This document shows positions 1 through 64,000 of a stretch of DNA of 64,000 bases, piece after piece. The stretch lies in the NCBI GenBank assembly GCA_938743325.2, contig OW568879.1, positions 620,001 through 684,000 on the forward strand. The letters are read 5' to 3'. The notes beneath the pieces were generated by a model. The model ran no database searches. It had not been told where the DNA came from and saw only the letters and a program-made list of their open reading frames with translations. This DNA is from Pycnococcus provasolii. Its lineage: Eukaryota > Chlorophyta > Pseudoscourfieldiophyceae > Pseudoscourfieldiales > Pycnococcaceae. The number at the start of each line of letters is the position of its first letter. Position 1 is the stretch's first letter. The position numbers were made by a program, and so were the translations under genes.

Positions 1-688
1 CTCTTGTTTCCTCTTCTCTCTGCTTTTCTTCGCAGTTTCGCAGTTTCCCTTTTTCCCTACGGTGGTACTACGAAGTACGAAACATCTCGCTGAGCTCACT
101 CGAGTGAGCGCTTGAGGACACAGACAGATGTTGACCAGCGTGTCAGCGCTGTGTGTGACTCCACATGTGACCGTTTCATACATACATCTGAATACACCGA
201 AAGACTACGATAATCTTTTCGCAACAAATCCGCCATGTTCTCTACAAATTTACCACCAGATAGATGGAGCAGGTCCATGATTTGAACCGTTGGCAGTGGT
301 GGCGACGACAACGACTGGCAATAAGCGAGCGCAAGCGGAGCTCTCACGACGCCATAATAATAATAGCACGTTCGAAATCACCAGCGCGACGTAAATATGC
401 GCTGGATGGGGAATGTGAGTGGTGTGTGATTGGACGACCTGTTGTTGGACGAAGTAAAGCATGTTCAACTACTTGATGAATGAGCAATCACACGTTTACA
501 GCAACTCGTCATGAATGTGCCGCCACTGAGGATAATCTCCTCAATTGATGGCACCAGTAAGACTTTTACACATACGTGACTGTTTCCCCCCCTCGACGTC
601 GTTTTCCTTAAAAGAGGGAAAACGCCGTTGGCGTTGTTCTGCGCCCAACATTAGCAACATTAACATTTGCAACTCTCGGTCCTCTCAG
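1..688. other. Spacer at left edge, no supported gene
   Basis: Only short open frames lie here, in both directions, with no recognisable domain, no convincing codon bias and no signal peptide. The first 60 bases are pyrimidine-rich and contain two CAG trinucleotides, so they could be the end of an intron or a leader of a gene lying to the left, but nothing downstream supports an exon. The stretch next to position 689 is probably the 3' untranslated region of the Cys-rich gene read on the minus strand. Confidence 0.4.
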
Positions 689-1336
689 CTAGAAGCCAAA
701 CGGCTTGCCCTCATCGCACACCCAAGCGCTTATGAGGTCGTTGTACTTGGCGGCTTCGCAATTGGGACTGATGAGGCAGCGATCGTACTGCGTGCTGTCG
801 TCGACGTTCTCGCCGTCATTGCAGTACCAGCCTTCACCCATCGAGCACCCGTTGTCGTTGCAGCACTGCGAGTCGCAGTAGCCGGCGCCGCCGTTGCAGC
901 CCGTGTGGATGTAGCATCCCTTCCCTCCCCCGTCGCCCTCGTGACCGCACACCCACGTGCGCAGCACCTCGTTGAACTGGGCGTACTTGCAATTGCGGTG
1001 GATCTCGCACCTGTCGAAGACCGTGGAGGCGTCGATGGCTCCGCCGTCGTTGCAGAACCACGCCGGTCCTCCTCCCCAGCACCCGCCGTTGTTGTTGCAG
1101 CAGTCCCAGTCGCAGTACCCCGCGCCGCCGTTGCAGCCCTCGTGGATGTAGCACGCGTCGTTCAGGAACCCACCGCCGTTCCCGTCGTGCGGCAGGAGTC
1201 CGCCGACGTTCTCCTTGACCTGCTCGACCACCTTCGACGGGTCCGGGACAACAAGCGCGTTGGCAACAAAGAGCGCAGTCGCGGACAGCAGCAGATATAC
1301 GGCGGCGGCAATCGTAATGACGGACATCGCTGCCAT
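689..1336 (-). CDS. Small secreted Cys-rich protein with two repeats
   Basis: A 215-residue protein of unknown function. The start is the ATG at 1336, followed by a hydrophobic leader (about residues 5-28) that looks like a signal peptide. Two homologous Cys-rich units follow (about residues 61-133 and 139-207). Each begins C-Y-I-H-x-G-C-N-G-G-A-G-Y-C-D and continues with a CC pair, a W/F-C-N-D segment and a terminal W-V-C. The even, well-spaced cysteines suggest disulfide-bonded modules in the secretory pathway or cell wall. An upstream extension of the frame to 1678 is Lys/Arg-rich and lacks the signal peptide position, so it was not used. It is divergent from the metalloprotease at 1769. 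I do not recognise the family; a lectin or small extracellular binding protein is only a guess. Confidence 0.72.
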   Translation of the reverse strand: MAAMSVITIAAAVYLLLSATALFVANALVVPDPSKVVEQVKENVGGLLPHDGNGGGFLNDACYIHEGCNGGAGYCDWDCCNNNGGCWGGGPAWFCNDGGAIDASTVFDRCEIHRNCKYAQFNEVLRTWVCGHEGDGGGKGCYIHTGCNGGAGYCDSQCCNDNGCSMGEGWYCNDGENVDDSTQYDRCLISPNCEAAKYNDLISAWVCDEGKPFGF

Positions 1337-1768
1337 CGCTCGCTGCGGTCGGTTGTGGTGATGGGGCCCGCTCGCTGCGTTGGGAAGAAGAAGAAGAAAG
1401 AGGGAGGGAGGGGTTTCTTCACATATCACATGACATAATGTGTCATAATGTGACATATCAGATATTTTCCTCCTCCTAACCCCTAACGCCCCAATCCAGG
1501 TTTTACCGAAAATATCGAAATCGGTTCCGATACGCGAACTAAAGATTATGTGACTCTTGGACTCTTTTTGTCGGACGTGACGACGCCATTTTTTATTCTT
1601 GGACTCTGTTTTTCGGAGACAATTATTTTTGGACTCATTCTGTCCAGTAACGAGGTATACAAATGATGTCAGAACCACGCCTTATGATGTCAGACCACGC
1701 CTTATCGCCAAATTTCGTGCGATATGCGATTCGACTCATCAGCACCACCACCACGACAAATACAAAAG
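1337..1768. other. Divergent spacer, Cys-rich gene / metalloprotease 1
   Basis: About 430 bp separate the two divergent ATGs. On the plus strand it holds an AAGAAGAAGAAG-type purine tract just upstream of the minus-strand gene (C/T-rich on that gene's coding strand) and a short telomere-like CCTAACCCCTAAC motif at 1475-1492. The right half is A/T-rich with no repeats. No coding content is supported. Confidence 0.5.
1475..1492 (-). repeat. Short telomere-like motif
   Basis: Two adjacent TTAGGG-like units, G-rich on the minus strand, about 140 bp upstream of the minus-strand ATG at 1336. One of a series of such motifs placed upstream of genes in this window, with the G-rich strand being the coding strand of the nearby gene. 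Confidence 0.45.
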
Positions 1769-3367
1769 ATGGCGGTCATGCTCTGCCGTACGACGAGTAG
1801 TTGTCTGGCAGTCGTCGTCGTCGTCATGCTCGTCGTCGCCAAGGTGGCTCATACCCGCCGGGATGTCGTCCGCAAGGGCAGGAGGTTGCCCAAAGGTGCT
1901 CGATTATTCGAGGGTGACATCATCATCAAGAGCGACTCCGATCGATGTCGTATGTCTCAGATGGGATACAACGTCAGCTTGCCAGAGGGTGGGTGCGACG
2001 AAGAGGAGAGCAGCCCACTCAGTTTCAAAAAGCGTGGCTCGCTGAGCTTTCGGTACCGAGGATATTACTGGCTGGACTACTATGACGCGAACTACCAACG
2101 CCCGAGCGGCAGGTCCGGCACGTACAAGATCCCGTACAGCTTCCAAAGCACATACCCCTATAGCAAGACGAAGATTCGCGACGCCCTCGCCGCTCTCTCA
2201 GCCGCAACGGACTACGCCGTCACGTTCGTCCGTCGGACCAACCAAGTGCGTTACATCCGAGTCGTCGATGGCGGTCGCGGTCGTTGCTGGTCATACATCG
2301 GAAAGAGATCATCCGGTACCTCCCAAGATCTTTCACTCGGAAAAAATTGTGTCAAGACACATACCATCCAACACGAGTTCATGCACGCGCTTGGGTTCTT
2401 TCACGAACAGTCACGCCCAGATCGTAATAGCAACGTGTTCATCCACTTCGGCAATATTAAAGCTGGCAAGGAATCCAACTTTGATACATCGCGCAGTATC
2501 GACAGCATGGGATCGAGTTACGACATCAAATCGATCATGCACTACAGTCCGAAGGCATGGTCAAGGAATGGTGCGCCTACCATTACTCGACGGGTCAACG
2601 GCTGCTCGCCAGCGGATATCGGAACAACAAAATACAAGTCCATTCCCGATAAGTGCAAGTACAGGAGAGGCAAGGTCTTGTCGGACTCTGACGCTGCACA
2701 GCTTCAGTTCATGTACGGATGTAGTCCAAGATCGACTCGACCATGTGAGGCCGTCGTCACGGTAGAGCAGACGTACTCGTACAGCACGGGATCGTGGGAG
2801 TCGTGCTCGAAGTCGTGCGGAGGAGGCACGCAGACGCGATCAGTCACCTGCGAAAGCTCGGACGGACAGAGCGTGGCGGAGTCGTCGTGCTCGGACTCGA
2901 AGCCGTCGACATCTCAGGCGTGCAACACGCAGGCATGCATCACGTACTCGTACAGCACGGGATCGTGGGAGTCGTGCTCGAAGTCGTGCGGAGGAGGCAC
3001 GCAGACGCGATCAGTCACCTGCGAAAGCTCGGACGGACAGAGCGTGGCGGAGTCGTCGTGCTCGGACTCGAAGCCGTCGACATCTCAGGCGTGCAACACG
3101 CAGGCATGCATCACGTACTCGTACAGCACGGGATCGTGGGAGTCGTGCTCGAAGTCGTGCGGAGGAGGCACGCAGACGCGATCAGTCACCTGCGAAAGCT
3201 CGGACGGACAGAGCGTGGCGGAGTCGTCGTGCTCGGACTCGAAGCCGTCGACATCTCAGGCGTGCAACACGCAGGCATGCTCGCCACCGCCGCCGCCGCC
3301 GCCGCCGCCACCGCCACCGCCGCTGCCGTCTTGGCTGCAGGGGCTGCTGGGAGGTTATGGCTTTTGA
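1769..3367 (+). CDS. Secreted astacin-like metalloprotease with 3 TSP1 repeats
   Basis: A 532-residue zinc endopeptidase of the astacin (M12A) family. A signal peptide (about residues 1-27) precedes a short propeptide with the astacin FxGD aspartate-switch motif (FEGD). The catalytic domain carries the extended zinc site HEFMHALGFFHE starting at residue 202, followed by the Met-turn SIMHY. Cysteines around GRCWSYIG match the astacin disulfide framework. Three TSP1 domains of 57 residues follow from residue 335, each with WESCSKSCGGGTQTRSVTC. They are identical in protein and nearly so in DNA. A polyproline run and a short tail, WLQGLLGGYGF, end the chain. The ATG at 1769 was chosen because it opens directly into the signal peptide; the ATG at 1778 aligns with the start of the downstream paralogue and is also possible. 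Substrate unknown; extracellular matrix or cell-wall processing is plausible. Confidence 0.88.
   Translation: MAVMLCRTTSSCLAVVVVVMLVVAKVAHTRRDVVRKGRRLPKGARLFEGDIIIKSDSDRCRMSQMGYNVSLPEGGCDEEESSPLSFKKRGSLSFRYRGYYWLDYYDANYQRPSGRSGTYKIPYSFQSTYPYSKTKIRDALAALSAATDYAVTFVRRTNQVRYIRVVDGGRGRCWSYIGKRSSGTSQDLSLGKNCVKTHTIQHEFMHALGFFHEQSRPDRNSNVFIHFGNIKAGKESNFDTSRSIDSMGSSYDIKSIMHYSPKAWSRNGAPTITRRVNGCSPADIGTTKYKSIPDKCKYRRGKVLSDSDAAQLQFMYGCSPRSTRPCEAVVTVEQTYSYSTGSWESCSKSCGGGTQTRSVTCESSDGQSVAESSCSDSKPSTSQACNTQACITYSYSTGSWESCSKSCGGGTQTRSVTCESSDGQSVAESSCSDSKPSTSQACNTQACITYSYSTGSWESCSKSCGGGTQTRSVTCESSDGQSVAESSCSDSKPSTSQACNTQACSPPPPPPPPPPPPPLPSWLQGLLGGYGF
2771..3280 (+). repeat. Three tandem 171-bp TSP1-coding repeats
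   Basis: Units begin at 2771, 2942 and 3113 with the same bases and show no difference that I could find up to the point where the third runs into the polyproline segment. Each encodes one 57-residue TSP1 domain. Near-perfect identity at synonymous positions means recent expansion or ongoing gene conversion. Confidence 0.9.
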
Positions 3368-3427
3368 CTGGAAGTCTTTCTAGAAAAAGCCAAAGAAGAA
3401 GCCCAAGAAAACGAGTGAAAAACCCTT

Positions 3428-3577
3428 GAGGGCTTGAACACACACGAACGAATAATACATACTGGGACACTGACACCCAGAGAGAAGAGTGAGAGAAACC
3501 GTTTGTTGCAAAACTCAACTGTTTGTTGCTGAACATTGCAGATGTTCTAGTTTTTCTTTTCGTTTAGGTTTTGTAAT
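3428..3577 (+). repeat. 3' flank shared by both metalloprotease genes, copy 1
   Basis: This segment begins GAGGGCTTGAACACACACGA and runs to a TGTAA motif. It matches 5805-5946 behind the second gene with a few substitutions and short indels. It shows that the duplication that made the pair included the 3' untranslated region, and that the copies are young enough for untranslated DNA to still align. Confidence 0.85.
3572..3576 (+). terminator. Candidate TGTAA poly(A) signal, metalloprotease 1
   Basis: TGTAA at the end of the conserved 3' flank, about 205 bp after the stop. The same motif in the same context sits at 5941-5945 behind the paralogue, which strengthens the reading as a cleavage/polyadenylation signal. 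Confidence 0.5.
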
Positions 3578-3871
3578 CACGCACGAGTCAGTAGTCACGA
3601 GTCACACAGGCTAACTATTTCCTGAAATCAATCATCACAGTAATCAATCAATCTTTCTAGAATTTTCAAGACGACGTGTAATTTCTGGACAGCCGCGCCA
3701 ACCAAGCCCAACCGACGTATGTCGCCCTGGAGCCCGCCATGGGGCCCACCATGCCCATGCCCATGGGGGTGAGTGAGCTTGGAACATCCATGCCAACATG
3801 CCAACAATGATGGGACGTTTTATTTCATGGAGAAAGGGTGTCTGTCCCCAGTGGTTCAGCCAGGAAAAAAT

Positions 3872-4036
3872 GATCTAAGTTCGGTCGGGGGAACTGGTCG
3901 GGACTCGGGAATAAATGATCTAACTTCGGTCGGGGGAACTGGTCGGGACTCGAGTGGAAATGATCAAACTTCGGTCGGGGGAACTGGTCGGGACTCGAGT
4001 GGAATGATCTAACTTCGGTCGGGGGAACTGGTCGGG
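3872..4036 (+). repeat. G-rich tandem repeat, about 4 x 45 bp
   Basis: Units start at 3872, 3917, 3962 and 4006 (periods 45, 45, 44). Each contains CTTCGGTCGGGGGAACTGG and ends GGTCGGGACTCG or a truncated form. The array lies about 255-420 bp upstream of metalloprotease 2, with its G-rich strand on that gene's coding strand. Confidence 0.85.
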
Positions 4037-4290
4037 AAAATTCTCCCATGGCGCCCGGGGGGCGGCCGGCAGGGAGGGCTGTCCCCGTAGATCCCTCAGA
4101 CCCCCATTATTGGGGCCTACGCAAGCTAAGCCCTAATAATAAAAATCCGACTCATCCATCATATCATCATCCATAGTAGTTTCATCAATACTTCAAGCGA
4201 TAAGCGAATCCTTCACGCGAGAGGGGCAAACAACAAGCAGCACCATCACCACCACGAATTCAACAACAACAACGAAGAAACACATACTTC

Positions 4291-5781
4291 ATGCTCTGCC
4301 GTACGACGAGTTGTTGTTTGGCAGTCGTCGGCGTCGTCATCCTCGTCGTCGTCGCCAATGTGGCTCGTGCGCAAGATAGCCTCTTGCCCGAAGGTGCTGA
4401 ATTCCTCGAGGGTGACATCATCATCACGAGCGACTCCGATCGATGTCGTATGTCTCAGATGGGACACAACGTCAGCTTGCCAGAGGGTGGGTGCGACGAA
4501 GAGGAGAGCAGCCCACTCAGTTCCACGCAGCGTGGTACGCTGAGCTTTCGGTACCGTGGTGACTACTGGCTGAACAACTATGACGCGAACTACCGACGCC
4601 CGAGCGGCAGGTCCGGCACGTACAAGATCCCGTACAGCTTCCAAAGCACATACGGCGGTGACAGGACGAAGATTGGCAACGCCCTCGCCGCTCTCTCAGC
4701 CGCAACGGACTACGCCGTCACGTTCGTCCGTCGGACCAACCAAGTGCCTTACCTCCGAGTCATCGATGGCGGTGGCTGCTGGTCATACATCGGAAAGAGA
4801 TCATCCGGTACCTCCCAAGACCTTTCACTCGGAAACGGTTGTGTCTGGAAACGTCTCATCCAACACGAGTTCATGCACGCGCTTGGGATCTTTCACGAAC
4901 AGTCACGCCTAGATCGTAACAGCAACGTGTTCATCCACTTCGGCAATATTAAAGCTGGCATGGAATCCAACTTTAATACACAGCGCAGAATCGACAGCAT
5001 GGGATCGGGTTACGACATCAAATCGATCATGCACTACGGTGCGAAGACATTCTCAAGGAATGGTGCGCCTACCATTACTCGACGGGTCAACGGCTGCTCG
5101 CCAGCGGATATCGGAACAACAAAATACAAGTCCATTCCCGATAAGTGCAAGTACAAGACAGGCAAGGTCTTGACGGACTCTGACGCTACACGGGTTCAGT
5201 TCATGTACGGATGTGGTCCAAGATCGACTCGACCATGTGAGGCCGTCGTCACGGTAGAGCAGACGTACTCGTACAGCACGGGATCGTGGGAGTCGTGCTC
5301 GGCGTCGTGCGGAGGAGGCACGCAGACGCGATTAGTCACCTGCGAAGGCTCGGACAAACAGGTTGTGGCGGACTCGTTGTGCTCGTCCGACTCGAAGCCG
5401 TCGACATCTCAGGCGTGCAACACGCAGGCATGCATCACGTACTCGTACAGCACGCCGGGCTCGTGGTCGCAGTGCTCGGCGTCGTGCGGAGGAGGCACGC
5501 AGACGCGATCAGTCACCTGCGAAAGCTCGGACGGACAGAGCGTGGCGGACTCGTTGTGCTCGTCCGACTCGAAGCCGTCGACATCTCAGGCATGCAACAC
5601 GCAGGAATGCCCCACCTGTAACAAGAGAGAGTGCGAGCGCGTGATCAAGCGCCAGGTCAAAAAAAGGAGGAAAGCTTGCCTCAAAAACGGCAAAACAAAA
5701 AAACAGTGCGACACAGAGAAAAAAAGATTCAAAAATGGAAAGTGCGGCAACTTAAGGAGGCGGAAGAAGACTTGCCCTTAA
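4291..5781 (+). CDS. Secreted astacin-like metalloprotease with 2 TSP1 repeats
   Basis: A 496-residue tandem paralogue of the preceding gene. Order: signal peptide (about residues 1-27), propeptide with FLEGD (the Asp switch shifted by one residue from FxGD), and astacin catalytic domain with HEFMHALGIFHE from residue 192 and SIMHY Met-turn. Two TSP1 domains follow (about 325-382 and 383-440), then a strongly basic Lys/Arg- and Cys-containing tail (about 441-496) that replaces the polyproline tail of copy 1. The two TSP1 domains here differ from each other, unlike the identical three in copy 1. The catalytic domains align almost end to end, so the pair arose by tandem duplication, and the C-terminal tails then diverged or were exchanged. 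The basic tail could bind anionic polysaccharide or be proteolytically removed; that is inference. Confidence 0.88.
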   Translation: MLCRTTSCCLAVVGVVILVVVANVARAQDSLLPEGAEFLEGDIIITSDSDRCRMSQMGHNVSLPEGGCDEEESSPLSSTQRGTLSFRYRGDYWLNNYDANYRRPSGRSGTYKIPYSFQSTYGGDRTKIGNALAALSAATDYAVTFVRRTNQVPYLRVIDGGGCWSYIGKRSSGTSQDLSLGNGCVWKRLIQHEFMHALGIFHEQSRLDRNSNVFIHFGNIKAGMESNFNTQRRIDSMGSGYDIKSIMHYGAKTFSRNGAPTITRRVNGCSPADIGTTKYKSIPDKCKYKTGKVLTDSDATRVQFMYGCGPRSTRPCEAVVTVEQTYSYSTGSWESCSASCGGGTQTRLVTCEGSDKQVVADSLCSSDSKPSTSQACNTQACITYSYSTPGSWSQCSASCGGGTQTRSVTCESSDGQSVADSLCSSDSKPSTSQACNTQECPTCNKRECERVIKRQVKKRRKACLKNGKTKKQCDTEKKRFKNGKCGNLRRRKKTCP

Positions 5782-5804
5782 GACTTAAGAATAACTACCT
5801 TGAG

Positions 5805-5946
5805 GAGGGCTTGAACACACACGAATAATACATACTGGGACACTGACAGCCAGAGAGAAGGGTGAGAGAAACCGTTTGTTGCAAAACTCAATTTTTGCTG
5901 AACACTGCAGATGTTCTAGTTTTTCTTTTCGTTTTGGTTTTGTAAT
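5805..5946 (+). repeat. 3' flank shared by both metalloprotease genes, copy 2
   Basis: Counterpart of 3428-3577. It is close in sequence, differing by small indels such as loss of a CTGTTTGTTG-like stretch. It ends at TGTAA 5941-5945 immediately before the convergent 3' end of the photolyase/hydrolase gene. Confidence 0.85.
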
Positions 5947-5988
5947 GTCGGTTCAAAAAAAAAAACATGAGTGATAAACAAACTTTCC

Positions 5989-8286
5989 TTAAGAAACTTT
6001 CATTATAAAGCTGTGGATCGCCTCCGCCACTTCCTGAGGAGCCTCGTCGTGTGGGCAATGGCCAGCCTCCAATGGGACGCGCACGAGAGACCCGTTCTCC
6101 TCAGAAGCCACCTCCAAATACATGCCATAACGTTTCGCCGCCTGCCCGCCTCCCAACGGGTCATTCATCCCGGTCGCCACCAAAACGCGACCACCGTACC
6201 CCTCCATGAGCTCATTCTTCGTGATTGGAGTGGGCAACTTCGCTCCAGATGTGAGGACGTTCACCGCGCCAGGATCATTGCTATCTCGCAAAATGTTCTT
6301 CGTGAGCGAATCGTCAACAGCATCAGGATTGTTCGGGTACACCTGCCTGCATATTCTCGCGATGTTTGGCTGCAAATAGGCGAACAGCGCACGGCCTCCC
6401 GCCGTCAAAAGCCAGCTTGGCGGCGGCTTGAGCGGCTCCAAGATATCCGCGCCATCCTCTGCCATCGCCACGGCGAGAGTTCGCCCACCACGGGACGCGC
6501 GCTCCGCAGCTTCCTCCTCGCGCGTGATGAGACGTCCGGCACTATTGAGCAGAATCACACCAACGCACGTCTTCTTGCCGAGGGATGCAGCCGCGCTCAT
6601 GGCGGTGTATCCTCCAATCGAGTTGCCCGCCAGGTACGAGGGCTGGCAAACAACCTGTTTGACGAAGTCGCACACGAGCTGCTCCCAGAGATACTGCGTG
6701 TACGATATTGGCGGTTTTTGTGCGTGCCCAAATCCAATGAGGTCCACCGCATAGCACGTGTGACCTTTTGTGGCAAGCTCTTCCATGAGATCGTCCCACT
6801 GGCGAGCGGATGCACCGAACCCGTGCACACAAACGACGGGTGCGCTAGACGATGATTGGCGCCCAGCTTCGGGCTCGATGGTGGTGTATCTGACGTAGAA
6901 CCCGTGCCACTTCCAATAGTGCACCTTCACCCGTGAAGTTGAGCCAGTGCTGTCCTGCAACAGATCGTGCCATGCAAGCCGACGATGCCACTCGTTCGCC
7001 TCCACCTGCTGAACGGACGCCTCGAGCGTCGCGAGAGACTCGTCCCAGCTCAGCAGCGGAACAAGCTCACGTTCGATGGGAGCACGCAGGGCAGCACGCA
7101 CCTCGCGCGCGCTGATCGTGCCGAACGCGAGTTGCGTCTGCAGAACACGCGTGATTGGCTCGGCACGGTTTAGTGCCTTCGCCGCAAGAACGCGGGCCAT
7201 CGCGACGTGTTCTCGAGGCTGCCCCCCACTCGCGGGAAGGGTAAGCGGCAGGTGCTTCGCCTGAAAGGATGACGACGATAGCTCAACGGCATCTTTGAGC
7301 AGCTGCAGTGCATGGGCGGTACCAGCGATAGGCTCGCTCAGCCAGATTTCGCTTCCCTCGTCCACGTCTCCTGGCAGGTGCTGTCTTGCGTCACGCCACG
7401 CGGCGAGAACCTCGTCCACCGTTGGCATGCATGTTTCATTTGGAGTTGTCGACGACGACGACGGCAGTTTGTCAGGCGCAGGCTGTGGCGTATCGGCAGC
7501 CGGGACGAGCGCTTCATATCCAGCGTAGCTGACGTATTCCCGGTAGTCTGTGCTGACAGAGGCGAGGGAAGCGCGGTCGAGCGGTCCAAGTCCATCTGAC
7601 CAAAGCGCGTTGGGGAACGAGGCGACGGCGCGCCGGTCGTGCTCGTAGTGCACGGGGTCGGTATGAGCGACGACAACGTCGAATTCTTTGGGAAAGTCGG
7701 CAAGAAACTGCGCAGTTTCCCCGACGGCGACGTGCAAGGTGGCGTTGAGTTTCTGTTTGAGGTCCCCTGCAAGGTTTTCCACCGCACTGTGAAGTGCTCT
7801 GACGTCCCTCGCGCTCATGCACGCGAGTTTGTGCGTGTCGAACACGAAAGCGGTGTGGACATCAGATGTGCACACTTGACAGGCGACTCGCAGTCCTGCG
7901 TGGTCGTGTACTCTCAGGTCATTTATTGTGAAGAGCACTAACGCAGATTTTGCTTTTGCTGATGACGCGTTTGGTATCACAGGCAATAAAGGTGGGAGTG
8001 CAGCAGATGAAGATGAAGATGAAGATGAGGAGGAGGGTGATGTGACTGCAGATGCTGAATATGCTGATGCCGACCCCCTAAGGAACGTCCGATTCTTCTT
8101 TAAAAAGGTAACCTTACCATGACCACGAAACGTATGTGATATGATGGATGATGGGAAACATGAAGGTGAAGATGCGTGTTTCCGAATATTATTCAAGGAG
8201 GTATGCAGACGCTTGTGAATGTGCGTTCTTGATGAAGATGAAGATGACAATGAGGGGGAGTGGGAGTGGGCCATCATCACCACCAT
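5989..8286 (-). CDS. Photolyase N-domain / alpha-beta hydrolase fusion, probably plastid
   Basis: A 765-residue protein. The N-terminus is rich in Ser, Arg and His, as in an organelle transit peptide. A DNA-photolyase alpha/beta (antenna-domain) Rossmann-like part follows, recognised by LVLFTINDLRVHDHAGL and the later VVVAHTDP and LWSDGLGPL stretches. The C-terminal half is an alpha/beta hydrolase: oxyanion segment VHGFGASARQW, nucleophile elbow GNSIGGY, acid in GMNDPLGG and His in EAGHCPHD. The photolyase FAD-binding C-domain is absent, so it should not repair DNA. The same fusion is known in plants (Arabidopsis At4g25290 type); the hydrolase half resembles the pheophytinase/CLD1 group acting on chlorophyll-like esters. 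Substrate is inference. The ATG at 8286 was chosen; ATGs at 8277 and 8274 are also possible, and the frame's extension to 8445 has no supporting feature. Confidence 0.85.
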   Translation of the reverse strand: MVVMMAHSHSPSLSSSSSSRTHIHKRLHTSLNNIRKHASSPSCFPSSIISHTFRGHGKVTFLKKNRTFLRGSASAYSASAVTSPSSSSSSSSSSAALPPLLPVIPNASSAKAKSALVLFTINDLRVHDHAGLRVACQVCTSDVHTAFVFDTHKLACMSARDVRALHSAVENLAGDLKQKLNATLHVAVGETAQFLADFPKEFDVVVAHTDPVHYEHDRRAVASFPNALWSDGLGPLDRASLASVSTDYREYVSYAGYEALVPAADTPQPAPDKLPSSSSTTPNETCMPTVDEVLAAWRDARQHLPGDVDEGSEIWLSEPIAGTAHALQLLKDAVELSSSSFQAKHLPLTLPASGGQPREHVAMARVLAAKALNRAEPITRVLQTQLAFGTISAREVRAALRAPIERELVPLLSWDESLATLEASVQQVEANEWHRRLAWHDLLQDSTGSTSRVKVHYWKWHGFYVRYTTIEPEAGRQSSSSAPVVCVHGFGASARQWDDLMEELATKGHTCYAVDLIGFGHAQKPPISYTQYLWEQLVCDFVKQVVCQPSYLAGNSIGGYTAMSAAASLGKKTCVGVILLNSAGRLITREEEAAERASRGGRTLAVAMAEDGADILEPLKPPPSWLLTAGGRALFAYLQPNIARICRQVYPNNPDAVDDSLTKNILRDSNDPGAVNVLTSGAKLPTPITKNELMEGYGGRVLVATGMNDPLGGGQAAKRYGMYLEVASEENGSLVRVPLEAGHCPHDEAPQEVAEAIHSFIMKVS

Positions 8287-8474
8287 ATTATCAAGAGCAA
8301 GCAAGCAAGCAGTGATGATGAAGTGATTGGGAGGGATGGGAGGGATGGGGAGGCTTTTTTGCTCACTCCACCCCCCTCTACTCAAATAAAGGGGACGAAT
8401 CACATTCGGACCACATTCTATAAATCTCACAACATCTCCGACCACGTATGTACCTGATTGAGACCTTTGAGACC

Positions 8475-8540
8475 CACCCTAAACCTCGACCCTAACCCCT
8501 AATAACCCAAACCCCTAACCCCTAATCCAAACCCCTAATT
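8475..8540 (-). repeat. Degenerate telomere-like array
   Basis: CCCTAA and CCCCTAAT/CCCCTAACC variants on the plus strand, so TTAGGG-like on the minus strand. It is about 190-255 bp upstream of the photolyase-fusion ATG, in that gene's orientation. Confidence 0.7.
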
Positions 8541-8727
8541 AACTTCTGAAATCAAAAAACGACTTTCGAATTTGATTCATTTGGGGGTTTGGCCTTACGC
8601 GTTAGCTTAGACCCCTGCTTAGACCCTGCTCCGCCGCCGCCGCCATCATTATAGACTCCGCTTTCATTCTCAACTCCGGAGGCTCGTGGGTGGACGCATA
8701 GTTCAAATATATCACTCCGTATCTCGT

Positions 8728-8912
8728 TCTGCTGCTCGACTGCTGCCTTACGCTCAGTACTCGGCTGACGCATAAATCACTCGTTCTGCTCTGCTGCCTT
8801 ACGCTCAGTACTCGGCTGACGCATTTTTCGTTCTGCTGCTCCTGCTGCCGCTCAGTACTCGGCTGACGCATTTTTCGTTCTGCTGCTCCTGCTGCCGCTC
8901 AGTACTCGGCTG
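8728..8912 (+). repeat. Promoter/leader tandem repeat, 4 units of 47-51 bp
   Basis: The core CGCTCAGTACTCGGCTG occurs at 8751, 8802, 8849 and 8896 (spacing 51, 47, 47), joined by GTTCTGCTGCT-type linkers. The last unit ends 12 bp before the LSG1 ATG, so the array must form most of the 5' leader or core promoter. It is C/T-rich on the coding strand. Confidence 0.85.
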
Positions 8913-8924
8913 CTCTTAAATATC

Positions 8925-10925
8925 ATGCCTAGTGGCAAGTCGTCGAAGAAGTCCTCCTTAGGCAACTCTTTGATTAACTCCAAGAAGTCTCATGGGAAGT
9001 ATGTCACGTCCAATAGTGATCTCCACGGCTACGGCAAAGATATCCACCAGTTTTCGTCGCATAAGAATCATACGCTTTGGTCTTCGGATGGACATGGTTC
9101 TGGAGCGGGTTCTGGGGATGCGTCGACGTCATCAACAGTTCCCTCTTCTTCCAGGAGTGGGAAAGGACTCGTTTCTGTATTGGATACCTCCGACCTTGAT
9201 GAACTCATGGACATGGCAACACTCAGTGAACGCGACTTCACCGCGGAATCTGCACGAAGCGTTGTCGTCACCAAGGATGTCATCGACGCCGCGACGAACA
9301 CCATGGCGGTTCTCTCGCGTGAGGAAATCGCGAAAGTCCTAAGGGAATATGCGGACAAGCTTGTCGTGCCACGTCGACCGCCGTGGACGCGAACTACCAC
9401 CAAGGAAGCACTCGACGCGCAGGAGCGCGAGTCGTTCCTTGAGTGGAGAAGAGGACTCGCGCAGGTGGAGGCGGACCCACGTGTCGCGGTGACGCCGTTC
9501 GAGAAAAACCTCGAAGTGTGGAGACAGCTCTGGCGTGTCATGGAAAGGTCGGACGTCGTCTTCCAAGTCGTCGACGCAAGAGACCCCATGCTGTACCGGT
9601 GCGTCGACCTGGAAAAGTACGTCGCGGAAGTCGCCGCAGTGCGCAACGTGCCTGGCGCATGCGGCTTGATTCTCAACAAGGCGGACCTGCTGTCAAAAGA
9701 AGTGCGTGCCGCGTGGTACGCGTACTTCAGGCAAAGGGGCGTTGCCGTGCTCTGGTTCTCCGCAAGACGTGCATTCGAAGAGGCGGAAATGGATCCCGAC
9801 GAACTCGAGGTACGACGCGCCGAGTACGCAAACGACGACGAGTCGGACGAAACGCGCGTGCTGACGCGTGACGAGCTGCTGGATAAACTCGAGGTGGCGA
9901 TGGAGCTTGCCAGGCGGGCACGTGACGTGAACTCCGCATCGGCGCATTCCGCGGAAGACTTGCCGGAGGATGCGGAGAGCATGCCCACGGAGAAGGCGAT
10001 CACCGTGGGACTGATTGGCTACCCGAACGTGGGTAAGTCGTCGACGATCAACGCCCTGCTCGGCGCGAAGAGAGTCGCGGTCGCCGCCACCCCAGGCAAG
10101 ACGAAGCACTTTCAGACACTTCGCCTCACGGCAAAACTCACGCTGTGCGACTGCCCCGGCCTGGTGTTTCCCACCTTCGCACGCTCGAAGAGCGAAATGG
10201 TAGTCGCGGGTGTGATTCCCGTAGACAGACTCACGGACGTCATCGCGCCTGTGGGCGAGGTGTGCGCACGGGTCCCACGAGGGCAGCTGGAGAGCATTTA
10301 CGGCATCACGCTTCCCGCACCTCCGAATCACGAGCTAGCGGCGAGTGGCGGAGCTGTGCGCGCACCGACGGCGCACGAGCTGCTCGTGACCTTAGCAAAA
10401 AGGCGAGGATGGCTGCTTGGTCGCGGAGGATACGCCGACGAGACGCGCGCGGGACGGCGCATTCTGAAGGATTACTGCGATGGAAAGCTGGTCGTGTGCA
10501 CGCTTCCTCCGCGGGCGAACGACATAGCATATCTTGGCGAGCTTGCCGAGTGGTTCGTGCCCACCGCAGCCATGCCTCTGTGGGCACCCCCCGCCATTTC
10601 GTCGTCATCTTCCGCCGATGCGAAGGCGGCTGCCACCGCCGCCGCGTCTACGTCCGCGGAGCTCGGCGCGGTGGCTTTCGAGCTCGCGGACAATACGGAA
10701 GGCGCGAGAGTTCCTGGCGCGGAGCTTCTGCTGACGGAGGAGCAGCGCGAGAAGGCGCGCGCGAGGGCAATGGGATCTGCGATAGGATCAAAGGCCAACA
10801 AGTACGGCCACAAGAAGGCGAGTCGTTCCAAAAAAAGTAGAGGACAGGATAATCCGTACGAGAATGGAAGCATGTGGTGCGCGGCGGAAGTGAAGCGCGC
10901 CGTCCCTACGAATGTGTACAAGTAA
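8925..10925 (+). CDS. LSG1: LSG1-type circularly permuted GTPase, 60S export/maturation
   Basis: A 666-residue GTPase of the YlqF/YawG class with circularly permuted motifs: G4 LNKAD at about residue 250 comes before G1 GYPNVGKSS (about 365) and G3 CDCPG (about 409). The N-terminus is basic and Ser/Lys-rich, followed by the family stretch FEKNLEVWRQLWRVMERSD and RDPMLYR. These features, together with the lysine-rich C-terminus, match LSG1/Kre35, the cytoplasmic GTPase that releases the export adaptor NMD3 from pre-60S subunits. An acidic insert (about 300-330) separates G4 from G1, and an Ala/Ser-rich low-complexity stretch lies at about 560-580. The length fits eukaryotic LSG1 (about 600-660). 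The start ATG is the first in frame after the leader repeats. The gene is convergent with TAF2, 108 bp away. Confidence 0.93.
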   Translation: MPSGKSSKKSSLGNSLINSKKSHGKYVTSNSDLHGYGKDIHQFSSHKNHTLWSSDGHGSGAGSGDASTSSTVPSSSRSGKGLVSVLDTSDLDELMDMATLSERDFTAESARSVVVTKDVIDAATNTMAVLSREEIAKVLREYADKLVVPRRPPWTRTTTKEALDAQERESFLEWRRGLAQVEADPRVAVTPFEKNLEVWRQLWRVMERSDVVFQVVDARDPMLYRCVDLEKYVAEVAAVRNVPGACGLILNKADLLSKEVRAAWYAYFRQRGVAVLWFSARRAFEEAEMDPDELEVRRAEYANDDESDETRVLTRDELLDKLEVAMELARRARDVNSASAHSAEDLPEDAESMPTEKAITVGLIGYPNVGKSSTINALLGAKRVAVAATPGKTKHFQTLRLTAKLTLCDCPGLVFPTFARSKSEMVVAGVIPVDRLTDVIAPVGEVCARVPRGQLESIYGITLPAPPNHELAASGGAVRAPTAHELLVTLAKRRGWLLGRGGYADETRAGRRILKDYCDGKLVVCTLPPRANDIAYLGELAEWFVPTAAMPLWAPPAISSSSSADAKAAATAAASTSAELGAVAFELADNTEGARVPGAELLLTEEQREKARARAMGSAIGSKANKYGHKKASRSKKSRGQDNPYENGSMWCAAEVKRAVPTNVYK

Positions 10926-11033
10926 ACTCAGTAATTGAATTTTCCAAAATAATTGATTTGATTTGATTTGATATGGTAAAGTACACGATTTCCATTTTAC
11001 TGAATGAGCCAACTTACTGTAGACTATGTAAAG

Positions 11034-14000
11034 CTACATCTCCTTGCTTGGCTTCTTGAATTTGAAAGAGACGATGAGTTTCTTCGCAGGAGGTGCCTCC
11101 GCCGCTTCGGTTGGTTTCAATGTTGTCGTCGTCGCCGCCGCCGCCGCCGCCACCGCCGCAGCCGCAGCCGCAACAATGGGAGGATTTTGCGGTGGCAGAA
11201 TGGGTGCGGCTGCATTTGCAGCGATTCCTCCGTGTTCACCTGCCGTTGTTGTCTCCATAAAGATAGGTGGGTCGCCTTCCTTGACCGCGGGAGCGGCGGA
11301 TAACGATGGCAGAGGCTTCAGACCATTCCGTTTTCGATCTATGTTTTCTGCAGTGCGCAAGTCCCTCGCATGCTTGTTCTTCTCCTCTTTCGAACGTTCC
11401 TCCGGAGGAGGCAAGGCTCCAATGCCAGGTTCGTCCTCCTCGAAAGCAGCCACGGCAAGCTCGTTGCCCTCACCGTACTTGTTGGTCCATTCCTTGTTGA
11501 AAAGATTTTCCATCAATTCTGCCGAGTGATAGCAAGGCGTTCCGGCAGGATTGATGAGCTTGACATTTGAAAACACGAGAAGAATGTCACGGCGAACCTG
11601 CGCAAGATTTGTGTAGCGCACGCCAGGGACCTGCGCCTTCGACGATGGAAGGGCGGCGAGAGTCGGCACAGGACCCTCCACACCACCTTCAACGTCCATT
11701 TTCACAGCACCTGCATGTGAGCTAGCCAAAACCTCCTCACCTCCTCCTCCGGCAGCAGCGCGATGGATGTCGCGTTTGAGGTGCGTCTTGATTGTGCCGA
11801 GGTCCATTGGCCGCTTGATGACGTTGTAGTAGCCTGGACATCCCCACTTCAAATCAGTAGGTAACCAAGGATCAACCTTCTTGTCAAACCATTCCATGTG
11901 TGGTCGGTGTTTCGGGGCAATTTTATTCGTCATCGCCATCAGAATGTTTAGAGCTTTCTGCAGCTTTTTCTGCGTCGGATCTTCAACCGGTTTCGCCTTC
12001 TTCTTTAGCGAAGCGCTGCTCCGTTGACGCTTCATGGATGGAGAGACTTGGTCACGAGGTACAGCCGCAATGCGTTTGCGCTTACCCACCGAAGGAATTC
12101 CCGCAGGCTCGGGAACATCGGAAAATTCCCATTGCACCGAATCACCGCTGTTGTGGCCCATGAGATCGTGCTCGTCGTACTCACCATCGTCGTAGAGAAC
12201 TTTGAACGTCATCTTCTTGGTAAAGTAATGGCTGATCGTACCCGTAATCATCTTATCGGTCGTATTCTCTGGTGCAGCCTCGTTCTTATCAGCTGGCCTT
12301 GTCCAGCCGGGAGGGCATGGCTGACCTTGCGCTCGAGCCTGTGCCTGATCCTCCTCGCTGGGCACATAGCTGATCCAGCGCACGGCGACGCGCTTACCCA
12401 CCATCGCATTGCCCTCTTCGATCAGCTTGCGCCTGCGCTCCTTCTCCTTCTGCTGCGCGCTGTTCGGCTGCGGGCTGTTCGGCGCGCTGTGCTGCGCTGT
12501 GCTGCGCTGTTCGGGCGTCCTCTCCGTCTCCGTGGGGCGATTTTTAAAACTGATTTTCAGTTTCCCACGGAATTTCATCGCATTCTGCCTTCGCTGTTGG
12601 TTGATCATATTCTGAGAATCTTGCAATTTGATCTTCTTCACTCTTGATTTCAATTGCGCCGCAGCCTGCAAGTCAGGTAAGAGGTACGCGGGCGCCGAGC
12701 AGAGTGCGCGAAGAAGACGAAAGCAGGCGAGTCGAAAAGACGCGTCCGAGGAAGCAATCTCGTGGACCTTGTATTGATTCGTGAGCACAGCTTCTCGCTG
12801 TTTGGGAATCTTTTCGCCCTCAATACCCTTCAGGGCATCGTCACTTCCCCAGGTGGTTGCCGCATCCTCCATCAGCCAGTCGGGAACGCCGTCCACGGCT
12901 AGTTGGGGGCCAGCAAATGAATTCCCGCCGCCGCCACGCGCTTCTGAAAGCGCTGGCATGTCCGCGGCGAAAATAGCACGAGCGAGAAGGCGAAACGTCT
13001 TGCGGACTCTAGTTTCGTCTGTGCCAGGCATAAGTTTTCCGATGTTTGCTTTGGAAGCTGTCACAGCAGAGTCATGCGAGCTCTCAAACCACTCCTCCGC
13101 GAACGACGTCGCCTCCGCGAGCAACGCTAGGCGTAGGGCACGTTCCGACGTGTCGCCAAGCTGGTTCCCCATCTCACTTTCGCCGCTATTCTTTCGCCAT
13201 CCGAACACAGCCTTGGCTATCGCAGACTGCGCAACGCTGTAAGCTCTGAACAAGGTGGCGTCTTGGTTCTTCACTGCATACGGCTGGAGCCATAGCCAAC
13301 ACCGCTGTGCCTCAAGACGAACTGCCAAGCCATTACCCGTGTCGGACACGATCTGCTCGCACAGTGAGCATGCATACTTCACGGCTGTCAATCGTTTATC
13401 CTTTGGGGCTTTCGAAGGCGTGGCGTCTGCAGTGACACCATGTGGTGCAGCGCTTGATGGTGCGAGCGCAAGTGCAAGGTCGCACAACGCACGTATACCG
13501 TGCCTGAGAGCCGTCTGCGCATCCTCGAATGCTACGCCGCTCGACCCGCCGCTGAGCCAGCTTGCACGGCGGACGTGCCTTTCAACTGCCGTGCACAGTT
13601 TCTTCCAGACGTCTCTCTCCTTCGGGCGGCAGCGCCCCGCAGCCACAAGAAGTCCACTGAGACGCTCTGCGTCGAATGGCGCGTCGCTGAAGCTTCCCAT
13701 GGCGGGTGACGGAACGAGAGCAGGGGCGTCAAAATATTTCTCAAGCGCGTGGATGATAGGCTCGCAGCTTTTCTGCGGCGTGTACCGTCCATCCGACGTG
13801 CCCACTAGAGTCTCCGCGAGACCAACTGCCACAACGCGGCTCTCGAGATTCCACGCAGCCATTGCCACGCCTGGTCGTGGTGCCGGCAGGCTGCGAAGAT
13901 CTTTCTGCGCATGGAGCTCGCAGAAATGGTTCACCTGAAAGCGCTGGCGCATGAATCCCACAATACCTTGCACGCAGGGCGCCCTGCTGTTTCGCCCACC

Positions 14001-17000
14001 CTCCACAGGGAGCAACGAACCATCGGATGAACGATGCCGCCAGATTAGCATTCGATCACGAGCGGCGGCGGAATCCCCGCCACGAATCATCGTGACGAGT
14101 GCACCATACGCCGCGCACCTCAAGCGCACGTGCGTCTCTCTCTGTGGCCCGTCGCCAGCCCTGTGTGCATCCCTGGCTGCGTTCTTGCCGTAGAGATTGT
14201 GCACACCGTGCACGCCCGCACCGCTGCCGTCATCGGCAGCCATGGCCATAAGTATGCTGACCGCCTGGTATCCCAGGTCATCTCTCATACGCAAAGATTC
14301 ACTAACATCCATGGACATGTTATTCATGCACTCGACAAGGCAGCCAGGCGCATGGACGGAGGATGTAGCTTGACCGTCGGCCGCGGAAGTCCCCTCGCCC
14401 GCATCCGTGGCTGCTGAACCATCGAAAGCCGATCGAAAGCTTGCCGATCTGCAGGCGCGAAGCAGCGAGTGCACGCTTGACACCCAGCTCGCCTCCTTCT
14501 GTCTCAGAACAATCTCAGCGGACCACTCGCCGTCCGGATCGACCTCGACGGATACGCCGGCACGCTTGCAGTTCTTGTAGTTGAGATCCTCCGGAATCTG
14601 AAACGATCCCATGCGGCGCTTACCATCCACCACTGGCGCAAGAGTGGGGAGTTCTGCCCCTGTCGCTTTCGCCTCTGCAATCAGCCGTTGATTCTCCTCT
14701 TCGGCAGCCGCCTTGGCGCGCTCCCGCTCCATGTCACGCTTGCGCTTCTTCTGGTACGCTGTCACTCTCTTCACCTGCCCAACAGCCGCCAGCTTGCCTT
14801 GAATGTCTCCAAGACGATCGCCGAAATTTTTGAACTTTTCGCGCAAATCGGGATGGAACAAGTGCGAGCCTTTCGAACCCTCCTCAGGCGCAACGACGTA
14901 AAAGTGGTCTGCAGCATTGCCATCGCGTTCGCGCACGCGCACTTTCAGAACACAGCCACCGCCGTATCCTTCAACCGCGCTCTTGAACGCCGTCCTCGCC
15001 GGTTCGGTTACGCACACTCGAACTGCGAGATTGACACGCTTTTTCTTATCATCAGTCGAGTGGCCAGCCTCGAGCCGCGTGTATCCCATTCCGATCAGTT
15101 CGCGAAACTTCAGCACGCGCTCAAAGCTGTCATCCATGTGATTCATGCGCGATTTACACTCCTCCACAAGATCCGTCGTTTTCATCGTGACGGTTTTCGC
15201 ACATGCGAATTCTGTCGCAAGCTGTGAAACGTCGCCGGTAACGTGCTCGGCAAGGTAGCGCGCGAACGGTGAATTCGCGTCTGCGGCACGCCACGGATTT
15301 TTGCGAAAGTTCAAAGCAAGTCGCTTCAGAACGACACGAAGAGGCGTATCAGCAGCCTTTGAGCTGGCATTGTGTCTGAGGTTGCCTTTCTCGTACTTTC
15401 GGAGTAAAAGCGCTGCTCGCGCAAGGTTTTGAGAATACTCGAGCGTGCACTCACCGAGAGGATCTTCTCCGCCGAATGGACTGCACAATCTACTCGCCTG
15501 TGCATCGCCAAGTGGTACATACCCATACTCAGGCGTTCCAATTGGCAGTGCCAGGCTAGATGAACAAGACCGCGCGCGCATGTCCCACGCGTACGCAATC
15601 TCGTTCTTTTCAGCCGTTTCTGGATTCTGCGGCGAGCCGTAGTCCGCGTAGCTAAGTGGCGGGCACCCGCGCCGCAAGCTCAGCATGCTGTGATGGCGTC
15701 TACGCCTTGCGCGCACGTCAATCTCCGCCTTTCCGACCCACGGAAGTTCAAATGTGCGCTCGCACCAGGTCAGCGCTAGGGCGTCGAGGAGCCAATTGTC
15801 ACAGCTTGCTTGATCGGGAGACAGAAATGACAGGAAAAATGCACGTGTCACTGTGACAGCAATCTCACGCAGTGCGGACATGTGATGGTGGGGGCAAGCC
15901 AGCGACGACAGCCTTTCCGCTCCCACAATAATGTGCATGCCATGCGGCGGTGGAAGCGAAGTGCACCTGGGTGGCATGGTACTGTGCGGGATGACAATAA
16001 CACGCAGTGGGACGGCTGCGCACGGTCCGGCAGGTGCTGCGTCGTCAGCGTCATCTTCGTCATCGACGTCATTCTTGTTCTTCTCGCGATCGCTTTCCTT
16101 CACAGCGGTGATGTCCATCGCAACGTCTCCGTCCGCATCAAGACTAGTATTGGCAACAGCTCCCGCTGCTGGTCGGCGTATGGATCCAACCTGCTTGTCC
16201 AGCGCGGCAAGCAGCTGCGCAAGCCAACCTCGCAGCGATGCGACGCTTGCGGGAAGTCCATGCACAAACACGGGGAGGTGCTCCACCTCCACATCGTGGA
16301 ATGCTGGCTTTGCGCCAAATGATCCAACAATCACCAGCATCTGCTCCACATTCGTCGGCGTGGCGACAAAGAAGCGGCACGTCGTGCGTTCGACACATTC
16401 GCTGCTCACCATCGTTGACGCACCGGGTGCCAGCACCAGCTCGCGGCTTGACATTCGAGCCGCGGGAGCGACATGAGCGGCGGCTACAGAATCATGCTCC
16501 ACCTCCACCACCCACGTGCACGGCAAGCCGACTATGCAGGGTGTCCAGCTTGGCGCCGCTCCAGGTTCGTCCGACGTGTAGACTGTCGTTCCATGTTTTC
16601 CGTGTACCCAAAGCCAACCCGAGCATTTGTTCGTTTCGACTTCGAAGTGAACGTCCACGGTGCACGTTGAGACGTGAGCACTTCTTCCTGGCCAAGCAAA
16701 TAAGACGTCGGGTGCCTTACGTGCGCAGACGAGCGACTGCGCGAGCGCGTCGCGAACCTCGTTCGATGCCTGCTCAGCCTGCAGTGTGGTGGGCTGACTC
16801 GACGCTATGTGCGCAATTTTTTCAAAAGCGTCCTGCTTTCTATATTGCCACTTGTCGCGCGAAAGTCCAGGCCACTGCGAGCGCAGGCATGTTTCCACCG
16901 GCTTTCCGTCGACGAGCGTGCGTTCGATCCGCAGCCCCGCCTTTGCGTGGAACCCGACCACATCGTTCACGGCAAGCGAAGACGCGTTCACGGCAAACGA

Positions 17001-17195
17001 CAGAACGCCCGCAATCCTCCTGCTATTGCTATTACCTGTTCCTTCGCCATCAAAACCAACAGAGAGGCGGAGCGTGCAGTGAGAGACGGGCAGGAGCAGG
17101 AAAGGGGGAGAGAGGGAGGAGGCACGAGATGCACCTGAAGCGCCTCCTCCTGAAGCTCCGAATGATGCTGCTGCTGCTGCTGCTGCTGCTGCCAT
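11034..17195 (-). CDS. TAF2: TAF2-like TFIID subunit with Tudor-like segment and bromodomain
   Basis: A 2,053-residue protein in one frame, starting at the ATG at 17195 within a GCA/GCT alanine run (an upstream GTG-initiated extension is not needed). The N-terminal half resembles TAF2: an M1-aminopeptidase-like fold without an HExxH zinc site, including WLLDALALTWCERTF. This is followed by a basic coiled coil (about 810-850) and long helical-repeat regions. At about 1600-1680 lies a Tudor/PWWP-like segment (GKRVAVRW ... TFKVLYDDGEYDEHDL). At about 1765-1900 lies a bromodomain with GYYNVIKRPMDLGTIKTHL and a later VFSNVKLINPAG. The asparagine that contacts acetyl-lysine is the N in INPAG. A glycine-rich insert of about 55 residues separates helices A and B. 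Poly-Ala follows near the C-terminus. Expected role: core-promoter binding within TFIID. The chromatin-reader tail suggests direct nucleosome recognition. The TAF2 assignment is fairly firm for architecture, less so residue by residue. Confidence 0.8.
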   Translation of the reverse strand: MAAAAAAAAASFGASGGGASGASRASSLSPPFLLLPVSHCTLRLSVGFDGEGTGNSNSRRIAGVLSFAVNASSLAVNDVVGFHAKAGLRIERTLVDGKPVETCLRSQWPGLSRDKWQYRKQDAFEKIAHIASSQPTTLQAEQASNEVRDALAQSLVCARKAPDVLFAWPGRSAHVSTCTVDVHFEVETNKCSGWLWVHGKHGTTVYTSDEPGAAPSWTPCIVGLPCTWVVEVEHDSVAAAHVAPAARMSSRELVLAPGASTMVSSECVERTTCRFFVATPTNVEQMLVIVGSFGAKPAFHDVEVEHLPVFVHGLPASVASLRGWLAQLLAALDKQVGSIRRPAAGAVANTSLDADGDVAMDITAVKESDREKNKNDVDDEDDADDAAPAGPCAAVPLRVIVIPHSTMPPRCTSLPPPHGMHIIVGAERLSSLACPHHHMSALREIAVTVTRAFFLSFLSPDQASCDNWLLDALALTWCERTFELPWVGKAEIDVRARRRRHHSMLSLRRGCPPLSYADYGSPQNPETAEKNEIAYAWDMRARSCSSSLALPIGTPEYGYVPLGDAQASRLCSPFGGEDPLGECTLEYSQNLARAALLLRKYEKGNLRHNASSKAADTPLRVVLKRLALNFRKNPWRAADANSPFARYLAEHVTGDVSQLATEFACAKTVTMKTTDLVEECKSRMNHMDDSFERVLKFRELIGMGYTRLEAGHSTDDKKKRVNLAVRVCVTEPARTAFKSAVEGYGGGCVLKVRVRERDGNAADHFYVVAPEEGSKGSHLFHPDLREKFKNFGDRLGDIQGKLAAVGQVKRVTAYQKKRKRDMERERAKAAAEEENQRLIAEAKATGAELPTLAPVVDGKRRMGSFQIPEDLNYKNCKRAGVSVEVDPDGEWSAEIVLRQKEASWVSSVHSLLRACRSASFRSAFDGSAATDAGEGTSAADGQATSSVHAPGCLVECMNNMSMDVSESLRMRDDLGYQAVSILMAMAADDGSGAGVHGVHNLYGKNAARDAHRAGDGPQRETHVRLRCAAYGALVTMIRGGDSAAARDRMLIWRHRSSDGSLLPVEGGRNSRAPCVQGIVGFMRQRFQVNHFCELHAQKDLRSLPAPRPGVAMAAWNLESRVVAVGLAETLVGTSDGRYTPQKSCEPIIHALEKYFDAPALVPSPAMGSFSDAPFDAERLSGLLVAAGRCRPKERDVWKKLCTAVERHVRRASWLSGGSSGVAFEDAQTALRHGIRALCDLALALAPSSAAPHGVTADATPSKAPKDKRLTAVKYACSLCEQIVSDTGNGLAVRLEAQRCWLWLQPYAVKNQDATLFRAYSVAQSAIAKAVFGWRKNSGESEMGNQLGDTSERALRLALLAEATSFAEEWFESSHDSAVTASKANIGKLMPGTDETRVRKTFRLLARAIFAADMPALSEARGGGGNSFAGPQLAVDGVPDWLMEDAATTWGSDDALKGIEGEKIPKQREAVLTNQYKVHEIASSDASFRLACFRLLRALCSAPAYLLPDLQAAAQLKSRVKKIKLQDSQNMINQQRRQNAMKFRGKLKISFKNRPTETERTPEQRSTAQHSAPNSPQPNSAQQKEKERRRKLIEEGNAMVGKRVAVRWISYVPSEEDQAQARAQGQPCPPGWTRPADKNEAAPENTTDKMITGTISHYFTKKMTFKVLYDDGEYDEHDLMGHNSGDSVQWEFSDVPEPAGIPSVGKRKRIAAVPRDQVSPSMKRQRSSASLKKKAKPVEDPTQKKLQKALNILMAMTNKIAPKHRPHMEWFDKKVDPWLPTDLKWGCPGYYNVIKRPMDLGTIKTHLKRDIHRAAAGGGGEEVLASSHAGAVKMDVEGGVEGPVPTLAALPSSKAQVPGVRYTNLAQVRRDILLVFSNVKLINPAGTPCYHSAELMENLFNKEWTNKYGEGNELAVAAFEEDEPGIGALPPPEERSKEEKNKHARDLRTAENIDRKRNGLKPLPSLSAAPAVKEGDPPIFMETTTAGEHGGIAANAAAPILPPQNPPIVAAAAAAVAAAAAATTTTLKPTEAAEAPPAKKLIVSFKFKKPSKEM

Positions 17196-17351
17196 GGATT
17201 CGCACACCTGACCAAAAAGCAGGCCTGCTTCAAAAAGCCCAAGCCGACACGGAAGCCGCCACTGAAGCCGACGCCGACGATGACGACAAATGCCGGAGTG
17301 CCGGGGGGGGGGGGGGAATCAGAAGATGCAACAATCAAGCGACGACTCAAT

Positions 17352-17373
17352 CCCCTAATCAGAACCCCTAATC
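17352..17373 (-). repeat. Short telomere-like motif upstream of TAF2
   Basis: Two CCCCTAATC units on the plus strand, about 160 bp upstream of the TAF2 ATG. The G-rich strand is the TAF2 coding strand. A run of C (on the coding strand) lies between it and the ATG. Confidence 0.5.
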
Positions 17374-17467
17374 AGGGTCATCAGGCTTGGGCTACATAGC
17401 TTAGACTTGTCTTTGTCCAGTAAGTACATGTTTGTCTTTACAGTTTACAATCAAATCAACTACAACT

Positions 17468-19279
17468 TCACGAGGTCCTCGTTGACGTTGACTTTTCGAA
17501 CAGGGCGACGAAAAAGCCGTCGGCGCCGTCGGCGTCAGGGTCAACGCGAACGACGCGATCCAAGTCCACACCCGCGACTCCCGCCGACGCGAGGCCACGC
17601 CGAGGCCACGACGGAAGGGCACGCTTGAGATGGAAGCCGTTCAACTTGGCGTGCTCCATGCACGCACCGACCACCTCTTCGTTCTCCGCAGGATATATCG
17701 AGCATGTGCTATACACAACTCGGCGGGCGGAGGGCAGCGAGAGTGCCGCGGTGAGCAGCTTTGCCTGCAGGCGTCCCAGAGCAGCCGCACGCTTCACCTC
17801 GCGCTCCTCGCTGGCATCGGCGTCGTCGGCGTCGCGGGCGTTGGCAACAAGAGTATCCCCTCGCGTGTTCCTCGTGCCCGATCCACTGCATGGCGCATCG
17901 ACGAGCACACTCGTCGCCGCACAGAGCGTTGCGATGCCATCGTCGGCATCAGTGCCACCTGCATGGTTCTTACGCTTTTTTGAAGTGTTCTGATTCATCG
18001 CCCTTGCAACGAGATCAAGAAAGTCTGCTTGCACGCACCTTACGGCGTTTGACGTTTTGCCTAGAAGAAGTGCAAGTCGCTTGCGAAGCATTCGATGGCG
18101 TGACGCATCTCGCTCCACCGCGAGCACCGTTCCACCACTTCCCACGAGTGCAGCAAGGTGGCTCGTCTTATTTCCCGGCGCGGCGCAGCAGTCGACCACC
18201 GTCTCACCCGGCGACGGCGCGAGTGCCAAGGCTGCAAGGCAGCTGCTTTTTCCCTGCAGAATGACATGGCCGTTTGCGACAAGATCGTGCTCAGCTAGTT
18301 CGCGTGCTCTGGACGCGGGCACGACGAGACCAAGCGGCACGTGTTCATCAGGCTTTGCGTCTAACTCCGACGCGAGCTTTGCGCATATTTTTCTCGTCGT
18401 TGCCGTTTGCGGCGTAAGCGCAGCGTTCACACGCACGAAGCAGCTCTCGCGCGTATGCTGACGTGCAGCTGTCGAAGTCAGCTTACCGAGAACCTCGCGG
18501 AGGTGCGCGACGCCGTGCTCTTCGCAGAGACTATCAGCAGCCTTGCGTAAATCGTCCTCAGCCGACGCAACCTTGCGAGCGGCACCTCCCGCGCCGGGAA
18601 GGCGCAGAGCGTCGGCACCGCTTGGGCCGATGAGCATTTCGTACATCAGCACGTACAAAAGGCATGGCTTCATTCCTTCCGCACATCCAGCGGGGCTTGA
18701 CGTGTTGACGTCCACCATCCCACTCTCCCGCGCGACGATGCGAAGCACGGGCAAGTACCGCAGTGTCTCGATCGTCAGTGCGTACGTCGCGCGCTTTGCA
18801 TACACACGCTCTCCAAGCGTGAGACTTTTGATGGATGCGCCGTGTTTTGCCGTCGCGTCTGCGTTCAGCAGCGTTGTAAGCGCCGCACACGCCTGCCGTC
18901 TTACGCGCTCATCGACGGCACCATTTTTCGTTTCCCGCGTTCCGATTCCACGTTCCCTTGTTGTTGCCACGGTCTTTGACGCAGGGTCCCCCGAACCCGC
19001 ACGACGACCACCTTTTGTAGGTTTGAAAGAGGTGCGACGACTTTGGTTGAAACCAAGGGAAGAAGCTGGTTGAGATTGAGAATGAGAGTTTGTATTTTTC
19101 TTCCTCGAGTTCTTCTTCTTGATCCCCTTCAAGTCTTTCTTCATAGAGAGAGAGGCACCAAAACCACTACTATTCAAAGGCTTTGTATTCTTCATTCTTC
19201 CAGTGCCATGCCTGCCAGGGGGAGTGTTGTTGCCGCCGCCATTTCCGTACTTTGCCCTTGTGCTCGAAGGCTTCTTCAT
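17468..19279 (-). CDS. NSUN5: NSUN5/Rcm1-type rRNA cytosine-5 methyltransferase
   Basis: A 603-residue SAM-dependent RNA m5C methyltransferase. The first 130 residues are basic, Ser/Asn/Lys-rich and low complexity (nucleolar-type). The SAM-binding motif VVDCCAAPGNKTSHL lies at about residue 358. The two family cysteines are in DAPCSGSGT (motif IV, about 462) and YSTCSIYPAENE (motif VI, about 524, nucleophile). The N-terminal PUA-like context FVRVNAALTPQ and the C-terminal RVDPDADGADGFFVALF fit the NSUN5 branch, which methylates one cytosine in large-subunit rRNA. ATG at 19279 heads the basic extension. It lies head-to-tail behind TAF2 on the same strand and is divergent from APS kinase. Candidate TGTAA signals lie just past the stop (minus strand, about 17438-17449). 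Confidence 0.9.
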   Translation of the reverse strand: MKKPSSTRAKYGNGGGNNTPPGRHGTGRMKNTKPLNSSGFGASLSMKKDLKGIKKKNSRKKNTNSHSQSQPASSLGFNQSRRTSFKPTKGGRRAGSGDPASKTVATTRERGIGTRETKNGAVDERVRRQACAALTTLLNADATAKHGASIKSLTLGERVYAKRATYALTIETLRYLPVLRIVARESGMVDVNTSSPAGCAEGMKPCLLYVLMYEMLIGPSGADALRLPGAGGAARKVASAEDDLRKAADSLCEEHGVAHLREVLGKLTSTAARQHTRESCFVRVNAALTPQTATTRKICAKLASELDAKPDEHVPLGLVVPASRARELAEHDLVANGHVILQGKSSCLAALALAPSPGETVVDCCAAPGNKTSHLAALVGSGGTVLAVERDASRHRMLRKRLALLLGKTSNAVRCVQADFLDLVARAMNQNTSKKRKNHAGGTDADDGIATLCAATSVLVDAPCSGSGTRNTRGDTLVANARDADDADASEEREVKRAAALGRLQAKLLTAALSLPSARRVVYSTCSIYPAENEEVVGACMEHAKLNGFHLKRALPSWPRRGLASAGVAGVDLDRVVRVDPDADGADGFFVALFEKSTSTRTS

Positions 19280-19630
19280 CGATGATGGGCGAATGGAACT
19301 ACGACGATAAAAAAATGGCGAAGAAGAATGAGCCTCAGGACGACAAACAACAGAACAGGAAAAGAGCGAGCGAGAACTGAGAAGGGACTTTTTCCCTTGT
19401 TAGGATTAGGGGATTGGGATGAGAGGCATTAGGGTATTGGGATTCATTGGAGGCATTAGGGTTAGGGTTACCTGTTAGGGTTCGGGTTAGGACTAGGGTT
19501 ATTCACTTATTCGTCCTCCCCCCCGGGCAGAGCCCCCGGGCCCTGTTCTTTTTTCCTTCCATAGTATTATTTTGTGGGTTCCGTTTTTAGTTCTGTTTCA
19601 TTCTTCAAAACGGTGCCGTTCCGTTCCGTC
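19280..19630. other. Divergent spacer, NSUN5 / APS kinase
   Basis: About 350 bp. It contains a degenerate TTAGGG array (19400-19500) and, nearer the APS kinase, a C-rich tract and a T/C-rich tract (19507-19560). No coding content seen apart from a short GTG-initiated extension of the APS kinase frame, which was rejected as the start. Confidence 0.6.
19400..19500 (+). repeat. Degenerate telomere-like array
   Basis: Eight or so TTAGGG/TTAGG/TTCGGG-like units mixed with ATTGGG. The G-rich strand is the coding strand of APS kinase, 130-230 bp upstream of its ATG. Confidence 0.75.
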
Positions 19631-20590
19631 ATGCGAACCCGAGTTCTCTACGATGTCGCGCACATGCTGGGAACCACTCGGCGAACGGCGGCCTTAAAGC
19701 TGGGAGGAGTTGGAGTTAATGTTGGTCTCCTTCCTGGTGTTTCTTTTCTGTGCGGTGTTTCTTGTCAGGGATTCGCATCAGCTGCTGCTCTTAATGGTGG
19801 GGCTGCTCCTGTGGTCGCCCCTGTGGTTGTGGAGCGGGCTCCCCAACAATGCCGCAGTAACGCTCCCTCTTTCCGCCCTTATGCGCCCTTTGTGGAGCGT
19901 TACTCCTTTGCGTTCACGCACGCGCGTGAGTCGTCAAGCTCGTCGACGGTGGATGCGTACAAGGTGGGTGAAAGCACGAACATCAAGTGGCACGAAGGCA
20001 GTGTGAGCCGAGAGGCGCGTGAGCAGTCCATGGGACAGAAGGGATGTGTGCTCTGGTTCACGGGCCTGTCTGGCTCAGGCAAGAGCACCGTCGCCTACAC
20101 GCTCGAGCACGCGCTTCACGGCATGGGGAAAAAGGTGTACGTTATGGACGGTGACAATATCAGGCACGGCTTGAACAGTAACCTGGGATTCAGCGCGGTG
20201 GACCGCGAGGAGAACATACGCCGCATCGGCGAGGTGGCGAAGCTCTTCGCGGACATGGGTGTCATCACGCTCGTTTCGTTCATCAGCCCATATCGCAACG
20301 ATCGCGACTTGGCTCGCTCTCGCATGGCTCGTGACACGGACTTTGTTGAGGTGTTCATGAAGATTCCAATTGAAATCTGCGAGACGCGTGACCCGAAGGG
20401 TTTGTATAAGGCTGCTCGGGCGGGCAAACTCAAGGGGTTCACCGGAATCGACGATCCGTACGAGGAACCGCTGAACGCGGAGATTGTCGTCGAGGCTAAG
20501 AAAGAGGCGAGTGACGAGCTCGAAGCGCCAGAGGCGATGGCGTCGACGATTCTTGACTACTTGAGTACTAAGGGGTACCTGAGTGCCTGA
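19631..20590 (+). CDS. APS kinase, probably plastid-targeted
   Basis: A 319-residue adenylylsulfate kinase, which phosphorylates APS to PAPS for sulfation. The kinase core occupies about residues 125-319: P-loop GLSGSGKST at about 145, MDGDNIRHGLN, the substrate loop FISPYRNDRD, and KGLYKAARAGKLKGFTGIDD with PYE. About 110 Ala/Val/Ser-rich N-terminal residues precede it, consistent with an organelle transit peptide. The ATG at 19631 is the first ATG in frame; the frame opens earlier at a GTG that is unlikely to be used. There is no ATP-sulfurylase domain, so it is the single-function plant/algal form. Secretory sulfation of polysaccharide would use its product. It is convergent with the small spliced gene ending at 20881. 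Confidence 0.93.
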   Translation: MRTRVLYDVAHMLGTTRRTAALKLGGVGVNVGLLPGVSFLCGVSCQGFASAAALNGGAAPVVAPVVVERAPQQCRSNAPSFRPYAPFVERYSFAFTHARESSSSSTVDAYKVGESTNIKWHEGSVSREAREQSMGQKGCVLWFTGLSGSGKSTVAYTLEHALHGMGKKVYVMDGDNIRHGLNSNLGFSAVDREENIRRIGEVAKLFADMGVITLVSFISPYRNDRDLARSRMARDTDFVEVFMKIPIEICETRDPKGLYKAARAGKLKGFTGIDDPYEEPLNAEIVVEAKKEASDELEAPEAMASTILDYLSTKGYLSA

Positions 20591-20880
20591 CGACAACACG
20601 AGCTGGTTGTCTCAGGCATTGGGCAAAAGAGTTGAAGTTGTCCGGTGGTTGACTCGTGCACACTCGCTTCTCGACCAACCGTGTTGTAAAAGCTCAAGTA
20701 CGACGGTTTGCCTCAACTCCCGCCGCCTTTGTCTTTGTGTTTTTCTTTTCCCCAAACACTTAAGGTTACCGACACCACATGTTGAGAACTCTGTGCATAT
20801 CGTATGTTCATTACAAAAAGAAGGCGTGTGAAAGGGAAGGAGAGAGAGAGAGAAGGTGAAGGTCGAGGCACGAGAACGTC

Positions 20881-21484
20881 TCATTCCGAAGGCTTGAAGC
20901 GACTTGCCGACTTCTCGCTGTGCACTAGTACGGCTGGTTTCTCCGGACTTAGCTCGTCTGGCGCGAAAGCACGAGGTTTCTCCTTCTTGCCGTATAGCTT
21001 TCGGCTTATCGGCGACATGACGTAGTCCGTTGGCGACTTCAAGCTGTTATGTGCGTGTTGTTTGGTTTGGTGTAAAGCAGTGTGGTGGAGAAGGAAGGTT
21101 AGCCGAGAGGTTTTTATGTTTGAGTTCTTCGCTATGTTTTCGAAAACACTTTTGTTTCGGTGGTACGTACAGGTCGTCAACGCTGGACTTGCGCGCGACT
21201 CCGCCAGTTCGTATCGCCTTTGGTCTGTTGACGTCGAGAGGTGCACTCGCTATCCTGGCCGTTGGCACAAGGGGTGTGGTTGTTTGCTCCGTTGTCGTTG
21301 TCGTTTCATTATTATTTCCCTCCTCCCCTGCAACCCCCTGTGCTTGCGTGGTGTCCTGTACTTGCTGAAGCTCGCGGCCATGAGCATCTTTCCCTTTCAA
21401 ATTCTGCCTGAACTTGCTGCTGAGCCATTGCAAGAGGCCTGAACAGGCAGAGCAGGCTCTTGCCATGGCAGCTTGAAATTCCAT
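20881..21484 (-). CDS. Small spliced protein with SP-x-D-x3-SP motif
   Basis: Two exons, 21484-21171 and 21043-20881, join in frame to a 158-residue protein. The intron has donor GTACGT and acceptor AACAG. The join gives the segment LKSPTDYVMSPISRKL, which neither frame contains alone and which looks like a conserved motif with two Ser-Pro sites, followed by a basic stretch and a Pro/Glu-rich tail ending RFKPSE. The N-terminal part is hydrophilic and Thr/Gln-rich with a short Cys-containing start. I do not recognise the family; the SPxD-x-x-x-SP arrangement suggests a target of proline-directed kinases. A longer frame from 21585 in another phase might be an additional upstream exon, but no donor/acceptor pair that joins it could be defended. 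The start at 21484 is therefore provisional. Confidence 0.6.
21044..21170 (-). other. 127-nt spliceosomal intron
   Basis: The reading frame changes across this segment. The minus strand starts GTACGT at 21170 and ends ATAACAG at 21044. Removal joins codon CT|C for leucine and continues the frame into the conserved Ser-Pro motif. It is the only intron in the window that I could trace with confidence. Confidence 0.7.
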
Positions 21485-21613
21485 TTCAAGTTCTCGCCTA
21501 ACACCTCGGGGGTGAGGTCAAACTTGTCCTGAAGGGTTCCGTAGGTGAGTGAACCTGCGGAAGGATTGTTATGTGCTGTACCCATTTGAAAGGAACCCTA
21601 AGGTAGGGTACGC

Positions 21614-21694
21614 GGGTTAGGGTTTCAGGCAACGAGCTTGGGTTAGGGTTAGGGTTAGGGTTAGGGTTAGGGTTAGGTTAGGGTTAGGGTTAGG
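21614..21694 (+). repeat. Interstitial (TTAGGG)n array
   Basis: Seven to eight nearly perfect TTAGGG units (best from about 21641) with one TTAGG unit. The array lies 77-157 bp upstream of the EMC4 ATG and is G-rich on its coding strand. A C-rich leader (GCCCCTCCC and similar) separates it from the ATG. A single CCCTAAGG next to it faces the minus-strand gene. Confidence 0.9.
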
Positions 21695-21770
21695 CCCCGG
21701 CGCCCCTCCCATTTAGCCCGCCGCCTCCCCAGTGCACTGCGCCCTCCCATTTCCATTTCTATTTAGCTGC

Positions 21771-22286
21771 ATGGCGCCCTCCGAGAAGTCGACGTACGGG
21801 CGTTGGCGCGTATCGTTCGGAGACGTGCAGCCGGCTGCCTCAGGCTTGCCCGATCCCGTCGGATACCACCCCAGCGCAGGACGCGAGCAGGAGGATGCGA
21901 ACGCGAAGCAGAGGAGGAGCGTGGATGCGTCTTTAAAGCAGAAGAAAGCGTGGGAGATTGCGACGGGGCAGTCAAAAAACATCGGAATGATGTGCTTCAT
22001 GATGTACATGAGCGGGAGTGGCATTCAGATTTTCTCCATCCTCGTCACGTTCAACGGCATCATCACGCCCGTGCGGAGCATCATGAGCTCCGCCAAGCCG
22101 TTCGAGGGGCTGATCGACGACAAGGTGGACACGACTGGACCCAGGCTGCTTTTCGTTGCCATCAACCTTGCTGGGCTCGCTTTCGCTGTGTATCGCCTGA
22201 ACATCATGGGACTGCTTCCGACAACCGTCAGCGACTGGGTATCGTCGCTGCCCGCGCCACTCGTGCTGGAGTACTCGGCATCGTGA
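21771..22286 (+). CDS. EMC4: EMC4, ER membrane protein complex subunit 4
   Basis: A 171-residue protein of the EMC4 (DUF1077) family. The soluble N-terminus contains the family-like KQKKAWEIA segment. A first hydrophobic segment (about residues 68-98) includes the MMYMSGSGIQIFSI motif. A second (about 123-145) includes LLFVAINLAGLAFAVYRLN and is followed by GLLPTTVSDW. The EMC inserts tail-anchored and polytopic proteins into the ER membrane. The length fits (human EMC4 is 183 residues). The ATG at 21771 begins MAPSEKS; the frame extends upstream only to a GTG. It is convergent with GLTP, 72 bp away. Confidence 0.93.
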   Translation: MAPSEKSTYGRWRVSFGDVQPAASGLPDPVGYHPSAGREQEDANAKQRRSVDASLKQKKAWEIATGQSKNIGMMCFMMYMSGSGIQIFSILVTFNGIITPVRSIMSSAKPFEGLIDDKVDTTGPRLLFVAINLAGLAFAVYRLNIMGLLPTTVSDWVSSLPAPLVLEYSAS

Positions 22287-22313
22287 ACTGAAAAAACAAT
22301 ACATAAGATGAGA

Positions 22314-22318
22314 TGTAA
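22314..22318 (+). terminator. Candidate TGTAA poly(A) signal, EMC4
   Basis: TGTAA 28 bp after the EMC4 stop codon. This is the chlorophyte-type polyadenylation motif, at a position that fits the short convergent spacer. Confidence 0.45.
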
Positions 22319-22358
22319 AACTTTGAACTTGCTGTGAACTTGAGAAAAGAAAACTTTG

Positions 22359-23072
22359 TTACACGACATCCTCAAACCAACAGTCTTTCTCCTCGAGTTT
22401 TGCCTTGACAGACTCGAGAACTTGTCGCCACTTACTTGCAAAGTCGCTCAAGTCTTTTTGAAGCCTTGCAGTGTTGTCGTCGCCGCCGAGCATCGCGCCG
22501 ACAAATCCCTTGGCGCTAGGAACGGCTAGAAGCGCGACGGAAAAAGCACTTGACGCGAGAAAGCCGTGATATGGCTTGAGGGTTGAGGCGTAAGCCGCGT
22601 TTGCGCACTCGCCAACTGTGGTGCACACCTCTCCAACCGAGGCTTGCGCGGCGGCCTCAGCGGCTTCTGCGGCACCCGCATCCCTCCACATCGCTTCTGC
22701 TCTTGCAGCATTTTCCAGCATCAGGACAAGAAAGAGGTTCGCGCGCGTTAGCCACAGCAGAGCCTTCGTTGGGCCACTATTGTTCCGAATGTCTCCGTCC
22801 TTGATGCAAGCCTCCAAGAATCCCTCGATCGTCAGCACATCTCCGCTGGAGGATAGCCTCGCCGCGACCCTGTCTATGTTTCCGCCGACGTCGGAGCGCA
22901 CGATGGCAAAGGCCACGCCTAGGTTGTCCACGACTGGGAGGATGGCGCGGCAGACGTCGAGGAAGTCCGATACAGCCATCGAGGAGGCGCCATTTTTCTC
23001 CAAAGAGGGTGACGACAGCAGCGGAAGCAGAGGCGCGACCCGGGAGGCCGACGCTGGCGACGCGGACGACAT
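22359..23072 (-). CDS. Glycolipid transfer protein (GLTP/ACD11 family)
   Basis: A 237-residue all-helical lipid-transfer protein. Family signatures are VRSDVGGNIDRV (head-group Asp/Asn region), NNSGPTKALLWLTRANLFL (Trp and Arg of the binding site) and KPYHGFLASSAF (the conserved His). A Ser/Ala-rich N-terminus of about 30 residues precedes the fold. An alanine-rich insertion sits at about 130-145. The Arg in the WLTR context suggests a ceramide-1-phosphate or phosphosphingolipid carrier like ACD11 more than a glycosphingolipid carrier, but that is inference. The ATG at 23072 is the first in frame. It is divergent from the sialidase-fold gene with a shared spacer carrying a telomere-like array. 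Confidence 0.9.
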   Translation of the reverse strand: MSSASPASASRVAPLLPLLSSPSLEKNGASSMAVSDFLDVCRAILPVVDNLGVAFAIVRSDVGGNIDRVAARLSSSGDVLTIEGFLEACIKDGDIRNNSGPTKALLWLTRANLFLVLMLENAARAEAMWRDAGAAEAAEAAAQASVGEVCTTVGECANAAYASTLKPYHGFLASSAFSVALLAVPSAKGFVGAMLGGDDNTARLQKDLSDFASKWRQVLESVKAKLEEKDCWFEDVV

Positions 23073-23164
23073 GGCGAAAAATCAAAATCCGAAAAAAGGT
23101 GAACAAGGCAAATCCAACAACCAAACAACAAGGGGGAAACCAAACCCAAAAAAAGGCCCTCAAA

Positions 23165-23202
23165 ACCCTAACACCTAACCCTATGCTAACCCTAACCCTA
23201 AC
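23165..23202 (-). repeat. Telomere-like array, GLTP side
   Basis: Five to six CCCTAA-like units on the plus strand, G-rich on the GLTP coding strand, 93-130 bp upstream of the GLTP ATG. A C-rich stretch follows towards the sialidase-fold gene. Confidence 0.75.
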
Positions 23203-23291
23203 ACCCCCCTGTGGCCCCTCCCCCTCCAATTAACGGTCCCCGGGACCCTCCCCCTAGTGGACTGGCTCATCCTCCTCGCACTCGCACTCGC

Positions 23292-25079
23292 ATGTCCGCC
23301 ATGGCTCCACATGTGTCCACGTCAGCAACGCCGGAGATGATTGGCCTTGCTTCCCAGGACTCTGCTTCCCAAGGCTGCGCGTCCTCGTGCGTATCGGGAT
23401 GGGTCGTGCGCTTCTCCTCCTCCTCGTCCTCGGCCTCTGAGGAAAGGTCCCCCCCCGAAGAAGTCTCTTACGCGCATATGGCCACACTGGCAACGGGACC
23501 GCCGGTTTCTGTTCTTAAGCGTCTTGGGTATTCGTCTGCTCACGCTGGCCGTGGCTGTGCCATATGCGGGGAGAGTCTGCCGGCACTTATGGAAACAGGC
23601 AGTGCAAGTGGGTCTTCCACCTCGGGCTCGTCTTGGAACTACGGACACACGCATATGGGGGGCGATCAAGAACAGTCGAATCTGAACAACAGCAACGCAC
23701 CAACCTTGGTCGACCCACCGACTTTGTTTGCGGCGTTTCAAGCCTCCGCCGAGGGGGCGGAAGGTATGCCAGGTCAGCATATTCGATTCACGCGAAGTCT
23801 CGACGGCGGACGCACGTTCGAAAAGACGAGGGCGGTGGTCTTCAACGCGCTCACGCCTGCTTGGTCGCCAGTTCTGCACTACGACAATGACAAGAACACG
23901 CTGCTTCTTTTCTACACGGAGAGCTGTCGCGTCGTGTCACCAGGCGGAGACGTTAAGGTGAAGCGAAGCACTGATTTTGGACGCACGTGGTCTCCCCCTC
24001 AACTCGTGTACTCGCACGACGCCGACGGAAGTGTGCCAAAAGTTCTTGCGAACAAACTGTGTGTCCTGCACAACCGTACCGCAGACGGGGACGTGCGAGA
24101 AAGGTGGGTTCTGCCATTTTGGAGAGAGCCAGCGCAGCAGTGGAAGCAGCAGCACGACGTCAAGACGGACGAGGCTGGAAGCGCGACGTCAGCGGAGCAA
24201 TATCATCCCATGCTCGATGCCGCCCATCTTCGGGACAATCTCGCTTCAAGCGCGGTTATGCACGGCATGCCATGTGACCACGGCGCGGCGGGCGCTGGAG
24301 TGCTCATCTCCGACGATCGAGGGAGCACGTGGACCAGTCACGGCTTCATCGTCGCGCCGCCAGAGGACAACACGTGGCTGATTGAAAATGCCTGTTTTGA
24401 GCTTCCCAAGCCTCGCCACATCGTAGCCATCGAACGCGATGATGCGCCATCCTTTTACAGCGGCTGCTACGTTCACCAGCTATTCCGATCGAGCGCAGGG
24501 GTCGCTTACCTGTCAACCTCGACGGATGATGGCATGACGTGGCAAAAAGCCGAGCGTGTGTCAAGCTTGCCTAACCCCAACTCCAAGCTATCGGCGTGCA
24601 CACTCCCCCGTGGTGACGACGACGACGCGCTCCTGTCGACAGCACTTTTAGCGTACAATCCTTCAACGACGCGCCGTGCGCCGCTGCATGTGAGCATGTC
24701 GAACGATCCAGCAGATCCCGAGAGCTGGCAAACGGTTTGCGCTGTCGAAGCGGATCCTGACGGGCACTTCGCGTATCCAACCATATGCGTTCTCGAAGCG
24801 AATGTGCAGAAATCATATTACGAGCAGCAGCTGAATCCCTCCGCTATACCGGCGACAGGTCGACGAACGATTCCTGCTGACGCCGCTTCGTTTGGGGTTG
24901 CGTATAGTGTATGGAAGGAAGGCATCAAGTTTCAAGCTTTCCTGCTCGACCGTGGCTTTGAGAAGTCGCTCTTCACGAAGCCGAAGCCAGGTAGATTTGT
25001 ATTGAAAACTCGTGGCGATGCGCTCACGACTGGAGGGATCGTTCGACTGGAGGGCGATTTCTTGGGTTATCGAGAGTAG
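23292..25079 (+). CDS. Sialidase-fold (BNR/Asp-box) protein
   Basis: A 595-residue protein with a Ser-rich N-terminus (about 1-110). A six-bladed propeller of sialidase type is marked by Asp-boxes SLDGGRTFEK (about 168), STDFGRTWSP (about 225), SDDRGSTWTS (about 340) and STDDGMTWQK (about 410). It resembles the broad BNR-repeat exo-sialidase-like family, in which the sugar specificity is rarely known. No clear signal peptide follows either candidate start, ATG 23292 or ATG 23301. The frame opens at a GTG further upstream. Hydrolysis of an acidic sugar, or a non-enzymatic propeller, are both possible. It is convergent with the LRR gene, 57 bp away. Confidence 0.8.
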   Translation: MSAMAPHVSTSATPEMIGLASQDSASQGCASSCVSGWVVRFSSSSSSASEERSPPEEVSYAHMATLATGPPVSVLKRLGYSSAHAGRGCAICGESLPALMETGSASGSSTSGSSWNYGHTHMGGDQEQSNLNNSNAPTLVDPPTLFAAFQASAEGAEGMPGQHIRFTRSLDGGRTFEKTRAVVFNALTPAWSPVLHYDNDKNTLLLFYTESCRVVSPGGDVKVKRSTDFGRTWSPPQLVYSHDADGSVPKVLANKLCVLHNRTADGDVRERWVLPFWREPAQQWKQQHDVKTDEAGSATSAEQYHPMLDAAHLRDNLASSAVMHGMPCDHGAAGAGVLISDDRGSTWTSHGFIVAPPEDNTWLIENACFELPKPRHIVAIERDDAPSFYSGCYVHQLFRSSAGVAYLSTSTDDGMTWQKAERVSSLPNPNSKLSACTLPRGDDDDALLSTALLAYNPSTTRRAPLHVSMSNDPADPESWQTVCAVEADPDGHFAYPTICVLEANVQKSYYEQQLNPSAIPATGRRTIPADAASFGVAYSVWKEGIKFQAFLLDRGFEKSLFTKPKPGRFVLKTRGDALTTGGIVRLEGDFLGYRE

Positions 25080-25136
25080 CAAATTAACATTAATTTATTC
25101 TACAATACATACAAGTCAAGTCCGATTCATTCGCCT

Positions 25137-28100
25137 TCACTCGGGCATGGGCGCACCTCCTCCGTCGAATTCCAAGCCGGAGAAGCGCAGACCTGGCGCG
25201 TAATTGTCGCACGCACGGGTCAAACCTGCCACAATCGCAGCTTCCTCGCGCGACACACGTGACAACCGCGAAAAGGAGAGGTTCGTCAACACACCGGGGC
25301 GTCGCGCAATGCCTTCGGGACGCATGAGAGCATGCTTGAGCGCGATGAGATCGAGCGGCGGCGAGAATGTCGCCGCAATGTCACGAGCACTGTCCGATAT
25401 GTCAGGAACAATGATAGGAGGCAGAGGCTCCTCCTCCTCCTCCACTTTTTTCTTTGAACCTTTCTTCGAGTTATCTCCGCCCGAGGCCTTTTTGGGTTTC
25501 TTCTTCTTTTTCTGTCTCGACCGCTCCTCCTCGAGCTGACCAAGTCGTCGAGCCTTGTACGCCGCATCGGCATCCCTCAAAAACGCATGCGCCTGATCCA
25601 TGCACTCTATGCCGCTCGCATCTGGTGTTTCGGAGCGATTTCGTTCCATGGCGTAAACGAGAAGCTGAATGAGACCGACGCCACCAAGTCCTGAAGTCGA
25701 CACGTTAAGATCCTGCAGCATTGTGTTGTTTTCCATCGCGCCAGTGAGCAGAAGCGCCGCCTCCTCTCCACCGAGGTGCATGTTGCTGATGTTGAGGGAC
25801 TCGAGCGTATCGTTGTCTTGCAGCATCGCACAAACAGAACGAAAGCAAGCCAGTGTTGCGCACGTGTTCCATGCTACATTGAGGGTTTTTAGCGTGTAAT
25901 TCGTTCGCATGCTTTCCATGATTCGGTCCATGCCAACACGTGTGATTCGATTGCATCCAATACTCAGCGTTTCAAGTACGGATCCAGAACTAATCGCGGA
26001 TGCAAGATGTGCCGCACCGCGGTCGCCAATGTCGCAGTTGAAGAGTGACATTGACGTCAGCCGCTGTTTTTTAGGGTGAACGTGCTGAGTGTGGAACAGA
26101 TTAGCGGCGGCATGCGCTCCCATAGGCCCAATCTTGTTATCGGCAAGATCAAGCTCCGACAGTTTAGGATGCGCCCGGATGCTCTGCAGAAGAATCGCAG
26201 CCTCGATTGGCGTGAAGTGATTGTCTGCAACACTTAAGCTGGTCATATGCTTATTGCACTTCAGAGCAGTGCAAAGCTCTGTTATCACAGACGCGTCCTC
26301 GCGATGTTGAAAGTCGTCGAGGTTAAGGTTGTCAAGCGACAGCTCCGCACGCAGAACAGGCGGCTTTTCTGGTTCATTGGCGTTGGCAGTACGTCCGATA
26401 CCGATGCTTCGTGGCCTGAGCGATAGACGTCCGCCAAGCTTGAGGGTATTCAGCACCACAGATGTCGACAACATCGACTGCGTCAGCCGCGCCATCTGCG
26501 CGGGGGGGAGAACCCAGTTTCCCGCATCCATGGAGGATGAGAGTTTTCCACGCCTCTTTGATAGAGAGAGCGCAACCTGCCCGTGCCCAGCAACCATCGT
26601 GTCGCCCCTTAGCCCGTGATTGACGGATTCCCAGTTCGAATGGTTGGTGTACATCTGCTTGATTCGATCGACAGGCGATTTGGGCATTTGCGTGTCTGTA
26701 GAGTACCCCTGGCCGAAGCATCGGTTGAACTGATCAGCATACTTGACGGTGTCGAAAAAGTTTGACGACGCGTTTGATTGCAAGCTCTCCGTAAAGGACA
26801 CGACCTTGTCAAATTTTGCTTTCTGTTTTGCCGCCGACGATTCGGGTGTTACGGGTGTTTCCACCGACGGTGGAATCTCAGTGCCAACAGCGTCATCGTG
26901 CTTGACGGATGGCTCCGACGTGGTAGGATCGAGTGTGATGCCCGCAGACGACATTCGCCTCATCGTGGCGCGCATGAGAAACTTCGGCTGCGGCTGGGTC
27001 TCAGAGCTGGACTTATTTCCAGTCTCGTCTGAAGTTTCGTCGTCGTCCACCGCCGTCATTCCCGAGTGCGCCTTTTCCAGCTGCTCCTCCACCTCGTGCC
27101 AAATAAGATTTGCATCCATGAGCTCTTCACCCTTCGCCATGGCCATGGCTTTGCGCACCGCTGATTCGCTGGATGAGTTGACAAAACCAAATCCCGTGCC
27201 GCGATGATGCGAGGCTTCTCCAAGCTCCTCGAGGTCGTCCTCCATGATCGCATCCCTGACCACGGCATTTCGGCGCAACCTTCCGGTGGGATGGTACGGC
27301 ACGCCCGGCTGGGGGTCAAACATCGGTATGGGCGGCTCCGGCTCGGGTTCCGGCTCAGGAGGAGGAGGTGGGGGAGGTGGGGGAGGGGGAGGGGGCGGCG
27401 GCGGCGGCGGGAAGTAGTCCTCAAAGCGTGACGGTCGCTCAAGCGCCGCGATGATTCGGGAGTGCACGTCACGCACATTCTCGAGACTGTGAAGTTCAAT
27501 GCCAAAGTGGTCACGCACCTTGCCTTCAATCTCGCCGTGCTTGAGCAACATTTCCACCTTCGGATCCCGCACTTGGTCAGGCGAAGCTTTCGGGGTGGAA
27601 GGCTTGCCTCGTCTTGGAGGCTTACCTCGTCTGTACCCGCCGATGGTCACGCCAGGGATGAGCTCGTTCGCCATGTGCTCCGGTCCAAGTAACAGCCTCC
27701 TCTGGTGTTTGATGCCATCCAGGTACTTTTTGAAGCGACGTGGACCGAGTTCGTTGCGCTTCGCCGGGCCGTGCATAACAGCGCGCGCATCCAGCATCGT
27801 CGAGCCGCCGTCTGCCGTGTGCATGACATACTGCCCTATGCCCGAGCGGAAGCGTTCCGTGGTTCGCATCATGCCTGGTGTGGGTCGGTCGACGAGCTCC
27901 GAGGACCACAGAGCGATGCGTCGTTCCAGTTCTTCCTCGTCCTCCCACCAGTTTTGCTCGCTGAGGTCGCCCCACGTCGACCTCTCCGCGCTCCTGTACT
28001 GAGCAGACTTACCAACCTCCTGCGACGAGACTTTCTGCTTCAGACGTGACTGTGGCCGTGCGCCCCTCCGAGACGACGAAGGCGAGGGAAACGCAGACTG

Positions 28101-28715
28101 CGACATCGGCGTCGAAGTTGAGGCTGTGTGCGGCCGACCACCCGCGCCGACTGCCGGTGCGGACCTCTCGGCCGCCAGCGCGAGTGGCGCCATTGGCGAG
28201 ACGAGGCTCCTTTCCGAGAGACTCGCTGCGGCGCTAGCGGGTCTTGACGCTGTGGGCACATCCCCTTGGCTTCCGCGCGGTAGCCACTTGGTGCTTTTCG
28301 CCGTCCTCGTTTGCCAGTGCGTGACTGCGTGGTTTCCCTGTTTTCTGAACGCGTGTCTCGCCGAGGGCGTGCGTGCCGAAGCTGCCGATGACTGCTCGGA
28401 TCCTCCGAGGAGTTCAGAAGAACCACCCCGTGAATCCCTAAGCCCGTGAGTCCCCAAAGCCGAAGCCGAGCCTTCATGACGAGGCCGACGAGAGGAATTA
28501 GCATTGCGAACGGAGGAAGAAGCAGGTGCAAGAAGAAGATCGCCACGAGTTGTGTAAGGCGAAGCAGCTGATAAAGCTAATGAAGCTGATGAAGCTGAAG
28601 AAGCACGGTAAGCCGCCTGCAAGTTCGAATACGAATACAATGAGAGCGCGGAGTGAGGACGATGAACTTGAGCAGTGTCATTGTTGTTGTTGTTGTTGTT
28701 GTGGATGGGCGCCAT
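25137..28715 (-). CDS. Leucine-rich-repeat (RNI-type) protein with polyproline tract
   Basis: A 1,192-residue protein. The first 260 residues are Ser/Ala/Asn-rich and disordered. A conserved-looking middle region follows (WWEDEEELERRIALW, PAKRNELGPRRFKKYL). An uninterrupted run of about 18 prolines lies at about 435-452, followed by Pro-Glu alternation. The C-terminal third has ribonuclease-inhibitor-type LRRs (about 765-1025), with units such as LSELDLADNKIGPMGA and LKTLNVAWN. A lysine-rich stretch and a short C-terminal domain follow. Such proteins in flagellate algae are often axonemal or dynein-regulatory (TCTE1-like), but nothing here proves that. The start is ATG 28715; the frame runs 45 bp further to a TTG only. 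Confidence 0.75.
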   Translation of the reverse strand: MAPIHNNNNNNNDTAQVHRPHSALSLYSYSNLQAAYRASSASSASLALSAASPYTTRGDLLLAPASSSVRNANSSRRPRHEGSASALGTHGLRDSRGGSSELLGGSEQSSAASARTPSARHAFRKQGNHAVTHWQTRTAKSTKWLPRGSQGDVPTASRPASAAASLSERSLVSPMAPLALAAERSAPAVGAGGRPHTASTSTPMSQSAFPSPSSSRRGARPQSRLKQKVSSQEVGKSAQYRSAERSTWGDLSEQNWWEDEEELERRIALWSSELVDRPTPGMMRTTERFRSGIGQYVMHTADGGSTMLDARAVMHGPAKRNELGPRRFKKYLDGIKHQRRLLLGPEHMANELIPGVTIGGYRRGKPPRRGKPSTPKASPDQVRDPKVEMLLKHGEIEGKVRDHFGIELHSLENVRDVHSRIIAALERPSRFEDYFPPPPPPPPPPPPPPPPPPEPEPEPEPPIPMFDPQPGVPYHPTGRLRRNAVVRDAIMEDDLEELGEASHHRGTGFGFVNSSSESAVRKAMAMAKGEELMDANLIWHEVEEQLEKAHSGMTAVDDDETSDETGNKSSSETQPQPKFLMRATMRRMSSAGITLDPTTSEPSVKHDDAVGTEIPPSVETPVTPESSAAKQKAKFDKVVSFTESLQSNASSNFFDTVKYADQFNRCFGQGYSTDTQMPKSPVDRIKQMYTNHSNWESVNHGLRGDTMVAGHGQVALSLSKRRGKLSSSMDAGNWVLPPAQMARLTQSMLSTSVVLNTLKLGGRLSLRPRSIGIGRTANANEPEKPPVLRAELSLDNLNLDDFQHREDASVITELCTALKCNKHMTSLSVADNHFTPIEAAILLQSIRAHPKLSELDLADNKIGPMGAHAAANLFHTQHVHPKKQRLTSMSLFNCDIGDRGAAHLASAISSGSVLETLSIGCNRITRVGMDRIMESMRTNYTLKTLNVAWNTCATLACFRSVCAMLQDNDTLESLNISNMHLGGEEAALLLTGAMENNTMLQDLNVSTSGLGGVGLIQLLVYAMERNRSETPDASGIECMDQAHAFLRDADAAYKARRLGQLEEERSRQKKKKKPKKASGGDNSKKGSKKKVEEEEEPLPPIIVPDISDSARDIAATFSPPLDLIALKHALMRPEGIARRPGVLTNLSFSRLSRVSREEAAIVAGLTRACDNYAPGLRFSGLEFDGGGAPMPE

Positions 28716-28974
28716 GGCGGCTTGGGCCGTGGGGAGGGAGGAGTTTCTGGGGCACCTCAAAATGGGGGCAGGCAGTCAACGGGCAGTCCAGTCCAGTCGA
28801 GTTAATCCTCGAGGGGGGCCCAAACTTAACCGGGGGGGAGGGAGGATTTGATTGGGGGTTGGATGATTCGGGGTTTGAGGAATTCCTTACCCCCGAATGC
28901 CGAATCAATCCCCCAAATGCTTCCTGGATGGAAGTTTGACGTGACGTCCGTTTTCTCCATTTTGACTTTTTGCC
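28716..28974. other. Divergent spacer, LRR gene / RCC1-like gene
   Basis: About 260 bp. Immediately upstream of the LRR ATG the coding strand of that gene is C-rich. Near 28852-28880 the plus strand carries GGGGGTTGGAT and TTCGGGGTTT, G-rich in the RCC1-like gene's orientation, and 28891-28918 is C-rich on the plus strand. Possible shared promoter; no coding content. Confidence 0.45.
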
Positions 28975-29943
28975 ATGTCAGCACACTTTGTGGACCCTGT
29001 GCTCCCTGAGGGAGAGTTGGCGTACGAAGCGATCCGACTCGCAGTCATACCGTGGCAGCGCGAAAGACGCATTGCGAAGGAGCAAGAGCGTATGCGCTTA
29101 GCGCGATTGTCGTCGAGAGTGATTTCTGCGGGTTACGGTCACTCGATTGCGCTTCGAGGTGACGGAAATGTCGCGTGCTGGGGTGCCAACGGCGACGGCC
29201 AGGCGCCTCCCGCTGGCGTCGACGGCGACTTCGTCATGGTTGCAGCGGGTGACTGGCACTCGCTGGCGCTACGACGCGACGGCAGCGTCGCGTGCTGGGG
29301 ACGCAACCACCATGGCCAAGCGCCTCCCGCCGGCGTCGACGGCGACTTCGTCGCAATCGCTGCGGGTAAACGTTACTCGTTGGCGCTGCGACGTGACGGC
29401 ACCATCGCGTGCTGGGGTGCCAACTACAGTGGTCAGGCGCCTCCCGCCGGTGACTTCGTCGCAATCGCTGCGGGGAGCGACCACTCGCTCGCGCTTCGAC
29501 GCGACGGAAATGTCGCGTGCTGGGGCTCCGACTACTACGGCCAGGCGCCTCCCGGCGGCATCGACGGCGACTTCGTCGCAATCGCTGCGGGCGACTGCTA
29601 CTCGCTCGCGCTTCGACGCGACGGCAATATCGCGTGCTGGGGAGACAACGACGACGGCCAGGCGCCTCCCGCCGGCGTCGACGGTGACTTCGTCGCAATC
29701 GCTGCGGGTGACTGCCACTCGCTCGCGCTTCGACGCGACGGAAGGATCGCGTTCTGGGGAGACAATCACGACGGTCAGGCGCCTCCCGCCGGCGTCGACG
29801 GCGACTTCGTCGCGACTGCTGCGGGGGGTTGGCACTCGCTCGCGCTTCGACGCGATGGTGGCATCGCGTGCTTGGGACTCAACGGCGAAGGCCAGGCGCC
29901 TCCTGGCGGCGTCGATGGGCCATTCGGACACGTCGACGTGTAA
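28975..29943 (+). CDS. Seven-repeat RCC1-like beta-propeller
   Basis: A 322-residue protein. A 50-residue N-terminal helix-rich part (IPWQRERRIAKEQERMRLAR) is followed by seven tandem repeats of 35-39 residues. Each has the pattern V-A-I-A-A-G-x-x-x-S-L-A-L-R-R-D-G-x-I-A-C-W-G and ends G-Q-A-P-P-x-G-V-D-G-D-F. Seven repeats would close a seven-bladed RCC1-type propeller. The repeats are more alike than in RCC1 proper, with the third shortened. RCC1-like repeats serve as guanine-exchange, ubiquitin-ligase or light-signalling modules, but no partner domain is present. Start ATG 28975 is preceded by a T/C-rich leader. Confidence 0.85.
   Translation: MSAHFVDPVLPEGELAYEAIRLAVIPWQRERRIAKEQERMRLARLSSRVISAGYGHSIALRGDGNVACWGANGDGQAPPAGVDGDFVMVAAGDWHSLALRRDGSVACWGRNHHGQAPPAGVDGDFVAIAAGKRYSLALRRDGTIACWGANYSGQAPPAGDFVAIAAGSDHSLALRRDGNVACWGSDYYGQAPPGGIDGDFVAIAAGDCYSLALRRDGNIACWGDNDDGQAPPAGVDGDFVAIAAGDCHSLALRRDGRIAFWGDNHDGQAPPAGVDGDFVATAAGGWHSLALRRDGGIACLGLNGEGQAPPGGVDGPFGHVDV
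29110..29925 (+). repeat. RCC1-like coding repeats, 7 units of about 108-117 bp
   Basis: DNA units with shared blocks such as GGCGACTTCGTCGCAATCGC and CTCGCGCTTCGACGCGACGG. Later units are nearly identical in DNA, which indicates recent unit duplication or conversion. Confidence 0.8.
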
Positions 29944-30122
29944 GCAAAACTGTTTACCTATCCCTGTGGTACTTTAAGAGTCACACCATCCTATTCTACT
30001 CTACTATATCGACTTGTCAGTTAGGATACAGATACAGATTGTTACAGAATGCATTGGCTGAGTTGTGAAACATCCTCCGCCAATCCCAAGTGAGGCTGGT
30101 GGGTAGGGTACAGTGGTAGTAT

Positions 30123-33100
30123 TTACAAGCAAGTCTTGTCGGACATCTGCGCCACAAGTGTGCTCACAGCAACAAGACGCGCGGCGCGTTCATCGGGCGT
30201 ACGCGCATACTTTGAAACGAGGAGGTCCGCGGCAGACACCAATCGACCTTCAACATCATAAATAGTTTGTACACTCTCAGCAAGTTCCACCGCACGAGGA
30301 GCGAGCGCGGATCTTAACGTTTGCGCGAGTGCATCTGACGGTGGTGCGGCGGTAGCTGTTGATGGTGGGGCCGCGGAAGCACTTGATGGTTGAGTCGCAA
30401 CAACTGACGAAGGCGGTGCGGCGTCGAAGTCGCCGAAGCCATCGTCGTCGTCAGCTTCAGCGACAATGGAAGGTCCTGGTGGTGGTGCGGCGTCGAAGTC
30501 GCCGAAGCCGTCATCGTCGTCAGCTGCAGGGGCTATGGAAGGTCCTGGTGGTGGTGCGGCGTCGAAGTCGCCGAAGCCGTCATCGTCGTCAGCTTCAGGA
30601 GCAAAAGAAGGTCCTGGTGGTGGTACGGCGTCGAAGTCGCCGAAGCCGTCCTCCTCCTCAGTGGGAGTGCTGACGGACGGCTCTGGCAAAGGTGCGGCAT
30701 CAACCGTCGATGGTGGTACGGCGTCGAAGTCGCCGAAGCCGTCATCCTCCTCCGTGGGAGTGCTGACGGACGGCTCTGGCAAAGGTGCGGCATCAACCGT
30801 CGATGGTGGCGCGGCGTCGAAGTCGCCGAAGCCGTCCTCCTCCTCAGTGGGAGTGCTGACGGACGGCTCTGGCAAAGGTGCGGCATCAACCGTCGATGGT
30901 GGTGCGGCGTCGAAGTCGTCGAAGCCGTCATCCTCCTCAGTGGGGGTGCTGACGGACGGCTCTGGCAAAGGTGCGGCATCAACCGTCGATGGTGGTGCGG
31001 CGTCGAAGTCGTCGAAGCCGTCATCCTCCTCAGTGGGAGTGCTGACGGACGGCTCTGGCAAAGGTGAGGCATCATCCTTTGATGGTGGTGCGGCGTCGAA
31101 GTCGCCGAAGCCGTCGTCCTCCTCAGTGGGAGTGCTGATGGACGGCTCTGGCAAAGGTGCGGCATCAACCGTCGATGGTGCTGCGGCGTCGAAGTCGCCG
31201 AAGCCGTCATCCTCCTCAGTGGGAGTGCTGACGGACGGCTCTGGCAAAGGTGCGACATCAACCGTCGATGGTGCTGCGGCGTCGAAGTCGCCGAAGCCGT
31301 CATCCTCCTCTGTGGGAGTGCTGACGGACGGCTCTGACAAACGTGAGGCATCATCCTTTGATGGTGCTGCGGCGTCGAAGTCGCCGAAGCCGTCGTCCTC
31401 CTCAGTGGGAGTGCTGACGGACGGCTCTGGCACAGGTGCGGCATCAACCGTCGATGGTGCTGCGGCGTCGAAGTCGCCGAAGCCGTCATCCTCCTCAGTG
31501 GGAGTGCTGATGGACGGCTCTGACAAAGGTGCGACATCAACCGTCGATGGTGCTGCGGCGTCGAAGTCGCCGAAGCCGTCATCCTCCTCAGTGGGAGTGC
31601 TGACGGACGGCTCTGGCACAGGTGCGGCATCAACCGTCGATGGTGCTGCGGCGTCGAAGTCGCCGAAGCCGTCATCCTCCTCAGTGGGAGTGCTGACGGA
31701 CGGCTCTGGCACAGGTGCGGCATCAACCGTCGATGGTGCTGCGGCGTCGAAGTCGCCGAAGCCGTCGTCAGCATCAGCGATGCCTGTGTCTTCCGGTTGC
31801 GGCGGTTGTGAAACGATGTCAAGTGAGGCAGCGTCGTCGATCGCAGGACCGGGTGTCGCTTCAGCGCTCCCGCTCAACGCGAACATGTCCTCGGAGAGCG
31901 GCGCTGGGGTCGGCGCTACAGCAGCCTGCTCACCGAAAAGGTCCTCTGACAGAGGCGCACCGCCAGCTGGTGCCGGTGTAGCCGCACCGCCGGCATCATT
32001 GAACGCGCCGAAGCCGTCGTCAGTATCAGCGATGCCTGTGTCTTGCGGTTGCGACGGTTGTGCAACGATCTCAAGTGAGGCAGCGTCGTCGATCGCAGGA
32101 CCGGGTGTCGCTTCAACGCTCCCGCTCAACGCGAACATGTCCTCGGAGAGCGGCGCTGGGGTCGGCGCTACAGCAGCCTGCTCACCGAAAAGGTCCTCTG
32201 ACAGAGGCGCACCGCCGGCATCATTGAATGCGCCGAAGCCGTCGTCAGTATCAGCGATGCCTGTGTCTTCCGGTTGCGGCGGTTGTGAAACGATCTCAAG
32301 TGAGGCAGCGTCGTCGATCGCAGGACCGGGTGTCGCTTCAGCGCTCCCGCTCAACGCGAACATGTCCTCGGAGAGCGGCGCTGGGGTCGGCGCTACAGCA
32401 GACTGCTCACCGAAAAGGTCCTCTGACAGAGGCGCACCGCCGGCATCATTGAACGCGCCGAAGCCGTCGTCACCATCAGAGATGCCTGTGTCTTGCGGTT
32501 GCGGCGGTTGTGAAACGATGTCAAGTGAGGCAGCGTCGTCGATCGCAGGACCGGGTGTCGCTTCAACGCTCCCGCTCAACGCGAACATGTCCTCGGAGAG
32601 CGGCGCTGGGGTCGGCGCTACAGCAGACTGCTCACCGAAAAGGTCCTCTGACAGAGGCGCACCGCCGGCATCATTGAATGCGCCGAAGCCATCGTCAGTA
32701 TCAGCGATGCCTGTGTCTTCCGGTTGCGGCGGTTGTGAAACGATCTCAAGTGAGGCAGCGTCGTCGATCGCAGGACCGGGTGTCGCTTCAGCGTTCCCGC
32801 TCAACGCGAACATGTCCTCGGAGAGCGGCGCTGGGGTCGGCGCTACAGCAGACTGCTCACCGAAAAGGTCCTCTGACAGAGGCGCACCGCCGGCATCATT
32901 GAACGCGCCGAAGCCGTCGTCACCATCAGAGATGCCTGTGTCTTGCGGTTGCGGCGGTTGTGAAACGATCTCAAGTGAGGCAGCGTCATCGATCGCAGGA
33001 CCGGGTGTCGCTTCAGCGCTCCCGCTCAACGCGAACATGTCCTCGGAGAGCGGCGCTGGGGTCGGCGCTACAGCAGACTGCTCACCGAAAAGGTCCTTTG

Positions 33101-34418
33101 ACAGAGGCGCACCGCCGGCATCATTGAACGCGCCGAAGCCGTCGTCAGTATCAGAGATGCCTGTGTCTTGCGGTTGCGGCGGTTGTGCAACCACCTCTAA
33201 TGGGAAAGGTGGTGCTGGTGCATGCGTCGCTTTGATACCTTCGCTGAACGAGAACATGTCCTGCGATAGCTGTGCACCGCCAGCTTGTGCCGGCGTAGGC
33301 GCACCGCTCGCGTCACTAAATTCGCCAAATTCGTCGTCAGCATCAGCAGTGCCTGTGTCTTGCGGTTGTGGCGATTGTGCACCCACCTCTAATGGGAAAG
33401 GTGGTGCTGGTGCATGCGTCGCTTTGATACCTTCGCTGAACGCGAACATATCCTGCGATAGCTGTGTACCGCCAGCTTGTGCCGGCGTAGGCGCACCGCC
33501 GGCGTCACTAAATTCGCCAAATTCGTCGTCGGCGACGGCGTTACCGGTAACGTGTGGTAGCGGCGTTTGTCCCATCCCCCCGAACATATTGCTTGATTGC
33601 GGTGCTGGCGTTGGCGCGACGTCGACCTGCTCAGCGAAAAGGTCTTCTGAGAGCGGTGCAACCCCTACGCCGTGCACTGGAGTGAGCGTACTGCCGGCGT
33701 CGTTGAATGCGCCGAAATCGTCGTCGGCGTCAACCTTAGCGGATGGAAGATTTTGTTGCTTTGGCTGCTGCGACACCTTAAGGCTTGCATAGTAGTCGTC
33801 GAACGAAGGTAGTGTCGTACTCGCCGTCCCTGTTCCTGCCGAGCCATTTGTAGCTGGCTTGCCAAGAGCCTCGGTCGCGAGCGCGCCAAACACTGCATCC
33901 GCTTGCGCCTTTTGCTTCGCCTGAACGGTGCGCTCGGCGTCCTCGAAGTCTCCAAAGTCGTCCGTATTCGTTTGCAGGTGTTGTTGCTGCATCGCCATCG
34001 GCATCGGCATCGGCATCGGCATCGCCATGGGCTGTTGCATCATCATCTGACTGTCTGTTTGGATTTGAGAAAAGTGGGAATAGGAAGAATGGTGCTGCTG
34101 AGGAGTCCCAAAGACGACATGATTGTTATTATTGTTATTATTATGCTGCTGCTGCTGCTGCATCATCGACGGAGAGTACATCTGCTGCTGGTTTCCGCCT
34201 CCTCCTCCTCCCGGCGACATCTGCGTGGAGTGAACATGGTGATGGATAGGCTGTTGCGTGTAGGCTGTGTTCATCTGCATATTATTCTGGTAGTACATCA
34301 TCTGATGCATCTGCTGCTGCTGCATGTGCTGCTGCTGCTGCTGCTGCTGACGTTGCATCTGCATCTGCTGCTGCTGACGCTGCATCTGCTCTTGCTCTTG
34401 CTGCTGCTGCGTCGTCAT
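30123..34418 (-). CDS. DFGxF-repeat protein, aftiphilin/synergin-like clathrin adaptor partner
   Basis: A 1,431-residue, mostly disordered protein. A Gln/Met-rich N-terminus (about 1-170) is followed by about 26 copies of an acidic D-G/E-F-G-x-F motif. The first is DDFGDFEDA. A middle block has 75-residue units containing GFGAFNDAGG, LSEDLFG and LSEDMFAL. The C-terminal block has 31-residue units containing DDGFGDFDAA. A short folded-looking tail (ELAESVQTIYDVEGRL, KYARTPDERAARL) ends the chain. The [DE]DFxxF motif is the established ligand of the AP-1 gamma-ear and GGA-ear domains in gamma-synergin and aftiphilin. The protein is therefore likely a multivalent trans-Golgi/endosome adaptor partner (inference). 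Start ATG 34418 follows a GTG-opened extension. Confidence 0.72.
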   Translation of the reverse strand: MTTQQQQEQEQMQRQQQQMQMQRQQQQQQQHMQQQQMHQMMYYQNNMQMNTAYTQQPIHHHVHSTQMSPGGGGGGNQQQMYSPSMMQQQQQHNNNNNNNHVVFGTPQQHHSSYSHFSQIQTDSQMMMQQPMAMPMPMPMPMAMQQQHLQTNTDDFGDFEDAERTVQAKQKAQADAVFGALATEALGKPATNGSAGTGTASTTLPSFDDYYASLKVSQQPKQQNLPSAKVDADDDFGAFNDAGSTLTPVHGVGVAPLSEDLFAEQVDVAPTPAPQSSNMFGGMGQTPLPHVTGNAVADDEFGEFSDAGGAPTPAQAGGTQLSQDMFAFSEGIKATHAPAPPFPLEVGAQSPQPQDTGTADADDEFGEFSDASGAPTPAQAGGAQLSQDMFSFSEGIKATHAPAPPFPLEVVAQPPQPQDTGISDTDDGFGAFNDAGGAPLSKDLFGEQSAVAPTPAPLSEDMFALSGSAEATPGPAIDDAASLEIVSQPPQPQDTGISDGDDGFGAFNDAGGAPLSEDLFGEQSAVAPTPAPLSEDMFALSGNAEATPGPAIDDAASLEIVSQPPQPEDTGIADTDDGFGAFNDAGGAPLSEDLFGEQSAVAPTPAPLSEDMFALSGSVEATPGPAIDDAASLDIVSQPPQPQDTGISDGDDGFGAFNDAGGAPLSEDLFGEQSAVAPTPAPLSEDMFALSGSAEATPGPAIDDAASLEIVSQPPQPEDTGIADTDDGFGAFNDAGGAPLSEDLFGEQAAVAPTPAPLSEDMFALSGSVEATPGPAIDDAASLEIVAQPSQPQDTGIADTDDGFGAFNDAGGAATPAPAGGAPLSEDLFGEQAAVAPTPAPLSEDMFALSGSAEATPGPAIDDAASLDIVSQPPQPEDTGIADADDGFGDFDAAAPSTVDAAPVPEPSVSTPTEEDDGFGDFDAAAPSTVDAAPVPEPSVSTPTEEDDGFGDFDAAAPSTVDVAPLSEPSISTPTEEDDGFGDFDAAAPSTVDAAPVPEPSVSTPTEEDDGFGDFDAAAPSKDDASRLSEPSVSTPTEEDDGFGDFDAAAPSTVDVAPLPEPSVSTPTEEDDGFGDFDAAAPSTVDAAPLPEPSISTPTEEDDGFGDFDAAPPSKDDASPLPEPSVSTPTEEDDGFDDFDAAPPSTVDAAPLPEPSVSTPTEEDDGFDDFDAAPPSTVDAAPLPEPSVSTPTEEEDGFGDFDAAPPSTVDAAPLPEPSVSTPTEEDDGFGDFDAVPPSTVDAAPLPEPSVSTPTEEEDGFGDFDAVPPPGPSFAPEADDDDGFGDFDAAPPPGPSIAPAADDDDGFGDFDAAPPPGPSIVAEADDDDGFGDFDAAPPSSVVATQPSSASAAPPSTATAAPPSDALAQTLRSALAPRAVELAESVQTIYDVEGRLVSAADLLVSKYARTPDERAARLVAVSTLVAQMSDKTCL
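30427..31765 (-). repeat. Coding array of 93-bp units
   Basis: Units of 93 bp (31 residues), for example starting at 30661 and 30754, about a dozen in register, plus shorter 69-bp-type variants at the 3' end of the gene. Each encodes one DGFGDFD motif. Differences between units are few. Confidence 0.85.
31766..33200 (-). repeat. Coding array of 225-bp units
   Basis: A landmark in the 75-residue unit recurs at 31881, 32133, 32358, 32583, 32808 and 33033, giving spacings of 252, 225, 225, 225 and 225. The 252 spacing reflects an extra nine-residue Pro/Ala stretch in one unit. Confidence 0.85.
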
Positions 34419-34990
34419 GAAGAACACTCCCTCAATGATGATGATGGTGAGTTCCCAGGGCGAAGAAGAAGAAGAAGAAGAAAAGAAAAGCCTCGGGAAA
34501 GGGAAACGGTTTCGGGGTTTCTTTCGGGGTTCGCATATTCCAGTTACGATAGGGGTTTCAGTTCGTTCGGGGTTTGGTTTCAGTTAAGTCGGGGTTTCAG
34601 TTAAGGTAGGGGTTTCAGTTCGTTCGGGGTTTCAGTTCGTTCGGGGTTTCAGTTCGTTCGGGGTTTGGTTTCAGTTCGGGGTTTCAGTTCGGGGTTTCAA
34701 CAGTTCGGGGTTTCCATAACCTGTTCCATAGGGCTCCGGCTTGAGGTGGTGGGCTTCATTCCGCTTCCTTCCGGGGGGGAGTTCCGAACCGAACGAAGCA
34801 AGTCGACCAGTAGGGTCGGGGACTCCCAAGGTGGAAAAGCATAACCTTATGGTCGAGCGCCGCCACCCCCAGGCAGGAAAAGGCCGTGTCCCTTTTCCCT
34901 TCCCTGACAAGCCTGAGTGAGTTTCGAGAATTTAACAACATCCGTAAGTACCTGCCGCCATACACTGCAGTACTACTTCCTTTCCTGATC
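34419..34990. other. Divergent spacer, DFGxF gene / SRP40
   Basis: About 570 bp. Purine-rich GAAGAAG repeats next to the DFGxF gene (C/T-rich on its coding strand) are followed by the G-rich TTCGGGGTTTCAG array (34511-34712) and then a C/T-rich leader before the SRP40 ATG at 34991. The short frames here are not supported. Confidence 0.55.
34511..34712 (+). repeat. TTCGGGG-type tandem array
   Basis: Roughly a dozen GGGGTTTCAGTTCGTTC or GGGGTTTCAGTT units of irregular length. Each contains TTCGGGGTTT or a near variant (AAGTCGGGG, AAGGTAGGGG). The G-rich strand is the SRP40 coding strand, about 280-480 bp upstream of its ATG. Confidence 0.8.
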
Positions 34991-36448
34991 ATGCCTCCAC
35001 CTCCCCTTGGTGGTGACTCCCGTGATGATGTCCTTTCTTTCCTAAAAACCTCAGGAGTTCCCTCAAGTTTGGTCAAGCAAGTCGCCGATGCTCTTGACAA
35101 GAACAAGTCAGATGATTCCAAGTCAAAGTCGTCGGGCAGTGATGACTCCTCGTCGTCGTCGGACTCAGACGACTCTTCTTCTTCGGAGTCGAAAGAGAAG
35201 AAGGATGACGACGACGACGATTCATCCAGCGACAGCGACTCGGACGACTCCTCGTCGTCAGACAGTGACAGCGACAGCGATAGTGACAGCGACGAAAAGA
35301 AGGAGGCGGCGAAGAAGAAGGAGAAGGACGACGACTCCAGCGACAGCGACTCGGACGACTCGTCGTCGTCAGACAGCGATAGCGACAGCGACAGCGACGA
35401 AAAGAAGGCGGCGACGACGAAGAAGGAGAAGGACGACGACTCCAGCGACAGCGACTCGGACGACTCGTCGTCGTCAGACAGCGATAGCGACAGCGGCAGC
35501 GACGAAAAGAAGGAGGCGGCGAAGAAGAAGGAGAAGGACGGCGACTCCAGCGACAGCGACTCGGACGACTCGTCGTCGTCAGACAGCGATAGCGACAGCG
35601 ACGAAAAGAAGGCGGCGGCGGCGAAGAAGGACGACGACTCCAGCGACAGCGACTCGGACGACTCCTCCTCGTCGGAGAGCGACGACGACGACGAGGGCGG
35701 CGGCGGCGGCGGCGGCAACAAGGAGGACGAGAAGATGAAAGACGGCGACTCCAGTGATAGCGACTCGGACGACTCCTCGTCGTCAGACAGCGATAGTGAC
35801 AGCGAGTCCGACGACGACGATGAGAACAAGAATAAGGAGGAGAAACCAGCTGTTGAAAAGATGGAGGAGGACTCGTCAGATTCTGATACGTCATCGTCCG
35901 ACGATGATAGCGAAAGTTCAGAGGACTCTAAGGAGGAGCCTGCCAAGGCAGGTGCAAAGCGCGCGGCACCCGAATCAGACTCGGAGAGCAGCGACGACGA
36001 CGACGACGACGACGAGAAGGAGAAGGAGGAAGCGAAAGCTGTGAAAACGCCTGCGGCAAAGCGTGCCAAGGTGGAAACGCCTGCGGCTGCTGCAACTCCG
36101 GAGCCGACGCCGGCTCGCATGACGACTCGTTCGCGCGCAAAGGCTGAGGCGCCACCTGCGTCGTCGACACGGTCGCAGGCTGCTAAGACACCGGGCACGA
36201 GAACACCGGGCACGCCATTCCAGCGCGTGGACATGTCAAAGTGGAGCGGGAAGCTTGGTGGCATCGGCGAGGACAACAGTTACGCCGCCACGTTCGGAGA
36301 GAGGGGAGTTGGTGCTAAGGCGCAAGCAAAGCTGGGCGTGGTTCGCGGGAAGGGCTTCACGCGTGAGAAGAACAAAATGAAGCGGCAGGCGGTGTACCGC
36401 GGCGGCCAGATTGACTTGGGGTCCAACAGCGTCAAATTCGACGACTGA
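34991..36448 (+). CDS. SRP40/Nopp140-like nucleolar phosphoprotein
   Basis: A 485-residue protein. A short N-terminal helical segment (RDDVLSFLKTSG ... LVKQVADAL) is LisH-like, as in Nopp140. The long centre alternates Ser/Asp/Glu blocks with Lys-rich spacers (casein-kinase-2-type sites), built from near-identical repeats. The C-terminus is the conserved SRP40 domain: FQRVDMSKW, DNSYAATFGERGVGAKA, VRGKGFTREKNKMKR and YRGGQIDLGSNSVKF. It is expected to chaperone box C/D and H/ACA snoRNPs between nucleolus and Cajal bodies. The ATG at 34991 is the first in frame; an upstream GTG was rejected. TGTAA follows the stop by about 36 bp. Confidence 0.88.
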   Translation: MPPPPLGGDSRDDVLSFLKTSGVPSSLVKQVADALDKNKSDDSKSKSSGSDDSSSSSDSDDSSSSESKEKKDDDDDDSSSDSDSDDSSSSDSDSDSDSDSDEKKEAAKKKEKDDDSSDSDSDDSSSSDSDSDSDSDEKKAATTKKEKDDDSSDSDSDDSSSSDSDSDSGSDEKKEAAKKKEKDGDSSDSDSDDSSSSDSDSDSDEKKAAAAKKDDDSSDSDSDDSSSSESDDDDEGGGGGGGNKEDEKMKDGDSSDSDSDDSSSSDSDSDSESDDDDENKNKEEKPAVEKMEEDSSDSDTSSSDDDSESSEDSKEEPAKAGAKRAAPESDSESSDDDDDDDEKEKEEAKAVKTPAAKRAKVETPAAAATPEPTPARMTTRSRAKAEAPPASSTRSQAAKTPGTRTPGTPFQRVDMSKWSGKLGGIGEDNSYAATFGERGVGAKAQAKLGVVRGKGFTREKNKMKRQAVYRGGQIDLGSNSVKFDD

Positions 36449-36484
36449 GGTGATTCCTATCGTAGTTATGATAAGGTAGTCGAC

Positions 36485-36489
36485 TGTAA
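36485..36489 (+). terminator. Candidate TGTAA poly(A) signal, SRP40
   Basis: TGTAA 37 bp after the SRP40 stop codon; chlorophyte-type polyadenylation motif. Confidence 0.45.
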
Positions 36490-36607
36490 GTTAAGGTTAA
36501 GTTAAGTGACGTATAATAAAACAGAAGTAGATAGATATTTAGACTACTGTACATTACATCGTGATGTTTGTGACGTACTGTACTTAGACTACCGTAGGGT
36601 TCCTCAC

Positions 36608-37087
36608 CTAAGGGAGTTGCTCTTCTTCCGAGTCTTCTTCTTCCCCCTGGCCAGGCACCTGGATTTCTTGAATTTCCACCACCACCTCCTCCTCTCCCTC
36701 CTGCTCCTGCTCTTTTTCCTCTCCAGTAGAACTATTTTCTCGTACTACCATGTGGTATATACCAACTACCGGGCAGCCTGATGAGGTCTTTAGCCTGAAG
36801 GTGATAGGGTCCCTCCATGGACCTGGTCCCTTTACCACCCTGGTACAGTATTGCTTTTCTTTTTCGCGAGCGTTCCTTCCGACCTTCCCCGCAGAAGGCT
36901 CCTTTTCCCTCGGCCTCGGCCGGCCCCTCCAGGTGGGGTTAGGGTTACCCGGTAAGGTTAGGAGGAAAGCCGCGCATATTCTTGCCTTATTCTTTTTCTC
37001 ACGCATTACTCCCATTAGCATTCTTCGAGGCTCGTCCCTGGAGCTTGCTTTTCTGCCAGGCGAAGCACGCCCCTCTGATTTCCTCAT
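36608..37087 (-). CDS. Uncertain open frame with acidic C-terminus
   Basis: A 159-residue frame from ATG 37087. The N-terminal half is basic and low in information. The C-terminal half (WRDPITFRLKTSSGCPVVG, then a Glu-rich tail ending EEEQLP) looks more protein-like. Its start lies only 15 bp from the Kelch gene ATG on the other strand, which leaves no room for a promoter, and it runs through a telomere-like motif. It may be the terminal exon of a spliced gene or simply an open frame. No family recognised. Confidence 0.2.
   Translation of the reverse strand: MRKSEGRASPGRKASSRDEPRRMLMGVMREKKNKARICAAFLLTLPGNPNPTWRGRPRPREKEPSAGKVGRNAREKEKQYCTRVVKGPGPWRDPITFRLKTSSGCPVVGIYHMVVRENSSTGEEKEQEQEGEEEVVVEIQEIQVPGQGEEEDSEEEQLP
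36934..36960 (+). repeat. Short telomere-like motif upstream of Kelch gene
   Basis: GGGGTTAGGGTTACCCGG followed by TAAGGTTAGG, about 140-170 bp upstream of the Kelch ATG and G-rich on its coding strand. Confidence 0.5.
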
Positions 37088-37101
37088 TATTAGCGTCAGT
37101 C

Positions 37102-38274
37102 ATGGCGGTCATCGAGGAAGTCCCACAGTCCTCCCACTCTCATGGTCATGGCGGCCCTTCCCCTTCCCCTTCTTCTCTTTCGGCGGCGGCGGCCAGGGTT
37201 CTTTCGAGTGGATCGTTCGTCACCACCACCGTCCTTGAGGATGCTGTCGCGGCCTCTCCTGCCCCTTTGGTGGGTCCACCACCGGCAGAACTCCCGTCAG
37301 GACGAGGAGGGCACGCGGCTTGCACGGCGCCCTTGCCCGCAGACGCGCGGGAGGGGGAGGACGTGTGCTGCGTCGTCTTCGGAGGGGCGAACCGCGAACC
37401 GACCGTATTCGACGACGTGTGGAGGTTAGTCGGAAACTCGTCCACGGGCGCTTTCAGGTGGAAGCGAGTCGTGGCGCCACCCTTAACCAACGACGACGGT
37501 GTGCAACACGCGCCGAGTGCTCGAAGTGGCGCATCGGCGAGCCTCGTTGGAAAGCACGTGTACGTCTTCGGAGGGCAAGATCCCGCGTCGGGCATGGTGT
37601 TCAACGACGTTCACGCGCTCGACACGGAGACGGGAGGCTGGCAGAGGATCGAGCCGGCAAGTCAAAGCCCGCCACCTATGCACTCCCACGCGTGCGGCGT
37701 CCTGCGAGGACGCTGCTTGCTCGTCTTCGGCGGAGCAAGCCCGAACGGCGTACACGCGGACGTGTACGTGTTCGACACGGAGACGCGCACGTGGACGAAC
37801 GCCAAGGTGAGTGCCGACGACGGTGTGAGGGTGCCTGCGCCGCGCGAGATGCATTCGGGCATCATGGCAGACGACTGCACGATGGTGGTGTACGGAGGGC
37901 GCGGAGCAGACGGTGCGGTGCTCGACGACGCGGCGGTGCTCGACGCGAGCGACGGCGCAAAGTTCATGTGGCGACGCCGGAGGCGAACAGGCCACGCCAG
38001 ATGCGCGCACGCCTCCGCCGCGGCATTCGGCGGGAGTGCCGCTCTCGTTCACGGCGGATTCACGGGCAGTGCAGTTGCTGCGAACCCAGAGTTGCTAGAC
38101 GTCGCGTCTCTGTCCCTTCGCACGGCGGCGCCCGCGCACGAGCGCGCCGACATTCCTCGCTTTGCGCACGCCGCTGCCGCCGCCGACCTGTCCTCCTCCT
38201 CCGCCGTCGTCTTGTTCGGCGGCGTGACTCCCGAGGAGGATCTCGCGGACGTGCTGTTGTGGACTGCGAGCTAA
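37102..38274 (+). CDS. Kelch-repeat propeller protein
   Basis: A 390-residue protein with about 55 N-terminal His/Ser/Pro-rich residues. Kelch repeats follow, recognised by CCVVFGGANREPTVFDDVW, VYVFGGQD...FNDVHALD, LVFGGASPNG...ADVYVFD, MVVYGGRGADG, ALVHGGFTG and VVLFGGVTPEEDLADVLLW. Each has the GG pair followed by a Trp or Tyr position. Five to six repeats suggest one closed propeller without attached catalytic, BTB or F-box domain, as in plant acyl-CoA-binding-protein-like or nitrile-specifier-like Kelch proteins; no specific role can be assigned. The ATG at 37102 was chosen over a GTG-type upstream opening. TGTAA lies 7 bp after the stop. Confidence 0.85.
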   Translation: MAVIEEVPQSSHSHGHGGPSPSPSSLSAAAARVLSSGSFVTTTVLEDAVAASPAPLVGPPPAELPSGRGGHAACTAPLPADAREGEDVCCVVFGGANREPTVFDDVWRLVGNSSTGAFRWKRVVAPPLTNDDGVQHAPSARSGASASLVGKHVYVFGGQDPASGMVFNDVHALDTETGGWQRIEPASQSPPPMHSHACGVLRGRCLLVFGGASPNGVHADVYVFDTETRTWTNAKVSADDGVRVPAPREMHSGIMADDCTMVVYGGRGADGAVLDDAAVLDASDGAKFMWRRRRRTGHARCAHASAAAFGGSAALVHGGFTGSAVAANPELLDVASLSLRTAAPAHERADIPRFAHAAAAADLSSSSAVVLFGGVTPEEDLADVLLWTAS

Positions 38275-38281
38275 GTACCTA

Positions 38282-38286
38282 TGTAA
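38282..38286 (+). terminator. Candidate TGTAA poly(A) signal, Kelch gene
   Basis: TGTAA 7 bp after the stop of the Kelch gene. Confidence 0.35.
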
Positions 38287-38460
38287 GTGACTTATTACCA
38301 AAAACAAAACACACACAACTTGCTGGCCATGGCCGTGCTTATGCCATGCAGGCAACGAGCTGACAGACACGTCGGCCTCTGCGCACATGTGGCGACATAC
38401 TGTATTGTAATGTGTGGTGGGAGACCGACCCCTAAGTTTTTAATACAAGGACGGAATTCG

Positions 38461-38495
38461 GGGTTAGGGTTAGGGTTAGGGTTAGGGTTAGGGTT
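38461..38495 (+). repeat. Interstitial (TTAGGG)n array
   Basis: Five to six perfect GGGTTA units, G-rich on the RAB3GAP1 coding strand, 106-140 bp upstream of its ATG. Confidence 0.9.
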
Positions 38496-38600
38496 ATGTT
38501 GTTCCCGCCCCTGCTGACGTGCTCGCCCTTCCCCTCCCTCTCCCCCTCCTCCCCCTGCTCGAATCATTCTGCTCCATGCCCGCTGTGCCGCTTCGTCGCC

Positions 38601-41192
38601 ATGTCCACGACGTCTAACTCATCCGTGGCGGGCTTCGACGACTTCACCGCCGTCTCGCCGTTCGAGCGACTGTGCCTGCTTGTTGAGAGGTGCTTGCACG
38701 AAAACCAACTGGTTGGCGTTAGGGGAGATGGCGATGGAGGTGGTGGTGGGGGGGGCGTCTACTCGTCTTGCGTCTCGACGATTCAACTGCACGGCGTCCT
38801 GCCTCGTGCGTACGACCTCGCCGTATTCCCGCCACGCACCACGCACGACAGCGGGGCTGTGCCGCCGGCGCCGGCACCGCTGCCAGCCACCGCGGTGCCG
38901 CCTGACCTCGAGACGCGCGCGACTCTTGAGGCGCTATTCGGCGTTCCACGGTCGTCGTATGCCGTTGTGGTGACGGCTTCCACGAGGCAGGGTACCCTGC
39001 CTCGTGCCGAGGTGGCTATGCTTTCGTCCGTGCTCGTAAGCGCGTGCTCCGCCGCTGGAGTCACTTGGCCTTGCTTCGTCGACGTCGGAAACGGAGGGTT
39101 CGTTGGTGCCATGGCTCCGAACGGCGTTTCGAATCGGAGCTGGCGCTTCGAGGCGGTGGTAGGCGCGGCAAGCAAGCCACCTGTGCACACGTACACGCTC
39201 AGTCACCTGGCAGACGTGCTGTCATCGCGCATCAAGGCGAACGGCGAATTCGACTTCTCAGGTTGGACGAGGAGGAGGCATAGGTGGCAGGCGCCAGTGG
39301 GAATGCGCGCGTGCAGGCAAGTGCACGTAAGCGTCGACCTTATCGTCGCGTTCGACAACATTGACGTGCGTGCCGACGTGCCCTTATCTCGCGATGCAAA
39401 TCGCGCTGCGCTCACGGCCGCAGTGTCTACGCGCCCCGCTCCCGCGAGACGGCGAGCGGAAGTTTCAGCAGATCGCACAGTGCAGATTGACGCACTTGCC
39501 GCTGTTGTGGCTGAGGCTTCCACCGCGATGCGTGGCGCGGTCAGTGACGTCTGGCCCGTTTCTATGTATGACTCGGCAGACGCACGCATGGCTTCTGAGT
39601 CGGCAATGGAGGAGACATTCGCGCCGCGATCGGATGCCGAGGCGGCGGCATTTTCAGCCGCCAGGTCGGCGTGCCAGGCTTTGGGACACCGCCACGTCGC
39701 TCCAATAGGATCGCTTCTTGATCGCGCTGCGAGAGCTGCCGCGGTGGCTGCTCTAGGTCCGGCTGGATCTGCGGGCGTGGCGGCATTCTGGCGCAGCTTC
39801 TGTCACGTGCTTCGTTTCGAACATTGGGAAAAGCGCGTTCCAATGCCGCGCATGGAAGTCGACGACGAAGTAGCTGCGGAGGGTGGCGTCGACTTGCGGT
39901 GCTGCCTTCTCGCTCAGAAGCTGCAGATGCTGCAGCGGTGCATAGAGGAATGCGGAAGGGCGAAGGCAGCTGCAGAGAGTCACCAACTTTCCTCGCCGAA
40001 TCGTGCATCCTCTAGCGTAAAAGCGAGTGCTGCTCGTGGCGTGAAGCACGCTCTGCCATTGCGTGCACTGCATCCTCCGCATGCAAAGCTGAATGCCCCA
40101 GAGACCCTTCCAGCGCCGCCAGTGAGCGAGGACATGCTCACGGGTGTCACTTCGTCAGGTGTTGATGACGACGACGACGGCCTCAGCAGCATGCGCGCAG
40201 CTGCAGCATCTGCCGCAGCATCGAAGATGCACCGCGTCGCGCTGCAGAGCGACATGTCTGCATTCAAGGCGGCCAACCCAGGATGCTGCCTCGAGGATTT
40301 CATCCGATTTCACTCCCCCCGTGACTGGATCGTTGACGAGAACGACGAGGAGAAAGATGACGAGGATAGCAAGCCACGTGGGCATCTATCTCAGCGCATG
40401 GCAAGTCCTGGCAGCGAATGGCGTCGCTTGTGGCAAGATGCGCCATGCACCCCCGCGGAGGAGCAGGCGCCACTTTTCCTGCCCGTGACGCAGGCGGAGA
40501 AGGCTTTGCACTACCTCGAGACGGCAGATGCGGACGAGCTTCTCGCTCAGCTGCTCGCGTGCGCGGTGAACGCTAATCTCTCTGGAATCGTGGTTGCGAG
40601 TGCCGCCGAGCGACAACAAAGGGGAGTTTCCGCGTCCGTGCAAGCTCTTGCAGAGGGCGCGTCGGTATTTCTCCGACGTGGCGTGGAGGTGTGCGCAAGC
40701 GAGCGAGGTCTTGCGGCGGCTGGCATATCGGCCGAGCTCTGGCTCCCGTCATTTGGGGAGGAGAGCAGCGACGACGACTCTGAATTGCGCGCTTCATTCC
40801 GTCGATGCGAGGAGGCGGCTGGATTGTCCAGTACTCTGCTGGCGCTCCTGCCGGTGAGCTCTGACGTCGTGAAGATGGCGGATGCGATGTGTGACGAGCT
40901 GGTCGTCAGACTGGACGAAGCGCGGCGCTTGGGTCGCTTGGGTGAAGATGCGAGCGCCGAGGGCAGTGAATATCACTTGCAGCCTTCGGCACTCGCGTCG
41001 TTGCCGGGTGAGGCTGTTGAGCAGGAGCACGTCGTCGCGGTGGTGTCAGGCGGTGGCGGCGAGTTCTGGGACGCCTCTTCCCAGTGGGACGAGGGTGTCG
41101 AGCTCGCGGCGCCGTGCAATGGGGCGACGCGCGCTCGCGCGTACGTTAAGATGTGCGCCGGTCGGCAAATTTTAGCCTTTTGCGACAGTTGA
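38601..41192 (+). CDS. RAB3GAP1: Rab3 GTPase-activating protein catalytic subunit
   Basis: An 863-residue protein of the RAB3GAP catalytic-subunit family. Diagnostic segments are FEHWEKRVPMPRM (about 405), NPGCCLEDFIRFHSPRDWI (about 557) and GSEWRRLWQDAPCTPAEEQ (about 602), followed by ALHYLETADADELLAQLL. The N-terminal third has the FERLCLLVERCL start typical of the family and Ala-rich loops. With RAB3GAP2 it acts as an exchange factor for RAB18-type GTPases and a GAP for RAB3-type GTPases at ER and lipid droplets; the partner is not in this window. The ATG at 38601 lies in a GCCATG context after a C/T-rich leader. An earlier ATG at 38496 sits directly on the telomeric repeat and is probably untranslated. 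Confidence 0.88.
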   Translation: MSTTSNSSVAGFDDFTAVSPFERLCLLVERCLHENQLVGVRGDGDGGGGGGGVYSSCVSTIQLHGVLPRAYDLAVFPPRTTHDSGAVPPAPAPLPATAVPPDLETRATLEALFGVPRSSYAVVVTASTRQGTLPRAEVAMLSSVLVSACSAAGVTWPCFVDVGNGGFVGAMAPNGVSNRSWRFEAVVGAASKPPVHTYTLSHLADVLSSRIKANGEFDFSGWTRRRHRWQAPVGMRACRQVHVSVDLIVAFDNIDVRADVPLSRDANRAALTAAVSTRPAPARRRAEVSADRTVQIDALAAVVAEASTAMRGAVSDVWPVSMYDSADARMASESAMEETFAPRSDAEAAAFSAARSACQALGHRHVAPIGSLLDRAARAAAVAALGPAGSAGVAAFWRSFCHVLRFEHWEKRVPMPRMEVDDEVAAEGGVDLRCCLLAQKLQMLQRCIEECGRAKAAAESHQLSSPNRASSSVKASAARGVKHALPLRALHPPHAKLNAPETLPAPPVSEDMLTGVTSSGVDDDDDGLSSMRAAAASAAASKMHRVALQSDMSAFKAANPGCCLEDFIRFHSPRDWIVDENDEEKDDEDSKPRGHLSQRMASPGSEWRRLWQDAPCTPAEEQAPLFLPVTQAEKALHYLETADADELLAQLLACAVNANLSGIVVASAAERQQRGVSASVQALAEGASVFLRRGVEVCASERGLAAAGISAELWLPSFGEESSDDDSELRASFRRCEEAAGLSSTLLALLPVSSDVVKMADAMCDELVVRLDEARRLGRLGEDASAEGSEYHLQPSALASLPGEAVEQEHVVAVVSGGGGEFWDASSQWDEGVELAAPCNGATRARAYVKMCAGRQILAFCDS

Positions 41193-41194
41193 CT

Positions 41195-41199
41195 TGTAA
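41195..41199 (+). terminator. Candidate TGTAA poly(A) signal, RAB3GAP1
   Basis: TGTAA begins 3 bp after the RAB3GAP1 stop codon; ATATGTG follows. Confidence 0.4.
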
Positions 41200-41379
41200 C
41201 ATATGTGTTTCATGAGATCCCTCATTCAGTAATGAAGTGTACTTTACTCTGTCCAGCGGTTACCGCGGCGCTGCTAATTGTTGAATTTGTGTAGTTATGA
41301 ACGTTACGACGTTATTAAGATTATTTTCTTGGAATCGCCCATTCAAGTATTCAACATGGAATGATGCGTTCGCGTCGTG

Positions 41380-41393
41380 CCCCTAACCCTAAC
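41380..41393 (-). repeat. Telomere-like motif between convergent genes
   Basis: Two CCCTAA units on the plus strand. Unlike the others it lies between two gene 3' ends, with no known start codon it could serve. Confidence 0.5.
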
Positions 41394-41535
41394 GCCACCT
41401 TGCACCGCGTCAAGTACGAAAACGCGCGCTGCTGAAAGGCGCCGCTAAAAGGGTGTTGAGTGGTGTGAACAACGGACGACCACTCCATGAAGTATAAACT
41501 CCATTACTTTACTGAATGGGCGATCATAGATTATT

Positions 41536-41675
41536 TTACTGTAGCGAAGGCGTCGGCGTGTCCCTCGGCGTGTCTCCCGGCGTCACGACTTCGAGTGGCG
41601 GCATGTAGTCGTCGTCGTCGTCGCCGTCGTTCATGCCCGTGGACGCGCGAGCAGCACGTTTGATGTGTAGGCAAG
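41536..41675 (-). other. Orphan terminal-exon-like coding fragment
   Basis: A strong 3' splice site (CTGAC then TTCCCACAG, AG at 41676-41677) is followed by a frame of 45 residues to a TAA stop. It contains HIKRAARASTGMNDG, then a run of five Asp, YMPPLEVVTPGDTP and a Pro/Thr tail. Upstream in the same frame there is a stop and no ATG. The nearest upstream gene, SDR39U1, has a perfect donor (GAG then GTGAGC) six codons before its stop, but its phase does not join this frame; splicing there would give a different short tail. A minus-strand TGTAA right behind the SDR39U1 stop argues that that gene ends before this fragment. It could be the 3' relic of another gene. Confidence 0.4.
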
Positions 41676-41737
41676 CTGTGGGAAGTCAGAGTAGAATTTA
41701 ATCGAAATCAAAAAAATCATCCACAAGATTTGCAATG

Positions 41738-41742
41738 TTACA
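41738..41742 (-). terminator. Candidate TGTAA poly(A) signal, SDR39U1
   Basis: TGTAA on the minus strand 12 bp after the SDR39U1 stop codon. Confidence 0.45.
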
Positions 41743-41754
41743 CAATTTCTTGCT

Positions 41755-42861
41755 TTATATGAACGACGAGCTCACCTCCTTCACAAGTTCGACTTCGAGA
41801 CACTGCTGCACGCTCGTCGTTCTGAACTGGAATCCTAGTTCCTGCGCACGAGACGGCACGACGCGCTGTCCGTCGAGCACGACGCTTGCGCCTTCGCCGA
41901 GCACGGCGTTGAGTGCAAAGCCGGGCACGGGGAGCCAGTTCGGCCGTCCAAGCGTCTGCCCTAACCTCGAGCAGAACTCCGACATCCTCACGGGCGACGG
42001 CGCGACTCCGTTCACGACCCCTTCGTATCTGCTGTCGTCAATCGCCGTGATGAGCATGTTGACGAGGTCGTCGCGGTGGATCCAGCTGAACCACTGCGAC
42101 CCTTCACCCGGCGGTCCGCCGGCGAACATCTGGAAGAGAGGCACCATTTTCGCGAGCGCGCCTCCTTCGTTGGAGAGCACGATTCCGATGCGCACAATAA
42201 CCCGTCGTTCCACCTCCGCGGCGGACGCCGCCGCCTCCCAGTCTCTGCACACTTCAGCGAGGTAGTCCGTTCCTCCTGGGCTCTGTTCGTCGAACGTCGC
42301 TGACATGGACGTTCCGTAGTACCCGAGTGCGGACGCCGACACGAGTACTTTCGGCCGATCTTCTTCTGGTAGTTCGTTGATCGTGGTTGCGACGAGCTCT
42401 GTGATTCTGATCCTGGACGATTTGATTTCCCGTTTGATTTCGTCGGTCCACCGCGTGGAGATGGGTTCCCCCGCGAGGTTGACGATGGCGTACGCTCCTC
42501 TCACTGCATCCGCGAAGTCTTGCGTTTCGACGAACGCGAGCGCGCCCGCGTCTTTGCCTCTTGCGGGTTTGACGGATCCTCTCGCCTTGAATCTGTCCCT
42601 CGTGAGTATGACGACGTTATCGCCTCTCGACGTGAGAGTAGAGGCCAGTGCGGATCCGACGAGACCCGTTCCTCCCGTGATGACGACCTTCTTCGGAGAG
42701 ACGTTCCCAGGTACGTTCCCAGGAGAAGAAGCAGAAGCGACCACCACCTTTGAGCGAGAACGAGAAGAGCGAACAGAAGGTGAAGAGCGAACAGAAGGTG
42801 AAGAGCGAGGACGAGAAATCTTATTTAAAAAGGTATGCAAACTTGAACAAGAAGTCGCCAT
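41755..42861 (-). CDS. SDR39U1/YfcH-type epimerase family protein, plastid
   Basis: A 368-residue extended short-chain dehydrogenase/reductase of the TIGR01777 (YfcH, SDR39U1) group. The first 45 residues are Ser/Arg-rich with an internal RSSPSV duplication, as in a chloroplast transit peptide. The NAD(P)-binding motif VVITGGTGLVGSAL comes next, then IVNLAGEPISTRW and the active-site region SASALGYYG with Tyr. The C-terminal signature GEGASVVLDGQRVVP and ELGFQF follows. Substrate unknown in all organisms. The last residues VSSSFI lie downstream of a good splice donor; the unspliced ending is favoured because a TGTAA follows at once. The ATG at 42861 is the only start compatible with the transit peptide. 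Confidence 0.9.
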   Translation of the reverse strand: MATSCSSLHTFLNKISRPRSSPSVRSSPSVRSSRSRSKVVVASASSPGNVPGNVSPKKVVITGGTGLVGSALASTLTSRGDNVVILTRDRFKARGSVKPARGKDAGALAFVETQDFADAVRGAYAIVNLAGEPISTRWTDEIKREIKSSRIRITELVATTINELPEEDRPKVLVSASALGYYGTSMSATFDEQSPGGTDYLAEVCRDWEAAASAAEVERRVIVRIGIVLSNEGGALAKMVPLFQMFAGGPPGEGSQWFSWIHRDDLVNMLITAIDDSRYEGVVNGVAPSPVRMSEFCSRLGQTLGRPNWLPVPGFALNAVLGEGASVVLDGQRVVPSRAQELGFQFRTTSVQQCLEVELVKEVSSSFI

Positions 42862-43338
42862 GATATGATTCGTTGATGAGCGATGAGGAGGATGATGAAC
42901 CCAATAATGGACCGAACGACTGGTGGGGGAGGGGAGATGTTCACAGGACAGGAAGGTGTGTGTGGATAAGAAAAGAACAAGAGCTCGGCCCAGGCCCAGG
43001 GGGAAGATCTTTGGGGGGACTGTAGCCCTAACCCTAACCCTAGCCCTAACCCTAACAACTGGGTTAGGGGTTAGAAGTAGGGGTTAGAAGTAACTAGGGG
43101 TTAGGGGTTTCTTCTCGTGCTTGGCACGCGTGGCCGTGGCCCGGTGGGGTAAGAAGCCTTTGGGTTTTATAGTTCGGATCTGCTCCCTGCTGGTCGTGTT
43201 CCTCGGGCCCGGTCCTCCGATCTCGACTTCTCTCATTGAGCATTGGTACTCTCCACCGCTCCACGAAGTCTCATTCCCTTGTACCAACCACTACTCTCAC
43301 CACGTGGTCGTCCTTGCTCGGAATTCCAAAATAAGGAC
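42862..43338. other. Divergent spacer, SDR39U1 / UFC1
   Basis: About 480 bp. The telomere-like array in the middle changes strand at about 43058: the part nearer SDR39U1 is G-rich on its coding strand, the part nearer UFC1 is G-rich on the plus strand. The SDR39U1 leader side has a GGTGGGGGAGGGGAG run (C/T-rich on its coding strand). No coding content beyond a GTG-type opening of the UFC1 frame. Confidence 0.65.
43026..43110. repeat. Bidirectional telomere-like array
   Basis: Five CCCTAA-type units (43026-43057) are followed by about five GGGGTTAG units (43061-43110). The polarity flip falls inside a divergent promoter region, so that each half is G-rich on the coding strand of the gene it faces. 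Confidence 0.8.
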
Positions 43339-43836
43339 ATGTCTGAGTTCGATCACCTGAAGTCTCATTTGCGATCCATCCCGCTCATGCGCGTCGACGC
43401 ATCGCCGCGTGACGCCGAGAAGTGGAAAGAGCGACTCAAGGAGGAACTCATGGCGCTCATAGCTTTCGTCAAAATGAACAAGGAAAACGACAACGACTGG
43501 TTCACGCTCGCGCCGGAAAACGCAGAAGGAACCAAGTGGAAGGGAAAGGTGTGGTACGTGCACAACCTCATCAGGTACGAGTTTGACCTGCAGTTCGAAA
43601 TACCCGCGACGTACCCAACAACAGCGCCGGAACTCGAACTGCCGGAGCTGGATGGGAAAACGCACAAAATGTACAGGGGAGGCAAAATATGCCTCACCGT
43701 GCACTTTAAGCCGCTGTGGGCGAAAAACGCACCGCACTTCGGCATCGCACACGCGCTGTGCCTAGGAATGGGGCCGTGGCTCGCGGCGGAAGTGCCTGTG
43801 CTTGTGGATGAGGGGAAGGTGCAACCAAAAAGCTAG
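43339..43836 (+). CDS. UFC1: UFC1, UFM1-conjugating enzyme
   Basis: A 165-residue E2-like enzyme of the ufmylation pathway, acting on ER-bound ribosomes. The whole sequence is collinear with UFC1: [17 protein letters not shown], the domain core [19 protein letters not shown], and the active site [16 protein letters not shown] with the catalytic cysteine at residue 118 (116 in human). The length matches (human 167). ATG 43339 begins MSEFDHL after a GTG-opened extension that has no counterpart in the family. It is convergent with the MazG-like gene. Confidence 0.95.
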
Positions 43837-43932
43837 ACTTTTTTCTCATTTCAGCTGATAACACAACGGAATGTATGGTTAGTTTACTCTTGTCATGCTG
43901 CGGTGCTCCTCAGGTTGGTGGCATTATTGCAT

Positions 43933-44502
43933 CTAGCAAGGTCCACCGTGACGGTTGACAATCGACCGAATGTCCGCGCGGCTGTATCGCACGGACTTGA
44001 GAGTCTTCATGTCGCTACGCCGGTAGATGTTGAAGGTTCCATCAGGCTGCCTCTCGTAGTAAGCCTCTGTGCCATCCTTGTTTCTGTAGTGCTCCACCGT
44101 CTCCTGCGCCTCCTGCTCGGTTTTGGCGGCTTTGGACATGTTGCTCCGGTGCACCTCGTCGACGAGCTCTTTGTAACACGCGCCCATGCCAAACTCAAGC
44201 GCCGTTCCAGACAAAACGTACTGAATATCCGCCAAGGCATCTGCCACCTCCACCAGGTCGTTGCTCGCAATAGCTTCTTTCAGCTCGTTCAGCTCTTCTT
44301 GGAGGAGGTTGACACGCAACGCCGAGCGTGCCGGTGCTGGCATCGCCGGCGACGCCAACACGTCGACGTTGAACTGCGAGTGGAAATCAAAGGTCTGCTT
44401 GAGCGAGTCGGGCATGGGCAGCGCCGGCACGCCAGGGGCATCTTGCACGGGCGCTGACTTGTCGCTGAGCGGACTGCCGGAGCCTTCGGCGCCACGGCCC
44501 AT
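43933..44502 (-). CDS. MazG-like nucleotide pyrophosphohydrolase
   Basis: A 189-residue all-alpha NTP-PPase (MazG/PRA-PH superfamily). The metal-binding signature EELNELKEA, then EVADALADIQYVL, gives the ExxE...ExxD pattern. A short central domain (LVDEVHRSNMSKA) and a C-terminal tail with DGTFNIYRR follow. Such proteins hydrolyse non-canonical or excess nucleoside triphosphates; the plant-type dCTPase and the HisE-type PRA-PH are alternatives. The N-terminal 60 residues are Pro/Ala-rich with no clear targeting. ATG 44502 is the first in frame after a GTG-opened extension; its leader is C/T-rich on the coding strand. Confidence 0.82.
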   Translation of the reverse strand: MGRGAEGSGSPLSDKSAPVQDAPGVPALPMPDSLKQTFDFHSQFNVDVLASPAMPAPARSALRVNLLQEELNELKEAIASNDLVEVADALADIQYVLSGTALEFGMGACYKELVDEVHRSNMSKAAKTEQEAQETVEHYRNKDGTEAYYERQPDGTFNIYRRSDMKTLKSVRYSRADIRSIVNRHGGPC

Positions 44503-44682
44503 GGCACTGGTGGTCAATAATGATGGGAGAGGGGGGGAGGATGGTTTGAACGGGACCGGGGCGCCGAAAACGAGCGGCAAAACATGGAAACCCCACCCCA
44601 AGTCAAAACCCGAAAAATCAAGAGTTTGGGGGTTTGTCACAACGAAACTTGTTACTACCTGAAGCTTAAAGGTACTGTATGG

Positions 44683-46134
44683 CTATGACGCGCGCGGGTA
44701 AAACACGTCGAGCGTCTTGGCGGGAATGCGACGCAGCATGTCTCTCGGGAAGATGCGGAGCAGCTGCCACGCGATGTCCAAGCTCTGGTAGATGGTGCGC
44801 TTCTCGTACGCGCCCTGCGTCACAAACGTGCTCTCAAACTTATCCAGAAACTCCAAGTACAGCAAATCTTCCTGGCTCAGAGCCTCCTCGCCAACCACAG
44901 CCTTCATCGACAGCACGTCCTTCGCAATTGCATAGCACGCATAGAGCTGGTTTGACACCTCGCCGTGGTCCCTCCGCGTCATACCCTCGCCCACGGCGCT
45001 CTTCATCAACCTCGACAGGCTCGGAAGCACGTTGATCGGTGGGTACACCTGCCGGTTGTTCAGCGCGCGCTCGACGTAGATCTGACCCTCGGTGATGTAT
45101 CCAGTCAGGTCAGGGATGGGGTGCGTGATGTCGTCGTTCGGCATCGTCAAAATGGGAAGCTGCGTGATGGACCCCTTGCACCCCTTGATGCGACCGGCAC
45201 GCTCGTAAATCGTCGCAAGGTCCGTGTACATGTACCCGGGATATCCGCGCCGACCTGGAACCTCCTCGCGTGCCGCACTCACCTCGCGAAGCGCGTCCGC
45301 GTAACTACTCATGTCCGTCAATATCACGAGCACGTGTTTCCCCCTCTCGTACGCGAGGTACTCGGCAACCGTCAGTGCGATGCGCGGCGTGACGATGCGC
45401 TCGATGGTCGGGTCGTTCGCTAAGTTGAGGAAAAGCACGGTGTGTCCCATGGCACCGTTCTCCTCAAAGTCGCGCTGAAAGAAAGACGCGGTCTCCATGT
45501 TCACTCCCATGGCGGCAAACACAAGGCAGAACTCGTCACCTTCGTCGCCGTCGCCGTCTTCTTCACCCTCCGGTCGCACGAGACCCGCTTGCCTGCAAAT
45601 CTGCGCGGCGATGGCGTTGTGCGGCAAACCTGCGGCGGAGAAGAGCGGGATTTTCTGGCCACGTGCGATGCTGTTCATGACGTCAATTGTCGAGATTCCC
45701 GTGCATATCATCTCCTCGGGGTACGTGCGCTCCGCGGGGTTGATGGGCGACCCGTTAATGTCGCGGTACGCCTCGGGTAAGATGGGTGGCCCGCCGTCGA
45801 TGGGCTTCCCCGAGCCGTTAAAGACGCGCCCGAGCATGTCCTCCGCGACTGGCGTGTGCATGGTCTGCCCTGTGAATGTGACCGTAGTGGACGTCGTGTC
45901 GACTCCCGACGTCCCCTCGAATACCTGCACGACCGCCCGTTCTCCGTCCGCCTCGAGCACCTGTCCTCTTCGCACGGATCCGTCACCGAGCTTGATGTTA
46001 ACGATTTCGGCGTACATGGGTGCGCGCACGTTGTCGAGCACCACGAGAGGTCCGGCGACGGCGCACACGGTTCTGTACGCGACGTGCGGCGAGCACGCGT
46101 ACGCCGGAGCATCCTCCGAGGAGGAGGACGCCAT
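44683..46134 (-). CDS. V-type ATPase subunit B
   Basis: A 483-residue regulatory (non-catalytic) subunit of the V1 sector, which acidifies vacuoles and Golgi. The family sequence is complete: [74 protein letters not shown] and [18 protein letters not shown]. It lacks the catalytic Walker A lysine loop, as usual for B subunits. Divergence is mainly in an acidic insert (about 195-205). Length matches plants (about 488). The ATG at 46134 begins MASSSSE. Confidence 0.97.
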
Positions 46135-46572
46135 TTGCCGAAATGATGGGATGGAAAAAGGAGGGGGGCGAGGGAGGAGGGCAGGAGGAGTGGGCGGGAG
46201 GGGAAACCGTTCACAGAGGAATCCCCAAAGAACACAATCCTAAATAGCCCTGGCATGATGTCACATGATGTCACTGGGCCGGGCCTCACAAACCGGGGAA
46301 CTTCCCGACAAACGGACGATTGCGTCCGAGGAGGCGAATTGCACTGAACTGCTTCTCACCACGGGCAACAAAGAGGACCCGGGGACCGTTCGGAGGGATG
46401 GTAGAAATTAGAATAATAATACCCTAGTTAAGAAGTACTTCTTACCCTAACATTACGTCACTTCCCTACGTCCCGTCCCCTTCCATTGTTTTTGATTAAT
46501 TTTTGTTTTGACCACCTTTTTCAACGCACTTTCTCACCGGCCCTCCCCCTTCGAGGATTTTGTTCCTCAGCC
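46135..46572. other. Divergent spacer, V-ATPase B / Cys-rich gene
   Basis: About 440 bp. Next to the V-ATPase ATG the plus strand is purine-rich (GGAGGGGGGCGAGGGAGG), so its leader is C/T-rich. Around 46418-46455 are two CCCTA motifs, G-rich on the V-ATPase strand. The right end is a C/T-rich leader for the plus-strand gene. No coding content. Confidence 0.5.
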
Positions 46573-47856
46573 ATGGCGTCCTCCCTAAGAGTACGGGTAG
46601 GAGTGGTGCAGGGCTCGCTGTCGCGGTCCTTCCTGTTTCTGCCTCTCCTTGTCCTCCTCTTTGTCGTGACAACTGCTCGTCACGGAGGACACCTTGGTCA
46701 TGGTGGTGGTGGTGGTGGGATGGGCTCGAGGAGGATTGGCTTGGGCTCGTCGTCACTATTTGTGTCGGCGCAATCTCCATCAGAGTGGCAGTGCTGCTCC
46801 GCGGAATTCGAAAATCTACGAAACCGCACGTTCGATGGACTGCTCTTTGACGCATCCAACCGTGCCGACCTAGACTTTCCAACGGATGAGACAGCACTCC
46901 CTGCCATCTGCCCAGGGGGAATCGCGTGCTGCGTTCCAGGATGTCTGCCAGATGGACTCAATCTTCGTGCGCTAAGAAACGAGTGCTGCTGCAACGACGT
47001 TGAGACCATTGGAAACTTTCTCGAACAATCTAGGCAGCTGCAGTATCGGATCCCTGGCAATTGTGCATACGGACGATATCCTGGGCGCAGGTGGTGGTGG
47101 TGGTTTCGGCGTCGAGCAGGAGGAGGAGGAGGAGGAGGAGGAGCCGGCGGTAATCGCCCCAACGGGGCGAACCGACTGGAATCGCCTCGGCGGCCTCGCC
47201 AGCGAAATGATCAGCAACAGGTGCAGCAGCAGCAGCCTTCAACAACGATTGATGCTTCAGCAACAGCAGCGGCGCCACCACCACCAACAACAACAGCAAG
47301 CAACTACATAGTGCAGGACTGCCTGGACGAATTCCCGCGTTGCATCATGAACAAATGTACTGTCGACGCAGGTGCTCTTCTCGCCCAGCAGCAGCCAGCA
47401 TGTTCGTACGATACAACGGGAAAATTGACGTGTCCCGGACTTCCATGCACGTTTGGTCTTCTGCCAACGACTTGTATGGAGACAGAGCTCGAGCCGTTTG
47501 GCGAGTGGGGTTTGCTCAGCGGCTCAGCGCGCGACGAGGAGGAGAATGACAACAATAATAACGGCGACGGTGAAGTCAAACCGGTTCAATGCTACTGTGC
47601 AGGTGGTGTTCAGCAGGTGCGCGGCGGTGGAAGGCAGTGCGCGGGCGAATTTCGGCAAGCACGCAGGCGCTTACCAGGACCAGAGGCGATTGCACGTGCG
47701 TGCATCGTGAACGAGACGGCGACTCCGCTGATGGAAGTTCGGCCATGTCCGGTGCCACTCGACGCGACTGGGCAAAGGATCATCTCGTCGCAACGGCTTG
47801 ATAAGACGATGGTTCTCGATGGGGTGGAGGAGGAGATGTTGACACCTGAGCCATGA
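46573..47856 (+). CDS. Secreted Cys-rich protein, unknown
   Basis: A 427-residue protein with a signal-peptide-like start (hydrophobic RSFLFLPLLVLLFVVTTA at about residue 18). It has a Cys-rich N-domain (ECCCNDVETIGNFLEQ and CCVPGCLPDGL), a low-complexity middle (RRWWWWFRRR, poly-Gly, Gln-rich and Pro/Thr stretches) and a second Cys-rich domain (CLDEFPRCIMNKCTVD, CYCAGGVQQVRGG, ending in an acidic tail). No family recognised. The tryptophan/glycine stretch at about 47090-47150 has repeated GGT/GGA codons between two CAG trinucleotides and could hide a short intron. Start ATG 46573 follows a TTG-opened extension. It is convergent with the glutaredoxin. Confidence 0.6.
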   Translation: MASSLRVRVGVVQGSLSRSFLFLPLLVLLFVVTTARHGGHLGHGGGGGGMGSRRIGLGSSSLFVSAQSPSEWQCCSAEFENLRNRTFDGLLFDASNRADLDFPTDETALPAICPGGIACCVPGCLPDGLNLRALRNECCCNDVETIGNFLEQSRQLQYRIPGNCAYGRYPGRRWWWWFRRRAGGGGGGGGAGGNRPNGANRLESPRRPRQRNDQQQVQQQQPSTTIDASATAAAPPPPTTTASNYIVQDCLDEFPRCIMNKCTVDAGALLAQQQPACSYDTTGKLTCPGLPCTFGLLPTTCMETELEPFGEWGLLSGSARDEEENDNNNNGDGEVKPVQCYCAGGVQQVRGGGRQCAGEFRQARRRLPGPEAIARACIVNETATPLMEVRPCPVPLDATGQRIISSQRLDKTMVLDGVEEEMLTPEP

Positions 47857-47980
47857 TGACGAACGAAGTGAGAGACGAATGCTAATCGGAATTTTTTTGC
47901 GAGTAAACAGACAAACACATTTTTGACTTTTTTTTTTGGACAAAATTCTTTTGTTTACTTGTGCTTTTACCGGTGTACTT

Positions 47981-49114
47981 TTATGCGACGGTATCCTTGA
48001 GCTCGCCGCTCGATGCCATCTCCTCGATGATGTCACATCCGCCCACAAGCTCGCCGTCCACATACAGCTGCGGGTACGTCGGCCAGCTGCTGTAGCTCTT
48101 CAAGCCCTCGCGCACGTCTTGCATGTCCTCCGCGAGGATGTCCACATGCGCGAAGTTCGAGCACCCCGCGCCGTTCAGCGCCGCGACGACGCGCCGCGAG
48201 AAGCCGCACCGCGGTTCGTCCGGCACACCCTTCATGAAGAGCACCACCTTGTCTCCGTGAATGAGGCTTTCAATTTTCGCAGTCAGCGGATCTTTTCCAA
48301 GCGTATCCTTGAGCTCGCCGCTCGATGCCATCTCCTCGATGATGTCACATCCGCCCACAAGCTCGCCGTCCACATACAGCTGTGGGTACGTCGGCCAGCT
48401 GCTGTAGCTCTTCAAGCCCTCGCGCACGTCTTGCATGTCCTCCGCGAGGATGTCCACATGCGCGAAGCTCGAGCACTCCGCGCCGTTCAGCGCCGCGACG
48501 ACGCGCCGCGAGAAGCCGCACCGCGGTTCGTCCGGCACACCCTTCATGAAGAGCACCACCTTGTCTCCGTGAATGAGGCTTTCAATTTTCGCAGTCAGCG
48601 GGTCCTTTCCTGTTGTCGTCGTGTGTGTGGTCGTGGTTGCTTCGTTCGGTTCCCCGAGAGCAGCCTTGACAGCGTCTGCGACCCCCTTGACGTCTGCTCC
48701 GTTAATTTTGGAGACGACGGCCCACCCTTCGTCGTTCAAGGGTGCGCCTGTCGCCGCCTTGTTATTTTTCGCGACGACAACGAACGTGGGCACCGCAGTG
48801 ACGTCGAAGAGTTCGCACGCGTCCGGTTGTTCTTCCGCGTCCGCTTCGAGTATGAGTAGCGTTGGGTACTGCGCCGCGATGAGCGCGAGCGGCTGCGGCA
48901 TGGCGCGGCACGGTTCGCACCACGGCGCTGAGAAGTAGAAGAGCAGAGCGTCCGCTGTGTAAGCGTTGTCGTCGTGGAGATGAGCTGCGATACATTTTTT
49001 GTCCCCCAGAGCGTCGAGTACATTTGTTGTTATGGATTTCGCATTCGCCGAGGATGCCCCTGAGGCGGAAGACAGCAGGCGCAGGTTGTTTTGTGGAGAA
49101 GTTGACATGGCCAT
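47981..49114 (-). CDS. Monothiol glutaredoxin, Trx-Grx-Grx (GRXS17/Grx3 type)
   Basis: A 377-residue Fe-S trafficking glutaredoxin. A thioredoxin-like domain with FYFSAPWCEPCRAM (about 60-76) is followed by two monothiol Grx domains, each with the CGFS motif in PDEPRCGFSRRVV and the GSH-binding segment WPTYPQLYVDGELVGGCDI. The two Grx domains differ by only a few residues. It resembles the PICOT/Grx3 and plant GRXS17 class, which delivers 2Fe-2S clusters and controls iron regulation in cytosol and nucleus. Start ATG 49114 or 49108; a TTG-opened extension was rejected. The Trx CEPC site is unusual: many class members have a degenerate AxxC site. Confidence 0.93.
   Translation of the reverse strand: MAMSTSPQNNLRLLSSASGASSANAKSITTNVLDALGDKKCIAAHLHDDNAYTADALLFYFSAPWCEPCRAMPQPLALIAAQYPTLLILEADAEEQPDACELFDVTAVPTFVVVAKNNKAATGAPLNDEGWAVVSKINGADVKGVADAVKAALGEPNEATTTTHTTTTGKDPLTAKIESLIHGDKVVLFMKGVPDEPRCGFSRRVVAALNGAECSSFAHVDILAEDMQDVREGLKSYSSWPTYPQLYVDGELVGGCDIIEEMASSGELKDTLGKDPLTAKIESLIHGDKVVLFMKGVPDEPRCGFSRRVVAALNGAGCSNFAHVDILAEDMQDVREGLKSYSSWPTYPQLYVDGELVGGCDIIEEMASSGELKDTVA
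47991..48610 (-). repeat. Duplicated Grx-coding segment, 2 x about 312 bp
   Basis: The DNA at 47991-48302 recurs at 48303-48610 with only a handful of base differences, including in silent positions. The unit encodes a complete Grx domain plus linker (104 residues). Confidence 0.93.
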
Positions 49115-49182
49115 GAGGATGGAGGAAGGGGGAGGGGGAAACAACAACAAGAGCCTTCGAAGTCACGTGACTTCTCCCCCGA

Positions 49183-49238
49183 ACCCTAACCCTAACACAT
49201 AACCCTAACCCTAATGTCTAACTCTAACCCTAACTCCC
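49183..49238 (-). repeat. Telomere-like array, glutaredoxin side
   Basis: About eight CCCTAA-type units on the plus strand, G-rich on the glutaredoxin coding strand, about 70-125 bp upstream of its ATG. Confidence 0.85.
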
Positions 49239-49398
49239 TGAAGATAGATGGTCCCAGCCTGTTCGTGGTCCTTCCGGGGTTCGGTAAGCCCCAGGGGATC
49301 GTTCCCTTTATTATTCCAGAACTCCGGGGCTCGGGGGGAGGGAAGAAAGTGGGAAGAACTCCTTCCGAAATGCTTCCGAAAAGATTCAAGATTCCTTA

Positions 49399-49436
49399 TT
49401 CGGGGTTCGGGGTTCGGGGTTCGGGGTTCGGGGTTA
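49399..49436 (+). repeat. TTCGGGG tandem array
   Basis: Five perfect TTCGGGG units, G-rich on the TrpF coding strand, about 155-190 bp upstream of its ATG. Together with the array at 49183-49238 it gives each divergent gene its own G-rich element. Confidence 0.85.
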
Positions 49437-49589
49437 ATCCAGATTGGCCGCCCCATCACATGCATGAAGCTTGAAGAGAATCAGATTCTCCGGATAGAAT
49501 ACTTCTTGTTTTACGCTCCTGCCCCTCTCCTCCCACGTTGGTTGTAGACTCCCTCTGCCCCGGGGCTCTTTGATCTCGCGAGGGTGATT

Positions 49590-50570
49590 ATGATGATGGC
49601 GGCGCACTTGCCCTTTTCTAATGCGTCGTCGTCGAGGAGACCTTGCAATAACTCCTGTGCTTATCGTCTTTCTTCTCATAGTCGTCGTAGTCTTGGTCAT
49701 TCTTATCTTGGTCATCATACGTCATTGAGAAGAGTTGTGGTGTCATCTTCATCTTCTTCACCTTCATCGTCGTCGTCACCCTCAGTGGAATCCTCACCTT
49801 TGGTGAAAATTTGTGGCGTCTCCTCTCTCGCGTGCGCGTCTAACATCCTCGAAGGACCAAAGTCACCAAACATCGACTTCATGGGCATGATTCTCTGGCC
49901 AGGTACCGCAGATAAGCCGTGCAAAAGGTACTGCGCCAACGGGAACATGGACGAAGTCGCAAAGATGGTCGACTTAGCCAAACAAAATGACGTCACGCCA
50001 GTCGGCGTGTTCGTCGACGAGGATGCAGACACCATCATGCAAGTCGCAAACCAGGTGGGACTCGAGTGGGTGCAGCTGCACGGCGACGGCGCGAGAGCCG
50101 CACTTCGCAAACTGCCCATGAAACTTAAGGTGATCTACGTCATGGCCACCGACCCACAGACGGGGAAACTGACGACGCCAAAACCGGGCGAAGACGCCGT
50201 CGAAGATCGCAAGAAGAGCTACGACGCGGGGAAAAATCCCATGGCGGCCGTCGACTTTATCAGCGCCGGACGACGCGTCGTCGACTACGTGCTCATTGAC
50301 GGACCGTCACCAGGAAGTGGAGAGAGCGCGGTGGATGCGAAGAGCGGGGGACTCGCCAAGCTGCAGGTGCCCCGTGGGTGCTCACGAAAGGGTTGGATTC
50401 TTGCCGGTGGCCTTGCGCCAGACAACGTGCAAACTGCGATTGAGACGTGCCCGTTCATGCCGAACGTCGTCGACGTGTCTAGTGGAGTGTGCACGTCAGA
50501 CGGAATCACCAAAGACGCCGACAAGGTGAGCGCCTTCGTTTCCGCCGCCACGAATGCGATGGTGGCATGA
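49590..50570 (+). CDS. Phosphoribosylanthranilate isomerase, plastid
   Basis: A 326-residue TrpF enzyme of the tryptophan pathway. The Ser/Arg-rich first 60 residues resemble a plastid transit peptide. The TIM-barrel signatures are LVKICGV (catalytic Cys), VGVFVDED, WVQLHGDG, VDYVLIDGP (catalytic Asp), WILAGGLAPDNV and VVDVSSGVCT. A long loop at about 185-215 extends the barrel relative to the bacterial enzyme. The ATG triplet at 49590-49598 offers three adjacent starts; the frame opens at a GTG just before. TGTAA begins 2 bp after the stop. Confidence 0.93.
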   Translation: MMMAAHLPFSNASSSRRPCNNSCAYRLSSHSRRSLGHSYLGHHTSLRRVVVSSSSSSPSSSSSPSVESSPLVKICGVSSLACASNILEGPKSPNIDFMGMILWPGTADKPCKRYCANGNMDEVAKMVDLAKQNDVTPVGVFVDEDADTIMQVANQVGLEWVQLHGDGARAALRKLPMKLKVIYVMATDPQTGKLTTPKPGEDAVEDRKKSYDAGKNPMAAVDFISAGRRVVDYVLIDGPSPGSGESAVDAKSGGLAKLQVPRGCSRKGWILAGGLAPDNVQTAIETCPFMPNVVDVSSGVCTSDGITKDADKVSAFVSAATNAMVA

Positions 50571-50572
50571 GA

Positions 50573-50577
50573 TGTAA
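50573..50577 (+). terminator. Candidate TGTAA poly(A) signal, TrpF
   Basis: TGTAA 2 bp after the stop codon of the TrpF gene. Confidence 0.35.
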
Positions 50578-50868
50578 GAATTCTTTTTGTCCATTCACAC
50601 CACTCACCACTCACCATCCATGTCCATTCAAAGCGCGTTTTTCACATGGCGCGTGCTAAAAGAGGCGATGATGATGTGGTACAAGTGTGTGGGAAAAATG
50701 GTTAAATGGCGCGCAGCAACTTCGCAAGCCTCGCGTCGTGATATCCAAAGGTAGAATGCGAAAAAAATAAACAAAAATAATAAATTAAAAACACCAATTG
50801 CTATTTATTCATGGTTACTAAGGTTAATATCTTAACTATTGATACAGAAAAATACTGTTTTTTTTGTT

Positions 50869-53800
50869 TCAGAAGGCGTCCTTTTTCGGTGGCGCCAATC
50901 CTTCGATGGGATAACGAGAATCAAATTCCAGCGACGCGTCAGCGTCGCCACCTACCGCGGGACCTGTGCTGAGCGAGCGTTGAAGTGTTGGCACGTACGT
51001 ACTCGTGCGCGGATCCTGCATGTCTGTACGAGATGGAGCCGTCTGCACTCGATCATCGTACGGGTGATTCATCATCATTTCACGTGCACTGAGTTTCGAA
51101 ATGTCAATCTCGTTCTCCCCCTCATCATCCGAAGGCGATTGACCCGGTAGAGAAAGCTCCTCCTCCGTGTCCATATCGTCGTTGGGCATGACTGGCATGT
51201 CTAATTTGTAACTCCGCACCTTCTGAAACGGTGCGGCAGCGGAGGAGGCAGCATAGCTGCCGCTACCACCCGAGGATGTGTCACTACCCAATTGCGACGT
51301 TCGACTGCGCGTGTTAAGTTCGCTTCTCACCTGATCAGCCGTGACGTGCGGCTGAATCTTCTTTCGCACCTCCTTACCCTTGCCCCACGTGACGATGCTT
51401 CGAGCGGACGATTTCAGGTTTTGCATGCCATTTGCCGGCGTGAGCGCATCCACGCACCCGAGTTCAATCGCTGTCGCAACGACGTCCATGTAAGGCCACT
51501 TAAGAATCTCTTCGCGAAATGCACCTCGCGCGCTGTCTTCGCTCGACGTGCTCGATTCCGCGTCGTCGTTGATCTTGCTACGCTTCGCCTGAATTGCGTC
51601 GTATTCCGTTGCATTGCGCACAAGATTTTCGAGAAGGTGAACTCGGCTCGACGGGTCGAGCACGTACTCGAGAGGCAGCAGGCCTGTGTGTCCGAGGCGA
51701 ACTCCCTCACGCGGTCGGCTGAACTCGTACGCTTCCGTCAGCACGCGCCGCACCTCCTCGCGCGTCGTGCGACGTGCCGTCGCCCGGTCCGTATCCTCAA
51801 CATCGACATGGTTGCGAGTGGAGTCGGAGGTAGTTTTGTGCAGGTCGCTCGATGCGACAAGTGTTCCCGTGGCGTAGGCGTCGTACAGCATCGACGTGGC
51901 GTCGCCAATCACCGTCTCGTGAACCTGCGCGAACGCGGCACCTAAGTCGTTGATGGGCATGTAGCCGTCGAAGATGGCGCGCGTCCCCATCGACGAACTG
52001 CTCGATGACGTGCCATACTCGGAAGGTGTGCTTGACAACGCCGGATTGTCGTGAACGTCCAAGTCATGGATGCCCGATGGAGCGTCGTGGTCAACCGCAA
52101 CACGGAAGAGGCTCAGCGTGAATGTCTTCATCTCATCGCGAAGAACCACCTCCAGTGCCCGAAGAAGGTCCGACTTTGCCTCCGCGGGTGGTGGAACATC
52201 GCCTCCCTTTTCCGCCGCTTCGCGGCGCCTCTCCTCGGACACGCGCTTTGCTTTCTCGACGATGCTGCCGGAAAGGAACGACGACTTCTCTGGACCTTCC
52301 TCGATCTCCGCGTCTACGTTTTCAAGGTAGGTACCATGTAGTGTCATCAAGTTCGGGGCCTCGCGTACCAGCAGCTCGTCCAGCACCGACTTCGCATGCT
52401 GGAGACGCTCTTCCTCGAGATCCTTTGACTCATCGCTATCGTTTTTCTGTCTCAACAAACCCTGGCCGAGGTTGAAGTGAACGCACTTGGTCACAAGAGA
52501 AATGGCTTTTCCCATTGCCACCGCCAGCGGCTTGAGCTGATCGTACGGAATGGGCGACCGCGGCGCATCGCCATCAACATTCACGGGCACTTCCGGCGGC
52601 TTAGCGGTGAGACTTGCCAGCAGTGCCGTTGCCTCGCGCCGGCACGCCTCGCAGGCGAGGAATACGTCCGCGCTTGATGCGTGGCGATTCATGAGCCGGT
52701 TCGCCTGGTACGATAGCAGCAGGCTTGGCGCTCGGCGCGCAATGAGCATATCCGCAAATCGCAGGGCACGAATGGTAGCCCATATGTTCGAGCGAACGCC
52801 ACTGTAGATGGTCTTCATCATATCCACGAGCTTTTCGGCGTGCTGCTCCATGAGCGTCAGGTTATGGTCCTCAATGGCGTCCACCAGCGCATCCAGAGTT
52901 GGAATAAGTTTTGGAAAGCGCGCAATCGCCTGATCGTATGTAATCAGCTTGCTGGTGTCCTCGCTCGACCCCGACTCTCTCAGCGCCTGCAGCCAAGACA
53001 GACTCGACCTCGCGCGCAAGCCACCGGGATTCTTCTGCTTGTTCATCAACTCAGAACGGTGCACAGCCCGATTCCCGTAAATCTCCGCGAGAGCGGTGCC
53101 CACCGTGTGCTTGAGGTGTGGCAGGTCCAGAACTCCCGCTCTCGCTTCGGTGAGAATCGTCTTCAACTTTCTCTCCCACATCCAGCGTTTGATCTCGTGC
53201 ACTCGCCCAACTTTCCTCGCGCTCGCGATGATCTTCTCTCGCTGATTCGCGTTGATGAATCCAGACCTTTCCGAGTTCTCGTGGAGAATCGCCGCGGCAA
53301 GAAGCACGTAATTCGACAGGATGAGAAGGACGCAGAAGGCACCGAGCCCGTTCGAAAAGTCAACAGACGTCTTGTCGCTCAAGGTGACCAGGCCAGTGAA
53401 GAGTACGAGAATCTCTGTAAGAAGGCACGACGCCTCGAGGCGGTTGAGCCACGTGTACGCGTACGGCATGCATCGCTGCTGCAGAAGCAACGTTGGAATG
53501 AGAACCATCATCGAGAACACGCCCTGCTTCATTGCTGCGGACACCGTCGCGTTCGAGAAGGTGGCGTAGATGGCAAGAATGATGGACTTGCGGAAGAGGC
53601 CAACGAGCTCAAAGTAGTAGTATTTCTTACGAAAGTTCTGGATCACGAAGCCAAGCAGGTCGACGGTGTTCGGGTTGTTCAGATTGCCGAAGGCGCGTGC
53701 GAGCAGCGAGGTGAACAGGAACAGGATGCCCAGCGGGTAGATGACGAACGCGCAGAGGAAGAGTGCAAAAAATCGCCCCCAACCCTTCGAGGTGCTGAAC

Positions 53801-56800
53801 GTGAAACACTGCACAGTCGGATCTGCGTCGAGGAAACTTGCTTCGACACCCTCGTCGTATGAGCAGTCGATGTACTCCGTTAATGTCAGTGTGAGAGGGA
53901 TGAAGCAGATCTTCGCAAGCGCAAGGAGCTGCCGCACTCGACCTCGAACGTGCACGGCGTACGATTCGGCCGACTCGGGTATGACGAACGCGAGAAAGAT
54001 CGGGCGTACGACGTCCATGCGCAGGAAGCGCCACAGCCGGAAGATGCGCCACGATTGATATTGTTCCGAAACGGGGTACATAGGACTCAGCAGTGTCGAC
54101 GGAATGCATCGGAGCGTCGCTTCTCCGAATCGCATCGTGTACAGGCGAAGGTAATGCCGACCGACGATATCAAATAAAGCGACAAATACAAATGGCAGAG
54201 GAATCGCTAGCGTGAAGAGCCACTTGCCCGACCAGGAGAACTGATCCATGATGCACGATGGATGCACAACCGCGATGTCGATGTTTAGGAAAGAAATGTT
54301 GAAGAGCGTCCACTTAAGGATTCTTGGCCAGTGCAAGTCGAAGCGTCCAAAGAGCGCGAGCATTTGCGTAATGCCAATCGCAATGTTGAGTGATGGCATG
54401 CGCGAGAAAAGGCGAGAGAGCCTGAGAGCCGCGGGGATGAATACGAGGACCATAACCGCTACCCCGAGCCAGAAGTAGCTTTGGCTGTTCTCTGGGCACT
54501 GCATGCACTCGTTGCGGAAGCGGTAGAAGTTGCTTTCGCACGAGTTGCACGCAACGCCTTCGTAGCCATACTTGCAAGGCTCGTTGAGCATTTCCTCGAC
54601 CGAGGTAAAGCCAGGGCATGCTTGCTTCGGTATGCAACGACGCACGGTCACAGGCGGCAAGATGTCTACCGCAGTGGACACGGAGGTAGTGGTGGTAGTG
54701 CTCGTTGTTGTCGTTGTCGACGACGATAGTGTCATCATCGTCGCATTGGTAGCGTTTGACGTAGCTTCCCCGTCGTTCACAGGTCCCGCTGAAACCACGA
54801 GGCTAAATAACGGTGGCGGCGGCGATGACGCAGTTTTGTACCCGCGTGGCAGCTGTATGAAAAATCCTTCGCGGCTAAGCGGCCAGCGCATATTATCGTG
54901 CGGGCACGTCGTCCATTCGGGAAACGAGCGGCCTCCCACGCCGAGTTCAGGACCCGGGCACGGTCGACACGACGCGCCGGGCGGGCCGTAAAATCCTCGA
55001 GCGCCATCTACGCGGGCGAGATCCTCGAAGGTGGTGCCGCTCAGTGCACGTGCGCAAACGCAGTCTAAGACGGATGTGCTTCCACGAGCAAGCGTGATTG
55101 ACGTGCGATTGCCCATTGTGTTAAGGGGGCAGGATTGGCACTGCATCGCAGTCCTTTCGTTCGGAGCATACGTGTTCAGCGGGCATGTTGTGCACAAGCC
55201 CTGTCCAGGTGCCGAGAACGTGCCTGGAGTGCACGGAAGGCATGATTCCATGTCAGCCAAGGGCGAGTAGGTGCCCGCCTCGCATGCCTCACATTTGGAC
55301 GCATTCGTCGGTGAAATGAAGTACCCTGGAGCACATCGTACATTAATGTCAACATACGCAACCGAAGTGAGCCCTCGATCGTCCGAAATGTTAAAAGCGA
55401 GCGTCTCTATCGGAAGGCCGCGCTCTAGGGCATTTGGACGATACAGTGTTGAAAAGCCGTGCAGATCGTGCGGCGTGGTGCCAAAAGACGTCATGGCTCT
55501 CATAGCCGATGATGCATCGGCGACAAGAACATCCGACGCCCTCGGATACGTGCCATTGACGCCATATTGCACATACAGTTTTCCTTGCCGTGGTTGCTCA
55601 CGGAGAGACCAAAATACGCGAGTCGAGTCGCGATCAATGGCTGAAATTCGCACGATGGCGAAGTACGGGAACAGTGCATCAGGTGACGACCCCTCCACTT
55701 GCGGCTTCTCCACCCATCGCATGAACATTGACAAACCTTCGGGCTCATCCGACGCCTCCCCGTCCACGACAGATGCGGCATCAGCCAACGCGAATGGATC
55801 CAATATCATGTTTGCGTCAGGGCGGTCATCCACCTCAGACGCTTTGGCCATGACAGCCTCGAATGAGGGGTACAGAGCCGTGTCAGCTGGAGGCACATTT
55901 TTGTAGATGAATTGATTGTTGCGTCCCAGATTGACCACGCGTAGCAGCGTGGCCCTTGAGGGCGTCTCACCCTCGATCACTTTCCATGGTTCGACACGGG
56001 TTTGCATGGGTGCGTCGTTAATCGCCTCAATTTTTATTGGAACGATGGCAGTATCAACAGGTCGTGTTCCCGCCGGATCGTCCGTTCGAACAAGACCCCA
56101 ACGAAACTCGTCGTTACCCGCGTAGTTGTCGTCTGGGACGTACAGGAAGAATCCCTGATCCTTGATCTCGGTTTCAGCCCCATCGTCCTCGACGTCTTGC
56201 TCTGAATCTGTCCACGATGACCCTTCATTTGCTTCGTGCAAAAAGCGATTGCACGGCTCGGTGCCATTGCAGAAGATTGTTACCGTGCCATGATCCGGCT
56301 TAGTGACAAGCACGTAACGCAGATCGCTTGGCTTGAGCTCCGCGGGAAGTCCTCCTCGCTGGAGCTTACCATAAAGATGTGTATCTTCCGGAAGGATGAT
56401 CTCCTCCACGTCAATCGGCGGCGGAAGACCCGTGGGCGAGCCGACTGCTATACTCACTTTTCCATCCGCATATGCGCAAGGTTGGTTCAGGCGTGGTAGC
56501 AGACGGCTCGTGCCATCAGCCGTTAGAGAGCGGCATAGGCGCGTGCTCTCGTCGCAAATTAGATTTGATCCACAGTCATCTGCGCGATACATGAGAGAAT
56601 CTCGGAAGTCTGAGGAGCCCGCATCTGGAACGTACATAAGAACATTCCCACTTGATATACGCGCGGTGCCGTTAATCGGTGCCGTTACGATGGAGAAGCG
56701 GAGGAGATGGCCATCCTTATCCATTGCGTTTGCGGGCGGAAGCACCATCTCCAGCTGCTGCCTGGGATTTACCTTTGGCAGTGTCTCACGTTTCGCCTCG

Positions 56801-59800
56801 TCGTACACGCGATTTGGAACGAGACGGTGTGGGCTTTCGACAAACTTCGGAACCTCGGGAGGGTCATTCTCTGGCAGAACTCGAACACGCACAAGCGAGC
56901 GGATCGTGGCGACATCTTCATCGGCATCAACGCCATCGTTCGACGACGGCGCCGTGTTCAGCGCGTATGAAAAGCTAAACACGTCGTCACCAAAGTCATC
57001 TGGCTTCGGCACGTACGAAAACTTTCCACGATTACGTATATCGTAGCTATCAGCAAGTGTAATTCGGCCACGCTGCGGGGCACACGATACCTCGAACGTT
57101 GACCGGTTCAGGTTAGAAGGCACACCGCCGCTGAACTCGAATGCATCGAGGAAATTGCCCGACCATGTCACGTCCTCGCGCACGACAAGCAGAGCTGCGA
57201 TGCTCGAGCCGGGATCGGGGGCGGACCATCCAGTTGAGATGGCACTCGGATCCAACTGCCCTGCTACCTCATTTATGCCAAGGAATCCAAACACAACGGC
57301 AAGTGCCATGGTTGTGACCCTCGATGCGAAGCTGGACATGTGCCTCGAGATGCGCTGCGTCAGATACGTCCTCTCAGACGAGTCGACGCGTGCAAACTTT
57401 CCTGAGCCTGTCTTGTCAAACTTGCGGCGTTCAAACGATTGGATGCGATGCGTGGTGCGAAGCATGTTCAGACGCTCGTGCAAATCATCAAGCAACGACA
57501 TGACAGACGCACGGCGCGTCTCCGCGTCGAGTCCGGGGCACACCGACGACACATCGTTCAGACCTGCGTACGTAACCACGGTTCCCTTTGGCAGCGACAA
57601 AACCACACGGTCGGTGAGACTGGATGGGAGCTGGACACTCGAACCTCCAGGGCAAAGCCAGCTTTGTCGTTTATCTCCAAGTGGCACGATCGTTACGCCG
57701 TACCGTGGGACATCCGCTGTACCATACTCACAGCCTTTCGGCGGATGAATTGACGTGCCGGCAGGAAGTCCAAGGATGCAGAATGGCCGCTTGGTGCTGG
57801 GAAGCTGAATCTCCGCACCGGAATGGCACGTGTGAACGTCCATCATGCTAAAGGCAAGATACGAATACAGCTCCACGGCATGCGATGAGCGCACCACACC
57901 AGCCGTGAATGGCAGCGAGATCTTCTTCGTGCCATGACGTCGAGCAAACTTTTGGGTTTCGATAATTTCTGTGCCGACGCTGTTCTCGCGTTCAATACCC
58001 GAGTCTGTCTTTTCGAGCCGCGCCTTCTCCTTAAAGCGCAGAAAGTTGAATGCACGAATCTCAAGCATGGACCGTCTGACGCGCTCCTTCAGCTGAACCT
58101 GCGGCATCGACTCGAAGAGTCTCTCAGCCGCGATTAGGATCATGTCGAGCATCCACTCATCGTCAAGCGCGTTGAGCCACTCTGAGAACGACGTGAAAGC
58201 TTTCTTCGTGAGTACCGGCTTCATGAGCCGAGTGATGCGCAATTTTTTCGGGCGAATCAAAAATGACCGCATCGTCCGAATCAACGCCACCCTTCGCTTG
58301 AACTCCGAGACACGAATGCGTCCACGCGCTTTCGGGCTTTCAGTCGATATCACGACATTTGCAGGCCCCTGGACTTCTGCAGCGAAAGTCACGGTGGAGG
58401 TACGACCGATTGTCGTGTCCCGAGTATCGCTTAATGAGCTATCAACATCAGAGCCACGATGCGAAAGTTGCATTTCCTTTTGGCGTGCTTGCTCTCGCCA
58501 CTGCCGAATCTGCTCACGCTTGTAAACAGCCTTTTTCGATCCATTCGACGACTGTTCGATACGCCACATGGCAAGCTGGTCAGCATTTTTCGGATTGTGT
58601 ATGCCGAACCGATATCCCAGAAGTGAGAATGCTGGCATCACTCGCTGCGTCAATTGGCGCAACAGTGGCGCAATATCCCACACGATATATCCAGCAATGA
58701 TCACCATGGAAACTACCATGAGCACAACAATCAGAACGCCCGCGAGGTCCGTTTCGGTGGTGCTGAGCAGATCACTATAGAACAGGTAACCCGCGAAGAG
58801 GATGCTCAGGTTGGACACGAGGCAGAAGATCTCCATATTATCGAGGTAATTCTCTTCGTAAGGGTCGTACTGCGACGTGGCGGCGATGTTCACCAGCAAT
58901 ATGAGCGCCACACCAATCACCTGCTCGAGTGGGCTGTTCAGCATGCGCACGCAGCAGATGCCAAGCTTGCGCGCCAAGGCAACAAGCTCCCAAGCGAAGT
59001 ATTTTGGCTCATAGCGCTGGAACAGAAATCCGTGCAATTTCTTCATACGCTCGAGTGTGCGCACGTCCTGTGCGAGCAACATGGACTCGTCGTGTATCTC
59101 CTTGGTGGTCTTAGTACGCCTGAGCTCGCCCCGCTCCTGGTTGGCACCTGTGTCGTTACTCCAGCGCGTCTCCGCGACGTAGCGCTGAATTGAAGTGAGA
59201 CTGGCAAGCATCAGGGATCCTGCATCGCCCATCTTACCCCATGCGAGCTTGGAGATTTGCTCATTCTCGCGATGATTGCGGCTCTCTTTCTTTTTTGCAG
59301 GCTTTGATTCCTTATCTCTCGCAAATATCTGCGACACTCTCCGCACCATCCAGCTCTTTCGCGTGGACGGCTCTGTTGACACGCCTGACACCCCTCGGGA
59401 CAGCGAGTCGTCTTCGGAAAGAGATGCCGGTGTGGATACGGAAAAGGGCGTGTCTGGATACTCCGAATTCGCTGACGTGGGTGTCTCACCCTCAGATTCG
59501 GCGTTCTTTTCCTTTTTCTTCTTGTTTTCAATTCTCTGAAGCTCGGAATTCGCTTCTTCTGCGATAGCCTGGAGTACGTAGCGATTCTTGAGAATTTCCC
59601 TGTGGGAGTACAGCACCCAAACAAATACCGCGTAGATTCCAAACGGATAAAGGAACAGGCTGCTCACTGCGAGCGGCGCAAGTTCGTAGTGCAGACCCGC
59701 TTGCCGATCTGGTGCCTTGTCATCGGGAATCCAAGGAAACCACACACAGCGCACGGACGGGTCTGCACGCATACGCCAGACGCGCCCAGATTGAGTGCAG

Positions 59801-62800
59801 TTGAAGTATTCAAGGGTGACTGTGGACAGGATGAGATAGGCCCACAGTGAGAATAGGCTATACGCTGCACGAGTACGCATCGAGTGGTCGCGAAGCTTCC
59901 TCTCTGCCTCTTCTACCTCTTCCACAACCTCCCCATTTTCTACGTCATCCTCGCGTGCAGCCCTGAGCACGAAGAGGTAGACGCGATATGCAACGTAGAA
60001 TAGGCCAAACAGAACAGCATAGGCAATTGGGAGGAGTTGAAGCATGGCCATTTTGTGCAAATATCCGTATTCAAAGTCGACGAGACACTCAGGAGCAAGC
60101 CAAGCGACATCGATGTTGAGGATTGCCAACCAGTCGAACCAATCGACAACGAGCTTTGGCCACTGGAACTCAAATTGTCGGAAGGTGGCATTCACCTGAA
60201 AGTAGGAGATGGCAATATTCAACGCACTGAAACCGCGATGCATCTGTGCAAGAGTCACGAGCACCGGTGCGATGACAATGGCACAAACTCCAAACACGAT
60301 GAAAATCATCCAAGCCTCCTTCGGGCACTCTCGGCACTTCCCATTGTCACGGTAATAGCGCCTCGCACATAACGTGCACCCCTCTCCCACCACCTCATCA
60401 AGTGCCGACTTGTCACTCAGCACGGTGGTGTACTTGACACCTTCTCCTGGCCATTTGTAGCCGCGCGCACACTTCCCGTCGAGAACGTCGTTCACGTCTG
60501 TATGCACGAGGCAGGAGTCCACAGGATCGCACGTTGCAACGTCGCTGCCATCGAATGGGTTGACAAAAAATTCCCTTGTCCTCGGCTTTGGCAAAATCTG
60601 ACCTTTCTCGTCACAAATGGTCGTCGAGACATCACACTCGTGGCAATTTCCAGGACTTATGTATCCTAGCGGATGCTTGAATCCTGGCTCTCCTGTACCA
60701 TCGTAATCTTCTCCTGGAAGACGAGGATGCGTTGTGTTAAGGCGCCAACTCTGCCAGAATCCCTCTGTACACACACAGTCTACCGCCGCCGTGGAACCCG
60801 GCGCACTCGTCTGATTGCCATGCTGGCATGGCATGCACTCACGAGACGCTGGATATGGAGCATAAGTTCCCGCAGGACACCTCTCACAAGTTGTGGCGCC
60901 AAACGCGTTGTTAAACTCGCCCGGGGCACATGGAAGGCACTCCGCCTGGTCAAGCTGTTCGGGGAGCGTGCGGTAGCCCGGGGCACACGGCGTGCAGGCA
61001 TCGTCGCCGTCGACGATAGATCCTGGACCACACGCCACGGTATACGAAAAGGTAATTGGCACACTCGTCGTCGCGTTGGAGTCAGCCGCACGCCATACAA
61101 ACGAATCCGTGCCGCGGCGTCCCCTGAGAGTGTACAAGCTAAGAACAGCCGGCTGACCTTGCGGTCGAACTACCGGTTCGATCGCCCGATCGCTGAGAGT
61201 CTCCGTCCGATTTACCACGGGTGGCTTGCTGCTGCCATCGTGCCACTGTAGCATGCCAAGGGTTGGATACTTCTCGATGACGTATGTCAAATTTCCAACC
61301 TCATCTGCGTCGAACGCTAGCAGCGCGAGGCTATTTGCCATCTTTGAGTAGACGTCGGCTCGCTCGGCATCGGACGGCATGTACTGAAGGTCATCCCCCG
61401 ATTTGTCGAGCGGATCAGATGCCGCAGAAAAGTTGCGGGCATTTGTCACCGAATCTTCGCACTGAATCCCAAAAGTGCTTGTAGAACGCAGGATACGACT
61501 ATCGGGGCCATCCCAGAAATTGCGCAGGCTTACGACGGCTGTTTTATGCGCAACATATTCGTCTGAATCTGGAACGTCCTTCAGATCCTCGGGCACCTCT
61601 ACGAGTACGTCAAGAGCTCGGGAAACTTCCCCAGCACGCATTAACGTTGCAAATTCACCGTCGTTGCGAAGTTCCGAATTCAACCAGGATGCTGCACTAT
61701 CCATACCAAATTCACTATCTAAGGCGCAAGCCGCTGTGGGTGGATCGTTCACAGGCGCAATGCGTACGATGACTTGCACACCGTCGCTCTGCAAATCTCC
61801 GTTGTCTTTTGCGATAATCCAGAATTCATCGTCGCCCGTGCGGTGACGCTTCGGCTCGTATGATATGAGCCCACTTTTGCCAAGCGAATCCCGGTCATTG
61901 AGTTGGCACAGTCCAGAGGATCCTGTAACTTCAAACGTCGGCTGGAGCGAGGTTTCATTTGGCAGAATGCATCCCACGCGACCCTTAGATGGATATTTCC
62001 CAAGCGCGTATAGGAATGTAAGGTCCTGCGTGTCATCGTCGTCTGCATCAAGGGCAAATATGGCAATGTGATCCTCCAAGGTATTAAAAATCTGCGGCGT
62101 CGGAGCCTTGGGCGGTACGTTCGAGTAATCGCGCTGAAGCACGATGGTTATTGTCACGGAAGCCTCCTCGGAAAGCGCCCCACTCTTATCTTCCACGCGG
62201 TACTTGAAGCTATCCTCGCCAAGGCGCAAAGCCGACGGCGAGTTCTTTGGGATGAAGTACGTCGCGGGATTAAGCCCCTTTAGGTACGTGGATGTGCTGC
62301 TTTGAGATGCTAGTGTGACGGCGTTGCGGTCAAGCACTGGCCTCTCCGTGATGTAGACTGCCGCGATATCGTCGCTTCCATCTGGATCCGTCACGTCAAG
62401 GTTGAACACTTTGTTCACGCCATCAAATGCGGTAAGGATCATATCCTTTGCCACCGGCGGCTCATCAATGCCCTCAATCATCACGGAAAATACTGCAAAG
62501 TTGCTTTCCGCACCATCTTCGTCCACAACCTGAAAGACGAAGCTATCGCTTGCCGTCTCGCCAGTCTTCAATCCAAGGTTACGCGATGGCTTGTACGTAA
62601 ATGCTCCGGAGGAGACGTCGACGATGCGAATCTCTCCCTTACTCCCGGGGCACACGATTTTAAACACAATTTTCTGGTTTTCAGGATCGTACGCTTTCAT
62701 CGTCTGCACCGCACTTTCAGAATCCTCTCGCACTTGAAATGGGCCCCCGTCGCTTGCAATGGGCGGATCGTTCTGCTCGAGAACGGCCATGTCTCGCTCA

Positions 62801-64000
62801 CCGCCAGCCAAGCCTCCGGAGGAATCCTCGACTGTGAAGAGAATCTTCTTTGACGCATGGACGATGAGAGGCCCGTCGTTTCTATACTTCAGCGCACGCA
62901 GTGCATTCGTGTAGACCTTCGAACTTGCTGCTCCTGCAAATTCCCAGTAGGCGACGGGAACGCCATCTTCGGTCATCTCCTTCGTCTCGATGCGACTTAC
63001 CCGAATCTTGCCCTTCGCCTCCGGCGCCTCGTCCGAGTCGTACAATATGAGATCATTCTTGGAAGGCGGCGAAACCTGCACGGTGGCACGAGCTATTGTC
63101 GCGTCGTCGACGTCACTGAGAGCCATGCCAGCGTCGAGTGGAATAGCGGGTGCGCCTTCCGCGTACACGAGCTCCGTGAGCGACATCTGCACAATTGGAG
63201 GGTCATTTACGCTCTCAACGACGATGCCTATGGATGCAGCTGTGCCCGATGCCTCACCACCGGGCCCAAGCAATCCACCTGGTCCTGGCAATCCTAATGG
63301 GTCACCACCACCCTTGCCTAACAGCCCATCGCCTCCAACAGGGCCACTGCCCAGACCACCACCGCCATTCTGTGCTTGAGAAGCTGACGAAACTACCGCC
63401 TGGAATACCGGCTGCTCCGATCTGGCATACGGCTCGATCACAGAAATACTGACAAGACGCACGTCAGTGGCAGGCGCTTCCGTATTCACGTTGACGTACC
63501 CAACCTCCCTAAGTGCAGCTTCAAATGCTGATGTGCTCGCAGTTGCCGTACAGCCACGTCCATCGCTCCCTCCCGAAGATCCGCCCTGCAGGCGAAGCAC
63601 TCCGCGAGCAGCATTGTACGTAGCACCAATATCGCTCAACTGCGCCTCTCGTGCGATCTTGAGCTGATCTTCCTCTTTCTGAAAATTGGAAATGAAAGAA
63701 ACTTCCACTGCACAAATAGAAGACTTCATCCCAGCTTCAACATTTCCTAGCTTCAGCGCGGGGAAAAGCAACGATGGCTGCTCGCTGCCCTCAACAAACA
63801 TCACTTTCGAGCTTAGACGTTGAGGCGACCCATCCACGTTCGTCTTTCCTGTTGGCAGCACTTGAAGTGACGGGCTCACCGACACCACGCTGAAGATGGA
63901 GAAATGCTTCACCTGTGCGACAAGAAACGGGCCAGATTGGTCGATGTACGTTTCTGCCACATATTCCCAGGTAGCACCCGACGCGTCACTGGGAATGGTC
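50869..64000 (-). CDS. Giant receptor-like membrane protein with duplicated architecture (5' end outside window)
   Basis: At least 4,376 codons in one frame, still open at the window edge (residues numbered from 63960). Half A (about 1-2200) has cadherin/VCBS-like extracellular repeats (NDPP motifs such as VNDPPIVQMSL and QNDPPIASDGG). A GCC2/GCC3 ephrin-receptor-like Cys cluster (about 976-1060) has CPAGTYAPYPASRECMPC. Membrane spans start near 1217 (WMIFIVFGVCAIVIAPVLV) and continue to about 1757, followed by a cytoplasmic stretch. Half B (about 2208-4363) repeats this order, with its Cys cluster near 2880-3000 and spans from about 3160 to 3560. Both halves share a span-region block (SALNIAISYF and SLNIAIGITQ; LNIDVAWLAPEC and LNIDIAVVHPSC). 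The C-terminal part is soluble and cytoplasmic, with basic and acidic stretches. Function unknown; adhesion or cell-surface sensing is inferred from the domains. Confidence 0.82.
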   Translation of the reverse strand, partial: TIPSDASGATWEYVAETYIDQSGPFLVAQVKHFSIFSVVSVSPSLQVLPTGKTNVDGSPQRLSSKVMFVEGSEQPSLLFPALKLGNVEAGMKSSICAVEVSFISNFQKEEDQLKIAREAQLSDIGATYNAARGVLRLQGGSSGGSDGRGCTATASTSAFEAALREVGYVNVNTEAPATDVRLVSISVIEPYARSEQPVFQAVVSSASQAQNGGGGLGSGPVGGDGLLGKGGGDPLGLPGPGGLLGPGGEASGTAASIGIVVESVNDPPIVQMSLTELVYAEGAPAIPLDAGMALSDVDDATIARATVQVSPPSKNDLILYDSDEAPEAKGKIRVSRIETKEMTEDGVPVAYWEFAGAASSKVYTNALRALKYRNDGPLIVHASKKILFTVEDSSGGLAGGERDMAVLEQNDPPIASDGGPFQVREDSESAVQTMKAYDPENQKIVFKIVCPGSKGEIRIVDVSSGAFTYKPSRNLGLKTGETASDSFVFQVVDEDGAESNFAVFSVMIEGIDEPPVAKDMILTAFDGVNKVFNLDVTDPDGSDDIAAVYITERPVLDRNAVTLASQSSTSTYLKGLNPATYFIPKNSPSALRLGEDSFKYRVEDKSGALSEEASVTITIVLQRDYSNVPPKAPTPQIFNTLEDHIAIFALDADDDDTQDLTFLYALGKYPSKGRVGCILPNETSLQPTFEVTGSSGLCQLNDRDSLGKSGLISYEPKRHRTGDDEFWIIAKDNGDLQSDGVQVIVRIAPVNDPPTAACALDSEFGMDSAASWLNSELRNDGEFATLMRAGEVSRALDVLVEVPEDLKDVPDSDEYVAHKTAVVSLRNFWDGPDSRILRSTSTFGIQCEDSVTNARNFSAASDPLDKSGDDLQYMPSDAERADVYSKMANSLALLAFDADEVGNLTYVIEKYPTLGMLQWHDGSSKPPVVNRTETLSDRAIEPVVRPQGQPAVLSLYTLRGRRGTDSFVWRAADSNATTSVPITFSYTVACGPGSIVDGDDACTPCAPGYRTLPEQLDQAECLPCAPGEFNNAFGATTCERCPAGTYAPYPASRECMPCQHGNQTSAPGSTAAVDCVCTEGFWQSWRLNTTHPRLPGEDYDGTGEPGFKHPLGYISPGNCHECDVSTTICDEKGQILPKPRTREFFVNPFDGSDVATCDPVDSCLVHTDVNDVLDGKCARGYKWPGEGVKYTTVLSDKSALDEVVGEGCTLCARRYYRDNGKCRECPKEAWMIFIVFGVCAIVIAPVLVTLAQMHRGFSALNIAISYFQVNATFRQFEFQWPKLVVDWFDWLAILNIDVAWLAPECLVDFEYGYLHKMAMLQLLPIAYAVLFGLFYVAYRVYLFVLRAAREDDVENGEVVEEVEEAERKLRDHSMRTRAAYSLFSLWAYLILSTVTLEYFNCTQSGRVWRMRADPSVRCVWFPWIPDDKAPDRQAGLHYELAPLAVSSLFLYPFGIYAVFVWVLYSHREILKNRYVLQAIAEEANSELQRIENKKKKEKNAESEGETPTSANSEYPDTPFSVSTPASLSEDDSLSRGVSGVSTEPSTRKSWMVRRVSQIFARDKESKPAKKKESRNHRENEQISKLAWGKMGDAGSLMLASLTSIQRYVAETRWSNDTGANQERGELRRTKTTKEIHDESMLLAQDVRTLERMKKLHGFLFQRYEPKYFAWELVALARKLGICCVRMLNSPLEQVIGVALILLVNIAATSQYDPYEENYLDNMEIFCLVSNLSILFAGYLFYSDLLSTTETDLAGVLIVVLMVVSMVIIAGYIVWDIAPLLRQLTQRVMPAFSLLGYRFGIHNPKNADQLAMWRIEQSSNGSKKAVYKREQIRQWREQARQKEMQLSHRGSDVDSSLSDTRDTTIGRTSTVTFAAEVQGPANVVISTESPKARGRIRVSEFKRRVALIRTMRSFLIRPKKLRITRLMKPVLTKKAFTSFSEWLNALDDEWMLDMILIAAERLFESMPQVQLKERVRRSMLEIRAFNFLRFKEKARLEKTDSGIERENSVGTEIIETQKFARRHGTKKISLPFTAGVVRSSHAVELYSYLAFSMMDVHTCHSGAEIQLPSTKRPFCILGLPAGTSIHPPKGCEYGTADVPRYGVTIVPLGDKRQSWLCPGGSSVQLPSSLTDRVVLSLPKGTVVTYAGLNDVSSVCPGLDAETRRASVMSLLDDLHERLNMLRTTHRIQSFERRKFDKTGSGKFARVDSSERTYLTQRISRHMSSFASRVTTMALAVVFGFLGINEVAGQLDPSAISTGWSAPDPGSSIAALLVVREDVTWSGNFLDAFEFSGGVPSNLNRSTFEVSCAPQRGRITLADSYDIRNRGKFSYVPKPDDFGDDVFSFSYALNTAPSSNDGVDADEDVATIRSLVRVRVLPENDPPEVPKFVESPHRLVPNRVYDEAKRETLPKVNPRQQLEMVLPPANAMDKDGHLLRFSIVTAPINGTARISSGNVLMYVPDAGSSDFRDSLMYRADDCGSNLICDESTRLCRSLTADGTSRLLPRLNQPCAYADGKVSIAVGSPTGLPPPIDVEEIILPEDTHLYGKLQRGGLPAELKPSDLRYVLVTKPDHGTVTIFCNGTEPCNRFLHEANEGSSWTDSEQDVEDDGAETEIKDQGFFLYVPDDNYAGNDEFRWGLVRTDDPAGTRPVDTAIVPIKIEAINDAPMQTRVEPWKVIEGETPSRATLLRVVNLGRNNQFIYKNVPPADTALYPSFEAVMAKASEVDDRPDANMILDPFALADAASVVDGEASDEPEGLSMFMRWVEKPQVEGSSPDALFPYFAIVRISAIDRDSTRVFWSLREQPRQGKLYVQYGVNGTYPRASDVLVADASSAMRAMTSFGTTPHDLHGFSTLYRPNALERGLPIETLAFNISDDRGLTSVAYVDINVRCAPGYFISPTNASKCEACEAGTYSPLADMESCLPCTPGTFSAPGQGLCTTCPLNTYAPNERTAMQCQSCPLNTMGNRTSITLARGSTSVLDCVCARALSGTTFEDLARVDGARGFYGPPGASCRPCPGPELGVGGRSFPEWTTCPHDNMRWPLSREGFFIQLPRGYKTASSPPPPLFSLVVSAGPVNDGEATSNATNATMMTLSSSTTTTTSTTTTTSVSTAVDILPPVTVRRCIPKQACPGFTSVEEMLNEPCKYGYEGVACNSCESNFYRFRNECMQCPENSQSYFWLGVAVMVLVFIPAALRLSRLFSRMPSLNIAIGITQMLALFGRFDLHWPRILKWTLFNISFLNIDIAVVHPSCIMDQFSWSGKWLFTLAIPLPFVFVALFDIVGRHYLRLYTMRFGEATLRCIPSTLLSPMYPVSEQYQSWRIFRLWRFLRMDVVRPIFLAFVIPESAESYAVHVRGRVRQLLALAKICFIPLTLTLTEYIDCSYDEGVEASFLDADPTVQCFTFSTSKGWGRFFALFLCAFVIYPLGILFLFTSLLARAFGNLNNPNTVDLLGFVIQNFRKKYYYFELVGLFRKSIILAIYATFSNATVSAAMKQGVFSMMVLIPTLLLQQRCMPYAYTWLNRLEASCLLTEILVLFTGLVTLSDKTSVDFSNGLGAFCVLLILSNYVLLAAAILHENSERSGFINANQREKIIASARKVGRVHEIKRWMWERKLKTILTEARAGVLDLPHLKHTVGTALAEIYGNRAVHRSELMNKQKNPGGLRARSSLSWLQALRESGSSEDTSKLITYDQAIARFPKLIPTLDALVDAIEDHNLTLMEQHAEKLVDMMKTIYSGVRSNIWATIRALRFADMLIARRAPSLLLSYQANRLMNRHASSADVFLACEACRREATALLASLTAKPPEVPVNVDGDAPRSPIPYDQLKPLAVAMGKAISLVTKCVHFNLGQGLLRQKNDSDESKDLEEERLQHAKSVLDELLVREAPNLMTLHGTYLENVDAEIEEGPEKSSFLSGSIVEKAKRVSEERRREAAEKGGDVPPPAEAKSDLLRALEVVLRDEMKTFTLSLFRVAVDHDAPSGIHDLDVHDNPALSSTPSEYGTSSSSSSMGTRAIFDGYMPINDLGAAFAQVHETVIGDATSMLYDAYATGTLVASSDLHKTTSDSTRNHVDVEDTDRATARRTTREEVRRVLTEAYEFSRPREGVRLGHTGLLPLEYVLDPSSRVHLLENLVRNATEYDAIQAKRSKINDDAESSTSSEDSARGAFREEILKWPYMDVVATAIELGCVDALTPANGMQNLKSSARSIVTWGKGKEVRKKIQPHVTADQVRSELNTRSRTSQLGSDTSSGGSGSYAASSAAAPFQKVRSYKLDMPVMPNDDMDTEEELSLPGQSPSDDEGENEIDISKLSAREMMMNHPYDDRVQTAPSRTDMQDPRTSTYVPTLQRSLSTGPAVGGDADASLEFDSRYPIEGLAPPKKDAF
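57259..57339 (-). other. Signal-peptide-like segment inside the giant frame
   Basis: An ATG at 57339 (residue 2208) is followed by MSSFASRV and the hydrophobic MALAVVFGFLGINEVAG, then an extracellular-type domain. This is a typical N-terminal signal sequence placed in the middle of the frame, at the boundary between the two duplicated halves. Within the fused protein it would act as one more membrane crossing that returns the chain to the lumen. Confidence 0.6.

Follow-up and report, generated by a model that had tools for sequence, protein, structure and literature searches.

Clusters of telomere-type repeats upstream of many genes are a real feature of the window, the whole 64-kb stretch of DNA analyzed here. 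We tentatively read them, with a probability of about 0.45, as promoter-proximal putative binding platforms of the Tbf1/telo-box kind, at sites that telomere-like DNA seeded and that then grew in place. Among the options offered by the initial annotation, a putative TRF/Myb-type factor fits best. The 14 clusters and an adjoining rRNA fragment are as follows.

1470-1492, minus strand: weak cluster (TTAGGGGTTAGG on the minus strand) in a divergent spacer, added by hand
8476-8538, minus strand: mixed TTAGGG/TTAGGGG cluster, 189 bp upstream of a photolyase-hydrolase gene (5989-8286, minus), divergent spacer
17352-17371, minus strand: two TTAGGGG units, 156 bp upstream of a gene initially annotated as TAF2 (11034-17195, minus; Pfam gives a bromodomain only), tandem spacer
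19406-19501, plus strand: degenerate TTAGGG cluster about halfway from an RsmB/F-type methyltransferase gene (minus) to an APS kinase gene (plus), 126 and 129 bp from the two flanking starts
21532-21566, plus strand: piece of the 18S rRNA 3' end carrying four inserted bases, 47 bp before the EMC4 array
21614-21694, plus strand: TTAGGG array in a tandem spacer, 76 bp before EMC4 (21771-22286, plus)
23164-23202, minus strand: TTAGGG array midway between GLTP (minus) and a BNR-repeat gene (plus), whose starts are 91 and 89 bp off
34511-34712, plus strand: TTCGGGG-type minisatellite whose G-rich strand matches the SRP40 gene (34991, plus; 278 bp), closer to the start of a minus-strand gene at 34418 (92 bp)
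36935-36962, plus strand: short TTAGGG cluster, 139 bp upstream of a Kelch gene (37102, plus), tandem spacer
38457-38496, plus strand: perfect run of TTAGGG preceded by TTCGGGG, in a tandem spacer, 104 bp before the likely RAB3GAP1 start (38601, plus)
41380-41393, minus strand: short cluster in a convergent spacer, a counter-example that may be due to chance
43026-43056, minus strand: TTAGGG array, left member of an outward-facing pair, toward an epimerase/DUF1731 gene (initially annotated as SDR39U1)
43061-43109, plus strand: degenerate cluster rich in 4-G units, right member of that pair, on the UFC1 side
49177-49234, minus strand: interrupted TTAGGG array, 62 bp upstream of a thioredoxin-glutaredoxin gene (minus)
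49399-49436, plus strand: 5.3 copies of TTCGGGG in a perfect array, 153 bp before the TrpF gene (plus)

The window was scanned with 7-mers of TTAGGG, TTAGGGG, TTCGGGG and TTCGGG units, which gave 14 segments; 60 dinucleotide shuffles (1-kb blocks) gave 1.1 on average and never more than 4. One segment (45716-45741, 14 bases covered) was dropped because it lies inside a coding gene, leaving 13 non-coding clusters, and the 1470 cluster, below the scan threshold, was entered by hand. Single segments in the shuffles reached 26 bases in the combined scan, so that the clusters at 17352 (17 bases), 36935 (20 bases) and 41380 (14 bases) are not individually above chance; with TTAGGG and TTAGGGG units alone, the shuffle maximum was 17 bases, which the 36935 cluster exceeds. 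Repeats of the kind described in the initial annotation were found at all 12 places it listed (13 arrays, with 43026-43110 taken as two), at 1475 only weakly. It had overlooked the short cluster CCCCTAACCCTAAC at 41380-41393, as well as isolated CCCTAA copies at 4131, 21596 and 38430. Tandem Repeats Finder reported ten arrays of this one motif family in the 64 kb; the TTAGGG run at 38461 is perfect and that at 21640 nearly so (96% matches). Spacing within clusters is variable, with TTA or TTC directly preceding 61 of the 80 G-runs, and degenerate clusters retain intact cores. The window itself is a gene-dense stretch. Known RNA was considered as an identity for the clusters and rejected, as Rfam gave no match at gathering scores, ARAGORN predicted no tRNA and the weak matches were judged to be chance. 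The 18S fragment near EMC4 matched RF01960 (model positions 1780-1831, E = 0.063 in a 66-base search) and was absent from the matches of longer searches; its identification relies on direct alignment with random controls (score of 24.0 versus 14.5 for the best of 60 random windows). The fragment suggests captured debris at this one locus, a point against the binding-platform reading.

The position of the clusters supports the proposal in the initial annotation of a promoter-associated element. A start codon is no more than 250 bp away for 13 of the 14 clusters, compared to 55% of spacer bases (P = 0.002), and of all hexamers TTAGGG scores highest for enrichment in the 25 upstream regions, which overlap in divergent spacers (sense in 12, antisense in 9). 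Parallel to this, all ten telomeric Tandem Repeats Finder arrays were within 250 bp of a start, versus 8 of 15 other spacer arrays (P = 0.013), in a comparison that omits the convergent-spacer cluster at 41380 as too short for the program and counts among the 15 a repeat at 28850-28881 with a TTCGGGG-like unit. Per spacer base, the avoidance of convergent spacers by the clusters was not significant (P = 0.22). A strand-matching cluster is found upstream of 13 of the 25 adopted genes, and the genes with clusters have no evident common function. The distance first noted was mostly 60-250 bp before the ATG; 12 of the 13 arrays lie 62-278 bp from the adopted start of the matching gene. For the 38457 cluster, this distance was measured to the second in-frame ATG (38601); the first ATG (38496) touches the array and was rejected as the true start, as the codons up to the second ATG score as non-coding. 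The 1470 cluster lies 13 bp from the first in-frame ATG of its gene and about 134 bp from the next; the first (1456) was likewise rejected on account of the non-coding-like codons that follow it, although it is still used in the counts.

Fixed array polarity is suggested, not established, by six informative cases, and is weaker than first claimed. The initial statement, that G-rich strand and coding strand coincide for the gene downstream, holds literally for the 13 arrays. For nine of these, however, it cannot fail, since they lie in divergent spacers in which either strand codes for some downstream gene. The informative cases, comprising four of four tandem spacers and two of two divergent spacers with two arrays, all agree (P = 0.004 one-sided, 0.008 two-sided), and the described flip of polarity inside a divergent promoter is present at 43026-43109. 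When polarity was scored by the nearest start, 9 of 14 clusters agreed (P = 0.13, not significant). The three isolated CCCTAA copies, all in tandem spacers, have the reverse orientation with respect to the gene downstream. Base composition was rejected as the source of polarity, because, once the arrays are masked, the last 150 bp before ATGs are rich in C and T on the sense strand, the opposite of the arrays. That random repair insertions would lose polarity, as the initial annotation argued, is too strong in view of a published model in which free 3' ends are extended by telomerase (outlined in the part of PMC3022908 consulted); such extension, we infer, would yield a strand bias.

The initial annotation also considered the array form and polarity new relative to the telo-box, a claim that gives way to reports, in the sections consulted, of clustered promoter TTAGGG (PMC2834713) and an oriented telo-box (PMC4778318). 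In Saccharomyces cerevisiae, Tbf1 binds clustered TTAGGG at about 300 protein-coding loci, with orientation and spacing described as unconstrained (PMC2834713, in part), and Tbf1/Vid22 help long interstitial TTAGGG repeats to expand (PMC9272169, in part). In agreement with those sites, the window has several irregularly spaced TTAGGG copies clustered in the promoters of many protein genes; it differs in that orientation looks biased, some tandems are perfect and TTAGGGG and TTCGGGG units also occur. In Candida albicans, Tbf1 is associated with a TTAGGG-N6-CCCTAA palindrome at ribosomal protein genes (PMC2834713, same excerpt), which is strictly inward whereas the two pairs in the window face outward, a telomere-type promoter core being common to both. 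As S. cerevisiae Tbf1 has no orientation requirement, that precedent leaves polarity unexplained. The plant telo-box is reportedly bound by TRB proteins. With the telo-box core AAACCCTA (excerpt of PMC3022908), the clusters share a telomere-like motif no more than a few hundred base pairs from the ATG and, perhaps, an orientation preference. Such a preference near start sites is reported for Arabidopsis, where the number of core motifs showing one is not above random controls and two or more copies occur in 146 of 1,472 telo-box-bearing genes (PMC4778318, in the portion consulted). Unlike the telo-box, with its TTTAGGG unit, the window has TTAGGG, TTAGGGG or TTCGGGG units, mainly clustered, and TTTAGGG or CCCTAAA occurs just twice in the 64 kb, one of them inside a cluster. 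Site II motifs (TGGGCY) were not in excess in the joined spacers (11 observed, 8.3 expected); within 400 bp upstream, 9 of 13 array-gene pairs had none and the other four had one or two. No ribosomal protein family was found among 27 ORFs scanned; RsmB/F-type methyltransferase and SRP40 genes flank two clusters. Across viral_contigs, a four-TTAGGG pattern occurred in 17 stretches and a three-TTCGGGG pattern in 26 (array positions were tabulated for all and ORF lists read for L008, L010 and L014, those of L014 with translations; none used as data). Protein scans of viral_contigs returned one 15-residue match for UFC1 (L044, without clusters), giving no usable relative, and none for a V-ATPase subunit.

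A possible, though less probable, account is that the clusters are scars without a function in expression, left where telomerase or end-joining inserted telomere repeats and chromosome-end DNA at promoter breaks or nicks; orientation would then follow if extension takes place at the coding-strand 3' end on the promoter side. The 18S rRNA fragment adjoining the EMC4 array and the perfect and near-perfect TTAGGG runs are consistent with this, as is the plant model, in which open promoters and R-loops offer telomerase free 3' ends to act on (PMC3022908, part consulted). In mammals, short interstitial telomeric sequences are inserted at double-strand breaks, sometimes with other sequence (PMC7215372, in part), and the window likewise has short (TTAGGG)n runs occasionally accompanied by other inserted DNA. 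The chromosomal distribution given in that excerpt is that of random insertion, whereas the window clusters concentrate before genes instead of showing the gene-independent placement expected of repair insertions. A TTAGGG template is also not expected to give TTCGGGG arrays, and the intact cores of degenerate clusters and the frequency of matching clusters among adopted genes argue against scars. The pure TTCGGGG array at 49399 beside TTAGGG arrays favors in-place growth.

It is rather improbable that the repeats are ordinary microsatellites tolerated in the open 5' regions of a compact genome, with polarity a small-sample accident. Such an origin would suit the 12 of 15 non-telomeric spacer repeats that also lie in spacers having a gene 5' end, the small number of informative orientation cases with alternative counts not significant, and the report by Gaspin et al. 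that microsatellites and telo boxes are enriched in parallel on the 5' side (in the part of PMC3022908 consulted); it sits poorly with the closer approach of telomeric arrays to starts than of other tandem repeats, and with ten arrays of a single motif family in 64 kb. Still less probable is a structural element, a G-quadruplex (G4) or R-loop on the G-rich non-template strand, as also raised initially. G4 motifs overlap 6 of the 14 clusters, that at 23196-23224 being mixed array and non-array sequence, while the other eight have no overlap with a motif of the G4 pattern. This option is weakly disfavored by the G4 motifs at 21703 and 38526, the two in tandem spacers that lie outside arrays, both on the template strand, so that, in these very few cases, coding-strand G-richness is no general rule. 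A further G4 motif at 8329, in a divergent spacer, is on the template strand of a gene 42 bp off and the coding strand of one 574 bp off.

Under the preferred reading of the clusters as binding platforms, a putative Myb-type telomere-repeat-binding protein would recognize TTAGGG/TTAGGGG and tolerate TTCGGGG, occupying a position some 60-280 bp ahead of the start codon and 5' of a pyrimidine-rich zone, where it may help keep the promoter open so that genes that are unrelated, and for the most part housekeeping, can be transcribed. Sites would be seeded by captured telomere-end DNA (at EMC4 along with the 18S rRNA piece) or by point mutation, and arrays would grow by local slippage, which could account for neighboring arrays differing in unit. 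The apparent bias of the G-rich strand to run with the gene might reflect an asymmetric bound factor or an asymmetric seeding event. That about half of promoters carry orientation-fixed, chromosome-end-seeded, in-place-expanded telomere-repeat arrays as a general element is unlikely.

Telomere-like promoter motifs, and telomere proteins doubling as transcription regulators, are known in yeasts and plants; with another genome bearing longer, possibly oriented arrays at many genes, this double use would seem recurrent. Such a genome would also offer arrays in sufficient number to tell whether selection or repair underlies their position and strand. Were the general oriented element true, genome-wide expression would share a protein with telomeres, and divergent promoters would take their direction of transcription from that of the array.

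The window is high in gene density (GC 57%), and the gene set used here consisted of 25 non-overlapping ORFs hand-picked from the ORF list, mostly from the first ATG; these adopted genes make up 85% of the window. Pfam searches identified eukaryotic proteins, among them EMC4, GLTP, UFC1, the Rab3-GTPase catalytic subunit (RAB3GAP1), SRP40, APS kinase and a V-type ATPase subunit. Two names, TAF2 and SDR39U1, come from the initial annotation; for these genes Pfam returned only a bromodomain and an epimerase/DUF1731 protein, respectively. The pelagophyte alga Pelagomonas is described as having TTAGGG telomeres and 0.45 introns per gene, traits resembling those seen here, but its GC content is 63%, compared to 57% in the window (PMC9481584). 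The single ORF at 5989–8286 (minus strand) joins a DNA photolyase domain at its N-terminus to an alpha/beta hydrolase domain at its C-terminus. Recent in-gene duplications were seen in a thrombospondin-type gene (2771–3280, a 171-bp unit present three times with 100% matches) and a glutaredoxin gene (47991–48610, two 312-bp copies, 98% matches), and the spacers 3′ of the two astacin/thrombospondin-type genes (3428–3577 and 5805–5946) share 91% identity over a 150-column alignment.

The telomere-like arrays first noticed by inspection are borne out by the 7-mer scan. Using 7-mers of TTAGGG, TTAGGGG, TTCGGGG and TTCGGG repeats, 14 segments were detected in the window, whereas 60 shuffles preserving local dinucleotides averaged 1.1 and never exceeded 4. 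The final set, also of 14, was obtained by removing 45716–45741, which lies within a coding gene, and including a weak cluster at 1470. The short clusters 1470, 17352, 36935 and 41380 (named by start coordinate) were individually not above chance in the combined scan, while 36935 was above chance when the scan was limited to TTAGGG/TTAGGGG units. Despite the extent of gene coverage, 21 of 23 TTAGGG and 27 of 32 CCCTAA copies fell outside adopted genes.

The clusters are a real, promoter-associated set. Midpoints of 13 of the 14 lie at most 250 bp from a start codon, compared to 7.7 expected by random spacer placement (P = 0.002). In a Tandem Repeats Finder control, with overlapping rows merged and four short clusters left out, including the one in a convergent spacer, 10/10 telomeric arrays were within this distance versus 8/15 other spacer repeats (P = 0.013). 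Clusters occupy 11 of 15 spacers containing a gene 5′ end and one of nine convergent spacers (P = 0.009); per base, avoidance of the convergent spacers, which are short, was not significant (P = 0.22).

The arrays had also been proposed to have a fixed polarity, with the G-rich strand as the coding strand of the downstream gene. Divergent spacers hold 9 of the 13 arrays originally listed, and there one of the two flanking genes always matches. The informative cases are the tandem-spacer arrays (17352, 21614, 36935 and 38457), all four of which match the gene strand, and the array pairs of the two double-array divergent spacers (43026/43061 and 49177/49399), both of which face outward. Under random orientation, this outcome has P = 1/256, which doubles if the direction is not fixed in advance and becomes 1/64 without both short tandem arrays; the pair at 43026–43109, with halves 4 bp apart, may represent a single event. 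Scored instead by the nearest start, the array strand matches in 9 of 14 cases (P = 0.13). At 19406 and 23164 the flanking starts are equidistant to within 3 bp, and at 34511 and 43061 the non-matching gene is the nearer one. In tandem spacers, three isolated CCCTAA copies (4131, 21596 and 38430) are oriented opposite to the gene; a fourth isolated copy, at 46445, is in a divergent spacer. The polarity is therefore suggestive. Support is modest for this part of the proposal, the one that would be new.

Local composition was rejected as the cause of the polarity, because masking the arrays leaves a sense strand rich in C and T upstream of ATGs (GC skew −0.31 for 0–50 bp and −0.23 for 50–100 bp). 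A general G-quadruplex (G4) rule is weakly disfavoured, since the non-array G4 motifs in tandem spacers (21703 and 38526) are both on the template strand. Of two further G4 motifs, one (8329) occupies a divergent spacer and lies on the template strand of the gene 42 bp away, and the other (23196–23224) is part array and part non-array sequence. Array-to-ATG gaps were long enough to examine in 12 of 13 cases, and each contained a 25-base stretch of at least 80% pyrimidine, a count made with no control. Across the whole window, the mean sense-strand pyrimidine fraction was 0.64 at 0–60 bp before the ATG versus 0.48 at 120–250 bp, and the pyrimidine-rich 0–120 bp before start codons resembles plant Y patches.

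The repeat units bear on how the arrays arose. The 14 clusters contain 80 G-runs, of which 44 follow TTA and 17 follow TTC; run lengths are 3 (46 runs), 4 (33) and 5 (one). Some arrays are uniform in unit yet different from their neighbours: 49399–49435 is TTCGGGG and 38461–38496 TTAGGG throughout (both 100% matches), and G-runs are all 4 long in 34511–34712 and all 3 long in 43026–43056. Arrays 8476 and 43061 have mixed units. A single telomerase template would not be expected to produce this whole range, so growth in place is probable for at least some of the arrays. By eye, an interruption GGGTTA-NN-TGTTAGGG between repeat units is common to 19406–19501, 23164–23202 and 49177–49234, and AGAAGTA and TAACTAGGG stretches adjoin telomere-type motifs in the UFC1-side cluster (43061–43109) and spacer 46135–46572 (near 46445). 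The EMC4 array (21614) is preceded by a ribosomal fragment:

21532–21566, same strand as the EMC4 array: 18S rRNA 3′-end piece, 47 bp before the array, with a 4-base insertion

Its alignment score was 24.0, compared to 14.5 for the best of 60 random windows matched in dinucleotide make-up. Subtelomeric rDNA is reportedly present in the protist Aurantiochytrium. In Arabidopsis, ribosomal DNA is described as joined directly to telomeres (PMC9498494). A chromosome-end origin of the EMC4 array is therefore plausible, given the adjoining 18S piece. TTAGGG-type clusters were also found in two contigs of a viral collection scanned for TTAGGG/TTCGGGG units:

L014, 6034–6079 and 6416–6463: TTAGGG-type clusters outside ORFs of at least 80 aa
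L010, 904–951 and 1288–1333: TTAGGG-type clusters outside ORFs of at least 80 aa

The ORFs of L014 appear phage-like by eye; if L014 is truly phage-like, such arrays arise also where telomerase is not expected.

Related systems are known. Saccharomyces cerevisiae Tbf1 is reported to bind several clustered TTAGGG motifs, with orientation and spacing not required, and was located at ~300 protein-coding loci (PMC2834713); acting with Vid22, it helps long interstitial TTAGGG repeats to expand (PMC9272169). The plant telo-box AAACCCTA occurs preferentially in 5′ regions, and telomerase acting at open promoters has been proposed as its origin (PMC3022908). The telo-box-related AAACCCTARH was reported to favour one orientation within 50 bp upstream, with expression unaffected, and core motifs biased in this way made up no larger a share than in random controls (PMC4778318). 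Among the matches listed from the open-licence literature, mostly titles and abstract openings, none described a protist with oriented TTAGGG arrays preceding many of its genes. The clusters are most likely binding platforms akin to Tbf1 and telo-box sites, and DNA from chromosome ends may have seeded them.
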